From positions 6,775,501 through 6,839,500 of the forward strand of contig OU612074.1 of NCBI GenBank assembly GCA_914767715.1: 64,000 nucleotides of DNA, in the 5' to 3' direction. Of this stretch, positions 1 to 64,000 are shown piece by piece (within the stretch, counting starts at the first letter, position 1; the number at the start of each line of letters is the position of its first letter). A model generated the notes under the pieces. The model saw only the letters and a program-made list of their open reading frames with translations. It had not been told where the DNA came from and made no database searches. A program made the position numbers and the translations under genes. This DNA is from Membranipora membranacea. Taxonomy: Eukaryota; Bryozoa; Gymnolaemata; Cheilostomatida; Membraniporidae.

Positions 1-201
1 ATATTTGTTTCACTCATCGAGAAGGTAAAAAGCTAGAGAAGCATTCAACTCCAGCAGGAGAGAGAGCACACAGCATGAAATGATAAAGACATACCTCAAG
101 AGTATTTTGCTGGGGCGTCATGTTTCAATTATCACGGAGATTCATATTGTTTACATGTTTAGGGCATAGCAACACCTCACATCTCGATCTAGCATAGTAA
201 A
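1..201. repeat. Partial copy of the duplicated segment
   Basis: The first 201 bases match 9495-9695 and 22997-23200 almost base for base (shared landmark CTCATCGAGAAGGTAAAAAG). The match stops at about 201, where this copy diverges into unrelated sequence. The window therefore opens inside another partial copy of the duplicated unit. Confidence 0.85.
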
Positions 202-3068
202 TATCCTCTGGAAATCAGTTTGCGAAATTTATTAAATTGTTGTTACGTGATATTTTCTCGAGTCAGCAATAAAGGATTTCTTCAGGTATTTTTCATTGGC
301 AACATGAATCATCAGGTTTCCTAGTGAAAGTTTGTGTTTATGATAGCTCTTCTCATGAAAATGATCAATACAGATATTTACAATATAGTGATTCTAGACA
401 GCTATAGATATATCTCTCATAAAGTACCAGCAGTATATGTTGCCGTAAAGAAAAATCATAAACAGAGGATAAAAATACCCACAGCACTGTTCAGGAAAAA
501 GGGGCAGGGAATTGATCTCACAGATTGTGAACTGCCCCTAAGTCGGGTAACTTTCTACACAAAATATAGCTGGAAATAGCTGTTAGTGTGAGAGCTCGCA
601 ACGGTGGTAGCAGGAATGCATCAACCGCTGATGATTGAACAGGTGACCATAATAATGAAAAAATTCCAGCAAATACTTAAAAAATCTTGGAAACAATAAA
701 TCATCGGCTGATTCTCAATACCGTCAACTCATGCAGAGATTCAAAAGACTTCGGCTAGGATAGATTCTATTGAGAAAGAGCAAACTCAGGTGGTAAATGC
801 GCTAGATTATGTAAGAAAGAATGTAGAAGAATAACCAGGACAAGTGAAAGAACCGACAGTAAAGGTCTCCAATATTCCTATGCTCATTCTTTTAATGTTC
901 TTGATGCAGTTGAAGAAACCGGAAACAAGATGGAAATCCTAGAGATAGAGAAAATACAAAGTGTCTTCTAGTAGCAAACATGCAAGTCACAAACAACAAA
1001 AACCTCCCTATAACTATCAAACCTTAGGCTCAAAACTCAATTGTTTAAATGCAGATAAAGACATTGAAGCTGCCTTCAGAATCTGTGAACGCGCCCTACC
1101 CTCCTCTGGTCAAGTTCTATCATCTGACTGTACGGGACAAGCTATACTCTGCCAGGAAGATGGAATTATACTCTTACAGAAAGCTGCATTGCTTGTGATT
1201 TTGGAAATACTACTTGGAAAAGTGACATCGAATTTAAAAAAAACTTTCACTCATGCCAGTATCGATGCTGTTTGAAAATCGTAATATTCTTTTCTTCTTA
1301 AAACTGGTAAATGTTCACAATTTATACCCTAAATTAAACCATGATGCAAAAAAACAAGCTCAAAATTTAAATATCAATCACTGAGAGCCAACAAATGCAG
1401 AGAGGAACGATCACTGTTGACAAAGGGAGTCAACCAGTTCAACATTTACCTTATGGGGGGGGGGGGGGGAAGGGAGCTGGCTGACAGGGCTGCGGGGTCG
1501 GTCGGGGAAGCTTTGTGGGAGGGGGTGTGTATCTGGTAGAGGGTACTTCCTGGTCGCTGGCATGTTCATGATGGTCTCTGCTTTGTTTAATCGAGTGGTC
1601 CCCACTCTAGTTTTGACCTCTCTGGCATAGACGATCAGACCGCATCGCTGCATTTTATCTTAATTTTAACAAATTACTTCGCTAAACATTTTAAAGCAGA
1701 AACTTAATACAAAAAAAAGCAAGGCAGCCTGTGATAATATTGAATTATGATACTGATGTAAGCAATCACTGGTTAGCTTGGAATTATTATTTGGTTTCTT
1801 AAAACATGGGAACATCATATAGGTATTGCTTATTTACTTATTAATAGACCAGAAAGTGACACTCATTATGCTCCCAATACTCTGATAAAGGTATGTTTTT
1901 ACTAGAACGTTTTTTGGACAGTTTTAGCAATGTTGATGAGTTTTGGGCGTTTTTTGAAAAGCTGTCTACCAATGCAACATTTTTTGAGCGTTTCTACAAA
2001 TTGCGAATGTTTTTGCAATAAGTTTTAAGTTGTCTTCTGTTTTTAACATTCCTATTGGTCAACACTTAATTAGGAAAATGGGAAGACAGAATTGAAAACA
2101 TTGCTACATGCGCTCAGAAATCGCGCGATGGGAAGACAACTCTCCAAACATATCCAAAAATCATTAGTATTGCTAAAAACTCTCAATGACTCAGTCAGTC
2201 AGTCTCTAACTCTTTGGTCAGAGGATGTAGGAAGTGTTGGAAAAATGTAAAAGCGCAAATTGGTGAGAAATCGAAACCACATGAAATCTCAATGAAACGC
2301 ATTGACGAAAACTGGCGTAGCATTTCTGATTCCACAGATAATCAAAATGCATGCTTTGTAAAAATAATCATGTGGACGCCAAGATAAGATTAATGATCAA
2401 TATTAACATGATATTACATACCAGCGTAACATGAGCATAGTTGATGAGCTTGCTGTTTTTTTAGATTTCTTAGCAATCTGAATACTAGAAAAGCAGCCAG
2501 CACCTAAGACTATCAAATGCAGCTATCTAAATAAATGGAAAAGATATGTAATATCTCCTATCCAAAAGATCTTCAATCTCAAACTGCATAAGACCTATTA
2601 ACGTTATCAGACCAATTTGCCTACAGTACAATCAAGGTTACTACTTATGTCTAGTTAAACTTTGCCGGGGATATTTCATCATGCCTTGGCAGTGAATACA
2701 CCATTGCAGTCAGGTTCTCATATTCAACGTGGCCGGATACCAGACAAAGCTGTCCCTAAACTTGTTAATCCCAGCGTGCAACCAAGAACAGTGGCATAGC
2801 CAAAAGGTTTTTGTGGGTCAAAAACAACAAGTAAAGTAAGCTGCTAAAACCTTGTGGAAGCTTCATCAACATACCGCAAGGCTCAATCATTGTTTCAGTA
2901 TGCCCTGAGCAGTATGAAAGATAATGACTGTTGATGAATATAGAAATTTGTTCAAAGTGACACTTAATTATCCTGCCTTCTTTTGTTCTTAATTATTCTG
3001 CTTTCTGTTATTTCTAGCTATTTGTGACTAATCTTTTGTGTACAATTTTCCTTGGTCAAATCAGTGTT
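202..3068. other. No supported host gene; degenerate reading-frame relics
   Basis: This stretch is not shared with the other duplication units. The plus strand at about 720-1275 shows a broken frame: a Glu/Lys-rich, possibly coiled-coil piece around 740-830, stops near 832 and 940, then an open piece at 961-1275 containing SSSSKHASHKQQKPPYNYQT. This could be a decayed LINE ORF1-like or other transposon protein, but I do not recognise a family. Positions 1455-1469 are a run of 15 G. Nothing else here reads as a gene. Confidence 0.4.
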
Positions 3069-4474
3069 GGCTCAGATGGCGATCTTGATGCCATATGGGT
3101 CAGCAAACTTTGTACACATTCTACCAAATTTATGTAGGGCAAGTGCCTCCATTCTTAGCTTGATAGGATTTAATTGATTGAAGTCACAGGTTCTTATGAT
3201 TGCTTTCAGTGTGACATTGACAAGAGGATGGCAACCATGCTTGTCTCTGGCTTTCAACTTAAAAGGCTTCTTGTAGATTTATATGTTCTTAACCCTCACC
3301 TTTCAAATTTTAAACCCACCCAATGTAGGAAAAAATTACCCACATCAAAAATCTTGATCTGGAAAAAACATCAGTTTCCATAAATTAATTAGGAAATTTA
3401 ATAATATTTTACTTGGTCTGTATTTTAATTGGTATTTTATAGGTTTGTTTTGACTGTTGAAGTTGCTTGTAGGCTGTAGATGAGATGTATCATGAGGAAT
3501 TCTTGGGGGCCCATGAGCTCTACCTTGATCAGTTTCCAATTCATATGCAAAATCGTGTAAGACAGCCAGCCAAAAGCTAACTGTACATTAAAAAGTGATA
3601 CTAGGTAGGCAGCTTAACATCCTACCTCATCTAACATCTATCATTCAGATATAGTATGATAAATACTGCAAAAGGTATCACTGCCACCTCAGGCTGGCTT
3701 ATCAGTCAACATTTTAACTGTTAGTAATCTGATAACTTCCACTTGACTTATTGAGCAAATTACGATCATGCTACTCCGGCTTGGTCGTTGTAGATGCGCC
3801 CAAATGTAGGATATATAACTTTGAGAACAAGTTATCAAACGTATGAAAAGACAACTCTGTATTGACCCACCCACCAAAATATGAGAAATATGAGGCAATG
3901 GGGTATAGTGACGTGAGGTCCAAATAATGATTATGTGCTCAAAACATTGGCGAAGGATAGGTAGTTATAAATGAAGTGCAGATAGTGATGACAACCAATT
4001 TTATCGAATTACCTGGATGTGAGTTAATCTTAGCAAACACATTTCAATTTTATATGCTCAAGAACAGACGCGCAGGTAAATCACACATATTTCAAATCCC
4101 GGTTGATGTTAGAACTCAAGGTTTAGATTGTAAATATCAGGAGCAGGCCAAGATGTCCTAGACTCAGAATCCAAAAGTTAACAAATACTAAAAATTTCTG
4201 AAGGTAAAATATGAATTTTTTTAAATTTACTGAGGCATTTCTGTTTTGTCTAAACTAAATGACAACAAACACACTGGGAGTGAGTATCATGGGTCACATC
4301 ACCTGTATTCAAGAGGGGATAACTTAGACTGAGAGGAGGATAGATAGTTGTTAGAAAGAGGAGGATGGATAAAGACTTACTATTATTACAATTATTTCAT
4401 CTGATTAAGATATAAGATCTGAAGTTGGTTTTGAAGTGAATTCAGTAGGCTGCTTAATTATGTTTGCTATGAAG

Positions 4475-4480
4475 TTTATT
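4475..4480 (-). terminator. Poly(A) signal of P1
   Basis: AATAAA on the minus strand, about 50 bp beyond the ancestral stop of the P1 array. The same hexamer in the same context (AATAAACTTC/AATAAACCTC) follows the arrays of P2, P3, P4, P5 and P6. Confidence 0.6.
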
Positions 4481-4528
4481 GGTTAATAATTTAAGTAAGT
4501 TGAAAACAGCTGACTATTTTTGAATATC

Positions 4529-4996
4529 TTAATTTCTGTTTCTGTGAGCTGGAGATCTTTCTTGCTTGGGTGCTGGTCTTGGGCCTGCTGCGCTTCTCTT
4601 GTTTCTGTGAGCTGGTGATCTATCTTGCTTGGGTGCTGGTCTTGGTCCTGTTGCTCTTCTCTTGTTTCTGTGAGCTGGTGATCTATCTTGCTTGGGTGCT
4701 GGTCTTGGGCCTGCTGCGCTTCTCTTGTTTCTGTGAGCTGGTGATCTATCTTGCTTGGGTGCTGGTCTTGGGCCTGCTGCGCTTCTCTTGTTTCTGTGAG
4801 CTGGTGATCTATCTTGCTTGGGTGCTGGTCTTGGACCTGTTGCGCTTCTCTTGTTTCTGTGAGCTGGTGATCTATCTTGCTTGGGTGCTGGTCTTGGTCC
4901 TGTTGCGCTTCTCTTGTTTCTGTGAGCTGGTGATCTATCTTGCTTGGGTGCTGGTCTTGGGCCTGCTGCGCTTCTCTTGTTTCTGTGAGCTGGTGA
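4529..4996 (-). repeat. Untranslated remainder of the P1 63-bp array
   Basis: Seven further 63-bp units downstream of the premature TGA. They keep the sense frame open and end at RNRN-stop (TAA at 4531-4529). The intact reading frame after the stop suggests that the nonsense change is recent or was introduced by gene conversion. Confidence 0.7.
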
Positions 4997-5790
4997 TCAA
5001 TCTTGCTTGGGTGCTGGTCTTGGACCTGTTGCGCTTCTCTTGTTTCTGTGAGCTGGTGATCTATCTTGCTTGGGTGCTGGTCTTGGTCCTGTTGCGCTTC
5101 TCTTGTTTCTGTGAGCTGGTGATCTATCTTGCTTGGGTGCTGGTCTTGGTCCTGCTGCGCTTCTCTTGTTTCTGTGAGCGGGTGATCTATCTTGCTTGGG
5201 TGCTGGTCTTGGTCCTGATGCGCTTCTCTTGTTTCTGTGAGCTGGTGATCTATCTTGCTTGGGTGCTGGTCTTGGTCCTGTTGCGCTTCTATTGTTTCTG
5301 TGAGCGGGTGATCTATCTTGCTTGGGTGCTGGTCTTGGTCCTGTTGCTCTTCTCTTGTTTCTGTGAGCTGGTGATCTATCCTGCTCGGGTGCCTGTCTTG
5401 GTCCTGTTGCGCTTCTCTTGTTTCTGTGAGCTGGTGATCTTTCTTTCTTGGGTGCTGGTCTTGGTCCTCCTGTCCTCTCACTACCATTTTCTCTTGCTAC
5501 ATGGTCACCTGTTTGCTTTCTACCACCAAGTACAGCACCTAAAACATAGAACAGCTAACTCATAAACTGCAAGGCTTATGAGATAATTTTTAAAATTTCA
5601 TTTAGAATGCCTTGCTAATGGAACATTTTTTTCGTTTAAAGCGTTATTCTGTTCAACTCGAACAGCCATCAATTACAGCTCTGAATTAAATGGGAATACT
5701 CAAAAAAAACCAACTTATGCTGACATTCATAAAATACTCACTGGCACCAAGGATAGTGAAAACCAGGGCGATGAGGATCAACTTATTCAT
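4997..5790 (-). CDS. P1: tandem-repeat secreted peptide precursor, shortened by a premature stop
   Basis: Spliced minus-strand gene. The signal-peptide exon is 5742-5790 (MNKLILIALVFTILGA), with a GTGAGT donor at 5741-5736. The acceptor AG is at 5540-5539, and the array exon begins at 5538 with SAVLGGRKQTGDHVAREN. Each 63-bp unit then gives a 19-residue Pro/Arg-rich peptide ending PAHRN, followed by Lys-Arg, a classic prohormone-convertase site. An AGA-to-TGA change at 4999-4997 stops the frame in the eighth unit, so the predicted product is about 196 residues. Beyond it the same frame stays open for seven more units to the ancestral stop at 4531-4529. The product would still carry seven complete peptides, so the locus may be functional. 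Frame choice rests on splice phase and signal peptide; the other two open frames of the array lack both. Confidence 0.65.
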
Positions 5791-6053
5791 TCTACAAAAA
5801 CAATAACATGAGTAAAGAACAGACGCATCAGAGATAACATATTGTTCCAATTTTATTAAAATAATAATAATACTGATGTCAATTTGAAGGATAGATTCTC
5901 AAGAAAATAATAACTTGGTGTGTAGGCTTTGATCTGAATGGCTTGCTAATTATAAATGATAAATATACAATATTACTAGATAATTGACTACGCATACAAA
6001 TTTAACGATTGGTTCAGTATACACCAATATGTATATGAGTCCAGAAAACTTAC

Positions 6054-6147
6054 TTGCTCTGCGTTGCTGACTGGTCAAACAGAGATGTGTGCCTTCTCCA
6101 GATCTCTCCCAGCCTTTTATACGTCTATGATTCCTGTCCGGACTTCT
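6054..6147 (-). promoter_or_regulatory. P1 promoter and 5' UTR exon
   Basis: Reading on the minus strand, GAAGTCC (plus GGACTTCT, 6140-6147) is followed by a TATA box (TATAAAAGG, 6121-6113). The leader GGAGAAGGCACACATCTCT comes next, then exon end CAGAGCAA at 6054 with a GTAAGT donor (6053-6048). The arrangement is conserved at all six loci that keep this region. The intron to the signal-peptide exon is about 260 bp. Confidence 0.75.
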
Positions 6148-6179
6148 TTTGACATGATTCCTCAATTAGTTAATATTAA

Positions 6180-9100
6180 GATACTCATTATGATCAAACA
6201 TGGTAAATCAGAAGGATAAGGCTGTTTCTTATTATGTAATTTGGGTATTTTTGAGAATAATTAGAAAGAGGAAACGAAATGGAAATGACCTCAATGAGCG
6301 TTTTTAGAACTAGCTAGCTAATTTAATGCTCTTTTTATAAACAACATGACATCATGCAATCTACTAAAACAAAGTTGTTAGTGGACATCCTGTATCCTGC
6401 CCAGTCCTGCTTGCATATCTCTTGATGAAAATGTCTAGAGCTTCTAATGAACAATTATGTTTGCTGTCTTGCAAAAGTCCTGCTAGCATATTTTCACTGC
6501 CTCCAGTTGTAGCTGATGCGGTCGATTAAGATCTGGTAAACCATTTGACAACTCAAAAAAATTAAGTTAGGACCATTTCTGAACTCAATTATAATTACCA
6601 GTGACTAAACAGGCGACTCAAATAATATTTTCTAATTATTGGTTGGCATAACCCGTAATGAATCAATCCTTTTTGCTTTCAGTAGAGGAAATGAGTTAGT
6701 TATATATTTCATTGGCAGATTGATGAGGACTCTTCATCTTTACGCTTATCCGCATGATTATTGTTTGCAAAGAGAAGGCTTCCAAGTTTCTACAGCGCTA
6801 AACTCAATCTCAGCATTACGATGTTAATATAAGCAGGAAAGGCTCATTTCTTATATTGCACAGCCTGTTCCAAAAGACATCATAATGGAGAGAATGAGAG
6901 TTACCCCCCTTAAGGTTTGATAGTTATTGTATAGGGTTTCTGTATTACTTCCTTCATCCTCTCTCCGCTATATTTGTTACAAAATTTTCTTGGAAAGATA
7001 TTCTATCATATTTCAAAGCTTTATTTACATCACATTTTTGCAAACCGCTACAAAAATTTTCTCCTGATAGAGCTTTCAATATCAAACTACAGCTGTGATC
7101 CAAAGGATATCCTGTACCGTTTGTCATTTCTAACTGGTAATAATTTGTGCGTAATATAATGACTCTTACTCACTTCCGCATTCAGTTGTCATTAAATATA
7201 AAAATTACAATACAGAGTAGATCCTGCAATAGAGGAAACACATCCAGTAAAAAGATTTACTTCCAATCAAATATAATTATTGTTGATCATTTAGTGATAC
7301 CATTCTTATACAATATAAAATGGCAATTCCGGTTTATTAGCAGTATTTGAATGTATACCATAATGGCGTTGTGCTTCATAACGCCCAAAATAACTTCTAT
7401 TGTCCGCTACAGCTGAAGTGTTTTGGTAGAACTTGTGATAAACTGACTTATTGTGATGCCGTATTTAGTGCTTTGCTAACCGACAGCTAACTAAAATTTT
7501 TGGAATGATTTCGTAATTGTGTATTAATGCAATTCTACGTAACATAAATTATTTTGAGCGGTTTTCAGTGCACGCCATCCCTGAGTTAAGACATTTTAGT
7601 TAATCACTTCCTCAAATTCATCAAGATTATTGCATTTATTGTATATAGCATACTTTACCAGATGCAGCGACTTGTATTTGACTCTTGCCATGAAGTCTAT
7701 AATAGGAGAAAAAAAAAACATCCAGATACAAATATGATTTATGCCAAAAATGTTAGAATAAATTGTGTCAATATGCTTGTATCCTTTTAGCACATCATAA
7801 AGCAAGACCAATTTATTTTTAATCGCCTTTACATATTAATTTATAATTATCACAACTTCCGCTTCCAAATTCCAACTTTTATATAAAAAAAAAACCAGAA
7901 ATAGATAAACTGACAATATTAGTTGTAATTCAGCGAATAATCTGACAACATTTGATCTCAGAAGCATACCAGATTATCAGTCTGGCAGCTAGTTACCTCA
8001 TCGCATATATAGGGTATCTATGATTCACCCCAATAAAAATTACTTTTACATACTTTGTTTTACTGATTTTTCCCCCGATATCATCTATAAAACAATTAGA
8101 TTTATATAGGGTAAGGAGACATTGTTCAATATAAAATAACTTCATTCATCCGTATGTAAAGTTTATTAAGGAAGATAGAAGAGGTAGATTAGGGGTTTGC
8201 GCAGCACAAGGCATAATTACCCCATATGTTAAATGGGCACGATTACTAGCATTTCATCCAGGGATGCTATAAATTTTTTTGTGCAAAAAAAAATTGCATA
8301 ACTACTGCAGTACTTGCTGCCATACTTGATATTACTTTTGAATCTATGTAGCCTTTAATCGTTACTGATCATAGCATGCAGTTCCATAACTATGTGTTGG
8401 ATGCATATATTAATGTTTTATTCATCTGAAACTTGTGTTTTGGCTAATAAATTAAACAAACTAAATTTAGACAAATTTTACCTAGGTTATGCAGCAAGGT
8501 GTAAATCACTGAAAGTGCACCACAAGTTTACGGTTACTTACTGTGAAGGCTTAGTTTGTTGACATTGGTCATCAGATATATAAGGGTCAAGTCTTGATGT
8601 GCGGCTGGATTAATGACATATAATTGGCCATAGAAGGTCAGAACGCTTCATAATGATATTATGTCTTCCACTGAGATGGGCAATAAGCTTTATTTTGACA
8701 GAACTCTTGTCCTTGATAATTGTTAGAGTATATTCTCCCTGCTGAAGCCTTGAAGTCTTCTCCTTGCCAATGATACTCATCCAGATAAGCTAATGAAGAG
8801 CAAACAGGTATCAGCAAATGGAAATATTATTATACCATTAACTCATTTCCTCTACTCTGCACAATAAAATTTGTTTGATTATGGGTCATGGCGACCAATA
8901 ATTAAACTGAAAAACATATTTGCCAGGCTAGTTGGAGTTGGTATAAATGATATAGTTTGGCAATCCTGTTTGACGTATGCAAGCAATTTTGATGTTTTTT
9001 TATCAAACATCAATTTGTCTTATTCCATCTTTAGAGTGTCTTCTATAAGAAAAAAATTTACTTGTATGTCAAACTTCTGCTAGAGTGGCAGAGCATGTAA

Positions 9101-9494
9101 ATATGTGTTACAACCCCTACAGTGCCTTATTTACATCTCGTACATAAATTATATACCCTGGAAAATCCAAAGACATTCTGCAAATCAATCCCGTTTTGCA
9201 ATTGCGGAGTCTTCGAACTGGCTATGTCTCAGCGAATAAATGCTAGGTCTTTTCACCAGTGGTGTATTAACAGCGAGCCTTCCGCAATCGAAATTATGAA
9301 AATTCATCATCACACAGATTTCCCTCTCAATACACATTATTCAACAAGCTGTTTTTATTTGTGTGACTTGTTATTGGTTAGGCCCATAAACTTTCCAATT
9401 ATCCAATTATCTAATTCCATTACCTGTACTGAGACTGTTATTTCACCGTCCATGACTAAACTCAATGATGTGGTTCCGTGATCTTGTAAGCCTA
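6180..9494. other. Duplicated non-coding stretch
   Basis: Upstream flank of P1, repeated at about 19.5-23.0 kb and partly at 35.4-37.5 kb. Small open frames here (6974-7159, 8871-9083, 9122-9481) are nearly unchanged between copies, which is expected from recent duplication and is not evidence of coding. The part around 8840-9420 is also a diverged match, in the same orientation, to about 47.67-48.16 kb. I see no gene. Confidence 0.6.
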
Positions 9495-9730
9495 ATATTT
9501 GTTTCACTCATCGAGAAGGTAAAAAGCTAGAGAAGCATTCAACTCCAGCAGGAGAGAGAGCACACAGCATGAAATGATAAAGACATACCTCAAGAGTATT
9601 TTGCTGAGGCATCATGTTTCAATTATCACAGAGATTCATATTGTTTACATGTTTAGGGTGTAGCAACACTTCACATCTCATTTTGACGCTACGTTTTTTA
9701 AAGTTCTTCTTTTAATCTGCTCTTCATAAA

Positions 9731-10252
9731 ATGAGCAATTTTAGCCTTTTAATGCTGTTTAATGTAATAGTCATCAGTTCAAACCTACACCATCTTAAGG
9801 ATCTCGTCAGCAGCAACACATACATGGTAAATATGACATCATCTACCAGCACATACACTAGAGAAGAGCTGCTGAAATTCAAGGATAGTACACAAAGAGA
9901 CAATTTATTCAATTGGCGCCATATTGACACTTTCGTACGCTCGACCTTTCATAACTCAGGTCAAAGAATCCCTACAATTATAAGTAGTAGGCTACCAGTG
10001 TCAAACCATGTCGACATTCCATACCGACAAAAGAGATACTCTAAACTAATAACAATACCCACATTCCAATCCATTGTGGATTATAAAATAGATAGGGCCG
10101 GATCCACGAGTGTGAATGGGAGAGCAGGGGTTGCGGAAGCGCCTTGGTCGATCCCCCACCGTGGCTATGGCCAGCCGTTACTGACCGGCGTACAATGCCG
10201 GAATATTAGCTTTAGGTACATCAGCACAACAAGTCATCTAACCCTAATCTAA
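9731..10252 (+). CDS. Unrecognised 173-codon open frame, possibly LINE-derived
   Basis: An open frame starting MSNFSLLMLFNVIVIS with a segment STYTREELLKFKDS at about residues 40-55, and later KRYSKLITIPTFQ. The 'YTREELL' pattern followed by a basic stretch resembles the start of ORF2 in some CR1/L2-like LINEs, but the match is weak and I do not claim a family. The copy in unit B (23229-23763) has an insertion near 23339 that breaks the frame, which argues against a conserved host gene. The hydrophobic start could mimic a signal peptide. Function unknown. Confidence 0.3.
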   Translation: MSNFSLLMLFNVIVISSNLHHLKDLVSSNTYMVNMTSSTSTYTREELLKFKDSTQRDNLFNWRHIDTFVRSTFHNSGQRIPTIISSRLPVSNHVDIPYRQKRYSKLITIPTFQSIVDYKIDRAGSTSVNGRAGVAEAPWSIPHRGYGQPLLTGVQCRNISFRYISTTSHLTLI

Positions 10253-11579
10253 TTCCGTTGTGCCATGTCAGAATAGACAAATCCAGACAGCACCACCATC
10301 CCGTTGTTATGATGACAAACTGTCAATCACTGACATCTGAGTTATTAAAGCATTAATAAGTGACGTTAAGTAGCAAATGATTTTAAACATGAATAAAAAT
10401 CTGCCCCCTTTAGATGATAGACAAATAAATTTGGCTTGTTACATAAAAAAGCTATATGATGCTGACAACATTGTTGTGGCAGTCAACTGCCTGACACGGG
10501 AATTTCACGCTTGTTGATTAAAATATGGGTTCCCTTGCAATGTATGCAACTGAGATGGTGCCATGTTGGTCAGCAAACTTTAGAGGCATCAAAGCTGAGA
10601 TAAAAAGGAAAAGTTCCTCTTTTCCTATCTTGATAGGAAATAAGTGATGAGAGTTTGACGTGATTGGTTTTAGCGTCACATCGACAGAAAGTTGGCAGTC
10701 AGGGCAGGCTATATTGGCTTCATGTTGTGCTTATACTGCTCCTTGATGAAGAGATTCATAAAGTTCAGAAAATACGTTGCTTTGTGTGTCAGCAGTATAT
10801 CATAGGGTGAAGGAGTTTAGACATACCCATATAACAGGCTTTCAATTGATATTATTGAAACTTTTCAACATAAAAATTCCAGCATATATCAAACCATTAC
10901 GATAAACTTGTTATAAAGGTACGCTAATCATAACCCACCAAGCACCAATGCATTCACATTATATACAAGGAAAAATCTAGATTTGCGAAAATTTACCTCC
11001 CTTTATATGACATTATATTCATTCTTCCTGGGTTTGGAAGCGTTTGCTATTTTTCTGACACACTCACTGAATACCAAATATAAATGCTGTAGGAAAAATC
11101 TGAAGTAGTAGGATTTAAGGCTTATTTACTATCATTTACCCTCTTTACTTATATCCAGACTCCCACTTCAACTAGCGATAACTAAGTGTCAGCTAACATG
11201 AAAACACCTAACCTAGCTCAACTTACAAGTAGCCTTCTTAAGGGGATTTACTGTACCGAAGGTCTGGAGATTAAATGTGCACCAAGATCACTGTTATGCA
11301 AGCTATGCCAGCAATTCAAGCAATACCAGACCATACAAGTCAAATATCACAAACAACTGAGGTCTTGAGCAAGGCTTCATCCCAGACTTATTTGCCACCT
11401 ATAAAATTATTAATTAAAACGGCCAATTTGAGACTGCATAACTGTAAAAAAAGACAAAAGATAGAAACTATATACTTTTATTGGCAACCAAAGTCATCTC
11501 ATTTGAAATGCTTTGCACTCAGTGCCAGAAAATTCGTTTTTTAAACAAAAAAAGAGAAACAGAAAGGAAATAATATCAT
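10253..11579. other. No supported gene
   Basis: Non-coding in my reading. Positions 10549-10700 are a diverged match to 3075-3250 (GGTCAGCAAACTTT, CTTGATAGGA, a TCACATCGACA-like stretch), showing an older duplicated piece inside the unit. Short open frames at 11186-11544 overlap in two frames and show no domain. Confidence 0.5.
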
Positions 11580-14500
11580 CAATGATGTTGGTCAAGTCGA
11601 TAACATATGGTTGAAAAGTAAAGTTTTGAATGAACTGAACTTCTCTTTAGATCTCAAATGTAACGGTTAAGAATTGTATGAAGCAGAAACTTTGTATCTT
11701 AGATTGTCTGTATGATATAAAAGGAAATGTTTATCACGAAAATTGAACTTGGTAGTGTTTTTAAATCCTCTATATATAAATGGAGGTGTTAAAAAATTGT
11801 TTATCTTATGCGCAAAAAGTGAAGTGAAATAACAAACAAGCTTAGGAAGAGGTAGGAGCTGTAATGATTGTGTAATGGATTCGGTTGGAATGAGATAATA
11901 TGTGATGTAATGCACATTTGCCATAATGCGTAAAGCCCGTTTTTGCAACAAAAATAATCTATTGAGGGCATTATTGCAGGACAAGTTGCCAATGATATGG
12001 ATACCATATATAAGCTGACAATAGATAAACTGGAAGTAAAATATGCGGGCACTTGCTATATCAAAGAAGTATCTCAAATTTTGAAGTAGGTAAACATTCC
12101 GTTGTACCTTTTTATATACATACTCTAGATCATGGGTGGGCAACCTTTTCTTGAAAAAGGCCACATTTTCTGCAGGCTCAACTCAAAAGGCCGCAACATA
12201 TCTTTCAAGGATAAGATTGAAACTGGACTAACAATTTTGGAACTTCCTATTTTGTTAATACTCAGATTTGTGTAAAGACTGCAGTATGTTGCAAGAACCA
12301 TTAACTCAGCAGAAATGTGGGTTTATCTTATCTTCTGGAGTTTTATGACGTCATTTTATCTCATGATTGGTTTTATATCTGTCTGTTTTTCATATGTATG
12401 GCAAAGGGCAGGGTGGGATGGGTGCTGTTGGGCTCTCCTAGCGGTAAAAATGTAAAAAGTACATAACGGTGCAGTTGTGGCGGAGAAAAAGTATTTTCGG
12501 AATATTTTTGGAATTCTTTGCGTCTTGTCATCATCTTCAGCTTACTGCGCCCACCCTCCTGCAAGGGGGCAATCTTTTGCAAATGGTTGTGAAATGAAAA
12601 ATGGAAAAATTCAGCCATACTGCAGGAGCACTTGTAATAAAGAGACTTTTTGATACAAATCTGCCTTTCGTACAAAATGACTGATTTGCAAAAAATACTA
12701 ATTGCTATTATCTTAGAGAACTTTGTAATTTTATCATCCAAATGTTACTGTTTTGTTTTATTTCGAAAGAAAAACACCTTGAGAGTCATTGGCACCAGTA
12801 CCAAAGTTATGATGATTTTGTGAAAAGTGGCTGGGGAAGCTTTGCTACATTGCAGGCTAGAGAAAGGCCACAATTTTGAAATATATAGTACTTTCAGAGC
12901 GCTATGCATGCTTGGTTCTCCACATATAGAAAGAGCAACCAAAATTGATGTGTAATATTTTTTTTAGGCATAAGGCTACAATTAGGCCGCAAAAGATTAC
13001 CCATTAGGCCGCACTGGCAAAAAGGCCGCAGGTTGCCCACAGCTGCTCTAGATGATCCTGCCATGAAAGCGAGTCATTCAACACAAAACCCAGAAGCCTT
13101 GTAGTTCTCTGTCTGTTTAGTTTTTCATGCCCTATGTACAGTTCCAGGTCATAAAGCGGATCTGAGATATTAAGTAGCATGTAATGAGATTTCTGAACAT
13201 TTATAACCATCCGTTTACGATTGCACCAATCCAAAATGCCACTTAAATCTTCAGATGCCTTTGCCTTTAGTTGCTGAAGGTTTTTATTAGATGACAGGAA
13301 CACTGTATCATCAGCATATGCATATGATGATGAGTCTGATTTTGATGAAGTTAATAAATCATTTATGAAGATGAGAAACAAAGTTGGTGCTAGGATTGAA
13401 CCTTGAGGGACCCCTATTGTGATAGGCAATCTACAAGATTCAATATTATTGAGTTTAACAAACTGCCTTCTGTCTATCAGAAAGGTGTCAAGAAGTTTTA
13501 ACATATTTTCTCCGATGCCGCAAGCCTTCAACTTAATGTGTAGTAAAACATTGGATACACAGTCAAATGCCTTTATAAAATCCAGAAAAAGTAATGTCAT
13601 AACATTTCCATTAATATTCTCCACCAAAAAGTCTGAACATTTTTTAAATAAACTGTCTGAACAAAAATGGCCTTTTCTAAATCCACATTGAAGCTCATGA
13701 ATGATTTTGTTTTTAGTGAGATATTCTTGCAGATGGTGATTTATGTGTTTCTCAAATATTTTTGAAAGAACAGCCAAGACTGAAATTGGTCTATAATTTG
13801 ATGGGTTATTTATATCCCCAGATTTATGTATTGGTGAAACTCGAGCTAGTTTCCAAGTTGAAGGGAACTGTCCTTTGCTTAAAACCCTGTTAAACATATC
13901 GGTGACAATATCCACAATATAAGGCCAAACAAGCTTCAACATCTTCACTGTAATTCTGTCAGGTCCTGTACTTTTACTATCAGGAATGTGGAACAATATT
14001 CTTGTACATGTGAAAGGGGTGAATTGTGGTATGTCTGTCAAATTATGTTAGGATACGGGAAATGTCATCTCATCCGTTACAACAAGGTTCTTTGTGATTG
14101 ATCTTGCAATGGATGTGAAATGGCTGTTAAATTGATCTGCACTCAAATTTGTCGCAGGGAAAGTCTCCTTCTTTTTATTCTTTAATACATCCCAAACAGG
14201 TTTTGTATTTCCTTTAGACTCTTTAATTGTATTAGAAATAGCTCTATTCTTCTTTTGTCTGATCATATTAGTGACATAATTTCGCTGTTTTTCATATCCT
14301 TCCCAATCACTGTTTTGTTTGAGTTGATCTCTGATTTTGATTTTCATTTTTACCTCATCATCCAACCATTTTGGAAGATTATGCGTTCATACAAAACGAG
14401 TCTTCTCAAACACGAGTTTTGATATAAGATGATTCAAATGGCTATAGAACTTCTCAAACATTGATATTGATATTTCATACAGCACGTAATCAAAGTTTTC

Positions 14501-15060
14501 CCTTGAGAATGTGTTGAAAATTTTTTCAGGTGTTGCAAATGCATAATCCAAAAATGTTACCTTGCATCTTTGTTTAGATATTTCAACATTTCTATCAATC
14601 TCTCTTGAAGCTACTATCATGAAATGATCACTCAGTGAATATTTGATGACACCAGATTTAGCAATATTGTCACTTTTACTTGAATAGATGTGGTCAATTA
14701 GTGTCCTTGATGAATTAGTTATGCGAGTGGGTTCAGATATTCAACAGTAGTGGAGAGGTAACATTATCTAACCACCTGTTTTTCGAAGCTGGATTCAGCA
14801 AATCAATATTGAAATCCCCAAATATTATAATTTCATCGTTCAAACCATAACAACGCTCGACAAACTCTGGAAAGTCTGTGTTCCATGATGCTTTTGATTG
14901 GGGAGGTCTATATAAATATGTGACCAAAAAACTCTTTTGGCTTCTGGGTCTGACCTTGACTGTTATACTCTCATCCATGTAAAGATCTAAATTTTCCAGA
15001 TGAGGAATTTTCCAAAATGAGGAATTTCTACAGGAAAACTCTTTTTTTTTCCTAACCCAG
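11580..15060 (-). mobile_element. Jockey/CR1-like non-LTR retrotransposon relic (unit A)
   Basis: A 5'-truncated, broken LINE on the minus strand, in order from high to low coordinate. The C-terminal part of the APE-type endonuclease is at about 15060-14390 (TYLYRPPQS, IIIFGDFNIDLL). The linker is at 14365-14048. Reverse transcriptase is at 14041-13054 (GPDRITVKML, YRPISVLAVLSKIFE, GFRKGH, FLDFIKAFD, GVPQGSILAP and the catalytic YADD). The C-terminal region is at 12122-11667 (QRNVYLLQNL, LYHTDNLRYKVSASYN). It is inactivated by a stop near 14050, frameshifts in the endonuclease, a stop at about 11673, and a hAT element inserted at 12131. The start of the endonuclease and any ORF1 are missing. 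The 3' limit is approximate. Confidence 0.85.
12131..13045. mobile_element. Non-autonomous hAT element inside the LINE
   Basis: A 915-bp element with 15-bp imperfect inverted ends, CATGGGTGGGCAACC on the left and CAGCTGTGGGCAACC (reverse complement of the right end). It is flanked by a perfect 8-bp duplication CTCTAGAT at 12123-12130 and 13046-13053. The GTGGGCAACC ends, the 'aaggCCgca' motifs near each end and the 8-bp duplication are typical of hAT elements. No transposase frame is seen. Removing it rejoins the LINE frame around LSWQDHLE and YVYKKVQRN. Confidence 0.9.
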
Positions 15061-17289
15061 AAGGTTAGGAAAAAAAAACATATTCTCTCTCATTCCGCCC
15101 AACCAGCTCCTAATAAAAATCAACATCAATTTGTTAAAGATGGTTATTGGAAAAGTCTGGCATCACATTGTCTTGAACCAACACTCTATGTTTTAATGCC
15201 CTGTCAGCAGTGATCAGCCTTATATGGCTACACATGCCTGATGGTAGAGGCAGGGCAGTGGTTAATGGTAAGACATTATCATCATATTGGAAATCACAAA
15301 CATGTTTCGTCATGGATTGGAGTAGTCATGAGCGCAATACAAAGCTGTGGTTCACAGTGAATCATGCTGGCAGTTGATGGCCCTGCTTCCTACAGTAGCA
15401 AAAGTGTGTCTAAATTTGGTGATTTATGTCTATCACAGACTTAATTCCTTAGCCAAAAATGCTTTAGTAACATCACATGAATTATCTGTGATACACACAT
15501 ATGTGCATCTATTTATCTTTACTATTATAGTGTGCTATTATCCGGACAGATGAAGGACTTTGTGTTTCTCAAAAAGAGTCAAAAAATATGCTTTGCTATG
15601 CTTTTCAATCTAAAATAATTTGCTTAAAATTTGAGATCAACAGCATATTATTGTGATTGCTGACCAGATTCCGCTAGGGAAATCAGGGAGCATGTAAGGC
15701 GAATAGCCAAGGCTCCAAGACCTGGGAATTACTCTTATCAGAATTATAAAGGGAGTTGAAATAGTAAATATCTAGGACTTTCCTTGAACACCCTGTGTGC
15801 GGATCATGGCCAACAAATTTTGGGAATGTGACATAAAATAGCTGTGTAACTGGAACAACAAAGACGTTGATTGGCATTGTAATTGATGAGAGCAGTAACT
15901 GACTGATACAGGCATGGGAGATGGTGCATTGGGATGCTGCCATATGGGTCAGCAAACTTTGTACACAATCTGCTTTCAGTGTGACATTGACAAGAGGTTG
16001 GCAACCATGCTCATCTCTGGCTTTCAACTTAAAAAGCTTGTTGTAGATTTATATGTTCTTAACCCTCACCTTTCAAATTTTCAACCCACCCAATGTAGGA
16101 AAAAATTAGCCACATCAAAAATCTTGATCTGGAAAATTCATCAGTTTTCGATAAATTAATTAGGAAATTTAATAGTATTTTACTTGGTCTGTATTTTAAT
16201 TGGTATTTTATAGATTTTTTTTGACTGTTGAAGTTGCTTGTAGGCTGTGGATGAGATGTATCATGATGAATTCTTGGGGGCCCATGAGCTCTACCTTGAT
16301 CAGTTTCCAATTCAAATGCAAAATCGTGTAAGACAGCCAACTAAAAGCTAATTGTACCTTAAAAAAGTGATACTTGGTAAGCAGCTTACCATCCTACCTC
16401 ATCTAACATCTATCAATCAGATATAGTATGATAAATACTGCAAAAGGTATCACTGCCACGTCAGGCTGGCTTCTCAGTCAACATTTTAACTGTTAGTAAT
16501 CTGATAATATTGCTCTCTTCATTTCCACTTGACTTATTGAGCAAATTACGATCATGCTACTCCGGTTTGGTCGTTGCAGATGCGCCCCAATGAAGTATAT
16601 AATATATCTTTGAGAACAAAGTCTTAAACGTATGAAAAGACAACTATGTATTTAAATAAAGTATAAAAAAATAAATGTTTTGACCCACCCACAAAAATAT
16701 GAGAAATATGAGGGAATGGGGTAAAGTGACGTGAGGTTCTAATAATGAATATGTGCTCAAAACATTGGCCGAGGATAGGTAGTTGTAAATGAAGTGCAGA
16801 TAGCAATGACAACCAATTTTATAAAATTACCTGGATGTGAATTCATCTGAGCAAACACATTTCAATTACATGCTCAAGAACAGACGCGCAGGTAAATCAC
16901 GCCATATTTGAAATCCCGGTTGATGATAGAACTAAAGGTTTAGATTGTAAATATCAGAAGCAGGCCAAGATGTCTTAGACTCAGAAACCAAAAGTTAACA
17001 TGCACTAAAAACTTCGGAAAGTAAAATATGAATTTTCAAAATTTACTGAAGCATTTCTGTTTTGTCTAAACTAAATGACAACAATCACATTGGGAGTGAG
17101 TATCATGGGTCCCCATCACCTGTATTCAAGAGGGGATAACTTAGACTGAGAGGAGGATAGATAGTTGTTAGAAAGGGGAGGATGGATAAAGACTTACTAT
17201 TATTAGAATTATTTCATCTGAGTAAGATATAAGATTTGAAGTTGGTTGGTTTTGAAGTGAATTCAGTAGGCTGCTTAATTATGTTTGCT
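15061..17289. other. Unit A/B boundary region, no gene
   Basis: Non-coding flank. Positions 15.1-15.93 kb match 28.6-29.46 kb. The unit boundary lies at about 15935, at CCATATGGGTCAGCAAAC. Compared with 3110-3195 and 29490-29575, about 100 bp are deleted at 15972. A small hairpin (CCTAACC...GGTTAGG) sits at 15051-15070. Positions 16.0-17.29 kb repeat the 3' flank of P1. Confidence 0.6.
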
Positions 17290-17295
17290 GTGAAG

Positions 17296-17301
17296 TTTAT
17301 T
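17296..17301 (-). terminator. Poly(A) signal of P2
   Basis: AATAAA on the minus strand, about 140 bp downstream of the P2 stop, in the same sequence context as at the other loci. Confidence 0.6.
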
Positions 17302-17437
17302 GGTTAATAATTTAAGTGAAGTTAAAAACATGGAATTTCTCTTATGTTTACATTTTGTCAGGGTCTTCTAGACTACGGAAAAAAAGTTAAACTCAAAAGT
17401 GTTCATGGATGCTGGTCGCTGCCTATTTTTGAATATT

Positions 17438-19218
17438 TTAATTTTTGTTTCTGTGAGCAGGAGATCTTTCATGATTGGGTGCTGGTCTTGGGCCTGCTGC
17501 GCTTCTCTTGTTTCTGTGAGCTGGTGATCTATCTTGCTTGGGTGCTGGTCTTGGTCCTGCTGCGCTTCTCTTGTTTCTGTGAGCTGTTGATCTATCTTGC
17601 TTGGGTGCTGGTCTTGGTCCTGCTGCGCTTCTCTTGTTCCTGTGAGCTGGTGATCTATCTTGCTTGGGTGCCTGTCTTGGTCCTGATGCACTTCTCTTGT
17701 TTCTGTGAGCTGGTGATCTATCTTGCTTGGGTGCCTGTCTTGGTCCTGATGCACTTCTCTTGTTTCTGTGAGCTGGTGATCTATCTTGCTTGGGTGCTGG
17801 TCTTGGTCCTGCTGCGCTTCTCTTGTTCCTGTAAGCTGGTGATCTATCTTGCTTGAGTGCTGGGCTTGGTCCTCTTGCGCTTCTCTTGTTTCTGTGAACT
17901 GGTGATCTATCTTGCTTGGGTGCTGGTCTTGGTCCTGCTGCGCCTCTCTTGTTTCGGTGAGCTGGTGATCTTTCCTGCTTGGGTGCTGGTCTTGGTCCTG
18001 TTGCGCTTCTCTTGTTTCTGTGAGCTGGTGATCTATCTTGCTTGGGTGCCTGTCTTGGTCCTGATGCACTTCTCTTGTTTCTGTGAGCTGGTGATCTATC
18101 TTGCTTGGGTGCCTGTCTTGGTCCTGATGCACTTCTCTTGTTTCTGTGAGCTGGTGATCTAACTTGCTTGGGTGCTGGTCTTGGTCCTGCTGCGCTTCTC
18201 TTGTTCCTGTGAGCTGGTGATCTATCCTGCTTGGGTGCTGGTCTTGGTCCTGTTGCTCTTCTCTTGTTTCTGTGAGCTGGTGATCTATCTTGCTTGGGTG
18301 CTTGTCTTGGTCCTGCTGCGCCTCTCTTGTTCCTGTGAGCTGGTGATCTATCTTGCTTGGGTGCTGGTCTTGGTCCTGCTGCACTTCTCTTGTTTCTGTG
18401 AGCTGGTGATCTATCTTGCTTGGGTGCTGGTCTTGGTCCTGCTGCGCTTCTCTTGTTCCTGTGAGCTGGTGATCTATCTTGCTTGGGTGCTGGTCTTGGT
18501 CCTGATGCGCTTCTCTTATTTCTGTGAGCTGGTGATCTATCTTGCTTGGGTGCTTGTCTTGGTCCTGATGCGCTTCTCTTGTTTCTGTGAGCTGGTGATC
18601 TATCTTGCTTGGGTGCTGGTCTTGGTCCTGCTGCGCTTCTCTTGTTCCTGTGAGCTGGTGATCTATCTTGCTTGGGTGCTGGTCTTGGTCCTGCTGCGCT
18701 TCTCTTGTTCCTGTGAGCTGGTGATCTATCCTGCTTGGGTGCTGGTCTTGGTCCTGTTGCTCTTCTCTTGTTTCTGTGAGCTGGTGATCTATCTTGCTTG
18801 GGTGCTGGTCTTGGTCCTGCTGCGCCTCTCTTGTTTCGGTGAGCTGGTGATCTTTCCTGCTTGGGTGCTGGTCTTGGTCCTCCTGTCCTCTCACTACCAT
18901 TTTCTCTTGCTACATGGTCACCTGTTTGCTTTCTACCACCAAGTACAGCACCTAAAACATAGAACAGCTAACTCATAAACTGCAAGGCTTATGAGATAAT
19001 GTTTTAAATTTTATTTAGAATGCCTTGCTAATGGAAAAGTTTTCTCGTTTAAAGCTATTCAGTCTGTATGTTAATATGTTCAACTCGAACAGCCATCTAT
19101 TACAGCTCTGAATTAAATGGGAATCCTCAAAAAAAGACCAACTTATGCTGACATTCATAAAATACTCACTGGCACCAAGGATAGTGAAAACCAGGGCGAT
19201 GAGAATCAACTTATTCAT
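17438..19218 (-). CDS. P2: intact tandem-repeat secreted peptide precursor (23 units)
   Basis: Two coding exons on the minus strand. Exon 19170-19218 encodes the signal peptide MNKLILIALVFTILGA with a GTGAGT donor at 19169. Exon 18951-17438 follows the acceptor at 18953-18952. The join is phase 1 and gives SAVLGGRKQTGDHVAREN. I read every unit of the array and found no stop in this frame until TAA at 17440-17438, after RNKN. The predicted product is about 520 residues with 23 units of 21 residues (a 19-residue peptide plus Lys-Arg). Variation is concentrated in the first seven positions (SA[S/T/A/P]GPR[P/Q]); the APKQDRSPAHRN part is nearly fixed. No Gly precedes Lys-Arg, so C-terminal amidation is not expected. 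The array exon itself contains no ATG, so it only makes sense as spliced. Likely secreted and cleaved; activity unknown. Confidence 0.75.
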
Positions 19219-19421
19219 TCTACAAAAACAATAACATGAGTAAAGAACAGACGTATAAGAGATAACATATTGTTCCAATTTTATTAAAATAATAATAATA
19301 ATGATGTCAATTTGAAGGATAGATTCTCAAGATAATAATAACTTGATGTGTGAGCTTTGATAAACATATTTAATGATTGGTTCAGTATACAGGAATATGT
19401 ATAGGAGTTCAGAAAACTTAC

Positions 19422-19515
19422 TTGCTCTGCGTTGCTGACTGGTCAAACAGAGATGTGTGCCTTCTCCAGATCTCTCCCAGCCTTTTATACATCTATGATT
19501 CCTGTCCGGACTTCT
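19422..19515 (-). promoter_or_regulatory. P2 promoter and 5' UTR exon
   Basis: Minus strand: GAAGTCC motif (plus GGACTTCT, 19508-19515), TATA box (TATAAAAGG, about 19489-19481), the conserved leader with GGAGAAGGCACACATCTCT, and exon end at 19422 followed by GTAAGT (19421-19416). Confidence 0.75.
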
Positions 19516-19529
19516 TTTGATGATTCCTC

Positions 19530-22500
19530 AATTAGTTAATATTAAGATACTCATTATGATCAAACATGGTAAATCAGAAGGATAAGGCTGTTTCTTATTA
19601 TGTAATTTGGGTATTTTTGAGAATAATTAGAAAGAGGAAACGAAATGGAAATGACCTCAATGAGCGTTTTCAGAACTAGCTAGCTAATTTTGCTTTTCCA
19701 ACATTCAATTGGGAAGCTTTTTTTGACAGATATTGAAATATAGGAAATCCTTAACTTTAATGCTCTTTTTATAAACAACATGACATCATGCCATCTACTA
19801 AAACAAAGTTGTTAGTGGACATCCTGTATCCTGCCCAGTCCTGCTTGCATATCTCTTGATGAATATGTCTAGAGCTTCCAATGAACAATTATGTTAGCTG
19901 TCTTGCAAAAAACTTGCTAGCATGTTTTCACTGTCTCCTGTTGTAGCTGATGCGGTCGATTAAGATCTGGTAATCCATTTGGCAACACAAAAAAATTGAG
20001 TTAGGACCATTTCTGTACTCAATTACAATTACCAGTGACTAAACAGGCAACTCAAATAAAATTTTCTAATTATTGGTTGGCATGACCCATAATGAATCAA
20101 TCCTTTTTGCTTAGTAGAGGAAATGGGGTAATTATATATTTTATTGGCAGATTGATGAGGACTCTTCATCTTTACGCTTATCCGCATGATTATTGTTGGC
20201 AAAGAGAAGGCTTCCAAGTTTCTACAGCGCTAAACTCAATCTCAGCATTACGATGTCAATATGAGCAGGAAAGGCTCGTTTCTTATATTGCACAGCCTGT
20301 TCCAAGAGACATCATAATGGAGAGAATGAGAGTTACCCCCCTTAAGGTTTGATAGTTATTGTATAGGGTTTCTGTATTACTTCCTTCATCCTCTCTCCGC
20401 TATATTTGTTACACAATTTTCTTGGAAAGATATTCTATCATATTTCAAAGCTTTATTTACATCACATTTTTGCATCCCGCTACAAAAATTTTCTCCTGAT
20501 AGAGCTTTCAATATCAAACTACAGCTGTGATCCAAAGGATATCCTGTACCGTTTGTCATTTCTAACTGGTAATAATTTGTGCGTAATATAATGACTCTTA
20601 CTCACTTCCGCATTCAGTTGTAATTAAATATAAAAATGACAATACAGAGTAGATCCTGCAATAGAGGAAACACATCCAGTAAAAAGATTTACTTCCAATC
20701 AAATATAATTATTGTTGATCATTTAGTGATACAATTCTTATACAATATAAAATGGCAATTCCGGTTTATTAGCAGTATTTGAATGTGTACCATAATGGCG
20801 TTGTGCTTCATAACGCCCAAAATAACTTCTATTGTCCGCTACAGCTGAAGTGTTTTGGTAGAACTTGTGATAAACTGACTTATTGTGATGCCGTATTTAA
20901 TGCTTTGCTAACCGACAGCTAACTAAAATTATTGGAATGATTTCGTAATTGTGTATTAATGCAATTCTACGTAACATAAATTATTTTGAGCGGTTTTCAG
21001 TGCACGCCATCCCTGAGTTAAGACATTTTAGTTAATCACTTCCTCAAATTCATCAAGATTGTTGCATTTATTGTATATAGCTTACTTTACCAGATGCAGC
21101 GACTTGTATTTGACTCTTGCCATGAAGTCTATAATAGGAGAAAAAGAAAAAATCCAGATACAAATATGATTTATGCCAAAAATGTTAGAATAAATTGTGT
21201 CAATATGCTTGTATCCTTTTAGCACATCATAAAGCAAGACCCATTTATTTTTAATCGCCTTTACATATTAATTTATAATTATCACAACTTCCGCTTCCAA
21301 ATTCCAACTTTTATATAAAAAAAAAACCAGAAATAGATAAACTGACAATATTAGTTGTAATTCAGCGAATAATCTGACAACATTTGATCTCAGAAGCATA
21401 CCAGATTATCAGTCTGGCAGCTAGTTACACAGTAAAAATTCAAGATATTTCATCAAAAAGTTTGTTAAAAACTATTATATAGAATAAAAAATTGTCCCCT
21501 CATCGCATATATAGGGTATCTATGATTCAGCCCAATAAAAATTACTTTTACATACTTTGTTTTACTGATTTTTCCCCCGATATCATTCATAAAACAATTA
21601 GATTTATATAGGGTAAGGAGACATTGTTCAATATAAAATAACTTCATTCATCCGTATGTAAAGTTTATTAAAGAAGATAGAAGAGGTAGATTAGGGGTTT
21701 GCGCAGCACAAGGCATAATTACCCCATATGTTAAATGGGCACGATTACTAGCATTTCATCCAGGGATGCTATAAATTTTTTTGTGCAAAAAAAAATTGCA
21801 TAACTACTGCAGAACTTGCTGCCATACTTGATCTTACTTTTGAATCTATGTAGCCTTTAATCGTTACTGATCATAGCATGCAGTTCCATAACTATGTGTT
21901 GGATGCATATATTAATGTTTTATTCATCTGAAACTTGTGTTTTGGCTAAGAAATTAAACAAACTAAATTTAGTCAAATTTTACCTAGGTTATGCAGCAAG
22001 GTGTAAATCACTGAAAGTGCACCACAAGTTTACGGTTACTTACTGTGAAGGCTTAGTTTGTTGACATTGGTCATCAGATATATAAGGGTCAAGTCTTGAT
22101 GTGGGGCTGGATTAATGACATATAATTGGCAATAGAAGGTCAGAACGCTTCATAATGCTATTATGTCTTCCACTGAGATGGGCAATAAGCTTTATTTTGA
22201 CAGAACTCTTGTGCTTGATAATTGTTAGAGTATATACTCCCTGCTGAAGCCTTGAAGTCTTCTCCTTGCCAATGATATTCATCCAGATAAGCTAATGAAG
22301 AGCAAACAGGTATCAGCAAATGGAAATATTATTATACCATTAACTCATTTCCTCTACTCTGCACAATAAAATTTGTTTGATTATGGGTCATGCCGACCAA
22401 AAATTAAACTGAAAAACATATTTGCCAGGCTAGCTGGAGTTGGTATAAATGATATAGTTTGGCAATCCTGTTTGACGTATGCAAGCAATTTTGATGTTTT

Positions 22501-22996
22501 TTTATCAAACATCAATTTGTCTTATTCCATCTTTAGAGTGTCTTCTATAAGAAAAAAATTTACTTGTATGTCAAACTTCTGCTAGAGTGACAGAGCATGT
22601 AAATATGTGTTACAACCCCTACAGTGCCTTATTTACATCTCGTACATAAATTATATACCCTGGAAAATCCAAAGACATTCTGCAAATCAATCCCGTTTTG
22701 CAATTGCGGAGTCTTCGAACTGGCTATGTCTCAGCGAATAAATGCTAGGTCTTTTCACCAGCGGTGTATTAACAGCGAGCCTTCCGCAATCGAAATTGTG
22801 AAAATTCATCATCACACAGATTTCCCTCTCAATACACATTATTCAACAAGCTGTTTTTATTTGTGTGACTTGTTATTGGTTAGGCCCATAAACTTTCCAA
22901 TTATCCAATTATCTAATTCCATTACATGTACTGAGACTGTTATTTTCACCGTCCATGACTAAACTCAATGATGTGGTTCCGTGATCTTGTAAGCCT
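19530..22996. other. Duplicated non-coding stretch (unit B copy)
   Basis: Matches 6.18-9.49 kb. No gene seen. It includes about 68 bp at 21430-21497 missing from unit A but shared with unit D (37.38-37.44 kb). Confidence 0.6.
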
Positions 22997-23228
22997 AATA
23001 TTTGTTTCACTCATCGAGAAGGTAAAAAGCTAGAGAAGCATTCAACTCCAGCAGGAGAGAGAGAGCACACAGCATGAAATGATAAAGACATACCTCAAGA
23101 GTATTTTGCTGAGGCGTCATGTTTCAATTATCACAGAGATTCATATTGTTTACATGTTTAGGGTGTAGCAACACTTCACATCTCAATCTGACGCTACGTT
23201 TTTTAAAGTTCTTCTTTTAATCTGCTCT

Positions 23229-23763
23229 TCATAAAATGAGCAATTTTAGCCTTTTAATGCTGTTTAATGTAATAGTCATCAGTTCAAACCTACACCATCT
23301 TAAGGATCTCGTCAGCAGCAACACATACATGGTAAATATGACCATATGATCATCTACCATCACATACACTAGAGAAGAGCTGCTGAAATTCAAGGATAGT
23401 ACACAAAGAGACAATTTATGCAATTGGCGCCATATTGACACTTTCGTACGCCCGACCTTTCATAACTCAGGTCAAAGAATCCCTACAATTATAAGTAGTA
23501 GGCTACCAGTGTCAAACCATGTCGACATTCCATACCAACAAAAGAGATACTCTAAACTAATAACAATACCCACATTCCAATCCATTGTGGATTATAAAAT
23601 AGATAGGGCCGGATCCACGAGTGTGAATGGGAGAGCAGGGGTTGCGGAAGCGCCTTGGTCGATCCCCCACTGTGGCTATGGCCAGCCGTTACTGACCGGC
23701 GTACAATGCCGGAACATTAGCTTTAGGTACATCAGCACAACAAGTCATCTAACCCTAATCTAA
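23229..23763 (+). pseudogene. Broken copy of the 9731-10252 open frame
   Basis: Nearly identical to 9731-10252, but with extra bases near 23339-23350 (ACCATATGATC region) that split the frame. Only the downstream part (23509-23763) stays open. The 23764-25091 interval below it repeats 10253-11579 and holds no supported gene. Confidence 0.5.
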
Positions 23764-25091
23764 TTCCGTTGTGCCATGTCAGAATAGACAACTCCAGACA
23801 GCACCACCATCCCGCTGTTATGATGACAAACGGTCAATCACTGACATCTGAGTTATTAAAGCATTAATAAGTGACGTTAAATAGCAAATGATTTTAAAAA
23901 TCTGCCCCCTTTAGATGATAGACAAATAAATTTGGCTTGTTACATAAAATAGCTATATGATACTGACAACATTGCTGTGGCAGTCAACTGCCTGACACGG
24001 GAATTTCACGCTTGTTGATTAAAATTTGGGTTCCCTTGCAATGTATGCAACTGAGATGGTGCCATCTTGGTCAGCAAACTTTAGAGGCATCAAAGCTGAG
24101 ATAAAAAGGAAAATTTCCTCTTTTCAATCTTGATAGGAAATAAGTGATGAGAGTTTGACGTGATTGGTTTTAGCGTCACATCGACGGAAAGTTGGCAGTC
24201 AGGGCAGGCTATATTGGCTTCATGTTGTGCTTATACTGCTCTTTGATGAAGAGATTCATAAAGTTCAGAAAATACGATGCTTTGTGTGTCAGCAGTATAT
24301 CATAGGGTGAAGGAGTTTAGACATACCCATATAACAGGCTTTCAATTGATATTATTGAAACTTTTCAACATAAAAATTCCAGCATATATCAAACCATTAC
24401 GATAAACTTGTTATAAAGGTACGCTAATCATAACCCACCAAGCACCAATGCATTCACATTATATACAAGGAAAAATCTAGATTTGCGAAAATTCACCTCC
24501 CTTTATATGACATTATATTCATTCTTCCTGGGTTTGGAAGCGTTGGCTATTTTTCTGACACACTCACTGAATACCAAATATAAATGCTGTAGGAAAAATC
24601 TGAAGTAGTAGGATTTAAGGCTTATTTACTATCATTTACCCTCTTTACTTATATCCAGACTCCCACTTCAACTAGCGATAACTAAGTGTCAGCTAACATG
24701 AAAACACCTAACCTAGCTCAACTTACAAGTAGCCTTCTTTAGGGGATTTACTGTACCGAAGGTCTGGAGATTAAATGTGCACCAAGATCACTGTTATGCA
24801 AGCTATGCCAGCATTTCAAGCAATACCAGACCATACAAGTCAAATATCACAAACAACTGAGGTCTTGAGCCAGGCTTCATCCCAGACTTATTTGCCACCT
24901 ATAAAATTATTAATTAAAACGGCCAATTTGAGACTGCATAACTGTAAAAAAAGACAAAAGATAGAAACTATATACTTTTATTGGCAACCAAAGTCATCTC
25001 ATTCGAAATGTTTTGCACTCAGTGCCAGAAAATTTTTTTTTAAAACAGAAAAAGAGAAACAGAAAGGAAATAATATCATCAATGATGTTGG

Positions 25092-28000
25092 TCAAGTTGA
25101 TAATATATGGTTGAAATTTTGAAAAGTTTTGATTGAACTGAACTTCTCTTTAGATCTCAAATGTAACGGTAAAGAATTGTATGTAGCAGAAACTTTGTAT
25201 CTTAGATTGTCTGTATGATATAAAAGGAAATGTTTATCACGAAAATTGAACTTGGTAGTGTTTTTAAATCCTCTATATATAAATGGAGGTGTTAAAAAAT
25301 TGTTTATCTTATGCGCAAAAAGTGAAGTGAAATAACAAACAAGCTTAGGAAGAGGTGGGAGTTGTAATGATTGTGTAATGGATTCGGTTGGAATGAGATA
25401 ATATGGGATGTAATGCACATTTGCGATAATGCGTAAAGCCCGTTTTTGCAACAAAAATAATCTATTGAGGGCATTATTGCAGGACAAGTTGCCAATGATA
25501 TGGATACCATATATAAGGTGACAATAGATAAGCTGGAAGTAAAATATGCGGGCACTTGCAATATCCAAGAAGTATCTCAAATTTTGAAGTAGGTAAACAT
25601 TCCGTTGTACCTTTTTATATACATACTCTAGATCATGGGTGGGCAACCTTTTCTTGAAAAAGGCCACATTTTCTGCAGGCTCAACTCAAAAGGCCGCAAC
25701 ATATCTTTCAAGGATAAGATTGAAATTTTGGAACTTCCTATTTTGTTAATACTCAGATTTGTGTAAAGACTGCAGTATGTTGCAAGAACCATTAACTCAG
25801 CAGAAATGTGGGTTTATCTAATCTTCTGGAGTTTTATGACGTCATTTTATCTCATGATTGGTTTTATATCTGTCTGTTTTTCATATGTATGGCAAAGGGC
25901 AGGGTGGGATGGGTGCTGTTGGGCTCTCCTAGCGGTAAAAATGTAAAAAGTACATAACGGTGCAGTTGTGGCGGAGAAAAAATATTTTTGGAATTCTTTG
26001 CGTCTTGTCATCATCTTCAGCTTACTGCGCCCACCCTCCTGCAAGGGGGCAATCTTTTGCAAATGGCTGTGAAATGAAAAATGGAAAACTTCAGCCATAC
26101 TGCAGGAGCACTTGTAATAAAGAGACTTTTTGATACTAATCTGCCTTTGGTCCAAAATGACTGTTTTGCAAAAAATACTAATTGCTATTATCTTAGAGAA
26201 CTTTGTAATTTTATCATCCAAATGTTACTGTTTTGTTTTATTTCGAAAGAAAAACACCTTGAGAGTCATTGGCACCAGTACCAAAGTTATGATGATTTTG
26301 TGTAAAGTGGCGGGGAAGCTTTGCTACATTGCAGACTAGAGAAAGGCCTTAATTTTGAAATATATAGTACTTTCAGAGCGCTATGCATGCTTGGTTCTCC
26401 ACATATAGAAAGAGCAACCAAAATTGATGTGTAATATTTTTTTTAGGCATAAGGCTACAATTAGGCCGCAATAGATTACCCATTAGGCCGCACTGGCAAA
26501 AAGGCCGCAGGTTGCCCACAGCTGCTCTAGATGATCCTGCCATGAAAGCGAGTCATTCAACACAAAACCCAGAAGCCTTGTAGTTCTCTGTCTGTTTAGT
26601 TTTTCATGCCCTATGTACAGTTCCAGGTCATAAAGCGGATATGAGATATTAAGTAGCATGTAATGAGATTTCTGAACATTTATAACCATCCGGTTACGAT
26701 TGCACCAATCCAAAATGCCACTTAAATCTTCCGATGCCTTTGCCTTTAGTTGCTGAAGGTTTTTATTAGATGACAGGAACACTGTATCATCAGCATATGC
26801 ATATGATGATGAGTCTGATTTTGATGAAGTTAATAAATCATTTATGAAGATGAGAAACAAAGTTGGTGCTAGGATTGAACCTTGAGGGACCCCTATTGTG
26901 ATAGGCAATCTACAAGATTCAATATTATTGAGTTTAACAAACTGCCTTCTGTCTATCAGAAAGGTGTCAAGAAGTTTGAACATATTTCCTCCGATGCCGC
27001 AAGCCTTCAACTTATTGTGTAGTAAAACATGGGATACACAGTCAAATGCCTTTATAAAATCCAGAAAAAGTAATGTCATAACATTTCCATTAATTTTCTC
27101 CACCAAAAGTCTGAAAAAATTTTAAATAAACTGTCTGAACAAGAATGGCCTTTTCTAAATCCACATTGAAGCTCATGGATGATTTTGTTTTAAGTGAGAT
27201 ATTCTTGCAGATGGTGATTTATGTGTTTCTCAAATATTTTTGAAAGAACAGCCAAGACTGAAATTGGTCTATAATATGATGGGTTATTTATATCCCCAGA
27301 TTTATGTATTGGTGAAACTCGAGCTAGTTTCCAAGTTGAAGGGAACTGTCCTTTGCTTAAAACCCTGTTAAACATATTGGTGACAATATCCACAATATAA
27401 GGCCAAACAAGCTTCAACATCTTCACTGTAATTCTGTCAGGTCCTGTACTTTTACTATCAGGAATGTGGAACAATATTCTTGTACATGTGAAAGGGGTGA
27501 ATTGTGGTATGTCTGTCAAATTATGTTTGGAGACGGGAAATGTCATCTCATCTGTTACAACAAGGTTCTTTGTGATTGATTTTGCAATGGAATTGAAATG
27601 GCTGTTAAATTGATCTGCACTCAAATTTGTCGCAGGGAAAGTCTCCTTCTTTTTATTCTTTAATACATCCCAAACAGGTTTTGTATTACCTTTAGACTCT
27701 TTAATAGTATTAGAAATAGCTCTTTTCTTCTTTTGTCTGATCATATTAGTGACATAATTTCGCTGTTTTTTATATCCTTCCCAACACTGTTTTGTTTGAG
27801 TTGATCTCTGATTTTGATGTTCATTTTTACCTCATCATCCAACCATTTTGGAAGATTATGCGTTCATACAAAACGAGTCTTCTCAAACACGAGTTTTGAT
27901 ATAAGATGATTCAAATGGCTATAGAACTTCTCAAACATTGAGTCTATTGATCTTTCATACAGCACATAATCAAAATTTTCCCTTGAGAATGTGTTGAAAA

Positions 28001-28545
28001 TTTTTTCAGGTGTTGCAAATGCATAATCCAAAAATGTTACCTTGCATCTTTGTTTACATATTTCAACATTTCTATCAATCTCTCTTGAAGCTACTATCAT
28101 GAAATGATCACTCAGTGAATATTTGATGACACCAGATTCAGCAATATTGTCACTTTTACTTGAATAGATGTGGTCAATTAGTGTCCTTGATGAATTAGTT
28201 ATGCGAGTGGGTTCAGATATTCAACAGTAGTGGAGAGGTAACATTACCTAACCACCTGTTTTTCGAAGCTGGATTCAGCAAATCAATATTGAAATCACCA
28301 AATATTAAAATTTCATCGTTCAAACCAAAACAACGCTCGACAAACTCTGGAAAGTCTGTGTTCCATGATTCTTTTGATTGGGGAGGTCTATATAAATATG
28401 TGACCAAAAAACTCTTTTGGCTTCTGGGTCTGACCTTGACTGTTATACTCTCATCCATGTAAAGATCTAAATTTTCCAGATGAGGAATTTTCCAAAATGA
28501 GGAATTTCTACAGGAAAACTCTTTTTTTTCCTAACCCAGAAGGTT
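25092..28545 (-). mobile_element. Jockey/CR1-like LINE relic (unit B)
   Basis: Copy of the unit A LINE. Endonuclease pieces are at 28458-28213 and 28100-27864, the linker and first RT part at 27744-27190 (GPDRITVKML), and the RT core at 27106-26525 (FLDFIKAFD, GVPQGSILAP, YADD). The C-terminal region at 25632-25092 ends KTFQNFNHILST-stop and is intact where unit A has a stop. It is broken by a frameshift near 27115-27180, by breaks in the endonuclease, and by the hAT insertion. The stop present at about 14050 in unit A is absent here, so the damage accumulated partly after duplication. Confidence 0.85.
25634..26524. mobile_element. Non-autonomous hAT element (unit B copy)
   Basis: An 891-bp copy of the element at 12131-13045, at the identical LINE position, with CTCTAGAT duplicated at 25626-25633 and 26525-26532. 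The shared site shows that the insertion predates the segmental duplication. Confidence 0.9.
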
Positions 28546-30896
28546 TTTCAAAGGTTCAGTCTATTTGCTGGCCAGATAGTGTGGTTGGTCAGGTTATATC
28601 ACCAAAAACATAGATTATTCTCTCTCATTCCGCCGAACCAGCTCCTAATAAAAAATCAACATCAATTTGTCAAAGATGGTTATTGGAAAAGTCTGGCATC
28701 ACATTGTCTTGAACCAACACTCTATGTTTTAATGCCCTGTCAGCAGTGATCAGCCTTATATGGCTACACTGCCTGGTGGTAGAGGCAGTGGTTAATGGTA
28801 AAAAATTATCATTATAATGGAAATCACAAACATGTTTCGTCATGGATTGGAGTAGTCATGAGCGCAATACAAAGCTGTGGTTCACAGTGAATCATGCCGG
28901 CAGTTGATGGCCCTGCTTCCTACAGTAGCAAAAATGTGTCTAAATTTGGTGATTTATGTCTATCACAGACTTAATTCCTTAGCCAAAAATGCTTAAGTAA
29001 CATCACATGAATTATCTGTGATACACACATATGTGCATCTATTTATCTTTACTACTATAGTGTGTTATTATCCAGACAGATGAAGGACTTTGTGTTTCTC
29101 AAAAAGAGTCAAAAAATATGCTTTGCTATGCTTTTCAATCTAAAATAATTTGCTTAAAATTTGAGATCAACAGCATATTGTGATTGCTGACCAGATTCCC
29201 ATAGGGCAATCAGGAAGCATGGGAGGCGAATAGCCAAGGCTCCAAGACCTGGGAATTACTCTTATCAGAATTATAAAGGGAGTTGAAATAGTAAATATCA
29301 AGGACTTTCCTTGAACACCCTGTGTGCGGATCATGGCCAACAAAGTTTGGGAATGTGACATGAAATAGCTGTGTAACTGGAACAACAAAGACGTTGATTG
29401 GCATTGTTATTGATGAGAGCAGTAACTGACTGACACAGCCATGGCAGATGATGCATTGGGATGATGCCATATGGGTCAGCAAACTGTGTACACATTCTAC
29501 CAAAATTATGTCGGGCAAGTTCCTCCTTTCTTAGCTTGATAGGATAAAATTGATTGAAATCATAGGTTCACATGATTGCTTTCAGTGTGACATTGACAAG
29601 AGGTTGGCAACCATGCTCACCTCTGGCTTTCAACTTAAAAAGCTTCTTGTAGATTTATATGTTCTTAACCCTCACCTTTCAAATTTTCAACCCACCCAAT
29701 GTAGGAAAAAGTTAGCCACATCAAAAATCTTGATCTGGAAAATTCATCAGTTTTCCATAAATTAATTAGGAAATTTAATAGTATTTTACTTGGTCTGTAT
29801 TTTAATTGGTATTTTATAGGTTTTTTTTTACTGTTGAAGTTGCTTGTAGGCTGTGGATGAGATGTATCATGAGGAATTTTTGGCCCATGAGCTCTACCTT
29901 GATCAGTTTCCAATCCAAATGCAAAATCGTGTAAGACAGCCAGCTAAAAGCTAACTGTACATTAAAAAGTGATACTAGTTAAGCAGCTTAACATCCTACC
30001 TCATCTAACATCTATCAATCAGATATAGTATGATAAATACTGCAAAAGGTATCACTGCCACGTCAGGCTGGCTTCTCAGTCAACATTTTAACTGTTAGTA
30101 ATCTGATAATATTGCTCTCTTCATTTCCACTTGACTTATTGAGAAAATTACAATCATGCTACTCCGGTTTGGTCGTTGCAGATGCGCCCCAATGAAGTAT
30201 ATAATATATCATTGAGAACAAAGTCTCAAACGTATGAAAAGACAACTATGTATTTAAATAAAATATACAAAAATAAATGTTTTGACCCACCCACAAAAAT
30301 ATGGGAAATATGAGGGAATGGGGTAAAGTGACGTGAGGTTCTGATAATGATTATGTGCTCAAAACATTGGCCGAGGATAGGTAGTTGTAAATGAAGTGCA
30401 GATAGTAATGACAACCAATTTTAAAAAATTACCTGGATGTGAATTCATCTGAGCAAACACATTTCAATTACATGCTCAAGAACAGACGCGCAGGTAAATC
30501 ACGCTATATTTGAAATCCCGGTTGATGGTAGAACTAAAGGTTTAGATTGTAAATATCAGGAGCAGGCCAACATGTCTTAGACTCAGAAACCAAAAGTTAA
30601 CAGATACTTAAAACTTCGGAAAGTAAAATATGAATTTTCAAAATTTACTGAGGCATTTCTGTTTTGTCTAAACTAAATGACAACAATCACATTGGGAGTG
30701 AGTATCATGGGTCACATCACCTGTATTCAAGAGGGGATAACTTAGACTGAGAGGAGGATAGTTAGTTGTTAGAAAGGGGAGGATGGATAAAGACTTACTA
30801 TTATTAGAATGATTTCATCTGATTAAGATATAAGATTTGAAGTTGGTTGGTTTTGAAGTGAATTCAGTAGGCTGCTTAATTATGTTTGCTGTGAAG
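28546..30896. other. Unit B/C boundary region, no gene
   Basis: Non-coding. About 80 bp at 28543-28620 are missing from the matching place in unit A (15070). The unit boundary lies at about 29465. Positions 29.5-30.9 kb repeat the 3' flank of the peptide genes. Confidence 0.6.
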
Positions 30897-31037
30897 TTTA
30901 TTGGTCAATAATTTAGGTGAAGTTGAAAACATGGAATTCTCTTATGTTTACATTTTGTCAGAGTCTTCTAGACTGTGGAAAAAACGTTAAACTCAAAAGT
31001 GATCATGGATGCTGGTCGCTGGCTATTTTTGAATATT

Positions 31038-31638
31038 TTAATTTTTGTTTCTGTGATCTGGAGATCTTTCATGCTTGGGTGCTGGTCTTGGGCCTGCTGC
31101 GCTTCTCTTGTTTCTGTGAGCTGGTGATCTATCTTGCTTGGGTGCTGGTCTTGGTCCTCTTGCGCTTCTCTTGTTTCTGTGAGCTTGTGATCTATCTTGC
31201 TTGGGTGCTGGTCTTGGTCCTCTTACGCTTCTCTTGTTTCTGTGAGCTGGTGATCTATCTTGCTTGGGTGCTGGTCTTGGTCCTCTTGCGCTTCTCTTGT
31301 TTCTGTGAGCTGGTGATCTATCTTGCTTGGGTGCTGGTCTTGGTCCTCTTGCGCTTCTCTTGTTTCTGTGAGCTGGTGATCTATCTTGCTTGGGTGCTGG
31401 TCTTGGTCCTGTTGCGCTTCTCTTGTTTCTGTGAGCTGGTGATCTATCTTGCTTGGGTGCCTGTCTTGGTCCTCTTGCGCTTCTCTTGTTTCTGTGAGCT
31501 GGTGATCAATCTTGCTTGGGTGCTGGTCTTGGTCCTGCTGCGCTTCTCTTGTTTCTGTGAGCTGGTGATCTATCTTGTTTGGGTGCTGGTCTTGGTCCTG
31601 CTGCGCTTCTCTTGTTCCTGTGAGCTGGTGATCTATCT
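31038..31638 (-). pseudogene. P3: 3' fragment of a peptide array
   Basis: About nine 63-bp units plus the normal array end (stop TAA at 31040-31038), with an AATAAA on the minus strand at 30902-30897. The array breaks off at about 31637, where it joins directly to the sequence that normally starts a unit. The array N-terminus, signal-peptide exon and promoter are all missing. It also carries TGA at 31508-31506, at the same Arg codon that is mutated in P1 and P5. No coding capacity is expected. Confidence 0.8.
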
Positions 31639-32966
31639 TAGCTTGATAGGATAAAATTGATTGAAATCACAGGTTCTCATGATTGCTTTCAGTGTGACAT
31701 TGACAAGAGGTTGGCAACCATGCTCATCTCTGGCTTTCAACTTAAAAAGCTTCTTGTAGATTTATATGTTTTTAACCCACACTTTTCAAATTTTCAACCC
31801 ACCCAATGTAGGAAAAAATTAGCCACATCAAAAATCTTGATCTGGAAAAAACATCAGTTTTCCATAAATTGATTAGGAATTTTAGTAATATTTTAATTGG
31901 CATTTTATAGGTTTGTTTTGACTGTTGAAATTGCTTGTAGGCTGTGGATGAGATGTATCATGAGGAATTCTTGGGCCCATGAGCTCTACCTTGATCAGTT
32001 TCCAATTCAAATGCAAAATCGTGTAAGACAGCCAACTAAAAGCTAACTGTACCTTAAACCAAGTGATACTAGGTAAGCAGCTTAACATCCTACCTCATCT
32101 TACATATATCAATCAGATATAGTATGATAATACTGCAAAAGGTATCACTGCCGCCTAGCTCAGGCTGGCTTCTCAGTCAACATTTTAACTGTCAGTAATC
32201 TGATAATATTGCTCTCTTCATTTCGACCTGACTTATTACGATCGTGCTACTCCGGTTTCCCCAATGTAGAATATATAGCTTTGAGAACAAACTCTTAAAC
32301 ATATGAAAAGACAACTCTGTATTTAAATAAAATATAAAAAGATAAATGTTTTGACCCACCCACAAATATATGAGGAATTTGAGGGAATGGGGTAAAGTGA
32401 TGTGAGGTACTAATAATGATTATGTGCTCAAACATTGGCCAAGGATGGGTAGTTATAAATGAAGTGCAGATAGTAATGACAACCAATTTTATAGAATTAC
32501 CTGGATGTGAATTCATCTGAGCAAACACATTTCGATCATATATGCTCAAGAACAGACACGCAGGTAAATCACGCCATATTTCAAATCCCGGTTGATGATA
32601 GAACTAAAGGTTTAGATTATAAATATCAGAAGCAGGCCAAGATGTCTTAGACTCAGAAACCAAAAGTTAACAGACACTAAAAACTTCGGAAAGTAAAATA
32701 TGAATTTCCAAAATTTACTGAGGCATTTCTGTTTTGTCTAAACTAAATGACAACAATCACATTGGGAGTGGGTATCATGGGTCACATCACCTGTATTCAA
32801 GAGGGGATAACTTAGACTGAGAGGAGGGTAGATAGTTGTTAGAAAGGGGAGGATGAATAAAGACTTACTATTATTAGAATTATATCATGTGATTAAGATA
32901 TAAGATTTGAAGTTGGTTGGTTTTGAAGTGAATTCAGTAGGCTGCTTAATTATGTTTGCTGTGAAG

Positions 32967-32972
32967 TTTATT
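32967..32972 (-). terminator. Poly(A) signal of P4
   Basis: AATAAA on the minus strand, about 140 bp beyond the P4 stop, in the family's conserved 3' context. Confidence 0.6.
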
Positions 32973-33108
32973 GGTTAATAATTTAAGTGAAGTTGAAAAC
33001 ATGGAATTTCTCTTATGTTTACATTTTGTCAGGGTCTTCTAGACTACGAAAAAAACGTTAAACTCAAAAATGTTCATTGATGCTCGTCGCTGACTATTTT
33101 TGAATATT

Positions 33109-35063
33109 TTAATTTTTGTTTCTGTGATCTGGAGATCTTTCATGCTTGGGTGCTGGTCTTGGGCCTGCTGCACTTCTCTTGTTTCTGTGAGCTGGTGATC
33201 TATCTTCCTTTGGTGCTGGTCTTGGACCTGTTGCGCTTCTCTTGTTTCTCTGAGCTGGTGATCTATCCTGCTTGGGTGCCTGTCTTGGTCCTGTTGCTCT
33301 TCTCTTGTTTCTGTGAGCTGGTGATCTATCTTGCTTGGGTGCTGGTCTTGGTCCTGATACGCTTCTCTTGTTTCTGTGAGCTGGTGATCTATCTTGCTTG
33401 GGTGCTGGTCTTGGTCCTGTTGCGCTTCTCTTGTTTCTGTGAGCTGGTGATCTATCCTGCTTGGGTGCCTGTCTTGGTCCTGCTGAACTTCTCTTGTTCC
33501 TGTGAGCTGGTGATCTATCTTGCTTGGGTGCTGGTCTTGGTCCTGGTGCGCTTCTCTTGTTTCTGTGAGCTGGTGATCTATCTTGCTTTGGTGCTGGTCT
33601 TGGTCCTGATGCGCTTCTCTTGTTTCTGTGAGCTGGTGATCTATCTTGCTTGGGTGCTGGTCTTGGTCCTGCTGCGCTTCTCTTGTTTCTGTGAGCTGGT
33701 GATCTATCTTGCTTTGGTGCTGGTCTTGGTCCTGTTGCGCTTCTCTTGTTTCTGTGAGCTGGTGATCTATCCTGCTTGGGTGCCTGTCTTGGTCCTGCTG
33801 AGCTTCTCTTGTTCCTGTGAGCTGGTGATCTATCTTGCTTGGGTGCTGGTCTTGGTCCTGGTGCGCTTCTCTTGTTTCTTTGAGCTGGTGATCTATCTTG
33901 CTTGGGTGCTGGTCTTGGTCCTGATGCGCTTCTCTTGTTTCTGTGAGCTGGTGATCTATCTTGCTTGGGTGCTGGTCTTGGTCCTGCTGCGCTTCTCTTG
34001 TTTCTGTGAGCTGGTGATCTATCTTGCTTGGGTGCTGGTCTTGGTCCTGGTGCACTTCTCTTGTTTCTGTGAGCTGGTGATCTATCTTGCTTGGGTGCCT
34101 GTCTTGGTCCTGCTGCGCTTCTCTTGTTTCTGTGAGCTGGTGATCTATCTTGCTTGGGTGCCTGTCTTGGTCCTGCTGCGCTTCTCTTGTTTCTGTGAGC
34201 TGGTGATCTATCTTGCTTGGGTGCCTGTCTTGGTCCTGATGCGCTTCTCTTGTTTCTGTGAGCTGGTGATCTATCTTGCTTGGGTGCTGGTCTTGGCCCT
34301 GTTGCGCTTCTCTTGTTTCTTTGAGCTGGTGATCTATCTTGCTTGGGTGCTGGTCTTGGTCCTGCTGCGCCTCTCTTGTTTCTGTGAGCTGGTGATCTAT
34401 CTTGCTTGGGTGCTCGTCTTGGTCCTGCTGCGCCTCTCTTGTTTCTGTGAGCTGGTGATCTATCTTGCTTGGGTGCTGGTCTTGGTCCTGGTGCACTTCT
34501 CTTGTTTCTGTGAGCTGGTGATCTATCTTGCTTGGGTGCCTGTCTTGGTCCTGCTGCGCTTCTCTTGTTTCTGTGAGCTGGTGATCTATCTTGCTTGGGT
34601 GCTGGTCTTGGTCCTGTTGCGCTTCTCTTGTTTCTGTGAGCTGGTGATCTATCTTGCTTGGGTGCTTGTCTTGGTACTGTTGCGCTTCTCTTGTTTCTGT
34701 GAGCTGGTGATCTATCTTGCTTGGGTGCTGGTCTTGGTCCTCCTGTCCTCTCACTACCATTTTCTCTTGCTACATGGTCACCGGTTTGCTTTCTACCACC
34801 AAGTACAGCACCTAAAACATAGAACAGGTAACTCATAAACTGCAAGGCTTATGAGATATTTTTTAAAATTTCATTTAGAATGCCTTGCTAATGGAAACAT
34901 TTTTTGGTTTAGAGTGTTATTCTGTTCAACTCGAACAGCCATCAATTACAGCTCTGAATTAAATGGGAATCCTCAAAAAAAACCAACTTATGCTGACATT
35001 CATAAAATACTCACTGCCACCAAGGATAGTGAAAACCAGGGCGATGAGGATCAACTTATTCAT
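33109..35063 (-). CDS. P4: intact tandem-repeat secreted peptide precursor (26 units)
   Basis: The longest member. Signal-peptide exon 35015-35063 (MNKLILIALVFTILGG; donor GTGAGT at 35014-35009) joins array exon 34811-33109 (acceptor at 34813-34812) in phase 1. The predicted product is about 583 residues: signal peptide, spacer AVLGGRKQTGDHVARENG, then 26 units. Most read SA[T/A/S/P]GPR[P/Q] then APKQDRSPAHRN and Lys-Arg; the last unit ends APKHERSPDHRNKN-stop. Charge per peptide is about +3, with 4 Pro. The layout matches multicopy secreted precursors such as neuropeptides or bee apidaecins, and the PRP motif recalls proline-rich antimicrobial peptides. That is an analogy, not homology. Blocks of units recur in the same order, showing recent internal duplication. 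Confidence 0.8.
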
Positions 35064-35329
35064 TCTACAAAAACAATAACATGAGTTGTAAAGAACAGAC
35101 GCATCAGAGATAATATATTATTCCAATTTCATTAAAATAATAATAATAATGATGTCAATTTGAAGGATAGATTCTCAAGAAAATAATCACTTGGTGTGTA
35201 GGCTTTGATCTGAATGGCTTGCTAATTATAAATGATAAATATACAATATTACTAGATAATTGACTACGCATACCAATTTAATGATTGGTTCAGTATACAC
35301 CAATATGTATAGGAGTTCAGAAAACTTAC

Positions 35330-35423
35330 TCGCTCTGCGTTGCTGACTGGTCAAACAGACATGTGTGCCTTCTCCAGATCTCTCCCTGCCTTTTATACGT
35401 CTATGACTCCTGTCCGGACTTCT
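35330..35423 (-). promoter_or_regulatory. P4 promoter and 5' UTR exon
   Basis: Minus strand: GAAGTCC (plus GGACTTCT, 35416-35423), TATAAAA (plus 35391-35397), conserved leader with the GGAGAAGGCACACATGTCT variant, and exon end at 35330 before GTAAGT (35329-35324). Confidence 0.75.
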
Positions 35424-35429
35424 TTTGAT

Positions 35430-38400
35430 ATGATTCCTCAATTAGTTAATATTAAGATACTCATTATGATCAAACATGGTAAATCAGAAGGATAAGGCTG
35501 TTTTTTATCATGTAATTTGGGTATTTTTGAGAATAATCCAAAAGAGGAAACAAAATGGAAATGACCTCAATGAGCATTTTCAGAGCCTAGCTAAATTCAA
35601 TTTTCCAACAATCAATTGCGAAGCTTTTTTTTGACAGATATTGAAATATAGGAAACCCTTAACTTTAATGCTCTTTTCGTAAACAACATTACATCATGTC
35701 ATCTACTAAATGAAAAGTTGTTAGTGGACATCCTGTATCCTGCTCAGTCCTGCTTGCATATCCCTTGATGAATATGTCTAGAGCTTCCAATGAACACTTA
35801 CTTTAGCTGTCTCGCATAAAAATCCTGCTAGCATATTTTCACTGTCTCCAGTTGTAGCTGATGCGGTCGATTAAGATCTGGTAAACCATTTGGCAAGACA
35901 AAAAAAATGAGTTAGGACCATTTCTGAACTCAATTACAATTACCAATGACTAAACAGGCCACTCAAATAATATTTTCTTATTATTGGTTGGCATGAGCCA
36001 TTATGAATCAATCCTTATTGCTTTCAGTAGAGGAAATGGGGTAATTATATATTTTATTGGCAGATTGATGAGGACTCTTCATCTGTACGCTTATCTGCAT
36101 GATTATTGTTTGCAAAGAGAAGGCTTCCAAGTTTCTACAGTGCTAAACTCGATCTCAGCATAACGATGTCAAAATGAGCAGGAAAGGCTCGTTTCTTATA
36201 TTGCACAGCCTGTTCCAAGAGACATCATAATGGAGAGAATGAGAGTTACCCCCCTTAAGGTTTGATAGTTATTGTGTAGGGTTTCTGTATTACTTCCTTC
36301 ATCCTCTCTCCGCTATATTTGTTACAAAATTTTCTTGGAAAGATATTCTATCATATTTCAAAGCTTTATTTACATCACATTTTTGCATCCCGCTACAAAA
36401 ATTTTCTCCTGATAGAGCTTTCAATATCAAACTACAGCTGTGATCCAAAGGATATCCGGTACCGGTTGTCATTTTTATCTGGTAATAACTTGTGCATAAT
36501 ATAATGACTCTTACTCACTTCCACATTCAGTTGTCATTTAATATAAAAATTACAATACAGAGTAGATCCTGCAATAGAGGAAACACATCCAGCAAAAAGA
36601 CTTACTTCAAATCAAGTATAATTATTGTTGATCATTTAGTGATACAATTCTTATACAATATAAAAATTGCAATTCCGGTTAATTAGCAGTATTTGAATGT
36701 ATACAATAATGGTGATGTGCTTCATAACGCCCAAAACAACTTCTATTGTCCGCTACAGCTGAATTGTTTTGGTATAACTCACGACAAACTGTTTTTTATA
36801 TGTTTCCAACATACAACCATTCCTCACTTATAATTGTGATCTTGCATTTTTTGCTATGCTAACCGACAGCAAACTAAAATTATTGGAATGATTTTGTAAT
36901 TGTGTATTAATGCAATTCTACCTAACATAGATTATTTTGAGCGGTTTTCAGTGCAAGCAATTCCTGAGTTAAGACATTTTAGTTAATCACTTCCTCAAAA
37001 CTTATCAAGGTTGTTGCATTTATTGTATAAAGCATTCTTTACCAGATGCAGTGACTTGTATTTCACTCTTGCCATAATAGTCTATAATAGGAGAAAAAAA
37101 AAATAACATCCAGATACAAATATGATTTATGCCAAAAATGTTAGAATATTGTGTCAATATGCTTGTATCCTTTTAACACATCATAAAGCAAGACCCATTT
37201 ATTTTTAATCGCCTTTACATATTAATTTATAATCATCACAACTTCGGCTTCCAAATTCCAATTTTTATACAAAAAAAAACAGAAATAGACAAAAGGACAA
37301 TATTAGTTATAATCCAGCGTATAATCTGACCTTTTATCTCAGAAGGATACCAGATTATCAGTCTGGCAGCTAGTTATACAGTAAATATGCAAGATCTTTC
37401 ATCGAAAAGTTTGTTAAAAACTATATATAGAATAAAAAATTGTCCCCTCATCGCATATACGAGGTGTCTTTGATTCAGCCCATAGACCTACTAATAATAA
37501 TAATAATGATAATAATAATAATAATGTGATTCAGCACATAGACCTACTAATAATAAACCTAGACAGGTGACCTGCGCAGCTGAAGTGAGGCCTATAATAA
37601 CCGGAATTCCCCAATGACATAACGTTACTGTGTTGTGCACAGTGAGCGCTGCAATGAATGGTTTTACTATATGAGCATGACTGTTTATTAGCTATAATGT
37701 CATTTTTCTCATAGAGATATCGAAGACTGATGCCTACAAGTTATTCTTATCTGGAGGGTGATGTGACAAGCATCGTCATAGTCTCTGAATTATTCTCTAG
37801 CTCAGATATCGAATGAGATACGACCATTAGAAGCAAGCAATATCTGTAAACGGTGATACATTATTTAAGCATTGCTGCAAGAAAATAGCATTTTTCTCAC
37901 AGATTCATCAAGAAATTATGCAAGCAAGTTAATTTTATGTGAAACGTGATGGACCAAGCCAGCTGTAGGTGTTTGAATTTTGTATCTGACTCAAATATTG
38001 AGTGAGTTACGTCCATTAGAAGTCGGAAATATAATGACTCTATGACTGACTGTTGCATGAAAATATTTGTTTATGCGTTCTGAAAGACACAGGACTTACC
38101 ATGTGGGTGTGCTGCAATCAGTTGATGACTCAAAACATGGCTAGCTAAAAATAGCTATAACCTCGGTCAACCTTGCACATGCTGTGTCCATCTGTATTGT
38201 AGCTCAAGTTGTTTGTGACACGTCCCCATAAGTAGCATGATCTTGAAGGTTATTGCTGTAGGATTTTGGGTTAGCTTAACTTTTTACATACTCTTCATTG
38301 GTGGGCTTTGCCTTATTGAGACTAAACTGTCCAGTTGCTCAGTGGATTTCTTGCACACCTGACATGGCATCAACATCGTAATCGGTGAGATAAGATTCAT

Positions 38401-38560
38401 AACTATACTTGTGTTTTAATTTGTTTCAGTTCCGTGGTATGGTATCCTCTACTTTTCAATACTGTCAGGTAAAGGTGGCAATGACAGGTGCGACATTATG
38501 CTCTTTTTTCACTTTCGCAAAGAAGGAGAAAGATTGATGTGATGTTTATGAGTTTCTCAA
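35430..38560. other. Upstream flank of P4 and unique spacer, no gene
   Basis: To 37482 this is the duplicated upstream flank. Then comes an AAT-rich simple repeat with a short direct repeat of CACATAGACCTACTAATAAT type (37480-37550), and unique sequence. Two diverged pieces about 170 bp apart (37803-37845 and 37985-38030, both with GAGTTACGxCCATTAGAAG-like cores) resemble each other. No gene is supported. Confidence 0.5.
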
Positions 38561-38585
38561 ATTTCCAGGCCAGTAAAAGTAGTTG

Positions 38586-40878
38586 ACACTGCTGCTGTGC
38601 TTTTGGCTGTATCAACACACCAAATAAGGATGCAAGCCTCACCTTCCACTGTTTTCGAAGCAGTGTCCCGTAAAGATTGGAAACCGAACACAAACTCTGT
38701 TCTATGCAGCAAGCATTTTGGAAAGGGTGCATACAGAGTGCCTCCTAACCTTCCAGGGAGATGGGCTATGCTCTACCGGAATGCATTGCCTACTATATTT
38801 CCGGAGTATCCTGCGTATCTACGACCCCCACAACCTAAAAAACGTAGAGTGTTAAGCAGAGACGCTGCAAACACCCCGAGTTCCAGCGCAGAAACTACTG
38901 AGGATTTAGATACTGTGCAAACAGATACAGTTCCTGCTGAAGCAGCAGGACCTGTAGTTCCAGATATACCCTTAATACTGAGTAGCGATGCGCCGCAGGA
39001 GGGGTCTGGGCGTAAGAAGACAACTACTGAAGCCAAAGTTCCGGAACTAAGGAGGCGAATAAAGTATATGCAGATTAGAGAAGAAGGAGAGAGTACAACG
39101 TAACTTGATAGGTATCTTAGAAAAGGAAAATAAGCTGCAGGCTGGTCAGCTGGGCACGATCGATGGTGTTATGAAGGAACTGGTGAATAATGAAGCTGTA
39201 AATAAAGGAAAACAACAATCTAGATAGTATAGTGATGACATAAAATGTTTTGCTATCACTATACATTATTATTCGCTGAAAGCCTATAGATATTTGCAAA
39301 ACACCTTCAGTCTCCCTTCAACAAGGACCATCAGAAGTTGGTTTGAAACTGTGAATTGTGAAGCAGGCTTTCTTGTTGATGTGATAAAAGCAATACCTAA
39401 GGACTCAAAACCATATAGCTTGGTTACCGATAGTATGGCCATACGGAAGCGCTTGCTTGTGAACAAACACACTCATAAATTGACGGTTGAGTTACTGTTG
39501 GAGCTAATATGTTGATAAGATCGACAGTGATGTCCAGCAGCAGCTTATAGTCGACTGCCTGAAACTAACAGCAGAGAATTGTATCAGCATGGTTAATATA
39601 ACATGTGATGGAGGCACGCTCAAACGTTCTGACTCTAGAGAAATTTGGTGCCAAGATACCAGCAAAGCCGTATTTCAAGCACCCATCAATGGCACATAAC
39701 GTTTATACTAGTCTTGATGCCGTTCACATGACATAAAATTGGCACGGAATGCATTTGGCTCGTTGGGACGATTTAACTCTGAGAATGGGGAAATTGACTA
39801 TGGCTATATTGAGATGCTTCATAAACTACAGGAAGAGATGGGCGTAAGGCTAGCGAACAAGCTATCAAAGCGCCATGTGAAGTGGCAAAACATGAAAATG
39901 AAAGTGCGTCTAGCAGCACAAATGTTATCGTCATCAGTAGCCGATGCCCTGGAATACCTAAAACAAACAAATCCAAAGTTCAAAGATTCAGAGCTTACGA
40001 TAGAATTCATACGCAAAGTGAGTTGACTGAATAACCAATAACATGTATTCTGGGATGTTTGCTAACACTACTATTTGTAATAATAACGTTGCAGAATCTT
40101 GATTTCAATAACATTCTACAAATTATTTTTGTCTTGGAGTTAAGTGCCCTTGCTAACAAGACTTTAAGGCTGCGATATAGAAACAAGAAATCGAGCCACC
40201 AATCTTAAAAAACGATTTGACATCTAATTCAGTTTTGTTTTATCACTTCTTCTTCACAACAAATTTTTACAATTTCAGATGGACAGGCTCTTTGACATTC
40301 TCAACAGTAGTAGCCCATAAGCCAGAGGTTTCAAAAGCCCTTTGACGCGTGAGAACATAGGATTCAAAGAAAAGGATCTACAGGAAATAAACGGATACCC
40401 CAAAACTCTCACACTTCTCACTGGGAAACCAATATCTCAGAGTGGTCGCAAAACATTTGTGATGGGCTTTGAAACAGCAGCTACCTCATTCATAGCAGTT
40501 TCAAAAACAATCTTTGACACTTACCCCGGAGCTAAGTATGTACGCGGATACCAGATTGGACAAGATCATATAGAAACATTGTTTTCTAAAATAAGATCCA
40601 GGGGAGGATTTAACAACAACCCTGATATTCTAGCATTCAAGTCGTCGTTGAAGTCTCTGCTAGTCCAGAGCAATATAACGCCAAGTTCCTCGGCTAACTG
40701 TATAGAACTAGATCCAAGTCAGCAGCGAGGCACTCACGGGACACTTCTCTTCAGCGCAAAGAAGAAGAAATCAGATGACGAAGAACTCGAAGAGGAATTC
40801 TTTGAGGATGAAGGAGGACGGTTGGATCTCACCATAACAAAACCCATCATTGACATAGCAGACTACATCGGTAAGTAA
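38586..40878 (+). pseudogene. THAP9 / P-element-type transposase relic
   Basis: A decayed gene in several frames. The THAP zinc finger is at about 38590-38810: CAFGCINTPNKDASLTFHCF in one frame, then, after a shift, DWKPNTNSVLCSKHF and ALPTIF in another. This keeps the C-x3-C ... C-x2-H ligands. Transposase pieces follow: HYYSLKAYRYL with STRTIRSWFETVNCEAGF and LVTDSMAIRK (39260-39515); LARNAFGSLGRF, LHKLQEEMGVRLANKLSKRH and LSSSVADALEYL (39733-40016). A credible intron runs from the GTGAGT donor at 40017 to the acceptor ending 40278. The last exon begins MDRLFDILNSSSP, then a stop at 40318-40320, then GQDHIETLFSKIRSRGGFNN, the conserved C-terminal region. Frameshifts, missing segments and the stop make it a pseudogene. 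The Glu/Asp-rich tail ends at 40878. Confidence 0.85.
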
Positions 40879-40996
40879 TGGCTCCAATTAGCATAATTAA
40901 GGTAATGTCAAAGACCGATCCGAATATCAACATATCATATACCCTCACATACGGAGCCGCTTTTATTACCCATGGTGCACGCAGGAAATGCCAACA

Positions 40997-41137
40997 GATT
41001 TTTTCACTGCATCTTCGTTTTTCTTGAATTTAACGCAAAAGAATGGCCAAAAAAACCTCAAAAGTCCCAAAAAATAGCTGTTTTTTGGCAATCTTTTGCG
41101 TTAAATTCAAGAAAAATGAAGATGCAGGGAAAAAATC
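40997..41137. repeat. Long near-perfect hairpin (foldback element)
   Basis: The left arm 40997-41054 and right arm 41081-41137 are inverted copies with only about three mismatches in some 57 bp. The loop is about 26 bp. Landmarks are TTGAATTTAACGCAAAAGA in the left arm and its complement in the right. It is just past the THAP9 relic. It could be a small MITE; no clear target duplication is visible. Confidence 0.85.
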
Positions 41138-41139
41138 TA

Positions 41140-42290
41140 GGTCTAGGTTTTATCTTTAATCTAAGTTTAGTGTTATTATCAGATCCAACATCACCATGTG
41201 AATAATAGAATTTGATCACAGGGTGGTTTGGGTAAAGATGGTGCTAGAAATCTTTCGACTTGCATAAAATGTGTTGTCATGGTATAACATAACAAAAATA
41301 TCGAAATTGCAAAGTCTCGTCTCAGTACACAGTTCTTTGGTCTCAAGTTCCTGGCTGTGCAAGAAGATGATCCTGAACCATTGAGTCCAATTGACTTCAG
41401 TGTTTTCATAAGGAAATATTGTGTGTTACAAATATAACTGTATAAATATGATGGTTGAAATTGTTTCTCTATTGTATGTGATCAGGTACTTTGCTGCTCT
41501 CGAGCTTACTTCATTAGATGGTCACTCATCTTATCCTACTGCGAGGCAGTACTGGTAGACAGAGTATGTTTCCCTTTTTACCTGATAAACGCTAGCCAAG
41601 CGTAACAAAGTACCAACTAGCACTTTTTTAACTGAGATAATAAGCCGTTTGTAGCAAGAATTTTTATGTGATATATCAGAAATCTTTATTCTAATGGATT
41701 TTTTTTAGCCATTTTTAATTTGTATTTTAGAGTTCAGAAATGTTCAAAACGATTGAAGTTGACAGCAACAGCTACAACACTTGGTACCGTGAAAATAGGC
41801 CTGAAGTATTTTTGTGTGACAGACCTGAAAGTTGGGCTGGCCAGGAATAAAGATGTCAATAAATTAAGTTTCTCTTATTATATATATAATATGCACTATT
41901 TCATTTGACAGAATATAATTAAATAAGGCAATGTCATATTGTTTATAACAGGAGATAGTACTACAGTTAAGGATTTCCTTTTTTTCAATGAACTAAAAAA
42001 AGGGAATCTAAAGTGATTGTTGGAAAAATATGTTTAGCTAGTCATTGAAAATGATCACATGTTCATGTCTTAACCCGCTACAACTGAAGACAGTGAACAT
42101 AGGCTACCAGGATGTTCGTGCCATTTTTCTTCCTTCTTTCAGATTATTTGCAAATTGTCTCAATTACACAGCAAGAAAGTGCCTTATCCTAATGATTGAC
42201 TAATGTGTAATCATAATGAGTGTCATAATTATAACTTATTATTAACTTAACTTAACTTATTATTATTAACTTAAAACTTATATTTTCATC
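41140..42290. other. Upstream region of P5, no gene
   Basis: Unique sequence followed, from about 41.47 kb, by a diverged copy of the upstream region of P6 (around 48.35-48.9 kb; for example CAGACAGAGTATGT in both). No supported gene. Confidence 0.5.
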
Positions 42291-42294
42291 TCAA

Positions 42295-42382
42295 CGGAAG
42301 TCCCGAAAATAATGTATAAAAAGCATGGGGGGATCTGGAGAAGGCACACATCTCTGTGCAGTCAGTCAGCAACGGAGATCAA
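42295..42382 (+). promoter_or_regulatory. P5 promoter and 5' UTR exon
   Basis: CGGAAGTCCC at 42295-42304, TATA box TATAAAAAG at 42315-42323, leader GGAGAAGGCACACATCTCT, and exon end at 42382 before GTAAGT (42383-42388). The promoter looks intact even though the coding part is broken. Confidence 0.7.
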
Positions 42383-42404
42383 GTAAGTTTTCTGAACGCA
42401 CAGT

Positions 42405-42409
42405 CGTAT

Positions 42410-42454
<45 letters not shown>

Positions 42455-42455
42455 T
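42405..42455. repeat. (TA)n microsatellite
   Basis: Almost pure TA dinucleotide run just inside the first intron of P5. The same intron position in P7 (63546-63560) also holds a TA run. Confidence 0.9.
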
Positions 42456-42672
42456 AAACCAAGCATTCGACTTGTATGCATAGTGAATTTTCCAGTAAAA
42501 ATTGACTCCATATAACAACATGAACGGGCTAATCAGATCACAGTCTAAACATCTGCTTATCGTGATCTCGAGAATCGTTTTTTTCAAATTGTTATTGTTA
42601 TAAATTTAATATCATTGCAAAAATCTGATCTCTGATTCTTCTGTTCCTTACTCATGTTATTATTTTTGTAGA

Positions 42673-43832
42673 ATGAATAAAGTTGATTCTCATCACCCTG
42701 GTTTTCACTATCCTTGGTGCCAGTGAGTAATAAAACATCTTATAATGGTCAGCTATAGTTGGCTTTTTCTCATAGTATTTCTACTAACTCAGAGCTGTGC
42801 TTGATGACCTTCATGTTGATCAGGATAGCGCTACATACTGAATAGCTTCAAAGAATCATTTTTTTCGATTAGCAAGCCACTCTCAATAAAATTCAAATGA
42901 ATTATCTTATATCCTTGCAGTTTATGCGTTAGCTGTTCTATGTTCAAGGTGCTGTACTTGGTGGCAAGAAGCAAACAGGAAACCATCTAGCAAGAGAAAA
43001 TGGTAGTAAGAGAACCGGAGGACTAGGACCAGCACCCGAGCAAGATAGATCACAAGCTCACAGAAACAAGAGAAGCGCATCAGGACCAAGACCAGCACCC
43101 AAGCAAGACAGATCACCAGCTTACAGGAACAGGAGAAGCGCATCAGGACCAAGACCAGCACCCAAGCAAGACAGATAACCAGCTTACAGGAACAAGAGAA
43201 GCGCATCAGGACCAGGACCAGCACCCAAGCAAGATAGATCACCAGCTCACAGAAACAAGAGAAGCGCATCAGGACCAAGACCAGCACCCAAGCAAGACAG
43301 ATCACCAGCTTACAGGAACAAGAGAAGCGCATCAGGACCAAGACCAGCACCCAAGCAAGATAGATCACCAGCTTACAGGAACAAGAGAAGCGCATCAGGA
43401 CCAAGACCAGCACCCAAGCAAGATTGATCACCAGCTTACAGGAACAAGAGAAGCGCCTCAGGACCAAGACCAACACCCAAGCAAGATAGATCACCAGCTC
43501 AAAGAAACAAGAGAAGCGCATCAGGACCAAGACCAGCACCCAAGCAAGACAGATCACCAGCTTACAGGAACAAGAGAAGCGCATCAGGACCAGAACCAGC
43601 ACCCAAGCAAGATAGTTCACCAGCTTACAGAAACAAGAGAAGCGCATCAGGACCAAGACCAGCACCCAAGCAAGACAGATCACCAGCTTACAGGAACAAG
43701 AGAAGCGCATAAAAACCAAGACCAGCACCCAAGCAAGATAGATCACCAGCTCACAGAAACAAGAGAAGTGCATCAGGACCAAGACCAGCACCCAAGCAAG
43801 ACAAATCACCAGCTTACAGAAACACAAATTAA
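42673..43832 (+). pseudogene. P5: disabled tandem-repeat peptide precursor
   Basis: Plus-strand copy. The signal exon starts at ATG 42673, but an extra A (AATAAAGTTG against AACAAGTTG in P6) shifts the frame after three codons, destroying the signal peptide. The array exon begins at 42949 after an AG acceptor. In the ancestral frame it reads AVLGGKKQTGNHLAREN and then about 13 units, but stops lie at 43176-43178 (TCA to TAA), 43425-43427 (AGA to TGA) and 43710-43712 (TCA to TAA). The ancestral end is at 43830-43832. Units here mostly have PAYRN instead of PAHRN. With a frameshift and three nonsense changes this is a pseudogene. The poly(A) signal AATAAA remains at 43971. Confidence 0.85.
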
Positions 43833-43970
43833 AACATTCAGCAGTAGACAGAGACCAGCATTCTTGACCAATGTTGTTACTTAACATTTTTTCTGCAGTC
43901 TAGCAGACCTGAAATAATGTAAACATAAGAGATATTCCGCATGTTATCAACCCTATTTAAATCTTTAACC

Positions 43971-43976
43971 AATAAA
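43971..43976 (+). terminator. Poly(A) signal of P5
   Basis: AATAAACCTC, in the same context as the P6 signal, about 140 bp past the ancestral stop. Confidence 0.55.
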
Positions 43977-45591
43977 CCTCACAGCAAACAAATCAAAGCA
44001 GTCTATGAATCGGCTCAAAAACCACCTGTTTTAATTACCCATTCAAATGTGGATGGAATGATTTCTGGTAACTGATTTATCAACGACAAACATAATATAT
44101 ATAATTGCGTGACTATCGAGACATCCCTCACTCTAGCATGATGTGAATATCTAGCATTTATCTTGACTTGAGCTTATAAATGGTATGAACAACAACTGAG
44201 CACAAAATTAAATGTCTATAGCTCTTGTCTTCTCCATGTGCGGAAGGAGAAAACTCATCATGTTCTGCCTGCAGAAAATGATGAGGATTCTGCTAGTCGG
44301 TCAGATTTATTTATCTAAGAAGTCGACCGGGAACCAAGGTTTTTATTCAAACAAGAAATTGACAATAAACCCTTGCATTAATTATATAATTATCAAAAAA
44401 TTTAGCTTCAGTTCCCCAACAACAACCCGGGAGGGGGGGGGGGGTAACAGCAACATATTTGCTTGCATAATTGAATTCAAATGTGGACTTCTACAGCTGT
44501 TGTAAAGATAGCTACTTTGGAGGGAGGCATCAAACTGATCTATTCAGAATGTTATCGAGGGCTGCACTTGATTATCATAATCAAAGCTAACTGCTATTTG
44601 AGAGAATAAGCCATTCTTCCCTCCATGTGATAATTCTGAGCTGAAATGACGATATCATGTTCATCAAAGAATAATCATTTCATAATCTTTTCTGTTTTCT
44701 CAGAACTATCTATTGCAATTTTTCCTCTCTTGGGAAAAAAAATAACACAAGTTGAATGACTCCTCAATGCTGGTAATGACAATGAAATATAACAACCGTT
44801 TCGTTTCCATTGGTACCATCACTCATACCCACCATGACTTCATGTTATGAGTCACAAATTGTAATACCAAGTGTATGTCTCTGTTATAAACAAATCAGCT
44901 GACATTGTCATCACATTATTTTATATCTTTAATATATGCGGTAATAGAGATATTGATACCGAGAGCTGTAGCCTAAACCTCACTGGGTGGGTACTCTGCT
45001 GACTCTGACCTGAACCCTGGATTTTCTCTATGACTTTATGAGAACCCTGGCTTGACAGTTTGGCTGTCTGAAAAATCTTTAGAGACAATCATTGAATAAG
45101 ACAGTTGGCAGGGAGGTTATGATTTATTGTATGATATATAACTAAAAGTGAGTAGTTTTACAGTCAGCATACTTTTTGAAAGTGACTAGCAGAGACCTGT
45201 GTAACTTCTACAATGAAAGAAGGAAAGAGCGTCTGAGGTAATAATGATTCTTTACTGCTTGACAGCTATTGAAAAAATAACATAATTATTAATAATCATT
45301 GAACTTTGTATCTAGATTAGCATAATTAGCTTACTTTTGCAAAAATCCAGTCCCCAGTAGCTTTCTAGAAATGTCCAAATCATTGATACTGAAGGCATTT
45401 ATCTACTGTTTTCAGTTTCTAAAACAGGACAATACTTGTTGGGACAGCCAATCAGATCAATGTCAGGTCAGTCCCTGTGTTGAGTCTTCTAACTATAAGA
45501 GGTTATGCTAATATTTCCGTTCCATGAAAATAATTTATATCAGTGTTAGTAGTCTCTAGTATTATCTCACCTCAGTTTGGTCATTTATTGC

Positions 45592-46069
45592 TTAGCCTTT
45601 AACTGTGTCGATCACCTTATCTATCACAACACCAGCGACTGCTTTTGTGGCCTGTTTACCGAGGAAGCTTGCAATCCCAGCGTCAATTCGTACAACAGCT
45701 GCAAATGTCAACATGCTAATTAATTAGTACGTTAGGATAATAAGAACATGTCCAAAACTTTCCCATGTTGGGCTGTAATTGCAAATATAATGTCATGTAA
45801 AAAGGAGAAGTCTTTGGCAAATCTTCATAGCTATGCCTAAAAGGTTTGACCCTAAAAATATAAATGTGATAGTCTTAACACATTCACAAAATTTATGTCC
45901 CACTGTTCATTTCCAATAACGGAAAAAGTAAAATGTGCAACCTACCAATCCTTAAACATAAGCTGTGTTGCATTTATTGGTTTCACAACAGACAATAAAA
46001 ATATCAAAAGAAGAAGCTGAACTCACCGACTGAAGCCATAATGAGGGAGATAAGTGCAAATACCTTCAT
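45592..46069 (-). CDS. S1: small secreted amphipathic peptide precursor (49 residues)
   Basis: Two coding exons on the minus strand. Exon 46069-46027 gives MKVFALISLIMASV; its donor is GTGAGT at 46026-46021. Exon 45698-45592 follows the acceptor at 45700-45699. The phase-1 join continues AVVRIDAGIASFLGKQ, ending VIDKVIDTVKG-stop (TAA 45594-45592). A non-coding first exon ends at 46210 (donor GTGAGT 46209-46204), and the leader before the ATG starts at 46079 after an AG. The product has a signal peptide and a C-terminal stretch of about 28 residues starting at or near GIASF, with Lys and Asp spaced along hydrophobic residues, as in an amphipathic helix. Net charge is about +2, with no Cys. It resembles linear helical antimicrobial peptides in design, but I recognise no family. 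AATAAA lies at 45589-45584, right after the stop. Homologues S2 and S3 are broken. Confidence 0.65.
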
Positions 46070-46209
46070 CTCTTCGTTTCTAAATAAAAATAATAATATA
46101 CATTCCATTAAACTCCATCGTTGACAAACTTGTTCCGTACACAAAGTAAATGTTCCTCAGTGGTTATTTAAAAAAGAACATATTAAGTTTACAAGGTTTG
46201 GATACTCAC

Positions 46210-46307
46210 TATTGGTTGCTAAGACTTGCTAATACTGTCGCTATGAGCTGAGAGCTGAGTGCTTTTTTGACTTGTGATTATTGGTATAATCATTGTCCTC
46301 TTATATA
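46210..46307 (-). promoter_or_regulatory. S1 promoter and 5' UTR exon
   Basis: TATATAAG on the minus strand (46307-46300), followed by a leader exon of roughly 70 bp ending ...CAACCAATA at 46210 before the GTGAGT donor. The same TATA, leader and donor layout is visible at S3 (about 60.79-60.71 kb, GTAAGT donor). At S2 (55.57-55.67 kb) the donor has become GTATTT. Confidence 0.6.
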
Positions 46308-48912
46308 CTTGTTGTGACTGCTGGAAGTTTGTTAATCCAATTAATTACAGGGATATAACAAATTTAGTTCCTTTTCATGCAGATGTTACATTATTGCAAG
46401 TACAGTGCATCATCAAACAATCGGGCACTTTAAGTACCATTATGATAATCAATAATGGTGACACATCCTTATAAGGTGTTTTCATGATGATCGCAGTTCA
46501 ACCAAACTATCCTCCCAGAAAACAACAAATACCATATAAAACCTATGAACCTTTTTATTAATTTGAAGATTTCCTAATCATTTCCACAACAGTGCAATGA
46601 TTAATTTCTCCAGTAATATAAAATTAATGAGCATACTTCCTCTTTCTTGGCATTGGTATCCTGCTATTTCTTCTTTTCACCCAAAGCTCATGAACTTGTG
46701 TCGCATGACTGCATTGTAAACATAATTCAAACCAAACAACAAAGTTCTGAAACAAAAATGGACGATGAATATACTTGTCATCATTAATATGGGTTAAGAG
46801 TCAGATTATTACCCTTACTCTGTGATCACATTGTACATTGTCTTAGGTACATCACTGAGGTCAGTAGCCTCTTAACCTCATTAGATGCAATACATTGAAT
46901 ACACTATACACAGCTTTGTTTTCTTTATAATCACATGGAAAATGCTCTATTCGTTTTGATTGATATGGTACAATTCATTATTAAAAAAAAAATTGACTGG
47001 CTGGCCCGTATAGTCAGGGTTAAACTGGATTTAAATTTACAGACATGCAAAAATAATTGATGACACTTAATCTTTTGGATAGAGAAGAGCAGCAAATGAG
47101 AGGAATGACGAAACAATGAAACAGTCTGCCTTGAGAGTTAATATATTTCTACTATAATGACATCTTCCTGAATAATGAAAATAATAAGTTTCTGACATTA
47201 TTTCACAGGATTTATTATGACGACAATACTGATGAGAGCCTGGGCTTCAACAACACCACCACCAAGATGCAATTATAATACAATACCACCATACTACCAC
47301 ACAATTATACTTGTTTCTTATTAATTTTGTCGTCTAAGATTGTGATACCAACAGATAGACACAAACCTGATGGGTGACACTTTTGGGATGGTTAGTTATA
47401 GTTTTATGTAGTGGTTTGTAGATGAGAGGGTACAGGCATTGAATCCTCTCCTTAGAGTTTGATGCTGCTCAAATACACTATGTGGTGTATTCCTCAACAG
47501 AGATGGCCAATGGTTTTAAGCCTGGGACCACATCCTGGCTCTAACATTCTGCACAGAAGGCTGATAGGCTGGAGAATCTTTCAAGTAGATCTGCACTTAA
47601 GAAACTTTGATGAATCAAAATTAATCTGATAAGCACTATAATAAAGATGTATGATAAATTAATCAATCATTACATCATTAATTCATTTCCTCTACTGTAC
47701 ACAATAATGATTGTTTTATTATGGTTATGCCAATCAGTAAGTAAGATAAAACATATCTTTGCCAGGCTGGTTTCTCCGCTATAGTTTTTCAATCCTGTTT
47801 GATAAATTCAGGCAATGTTGAATGCTTTTTTATTAAACACCAAATTGTCCTCTACCATCTTAGGAGTGTCTCCCAATGGCAAAATTGACTTTCTTTTAAA
47901 CTTTTAAGCTCAAGCACCAAGCAAGTTAATTTGGGTCTCAACCCTACATTATATTCAGCCTTTACATCAATAGTATATTAACATCGCCATGGAACATTAA
48001 ATGTCTTTCTGGTAATCAATCCAAATTTGTGAAATCTTAGTCTATAAATTTGCAATCAAGCAAACAAAAATGTGAAAAATTCATCATTGCAACAGTTGTG
48101 TTTCTAAATTCATATTATTCAAGCTGTTTTTAGTAGATTGACTTTTTAATGGCTAAGCCCAACACTGCTTTTACAAGATTCCTAGCAAAAGAAATTTTTT
48201 TACTGACAATCGGATCAGGTTCAATTTGCTTTAAAATTTAGAAAAAATTGGATTCATAGTTAAGCTGCTAGCTTCAAATATTATCTACGTTCGAAGATAT
48301 TGTTTCATTATTTTAACAAATTGGATCCAGCACAATAGTACTCTTGGACTCATAATTGGACGGACGCTAATTCTGGAGTACTTAAAATGGCAGTGCTGGC
48401 AGACAGAGTATGTGACATAGATATGAGCTGTTCCCTTGTTCTCAGACAATTGGCTGACCAAGTGCAAAAACCGACACTTTCTTCTAAGTAAGATAACGGG
48501 CCTGTAGTAGATGAATAGTTTAAAATATGATCATCACACAAAAGTCATGTTCTGTCACAGTAGCTAGTTTAATGAAAAATCATAGAATCAGGTTGGTTGG
48601 TGCAGCCCATAATGTGTGCTAAGATATATTTTATATACTAGGTCCAATCCAAAACCCGGGTGTTATGATTTATATAGACAAGGCTTGGCGGACAGGAATC
48701 AGGATGTCCATTGTTATTAGATAGGATGAGGTCACGTTGTTCATGGAAAGAGATAACATTATGGTTAAGGATTTCCTATCTTTCATTTATCTAACAAAAG
48801 AAGGGCATTTATAATGATATTTGAAAAAAGTAAAAATTAGCTAGTCTCTGTAAATACTCATCAAAGTCATTTCCATTTTGCTTCCATCTTCCATTAAGGA
48901 TATCTTGTCAAA

Positions 48913-49005
48913 GGAAGTCCGAACAGAATTTGTAGATGTATAAAAAGCTGGGGGGATCTGGAGAAGGCACACATCTCTCTGTAGACAGTCAGCAACAGAG
49001 ATCAA
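48913..49005 (+). promoter_or_regulatory. P6 promoter and 5' UTR exon
   Basis: GGAAGTCC at 48913-48920, TATAAAAAG at 48949-48957, leader GGAGAAGGCACACATCTCT, and exon end at 49005 followed by GTAAGT. Confidence 0.8.
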
Positions 49006-49220
49006 GTAAGTTTTCTTGTCTATATATGTACGATTTCAACCATTCATTACATTTGTATGCATAGTGAAGTATCAAGTTTTATTCTCTCCTAATAATCTCA
49101 TGAATGCGCCTATCAGATCAAAGCCTACACATAGCTTATCAAGGTCTTGAAAATCTTTTCATGCAACAATCTGTTATCTCTGATTCTTAGGTTCCTAACT
49201 CATGTTAATCTCTTTGTAGA

Positions 49221-50759
49221 ATGAACAAGTTGATTCTCATCACCCTGGTTTTCACTATCATTGGTGCCAGTGAGTAATAAAATAGCTTATAATGGTCAGC
49301 TACAGTTGACTTTTTCTCGAAGTATTCTCTATTAACTCAGAGCTGTGCTTGATGACTATTCATGTTGATCAGTATAGCGCTGTAGACTTATTACCTTCAA
49401 CCAAGAAAATAGTTTAGTTTAGCAATTCACGCTAAATAAAGTTTTAAACATATCCTAAAAGCCTGGCAGTTTTTGAGTTCGAAGTTCTATGTTTCAGGCG
49501 CCGTACTTGGTGGTAGGAAGCAAACAGGAAACCATGTAGCAAGAGAAAATGGTATTGAGAGGACAGGAGGACTAGGACCAGCATCCAAACAAGATAGATC
49601 ACCAGCTCACAGAAACAAGAGAAGCGCAAGAGGAACAAGACCAGCACCAAAGCAAGATAGATCACCAACTCACAGAAACAAAAGAAGCGCATCAGGACCA
49701 AAACAGGCACCCAAGCAAGATAGATCACCAGCTCACAGAAACAAGAGAAGCCCAAAAGGAATAACACCGGGACACAGATACAAGAGAAGTGCATCGGGCC
49801 GAAGACCAGCACCCAAGAAAGATAGATCACCAGCTCACAGAAACAAGAGAAGCCCAAAGGGAATCAGACCAGGACACATATACAAGAGAAGTGCATCGGG
49901 ACCAAGACCAGCACCCAAGAAAGATAGATCACCAGCTCACAGAAACAAGAGAAGCCCAAAAGGAATAAGACCAGGACACAGATACAAGAGAAGTGCATCG
50001 GGACCAAGACCAGCACCCAAGAAAGATAGATCACCAGCTCACAGAAACAAGAGAAGCCCAAAAGGAATAAGACCAGGACACATATACAAGAGAAGTGCAT
50101 CAGGACCAAGACCAGCACTTAAGCAAGATAGATCACCAACTCACAGAAACAAGAGAAGCCCAAAAGGAATAAGACCAGGACACAGATACAAGAGAAGTGC
50201 ATCGGGACCAAGACCAGCACCCAAGAAAGATAGATCACCAGCTCACAGAAACAAGAGAAGCCCAAAAGGAATAAGACCAGGACACAGATACAAGAGAAGT
50301 GCATCGGGACCAAGACCAGCACCCAAGAAAGATAGATCACCAGCTCACAGAAGCAAGAGAAGCCCAAAAGGAATAAGACCAGGACACAGATACAAGAGAA
50401 GTGCATCGGGACCAAGACTAGCACCCAAGATAGATAGATCACCAGCTCACAGAAACAAGAGAAGCCCAAAAGGAATAAGAACAGGACACATATACAAGAG
50501 AAGTGCATCAGGACCAAGACCAGCACTTAAGCAAGATAGATCACCAACTTACAGAAACAAGAGAAGCGCAAAAGGAACAAGACCAGAACCCAAGCAAGAT
50601 AGATCACCAGCTCACAGAAACAAAAGAAGTGCATCAGGACCAATACAGGCACCAAAGCAAGATAAGGCACCAAACCAAGGTAGATCACAAGCTCACAGAA
50701 ACAAGAGAAGCGCAACAGGATTAAGACTTCCTTGTTGCAAGCCGATACACTTTTTTTAG
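49221..50759 (+). CDS. P6: intact precursor with two alternating peptides
   Basis: Exon 49220-49269 begins at ATG 49221 (MNKLILITLVFTIIGA; donor GTGAGT at 49270). Exon 49498-50759 follows an AG acceptor at 49496-49497, and the phase-1 join gives SAVLGGRKQTGNHVARENG. The predicted product is about 436 residues. After three 19-residue units the array changes to a higher-order repeat of 34 residues (102 bp): a 19-mer (SASGPRPAPKKDRSPAHRN), Lys-Arg, an 11-mer (SPKGIRPGHRY or ...HIY), Lys-Arg. There are eight 11-mers and thirteen 19-mers. It ends with an odd tail SATGLRLPCCKPIHFF-stop that contains the only two Cys. The 11-mer aligns to the 19-mer with its middle eight residues (APKQDRSP) removed, so it probably arose by a 24-bp deletion and then diverged. 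Secretion and Lys-Arg cleavage are inferred. Confidence 0.8.
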
Positions 50760-50939
50760 AGACAAACATCTATTACATTATCACAGCGATCAATTAAGAC
50801 AAAAAATCACTACAACTTTTAACTCTTTACCAATTCCGATATGCTCAGCAACCAAACTTTTTCCGCAGTCTACTAGACCTGACAAAGTGTGAAAATGAGA
50901 GATATTCCCATGTAATCAACGTCATTTAAATCATTTATC

Positions 50940-50945
50940 AATAAA
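50940..50945 (+). terminator. Poly(A) signal of P6
   Basis: AATAAACCTCACAGC, about 180 bp after the stop, conserved at P5 and, in reverse, at P1-P4. Confidence 0.6.
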
Positions 50946-51296
50946 CCTCACAGCAAACAAAACAAAGCAGAATATCAATCCACTCAAAAACCACCAGTTT
51001 TAATTCCCCATCTCATTCTGATGGAATTTTGTTGATATCTGGTCACCAACATATGAGCGAGAGACATATAGAAATGATCAATAGGAAAAAAAAAATTCTC
51101 CATCCTCCCCTTTCTGGTAATTATCTAAATTTCCCCCCAGTCAAAGTTATCCCTTCCTGACAACTGGTGCTGGGACTCTTGATTCTCAACCCTCTTTTCA
51201 TGCCTGCTCCTGGCCATCTTTTTGTGTTTTTCGTCATCTGTCCATATACGTCTAATTTCTCTCCATGTTCGCCAACATGGCACGTTTTGCAAATTC

Positions 51297-51687
51297 AGTT
51301 CAACCTCACCTCAAAGGGTTGGCTGATAACCTTCATTTAAACACGCCAATGATAAAAGGAGTAAGGCCACTTTTAGATGATAAAATTTTGAATTTTAAAG
51401 CAGTAGCAGTGTCATATCTTAGATATGTTTCAAGTCCGTAGCTGTCTTATGGTGAACAAATTTGATACCAGAAAGATTACACATTGTTTTTTTTCTTTTT
51501 TTCTGAGGCCTTTGATACAATTTATCACGATATTTTGATCAAAAGGTTATTAATTATTAAAAATAAGGATGCGATTTCTGACCTTAGATGGAAATAAGTT
51601 CAACCTCACCTCAAAGGGTTGGCTGATAAGCTTCATTTAAACATGCCAATGATGAAAGGAGTAGGGCCACTTTTAGATGATAAAATC
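51297..51687 (+). repeat. Short direct repeat flanking a LINE RT scrap
   Basis: About 90 bp at 51297-51386 recur at 51598-51687 (shared CCTCACCTCAAAGGGTTGGC). Between them, on the plus strand, lies a reverse-transcriptase scrap reading SEAFDTIYHDILIKRLL (about 51505-51555), a typical LINE 'AFD' motif. Confidence 0.65.
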
Positions 51688-52150
51688 AAGACTGATATTT
51701 ACTACACATTTTTGAACCCCATCTCATAAATAGCATTGAGTTCTGGGGCAATGCTTGTGAACAAATTTGAAGCCCGCCAGAATTTTACAAAAAAGTTTCT
51801 TTGAGAGTCAGTGTTCAAATAACAAATATATTTCCATATATATAAAAAACTCAAAATAAGGCCTTTAAAATGTTTTTTGAAAATAGACAATTTAAACTGC
51901 TTTTAAAAACACATCCAAAAGATGAAATTTCAATACTTTTGATAGATCACAACCATGTTACTAGATCAAAAGCCCTATAAACAATTCAAGGTGACAACAA
52001 CAACAATAAATGCCAAACCACAAAGGGCTCTGTAGTTGTACAACACAGGGAAGCACTTCTTTAAGAGTTGACCATTACCTGTGGTGTAATCGGCTCACTA
52101 AAAATGCCCCACGTCATGCTGCTGGGGAACCAGAGTTAATGTTCTGATAT

Positions 52151-52189
<39 letters not shown>

Positions 52190-52190
52190 A
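51385..52190. repeat. Left arm of a local inverted repeat with LINE remnants
   Basis: Matches 53455-54245 in reverse. Besides the RT scrap it contains, on the plus strand around 51690-51900, a degraded LINE C-terminal piece (YYTFLNP ... SIEFWGNACEQ in shifting frames). The arm ends in a (TA)n run at 52155-52187. The loop 52.19-53.45 kb holds further repeat sequence also found inverted at 58.93-59.70 kb, and no gene. Confidence 0.75.
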
Positions 52191-53454
52191 TTGTATCAAA
52201 CATTATCCAAAGATCTTCTCCCTGATGTGCAAAAACACCCTCAGACCCTGGATATCCAAAAGCTTGTGTCCATGATTTGCCTTCATGCACTATAAATCTG
52301 GTCTCTGAGCCTCTCATTTTAAAAGGCATCACTGCCCTGCAACCAAGCTAGCCTTCAACATTTTCATTTCTGTTGCTGGTACACGGGACTTTTTGATACC
52401 TGGCTGTCAAACCGGCTTCCGTCGATTCCGTTAGCTGGTACCCAGGACTTTTTCAGGACATTTGTGATAATAAAGTTCCATTCGCTATAACGTCACCATT
52501 TATTTTGGTCAACAGCTTGAGGAGGGAGAGAAGCATCAGATAGGGGTATATATTGTGTTTTCAGGTCCTATTATGATGTTCCAGAAGAGAAGTGATAATA
52601 TAGATTTTACCGATGATGTTTGAAAACCAGTCACATTCAAATATTTCATGACTTGAAAATCACTTAGTCAGAGTGTCATTTCTTCTTACCCCTCAGTGCC
52701 TCAATTAAGGCCACTACCAGTACCAGTGCATAGCTCAACATGGTAATACTCTTAATAAACTACCAAGTCTTGGTTTAGCCAAGAGTTATACTTACATTAC
52801 TTTTTCAAAATTCTTAACTTTTTCAATCTAAAAATTCTATCGTAGCAAAATGTTAATTTGTATTGTGTTTTTCTCTTTTGCCGCTTCACTTTGCCATCAT
52901 AATTTAGGTGCGATTTTCGATTCATCAAATTTGTTTTTGGTTTATAAATTGTCTGCATAACTTTCTTTTTAATTATTTTGATTGTGCTGGACATCATCCA
53001 CAAAGTAACAGTCAGGATTCAAGATATTTTAAGTAGGGAAAATTTTAGTGGGAGCAGCTTGCCATATAAATATTGGCCTCTCACAGACAAGCACTGTTGA
53101 CTAGATGTCGATTGCGGCTGAAATAAAGTATTTTTAGATATACAAGTCACTCATTTTTTATGTTTCAAAGTGTTTCAATGTTAACAAATCCAACAAAAAT
53201 TAATTTCAAAGCACTACAGTGTCAACCTGTGTATAATGATTATTATAGAGCAATTATAAGCTCAAATATTTATAAGCCTACCGCTGATCACAAGTGTTCT
53301 AGTATTTTTTAGGTTGTTTTACCCTTTCTTGGCAACACTTTTAATTGCATCCTACATAGTACATCGTATCTCCTATCATAACAATGATTTGTGGTATTAA
53401 GCCGCAGTCAATGTGCAGTGCAATGTAGTAGCCTTAAGTTATATTTTTTTATAT

Positions 53455-54245
53455 ACATATATATATATATATATTAATATCAGAACATTAACTCTGGTTC
53501 CCCAGCAGCGTGACGTGGGGCATTTTTAGTGAGCCGATTACACCACAGGTAATGGTCAACTCTTAAAGAAGTGCTTCCCTGTGTTGTGCAACTACAGAGC
53601 CCTTTGTGGTTTGGCATTTATTGTTGTTGTTGTCACCTTGAATTGTTTATAGGGCTTTTGATCTAGTAACATGGTTGTGATCTATCAAAAGTATTGAAAT
53701 TTCATCTTTTGGATGTTCTTTTAAAAGCAGTTTAAATTGTCTATTTTCAAAAACCATTTAAAAGGCCTTATTTTAAGTTTTTTAAATATGTGGAAACATA
53801 TTCGTTATTTGAACACTGACTCTCAAAGAAACTTATTTGTAAAATTTTGGCTGGCTTCAAATTTGTTCACAAGCATTGCCCCAGAACACAATGCTATTTA
53901 TGAGATGGGGTTCAAAAATGTGTAGTAAATATCAGTCTTGATTTTATCATCTAAAAGTGGCCCTACTCCTTTCATCATTGGCATGTTTAAATAAAGCTTA
54001 TCAGCCAACCCTTTGAGGTGAGGTTGAACTTATTTCCATCTAAGGTCAGAAATCGCATCCTTATTTTTAATAATTAATAACCTTTTGATCAAAATATCGT
54101 GATAAATTGTATCAAAGGCCTCAGAAAAAAAGAAAAAAAACAATGTGTAATCTTTCTGGTATCAAATTTGTTCACCATAAGACAGCTACGGACTTGAAAC
54201 ATATCTAAGATATGACACTGCTACTGCTTTAAAATTCAAAATTAA
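53455..54245. repeat. Right arm of the local inverted repeat
   Basis: Reverse complement of 51385-52190, including the TA run (53456-53475), the LINE C-terminal scrap and the 'AFD' RT scrap now on the minus strand. Together with the loop it forms a palindrome centred near 52.8 kb. Confidence 0.75.
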
Positions 54246-55695
54246 AATTGTTGAGGTTATTTCTAGCCAACTTGAAAAAACCACCACCACTCAGAATGTT
54301 AGAGCCAGAATGTGGTCCCAGGTTTAAAAACATCGGCCATCTCTGTTGAGGAATACACCACATAGTGTATTTGAGCAGCATCAAACTCTAAGGGGAGTAT
54401 TCAACGCCTGTACCCTCTCATCTACAAACCACTACATAAAACTATAACTAACCATCCCAAAAGTGTTACCCATCAGGTTTGTGTCTATCTGTTGGTATCA
54501 CAATCTTAGACGACAAAATTAATAAGAAACAAGTAATTGTGTGGTAGTATGGTGGTATTGTATTATAATGGGATCTTGGTGGTGGTGTAGTTGAAGCCCA
54601 GTCTCTTATCAGTATTGTCGTCATAGTAAATCCTGTGAAATAATGTCAGACACTTATTATTTTCATTATTCAGGAAGATGTCATTATAGTAGAAATATAT
54701 TAACTCTCAAGGCAGACTGTTTTATTGTTTCGTCATTCCTCTCATTTGCTGCTCTTCTCTATCCAATAGATTAAGCGTCATCAATGATTTTTGCGTGTCT
54801 GTAAATTTAAATCCAGTTTAACCCTGACTATACGGGCCGGCCGGTCAAATTTTTTTTTAATAATGAATTGTACCATATCAATCAAAACGAATAGAGCATT
54901 TTCAATGTGATTATAAAGAAAATAAAGCTGTGTATAGTGTATTCAATGTATTGCATCTAATGGGGTTAAGAGGCTACTGACCTCAGTTATGTACCTAAGA
55001 CAATGTACAATGTGATCACAGAGTAAGGGTTATAATCTGACCCTTAACCCATATTAATGATGACAAGTTAGTACATTCATCGTCCATTTTTGTTTCAGAA
55101 CTTTGTTGTTTGGTTTGAATTATGTTTACAATGCAGTCATTTGACACAAGTTCATGAGCTTTGGTGAAAAAAGAAATAGCAGGATACCAATGCCAAGAAA
55201 GAGGAAGTATGCTTATTAATTGTATATTACTGGAGAAATTAATCATTGCACTATTGTGGAAATGATTGGGAAATCTTCAAATTAATAAAAAGGTTCATAG
55301 GTTTTATATGGTATTTGTTGTTTTCTGGGAGAATAGTTTGGCTGAACTGCGATCATCATGAAAAAACCTTATCAGGATGTGTCACCATTATTGATTATCA
55401 TAATGGTACTTCAAGTGGCCCATCGTTTGATGATGAATTGTACTTGCACTAACATAACATGTGTATAAAAAGATAGAGGAAATCAAAGTTCATAATTCAT
55501 AAGCAATTATTTGTTATATCCTTTAGCCTAATTATTTGAATTGACAAACTTCCAGCCATCACAACAAGTATATAGGAAGATTATGATTATGGCATCACAG
55601 GTAAAAAAGCTCAGGCTCATAGCGACAGTCATAACAAGTCTTAGCAACCAATAGTATTTAGCGACGCCCGTAATCTTATCATGCCTTTATTTTAA

Positions 55696-56097
55696 TGGCT
55701 GGTTCACATTGTCCCAGATGACACTGGGATGCCATCCCAGATGCCTATCCCAGATTGTCCCAGTGGTAAGTTCACATTGCAAAATTCATCCCAGATGAGC
55801 AATTAGGTTTTTGTCTGGGATAGTGCTGGGATGATGTTTACATTGTTTAGGATCTTCCCAGATCGACCCAGATTGACTTCGATGATCCCAAATCATCCAG
55901 ATGTCTGGTTCACATAGCACCCAGATGCAACATGAGTCCGGGTCCGTTTGGGATAGCATCGGGAAAGTTTGACATTTACGAACTTTCCAGATACTGTCCC
56001 AGACGGACCCGGACAGTCTGGGTTGGGGTCATTTTCATATTCACATTGACTGGGATGGCTATCTGGGTTGGTGGACTGGGACAATGTGCACCAGCCA
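55696..56097. mobile_element. 402-bp TTAA-flanked MITE
   Basis: Terminal inverted repeats TGGCTGGTTCACATTGTCCC on the left and TGGCTGGTGCACATTGTCCC (reverse complement of the right end), flanked by TTAA at 55692-55695 and 56098-56101. The interior is filled with CCCAGAT/ATCTGGG motifs in both orientations. No protein. TTAA target choice points to piggyBac-type mobilisation, although the ends do not start with the usual CCC. It lies in the first intron of S2. Confidence 0.85.
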
Positions 56098-56198
56098 TTA
56101 ATAATCACTGAAGAACCTTTACTGTGTGTCCGGAACAAGTTATTCAACAATGGATTCTAATTGAATGTATTTTCTTATTTTCATTTAGAAACAAGAAT

Positions 56199-56669
56199 AT
56201 GAAGTATTTGCACTTATTTCCTTGATCATGGCTTCAATTGGTGAGTTAAGCTTCTTCTTCTTCTGTTTTTTTTTATTGTCTGTTCTGAAACCAATAAATA
56301 CATCAGAGCTTCTGTTTTGGGATCGATGTGATGCATCTTTTACTTTTAGCGTTATTGGGAATAAACAGTGGAAGATAATGTGAATATGTCAAGTCTAACA
56401 CGATCATATTTTTAGGTTCAAACCTATTAGTTATAGCAATTAAGATTTGCCAAAGACTGATCCTTTTTACAGGACAATATATTTGCAATAACACGACAGC
56501 ATGGGAAAGTTCTGGACATTTTCTTTTTATCCTATAGTACTTATTATTTAGCGTATTGACATTTGTAGCTGTTGTACGAATCGAAGCTGGGATTGGAAGC
56601 TTCATTGGTAAAAATGTCACAAAAGCAGTTGCTGGTGCTATTATAGATAAGGTGATCGACACAGTTTAA
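56199..56669 (+). pseudogene. S2: frameshifted copy of the small peptide gene
   Basis: Signal exon 56199-56240 is one base shorter than in S1 (AAGTATTT against AAGGTATTT), so the frame stops after eight codons. The second exon 56569-56669 is still a clean exon with an AG acceptor and encodes AVVRIEAGIGSFIGKN onward. It ends two residues earlier than S1 (GTT TAA instead of GTT AAA GGC TAA). The AATAAA present next to the S1 stop is also lost. Confidence 0.7.
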
Positions 56670-56974
56670 GGCTAAGCAACCACTGACCAAACTAAGGTGA
56701 GACAATACTATAGACTACTAAGCCTGATTTAAATTCCTTTCACGGAACGGAAATATTAGCTAAACCTCATATAGTTTATATTTTGATCTGATTGGCTGTC
56801 CCTACCCGCATGAATTGTATAGTCTAGTTATTTTTCTTGTTTAAGAAACTGCAAAAAGTAATTAAATGCCTTCAGTATCATTGATTTAGACAATATATAA
56901 CAAGCTAGCGCTTTTTTGCAACAGTTAGCTATTTATGCTTATCCAAATATGGATTTCTATGGTTTTGAATAGTT

Positions 56975-57135
56975 ATGTTGGTTAAAAAAAATTTTGGTTA
57001 AAAAATTGCACCACACCTGGGGGTCCAACAACTCCCAGTAGTCAGTAGACTGTAGTGGGATTCGAACTCACGACCTTCGAAACTTGCGTGCTAAAGGATC
57101 TGCGCTCTAACCACTGAGCCACCTCCTACTCCTAT
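56975..57135 (-). mobile_element. tRNA-derived SINE
   Basis: On the minus strand, an A box TGGCTCAGTGG (about 57122-57112) and a B box AGTTCGAATCC (about 57069-57059) lie at tRNA spacing within a tRNA-like body. A short tail follows, running through CTACTGGGAGTTGTTGG to a TTAACC/A-rich end near 56980. The anticodon arm does not fold well, so it is a SINE or tRNA pseudogene, not a working tRNA. The inverted partner near 45.28 kb lacks it (empty site). Confidence 0.7.
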
Positions 57136-57715
57136 CTTGTTTTTTCAATGGCTGTCAAACTGTAAAGAATAATACATCAGAAGCTGTTTCTTATTTTCAT
57201 TGTAGAAGTTTCTGCTAGTCACTTTGTAAATGTATGCAGACTGTAAAACTACTCACTTTTGGTTATATCATGTAAAAAACCATAACCTCTCTACCAACTG
57301 TCCTAATGAATGATTGTCTCTAAAGACAACCAACCAGTCAAGCCAGGTTTCTCATGAAGTCAGGGAGAAAATCCGTTCAGTGAAGGGGTGGCAGATTACC
57401 TAGCCAGTAAGGTTTAGGTAGTAGTCTAGGTTTAGTACGGCTCTCGGTATCAACACCTCCATTATCGCATGCATTGAAGATACATAATAGAGCATTGACA
57501 ATGTCAGCTTATATGTATATAATGGAGCATAAACTTGCAATTACCGCTTGTGACTCATAACATAAAGCTCTGGTGAGTATGAGTGATGGGACCAATTGCA
57601 ACAAAAGGGTTGTTATATTTCATTGTCATTATAAGCATTGCGGAATCATTCAAGTTGTGTTATATTTACCTAAGAGAGAAAAAATTGCAACAGTTAGTTC
57701 TGAGAGAGCAGAAAA

Positions 57716-58275
57716 GAAGTCATCAATCTATTAGTTCCGATGGACATATATTGGCATCCTCTCTGTTGAGGCAGGGCCTAAATATGGAAAAAAAAATATT
57801 GTTTATCTATTACGGCAACTAAAGATTTTAGGTGTAAACACCGAAGGGCTCGAAAAGTTTTATACTGCTAATATTAGATCAATTATCACTTACGCCTCTC
57901 CATCTTGGTTTGTTGTTTCATCTGAAGGCGATAAGAACAAGCTCGAAAAGAATCAGAGAACTGCTTCTCGTTTTATTTTGCCGGATCTTAGCTATGATGA
58001 TAAATTTGCTAATTTAGAGCTACCTTCTGTAAGTGATTTTACATTTACTCTTGGCGAACGACACTTTAACAAAATAGCCTCTGATCCACAGCATCCACTT
58101 TGTAATAGAGTACACTTTAACACATGCAGTAGAATATCCTCCCATTTTTCCCATTTTATATGTTTTATCTGAACAAGTGATAATTTTGCCTAGTAGACTT
58201 TTTGTATTCTTTACACTGTTAACATTCTTTTTATCATACAATGATACTGAATGTAAAATAAACTGAAACTGAGGC
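57716..58275 (+). mobile_element. CR1-like LINE 3' tail
   Basis: A short dead fragment. From about 57810 one frame reads LRQLKILGVNTEGLEKFYTA, then IITYASPSWFVVSSEGDKNK, RFILPDLSYDD and HFNKIASDPQHPL, which is the post-RT C-terminal region of CR1-type LINEs. It ends near AATAAACTGAAACTGA (58255-58270). A frame break near 57800 and the 5' truncation make it inactive. The inverted partner at 44.7 kb lacks it. Positions 58275-58367 are an extra stretch of unknown origin. Confidence 0.75.
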
Positions 58276-58929
58276 CGTAATATACACTAAACTTGAAAGG
58301 CATGAATACTGGGAGCTTGCAACATATTATTTAAACAAAAATTTGGTTCAATGCTTTAAACATCCCTTGAGCTCGGAATTATTACGAGGAGGGAAGGTTG
58401 AAATATTCTCTCAAATAGCAGTTAGCTTTTATGTGGATAATCAAGTGCAGCCCTCAATAAAATTCTGAATAGATCACATTTGTTTTGACTTTTGACTTTT
58501 TGATTTTTCCCCCCGAAGTAGCTATCACTACAACAGCTGTAGAAGTCAACAAGAACAGATATGCTGCTGTTACCCACCTGATTGTTGTTGGGGAACTGAA
58601 GGTAATTTTTTTGCTAATTATGCATCTAGTAATACGCTTAGCAATTAATGCAATGGGTTATTTTCAATGTATTGTTTGAATAAAAACATCGGTTCCTGGT
58701 TGACTTCTGAGATACAAAAAAATCCAGCAGAATCTTTGCATCTTCTGTGGGCAGAACATGATGAGTTGTGTCTCTCTGGACATAGAGAACACAATCTTCA
58801 AGAGGCACATTTTAATTTGTGCTGAATTGTTGTTCATACCATTTGTAAGCTGAAGTCAGGATAAATGCTGGATATTCAAATTGTACCGCACCGGTTAAAA
58901 TCGTCCAGATTTTAATAATTCAGCTAACT

Positions 58930-59795
58930 TAAGGCAACTACATTGCACTGCACATTGCACTGCACATTGCACTGCACATTGACTGCGGCTGGATACCACA
59001 AATCATTGTTATGATAGGAGATACGATGTACGATGTAGGATGCAATTTAAAGTGTTGCCAAGAAAGGGTACAACAAACCTAAAGAATACTAGAACACTTG
59101 TGATCAGCGGTAGGCTTATAAATATTTGAGCATAAAATTGCTCTATATTTATCATTATATACATGTTGACACTGTAGTGCTTTGACATTAATTTTTAAGT
59201 AGGTGATTTTCAAATCATGAAACATTTGAATGTGACTGGTTTTCAAACATCATCGGTCAAATCTGTATTATCACTTCTCATCTGGAACATCATAATAGGA
59301 CCTGAAAACACAATATATACCCCTATCTGATGCTCCCCCTCCTAAAGCTGTTGATCAAAAAAATGGTGACGTTTTAGCGAATGGAACTTTATTATCACAA
59401 ATGTCCTGAAGAAGTCCTGGGTACAAGTTCACAAAATCGACAGAAGCTGGTTTGACAGCCAGGTTTCAAAAATTCCCGTGTACCAGCAACAGAAATGAAA
59501 ATGTTGAAGGCTAGCTTGGTGGCAGGGCAGTGAAGCATTTTAAAATGAGAGGCTCAGAGACCAGATTTATAGTGCATGGAGGCAAATCATGGACACAAGC
59601 TTTGGGATACCCAGGGTCTGAGGGTGTTTTTGCACATCAGGGAGAAGATCTTTGGATAATGTTTGATACAAAAAAATATATATATATATATTTTTTTTTT
59701 TATATATATATATTAATATCAGAACATTAACTCTGGTTCCCCAGCAGCATGACGTGGGGCATTTTTAGTGAGCCGATTACACCACAGGTAATGGT
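58930..59795. repeat. Repeat B, inverted copy of 52.0-53.45 kb sequence
   Basis: Contains a 14-bp minisatellite (CACTGCACATTG-type, about three units, 58945-58985), a 45-codon frame MRGSETRFIVHGGKSWTQAL (plus strand, about 59540-59670) also present near 52200-52320 on the minus strand, and a TA/T run (59672-59712). It ends at CCACAGGTAATGG (about 59795), where it cuts into S3. No recognised element family. Confidence 0.6.
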
Positions 59796-60114
59796 AATAC
59801 GCTAAATAATAAGTACTATAGGATAATAAGAACATGTCCAGAACTTTCCCATGCTGTGGTGTTATTGCAAATATAATGTCCTGTAAAAAGGATCAGTCTT
59901 TGGCAGATCTTAATTGCTAGAACTAAAAGGTTTGAATCTAACAATATCATCGTGATAGACTTGACACATTCACATCAGTCATCTTCCACTGTTTTTTCCC
60001 AATAACGCTAAAAGTAAAAGATGCATCACATCAATCCCAAAACAGAAGCTCTGATGTATTTACTGGTTTCAGAACAGACAATAAAAAAAAAACAGAAGAA
60101 GAAGCTAAACTCAC

Positions 60115-60157
60115 CAATCGAAGCCATGATCAAGGAAATATGTGCAAGTACCTTCAT
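60115..60157 (-). pseudogene. S3: signal exon of a truncated small peptide gene
   Basis: Exon 60157-60115 encodes MKVLAHISLIMASI with a good GTGAGT donor (60114-60109), and an upstream promoter and leader exist near 60.79-60.71 kb. The intron homology runs only to about 59796, where repeat B begins. The exon with the mature peptide is missing, so no complete product is possible. Confidence 0.75.
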
Positions 60158-60258
60158 ATTCTTGTTTCTAAATGAAAATAAGAAAATACATTCAATTAGG
60201 ATCCATAATTGAATAACTTGTTCCAGACACACAGTAAAGGTTCTTCAGTGATTATTAA

Positions 60259-60660
60259 TGGCTGGTGCACATTGTCCCAGACCACCATCCCAGATAGCCA
60301 TCCCAGTCAATGTGAATATGAAAATGACCCCAACCCAGACTGTCTGGGTCCGCCTGGGACAGTATCTGGAAAGTGCGAAAGCGTCTAACGTTCCCGATGT
60401 TATCCCAGACGGACCCAGACTCATTTGGCATCTGGGTGCTATGTGAATCAGACATTTGGATGATTTGGGATCATCTGGGTCGATCTGGGTCGATCTGGGA
60501 AGATCCTAAACAATGTGAACATCATCCCAGCACTATCCCAGACAAAAACCTAATTGCTCATCTGGGATGAATTTTGCAATGTGAACGTACCACTGGGACA
60601 ATCTGGGATAGGCATCTGGGATGGCATCCCAGTGTCATCTGGGAAAATGTGAACCAACCA
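60259..60660. mobile_element. 402-bp TTAA-flanked MITE, second copy
   Basis: Inverted copy of 55696-56097 within the S3 first intron, flanked by TTAA at 60255-60258 and 60661-60664. The S1 locus retains the empty site (TTAA at 46168-46171), confirming the target and the borders. Confidence 0.85.
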
Positions 60661-63434
60661 TTAAAAAAAAGACATGATAAGTTTATGGGGTGTCGATACT
60701 TACTATTGGTTGCTAAGACTTGTTATGACTGTCGCTATGAGCTTGAGCTTCTTTACCTGTGATGCCATAATCATTATCTTCCTATATACTTGTTGTGATG
60801 GCTGGAAGTTTGTCAATTCAAATTATTAAGCTAAAGGATATAACAAATAATTGCTTATGAATTATGAACTTTGATTTCCTGTTCCTATTTATGTTATGTT
60901 ATGTTAGTGCAAGTACAATTCATCATCAAACAATGGGCCACTTATAATACCATAAGTACCATTATGATAATCAATAATGGTGACAGATCCTTATAAGGTT
61001 TTTTCATGATGATCGCAGTTCAGCCGAACTATCCTCCACGAAAACAACAAATACCATATAAAACCTATGAACCTTTTTATTAATTTGAAGATTTCCTATT
61101 CGTTTCCACAATGGTGCAATGATTAATTTCTCCAGTAATATACAATTAATGAGCATACTTCCTCTTTCTTGGCATTGGTATCCTGCTATTTCTTTTTTTC
61201 ACCCAAAGCTCATGAACTTGTGTCAAATGACTGCATTGTAAACATAATTCAAACCAAACAACGAAGTTCTGAAACAAAAATGGACAATGAATATACTAAC
61301 TTGTCATCATTAATATGGGTTAAGAGTCAGATTATTACCCTTACTCTGTGATCACATTGTACATTGTCTTAGGTACATAACTGAGGTCAGTAGCCTCTTA
61401 ACCTCATTAGATGCAATACATTGAATACACTATAAACAGCTTTGTTTTCTTTATAATCTCATGGAAAATGCTCTATTCGTTTTAATTGCTATGGTACGAT
61501 TCATTATTCAAAAAGAATTTGACTGGCAGGCCGTATTATCAGGGTTAAATTGGATTTAAATTTACAGACACCAAAAATAATTGATGACGCTTGATCTATT
61601 GGATAGAGAAGAGCGGCAAATGAGAGGAATGACGAAACAATAAAACAGTCTGCCTTGAGAGTTAATATATTTCTACTATAATGACATCTTCCTGAATAAT
61701 GAAAATAATAAGTATCTGAGATTATTTCACAGGATTTACTATGACGAAAATACTGATGAGAGACGCGGCTTCAACAAAACCACCACCAAGATGCAATTAT
61801 AATACAATACCACCATACTACCACACATTTTTACTTGTTTCTCATTAATTTTGTCGTCTAAGATTGTGATACCAACAGATAAAGACACAAACCTGATGCG
61901 TAACACTTTTGGGATGGTTAGTTATAGTTTTATGTAGTGGTTTGTAGATGAGAGGGTACAGGCGTTGAATCCTCCCTGTAGAGTTTGATGCTGCTCAAAT
62001 ACTCTATGTGATGTATTCCTCCACAGAGATGGCCAATGAGCTTCGTTTTAAGCCTGGGACCACAATCTGGCTCTAACATTCTGCACAGAAGGCTGATAGG
62101 CTGGAGAATCTTTCAAGTAGATCTGAACTTCAGAATCGGATAAGCGCTATAATAAAGATGTATCAGTAAATTAATCAATCATTACATCATTAACTAATTT
62201 CCTCTTCTGTACACAATAATGATTGTTTTATTATGGTTTTGCCAATCAGTGGGTAAGATAAAACACATATTTACCAGGCTGGTTTCTCCGCTATAGTTTT
62301 TCAATCCTGTTTGATAAATTCAGGCAACGTTGAATGCTTTTTTATCAAACACCAAACTGCTCTCTACCATCTTAGGAGTGTCTCCCATTGGAAAAATTGA
62401 CTTTCTTTTAAACTGCTGCTATTTTGCAAGCTCAAGCACTAAGCAAGTTAATTTGGGTTTCCACCCTACATTATATTCAGCCATTACATTAATAGTATAT
62501 TAACATCGACATGGAAAATTAAATGTCTTTCTGGTAATCAATCCAAATTTGCGAAATCTTAGTCTTCAAATTTGCAATCAAGCAAACAAAAATGTGAAAA
62601 ATTCATCATTGCAACAGTTGTGTTTCTAAATTCATATTAATCAAGCTATTTTTAGTAGATTGAATTTTTATTGGCTAAGCCCAACACTGCATTTACAAGA
62701 TTCCTAGCAAAAGAAATTTTTTTACTGACAATCGGATCAGGCTATATTTGCTTTAAAATTTAGAAAAAATTGGATTCATAGTTAAACTGCTAGCTTCAAA
62801 TATTATCTACGTTCGAAGATATTGTTTCATTATTTTAACAAATTGGATCCAGCACAATAGTACTCTTGGACTCATAATTGGACGGACGCTAATTCTGGAG
62901 TACTTAAAATGGCAGTACTGGCAGACAGAGTATGTGACATAGATATGAGCTGTTCCCTTGTTCTCAGACAATTGGCTGACAAAGTGCAAAAACCAACACT
63001 TTCTTCTAAGTAAGATAGCGGGCCTGTAGAAGATGAATAGTTTAAAATATGATCATCACACAAAAGTCAAATTCTGTCACAGTAGCTAGTTTAATGAAAA
63101 ATCATAGAATCAGGTTGGTTGGTGCAGCCCATGTTGTGTGCTAAGATATATTTTATATACTAGGTCCGATCCAAAACCCGGGTGTTATGATTTATATAGA
63201 CAAGGCTTGGCGGACAGGAATCAGGATGTCCATTGTTATTAGATAGGATGAGGTCACGTTGTTCATGGAAAGAGATAACATTATGTTTAAGGATTTCCTA
63301 TCTTTCATTTATCTAACAAAAGAATGGCATCTATAATGATATTTGAAAAAAGTAAAAATTAGCTAGTCCCTGTAAATACTCATCAAAGTCATTTCCATTT
63401 TGCTTCCATCTTCCATTAAGGATATCTTGTCAAA

Positions 63435-63527
63435 GGAAGTCCGAACAGAATTTGTAGATGTATAAAAAGCTGGGGGGATCTGGAGAAGGCACACATCTCT
63501 CTGTAGACAGTCAGCAACGGAGATCAA
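63435..63527 (+). promoter_or_regulatory. P7 promoter and 5' UTR exon
   Basis: GGAAGTCC at 63435-63442, TATAAAAAG at 63461-63469, leader GGAGAAGGCACACATCTCT, and exon end at 63527 before GTAAGT. Confidence 0.8.
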
Positions 63528-63751
63528 GTAAGTTTTCTGGCCCCATATATATATATATATTACGATTTTAACCAATCTTTACATTTGTATACTTAGTGAA
63601 GTATCAAGTTTTATTGTCTCCTGATAATTCATGAATGCGCCTATCAGATCAAAGCCTACACATAGCCTATCAAGATCTTGAGAATCTTTTCATGCAACAA
63701 TCTGTTATCTCTGATTCTTAGGTTCCTAACTCATGTTAATCTCTTTGTAGA

Positions 63752-63800
63752 ATGAACAAGTTGATTCTCATCACCCTGGTTTTCACTATCCTTGGTGCAA
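63752..63800 (+). CDS. P7: signal-peptide exon of a further precursor, cut by the window edge
   Basis: ATG 63752 follows an AG acceptor at 63749-63750 and encodes MNKLILITLVFTILGA, with a GTGAGT donor at 63801. The intron matches that of P6 up to the window end (49464 equivalent), so the array exon should start about 30 bp beyond position 64000. Intactness of P7 cannot be judged here. Confidence 0.75.
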
Positions 63801-64000
63801 GTGAGTAATAAAAGAGCTTATAATGGTCAGCTACAGTTGACTTTTTCTCGAAGTATTCTCTATTAACTCAGAGCTGTGCTTGATGACTATTCATGTTAAT
63901 CAGTATAGCGCGGTAGACTTAATACCTTCAACCAAGATAAAAGTTTAGTTTAGCAAGTCACGCTAAATAAAGTTTTAAACATATCCTAAAAGCCTGGTAG

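Follow-up and report, generated by a model that had tools for sequence, protein, structure and literature searches.

The genes of a cluster that spans 133 kb of a bryozoan genome (C10:6742-6875 kb) very probably code for secreted prepropeptides, and these precursors are probably cut at R-X-K-R into separate peptides. The best explanation that we can offer for the whole, to which we give slightly less than an even chance, is a secreted cationic peptide arsenal for defence.

Organization of the gene cluster

The window, a stretch of 64,000 nucleotides, captures part of the cluster, which runs well past the window ends. In full the cluster comprises 12 genes and one fragment. Ten of the 12 full loci are intact, with in-frame splice models, and the MNKL.. 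leader is encoded in frame at 11 of the 12 and frameshifted at the twelfth. The full layout consists of a TATA box, a short leader exon, a signal exon of 49 or 50 bases, a phase-1 intron and an array exon. The first-pass annotation had seven window loci sharing this layout, which is complete at five. Six loci have a TATA/leader and a signal exon in the window, the sixth (G9, 63 kb) with its 5' part inside and its array just outside, and the seventh (G5b, 31 kb) is an array fragment with no match to leader, signal exon or acceptor. The loci at 4-6 kb (G4) and 42-43 kb (G7) are broken, the former by a TGA and the latter by a frameshift and stops. The features are listed here, with leader positions that are BLAST matches (6134-6048, 19502-19416, 35410-35324, 42314-42388, 48933-49011 and 63455-63533).

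6048..6134, minus strand: G4 TATA box, short non-coding leader exon and donor (blastn, 95% to the leader of the 33 kb gene)
5742..5790, minus strand: G4 signal-peptide exon MNKLILIALVFTILGAS (49 nt, phase 1 donor)
4529..5538, minus strand: G4 array exon, 15 units; TGA at 4997-4999 breaks the KR (Lys-Arg) frame after 196 codons, and the frame resumes to 4529
19416..19502, minus strand: G5 TATA and leader exon
19170..19218, minus strand: G5 signal-peptide exon
17438..18951, minus strand: G5 array exon, intact, 23 units, 520-aa precursor; AATAAA ~136 nt past the stop
31038..31645, minus strand: G5b array fragment, 9 units; 1 stop in the KR frame
35324..35410, minus strand: G6 TATA and leader exon
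35015..35063, minus strand: G6 signal-peptide exon
33109..34811, minus strand: G6 array exon, intact, 26 units, 583-aa precursor; AATAAA ~136 nt past the stop
42314..42388, plus strand: G7 TATA and leader exon
42673..42722, plus strand: G7 signal-exon remnant with one extra base (frameshift)
42949..43829, plus strand: G7 pseudogene array exon, 13 units, 3 KR-frame stops (end approximate)
48933..49011, plus strand: G8 TATA and leader exon
49221..49269, plus strand: G8 signal-peptide exon
49498..50759, plus strand: G8 array exon, intact, 436-aa precursor; 8 11-mers (SPKGIRPGHRY type) among 19-mers; AATAAA ~180 nt past the stop
63455..63533, plus strand: G9 TATA and leader exon
63752..63800, plus strand: G9 signal-peptide exon
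C10:6839529-6843010: G9 array exon, 29 bases past the window end; 1176-aa precursor

The annotated array exon of 63-bp units behind a phase-1 intron was borne out, the tandem 63-bp arrays having a KR frame that is joined in frame to the signal exon. Unit number ranges from 6 to about 39 per gene. The maximum of 26 peptides per precursor first proposed is right for the window, where G6 has the most units (26), and is exceeded beyond it by G1 (30) and G9 (39). Eight of the ten intact genes have an AATAAA no more than 250 nt past the stop, and long same-strand duplicates in the cluster are ~92-98% identical.

The unit statistics below refer to the 204 units of the ten intact C10 genes, including three of the 42 G9 units that fall on or past the end of the G9 reading frame (39 are counted as far as 6842950) and are probably untranslated; 37 units of G4, G5b and G7 and nine of a second contig, C7, were tabulated apart. 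Whole-genome counts are lower bounds, with 150 of 173 candidates scored. Contig C7 holds one array of nine units, all nine ending in KR, that has no signal exon; a leader some 3 kb from it has a signal exon but no array. Variants in the C7 array include 10 synonymous changes where 5.6 are expected. Array and leader are treated as remnants and excluded from the gene counts.

Predicted peptides and cleavage sites

The ten intact precursors contain 226 KR sites, up to 62 in one precursor, and 208 of the 226 conform to R-X-K-R, the furin consensus, so that the annotated secreted multicopy precursors cut at Lys-Arg are well supported by sequence and comparison, and more strongly than was claimed. 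The 18 remaining sites comprise all 13 that follow a 12-mer, where Arg four places before the cut is found in 0 of 13, and three of the 16 that follow 11-mers, the other 13 being R-X-K-R. Cutting at every site would delimit 216 internal peptides, 80 of them distinct, and none of the 216 ends in Gly, the amidation signal.

The commonest 19-mer is SAAGPRPAPKQDRSPAHRN (40 of 204 units), with Pro at four of 19 residues (21%), and SASGPRPAPKQDRSPAHRN, put forward at first as the type peptide, proved to be a minor form (4 of 204). Residue 7 of the unit is Pro in 145 of the 204 and Gln in 52, and Gln abolishes the PRP motif. The main 19-mer is without large hydrophobic or aromatic residues; the four commonest 19-mer forms have GRAVY values of -1.70 to -1.94, and the net charge of the 19-mer is about +3. 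The genes at 49-51 kb (G8) and 63 kb (G9) also encode 11- and 12-residue peptides that alternate with the 19-mer, and the 11-mer was probably born through a 24-base in-frame deletion.

The conserved half of the 19-mer is the C-terminal one, KQDRSPAHRN. Among 126 distinct units the cleavage motif R18-N19-K20-R21 shows 30 synonymous versus 13 amino-acid changes, and residues 1-9 show 54 versus 200; unit copies are not independent in these motif counts, and the synonymous changes in the motif fall nearly all at R18 and K20, with none at R21, which has seven amino-acid changes (some in the last unit).

Proposed mechanism and alternative functions

The signal peptide MNKLILIALVFTILGASA, judged by eye, would on our reading be removed by cleavage after A-S-A according to the usual -3/-1 rule. 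A furin-type proprotein convertase would then cut after R-N-K-R in the secretory pathway and a carboxypeptidase trim the Lys-Arg, so that each precursor would give rise to some 5 to 61 short cationic peptides, probably disordered and without amidation. The convertase P domain has 17 matches in the genome, all 17 over the Pfam cut-off and grouped into 13 places, and furin-type Cys-rich repeats were recognized by eye near four of the six P-domain places fetched; since convertases are general animal enzymes, their presence discriminates little. With less certainty, we suggest that the peptides may be produced in large amounts and secreted to the outside as a host-microbe defence arsenal, in which dosage might be set by unit and gene number and variety might arise in the N-terminal half of the unit.

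A defence role for the peptides is itself a tentative assignment, to which we lean with distinctly less than even confidence. We argue that the amplified genes and units, the pseudogenes and the N-terminal diversification suit a defence family over a conserved hormone. The earlier preference for a defence peptide has some support in that Pro at four of 19 residues, together with a single PRP motif of the kind some proline-rich antimicrobials carry, agrees with the composition of that class, and is weakened by the lack of a large hydrophobic or aromatic residue and by the failure to find homology. To our knowledge, known proline-rich antimicrobials, contrary to the main 19-mers here, are not without such residues.

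A neuropeptide or peptide-hormone precursor, in which the 19-mers would be non-amidated signals for a cell-surface receptor and the many copies would serve amplification, is a less likely but serious alternative. The conserved C-terminal half is in its favor, as this is the half that receptor ligands usually conserve. None of the 216 peptides is amidatable, however, and a 12-gene cluster with pseudogenes and fast unit turnover is unusual for a neuropeptide. A signal peptide followed by repeats between dibasic sites is among the patterns used to search for multicopy neuropeptides in the excerpts of PMC6188537 and PMC11521371, and the former also has multicopy peptides without amidation, but by eye the bryozoan units bear no likeness to the 14 multicopy types named in that excerpt. 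Our best guess is that defence is likelier than a neuropeptide function.

It is rather improbable that the product is an uncut, repetitive secreted structural protein of an adhesive, cuticle or skeleton matrix, with Lys-Arg simply part of a basic repeat. The arrays are indeed very long (precursors to 1176 aa), strongly homogenised and of pI 12, the 12-mer sites are without the Arg four places before the cut, and invertebrate adhesives include basic, proline-rich repeats. Against this, the furin consensus is present at most sites and even at 13 of 16 of those after the newer 11-mers, and the cleavage motif taken as a whole shows more synonymous than amino-acid changes.

More improbable still is a role in reproduction, with multicopy precursors supplying egg or sperm factors, or in a toxin-like secretion. 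Sperm-activating peptides in other animals come from multicopy precursors, and fast N-terminal change with repeated gene duplication, both seen here, is common in reproductive and toxin-like genes, but the sequence indicates no target.

Coding frame and conservation

The weakest reading, a satellite-like repeat that is open by chance and no gene, can be set aside with little hesitation: high-identity tandem repeats do stay open in several frames (at the 14 array loci, 13 on C10 and one on C7, the +1 frame is open in six and one reverse-strand frame in nine) and pN/pS does not single out one frame in the leader part, but exon islands, splice sites and TATA are conserved in 12 loci and one frame is held across units of three lengths. 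Across the array, 11 of the 14 loci have an open KR frame and none has an open +2 frame. In the 3315 nt of the G9 array inside the reading frame, the KR frame has no stop versus 24 and 39 in the other forward frames and is the sole open frame of six. Each locus keeps a single frame across its units, the listed spacings being multiples of three despite the mixture of 63-, 39- and 42-nt units.

The predicted exons are islands of conservation against the introns. In the 5 x 5 gene pairs compared between the two clades of genes, the signal CDS is 95.5% identical and the first 75 nt of the array exon 92.8%, versus 83.1% for the leader, 72.6% and 72.9% for introns 1 and 2 and 69.4% upstream. For the signal/pro-region, the KR frame gives a pN/pS of 0.71 and the wrong frames 0.57 and 0.59; as the KR value is no lower, exon conservation there is not visibly at the amino-acid level.

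Variants were tested first in eight genes and, separately, C7 (G8 and G9 excluded), and second in all 14 loci and then in 11. In the ten intact loci and C7 we observed one stop-creating variant in the KR frame versus 5.4 expected (P about 0.015), and 6 versus 6.6 and 7 versus 7.7 in the other two frames, a test that is partly circular because the intact loci were picked by the KR frame; over all 14 loci the KR frame has 3 versus 6.1 expected (P 0.115).

Searches for relatives

The annotated view that no described family has this sequence is consistent with the lack of a Pfam, protein-set or meaningful structure match, although such negatives are weak for a repetitive, intron-containing animal gene. 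In Pfam the G6 array exon matched no family, G8 gave one unrelated match below the cut-off and eight N-terminal sequences gave none. Against a set of 5.8 billion proteins none of the 8000 candidates scored for the G5 precursor reached E 10, and none of the 13 for the eight N-terminal sequences reached E 1. A control search with a neighbouring receptor gene returned one match, 98% identical, on a 1508-base contig, so that DNA of the same or a close species is present in that database; the negatives nevertheless do not prove that relatives are lacking, since genes of this kind are fragmented in such databases by their repeats and introns. Solved structures gave a single chance-level match to a ribosomal protein (E 0.55), and a further search of them returned no match; of six peptide strings sought in literature text one was printed, once, in a paper that by its title concerns bacterial secretion.

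Genome of origin

Silaffin/glassin-type biosilica proteins are likewise secreted, cationic, repeated and cut from a precursor; this reading was dropped because the genome is of bryozoan type, not that of a diatom or sponge. The genome carries a cluster of five Hox genes that includes a Lox5 parapeptide, which led to the rejection of a sponge origin; the content and layout of the cluster fit cheilostome bryozoans. We read individual homeodomains as Dfd-like, Post2-like and Gbx-like; the first gene of the cluster is a 47-residue match only, with no assignment by sequence. In the excerpt of PMC10675955, cheilostome bryozoans have pb, Dfda, Lox5 and Post2 together in three genomes, with Lox4 joining in one and Dfdb elsewhere. 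Xenoturbella has 1+3+1 Hox genes in the excerpt of PMC11521371, but a Xenoturbella origin was rejected as well, because the Lox5 parapeptide is said to be absent from Xenacoelomorpha in that of PMC5431905 and the Hox genes fit cheilostomes.

Significance and comparison with known systems

Few gene-encoded bryozoan peptides are known to us. Provided that they are expressed and their products cut as proposed, the genes would define an undescribed animal peptide family and provide an unusually clear record of multicopy-precursor evolution, with 6 to ~39 units, ten working and three broken copies adjacent, a conserved motif beside a fast N-terminal half, and a deletion-made peptide. More speculatively, and with the odds against it, this may be the bryozoan lineage's own recently expanded arsenal, in which furin-cut precursors each release many (to ~60) cationic peptides, SPKGIRPGHRY was born within the array by in-frame deletion and then amplified, RTKGIIPGHRIY may derive from SPKGIRPGHRY, and invention, dosage and delivery all proceed through tandem-repeat turnover in one exon. 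The 19-mers and 11/12-mers are short enough for synthesis.

Among known systems, the precursors resemble the multicopy peptides of xenacoelomorphs, as excerpted from PMC6188537, in having a signal peptide and repeats bounded by dibasic sites, and share by eye no motif with the 14 neuropeptide types named there; they differ in the lack of an amidation Gly in 216 peptides, the 12-gene cluster and the up to 62 KR sites. They are also like insect apidaecin-type precursors, in which many near-identical short proline-rich peptides are encoded per precursor; according to the excerpt of PMC11678341, apidaecin has three precursor genes, with repeats of 11, 3, 2 and 2 in four forms, and proline-rich antimicrobial peptides have 14-49% proline, a range that includes the 21% of SAAGPRPAPKQDRSPAHRN. 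Unlike apidaecin, the bryozoan peptides have no homology found and a main 19-mer without large hydrophobic or aromatic residues, and their R-X-K-R adjoins the peptides directly, where apidaecin has a separating oligopeptide.

Organization of the precursor cluster

We surveyed an assembly of 339 Mb in 18 contigs, in which the window lies at C10:6775501-6839500 on the contig carrying the cluster of predicted secreted precursors. The repeat arrays of the window (small coordinates and kb values are window positions) are as follows.

Repeat arrays in the window
~4.5, 17, 31, 33 and 43 kb: five 63-bp arrays, 92-95% match (Tandem Repeats Finder)
49.6-50.7 kb: mixed 63/102-bp array (Tandem Repeats Finder)
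31038-31645: G5b, an array without 5' parts

BLAST with the leader, signal exon and acceptor of the gene at 33 kb gave six matches each for leader and signal exon in the window; over C10:6725501-6889500 both numbers rise to twelve. The first-pass annotation had described seven loci of shared layout; a leader and a signal exon are present at six of these, while the seventh locus, the G5b array, lacks these 5' parts. Among the twelve full loci, G1-G12, those touching the window are G4-G9. The cluster consists of two halves arranged head to head, with G1-G6 reading from the minus strand and G7-G12 from the plus strand, and the 5' regions fall into the same two groups in an unrooted tree.

Sequences within, around and beyond the cluster
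38552-40878: pieces of a P-element-like transposon, namely a THAP domain scoring slightly under the Pfam cut-off and TNP-like RNase H sequence, between G6 and G7, that is, between the divergent halves
13004-14047 and 26483-27831: LINE-type reverse transcriptase fragments in segmental duplicates, with an RVT_1 match for the first
C10:6745922-6748396, outside the window: longer open reverse transcriptase copy, 825 aa
9716-10252 and 23350-23763: repeated open frame GRAGVAEAPWSIPH, common to the duplicated segments and probably mobile-element sequence
C10:6888863-6889840: single-exon rhodopsin-type receptor near the cluster, with DKC where such receptors usually have DRY
C10:1-2500: GC-rich subrepeats at the contig start
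C7:11390719-11395063: two family remnants that complement each other, one an array without signal exon, the other a leader and signal exon without array
C7:11383107-11383577: caspase-domain frame close to these remnants

Gene models and tests of coding

The signal exon is 49 nt long and ends in phase 1, and splicing it to the array exon would yield open precursors in ten genes. The precursor of G4 meets a stop after 196 codons, and G7 carries a frameshift and stops. In each of the five intact minus-strand genes the precursor begins with MNKLILIALVFTILG(A/G)SAVLGGRKQTGDHVARENGSERTGG, followed by the first unit. An AATAAA lies 134-246 nt 3' of the stop in eight of the ten intact genes, and is absent from that stretch in G3 and G11.

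Predicted precursor length in residues (signal plus array exon)
G1 667; G2 478; G3 596; G5 520; G6 583
G8 436; G9 1176; G10 253; G11 233; G12 190

Because an open frame within a repeat is cheap, we put the gene model to the test. Between the minus- and plus-strand groups, identity was 95.5% in the signal coding sequence, 92.8% at the start of the array exon and 83.1% in the leader, whereas the introns (72.6 and 72.9%) and upstream DNA (69.4%) were much less alike than these predicted exons. Through the arrays of 14 loci we counted 5 stops in the frame with Lys-Arg (KR frame) versus 42 and 237 in the +1 and +2 frames; one reverse-strand frame was mostly open too, with 12 stops and 9 of 14 loci open. 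Stop-creating variants in the KR frame numbered one against 5.4 expected (P ~0.015) when C7 was pooled with the ten intact loci, a selection made by the KR frame itself, and three against 6.1 expected (P 0.115) in all 14 loci, and the depletion was confined to this frame.

Among 126 distinct units, 30 of the 43 codon changes at R18-N19-K20-R21 were synonymous, 29 of them at R18 and K20, versus 54 of 254 at residues 1-9; R21 alone showed no synonymous and seven amino-acid changes. Two results count against the model: the pN/pS of the signal plus pro-region is 0.71 in the right frame but 0.57 in one wrong frame and 0.59 in the other, and synonymous variants within the units of eight genes were in slight excess only (22 versus 18.6 expected). 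On balance we regard the exons as genuine and constrained; that the constraint acts on the protein is likely, but is evident mainly at the cleavage motif.

Predicted peptides

The ten intact precursors hold 226 Lys-Arg sites, 208 of which are R-X-K-R, the furin consensus. Cuts at every site would release 216 internal peptides, 80 of them distinct and 183 of them 19-mers; none has a C-terminal Gly, so amidation would be impossible for all. The commonest 19-mer, SAAGPRPAPKQDRSPAHRN, has four prolines and no large hydrophobic residue, and the mean net charge of the 19-mers over 204 units is +3.2. Variation falls at residues 3 (A/S/T/G/P/R), 7 (P/Q) and 11 (Q/K), while K10, R13, P15, R18, N19 and K20 are retained in 201-202 of the 204 units.

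Average masses of predicted peptides (Da)
SAAGPRPAPKQDRSPAHRN: 2013.2
SASGPRQAPKQDRSPAHRN: 2060.2
SASGPRPAPKKDRSPAHRN: 2029.2
SPKGIRPGHRY: 1267.4
RTKGIIPGHRIY: 1410.7

In G8 and G9 the 19-mer is interspersed with 11- and 12-mers. Aligned so as to leave a single 24-nt deletion relative to the 63-nt unit, the 39-nt unit SPKGIRPGHRYKR matched it at 29 of 39 positions, and since the best of 500 shuffles reached 23 it probably derives from the longer unit; the 42-nt unit gave 25 of 42 in the same test, at the limit, the best shuffle also reaching 25. Present in G9 as 13 copies of identical DNA, the 42-nt unit is, by its sequence, recently amplified.

Processing and role

The anatomy of the precursor implies both secretion, which the signal peptide would direct, and cleavage at Lys-Arg by a convertase. 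Convertase P domains gave 17 matches at 13 places in the genome, and furin-type Cys-rich repeats were seen by eye close to four of the six places examined; the proprotein-convertase family is apparently enlarged in this genome.

Bulk production, gene turnover and charge would favour a role in defence. The peptides may instead be signals, as the dibasic sites and the conserved C-terminal half of the peptide would suit. That the arrays encode a structural protein left uncut is less probable, since 13 of the 16 newer 11-mers retain the furin site, although the 12-mer retains Lys-Arg alone: of the 18 sites that are not R-X-K-R, 13 follow the 12-mer RTKGIIPGHRIY, at every one of its copies, and 3 are among the 16 that follow 11-mers.

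Hox genes

A homeodomain search gave 19 matches in the genome, including a compact Hox cluster of five homeoboxes on one strand within 61 kb (C1:21407689-21468413) and a second Dfd-like gene, 83% identical to the homeodomain query (C2:9374027-9374200). KLTGP after a 92% homeodomain match is the lox5-parapeptide, described in PMC5431905 as a lophotrochozoan and platyhelminth signature. Cluster content and the separate Dfd-like gene match the layout that PMC10675955 gives for cheilostome bryozoans, in which a further Dfd-like gene sits on a different chromosome from the cluster and one of the three genomes has Lox4 among the clustered genes. We assign the genome to the bryozoans on these grounds with fair confidence.

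Relation to known systems

The precursor sequences matched no Pfam family above cut-off and nothing in a very large protein set; solved structures gave one chance-level match (E 0.55), and a further structure search none. Six peptide strings were sought in a collection of papers, and one was printed, once, under a title with a bacterial context. Multicopy antimicrobial precursors exist in insects (PMC11678341), and multicopy neuropeptides in xenacoelomorphs (PMC6188537). The tests made showed no relationship of the bryozoan sequences to those of either group, but in both cases the layout is of the same kind as that of the bryozoan cluster.
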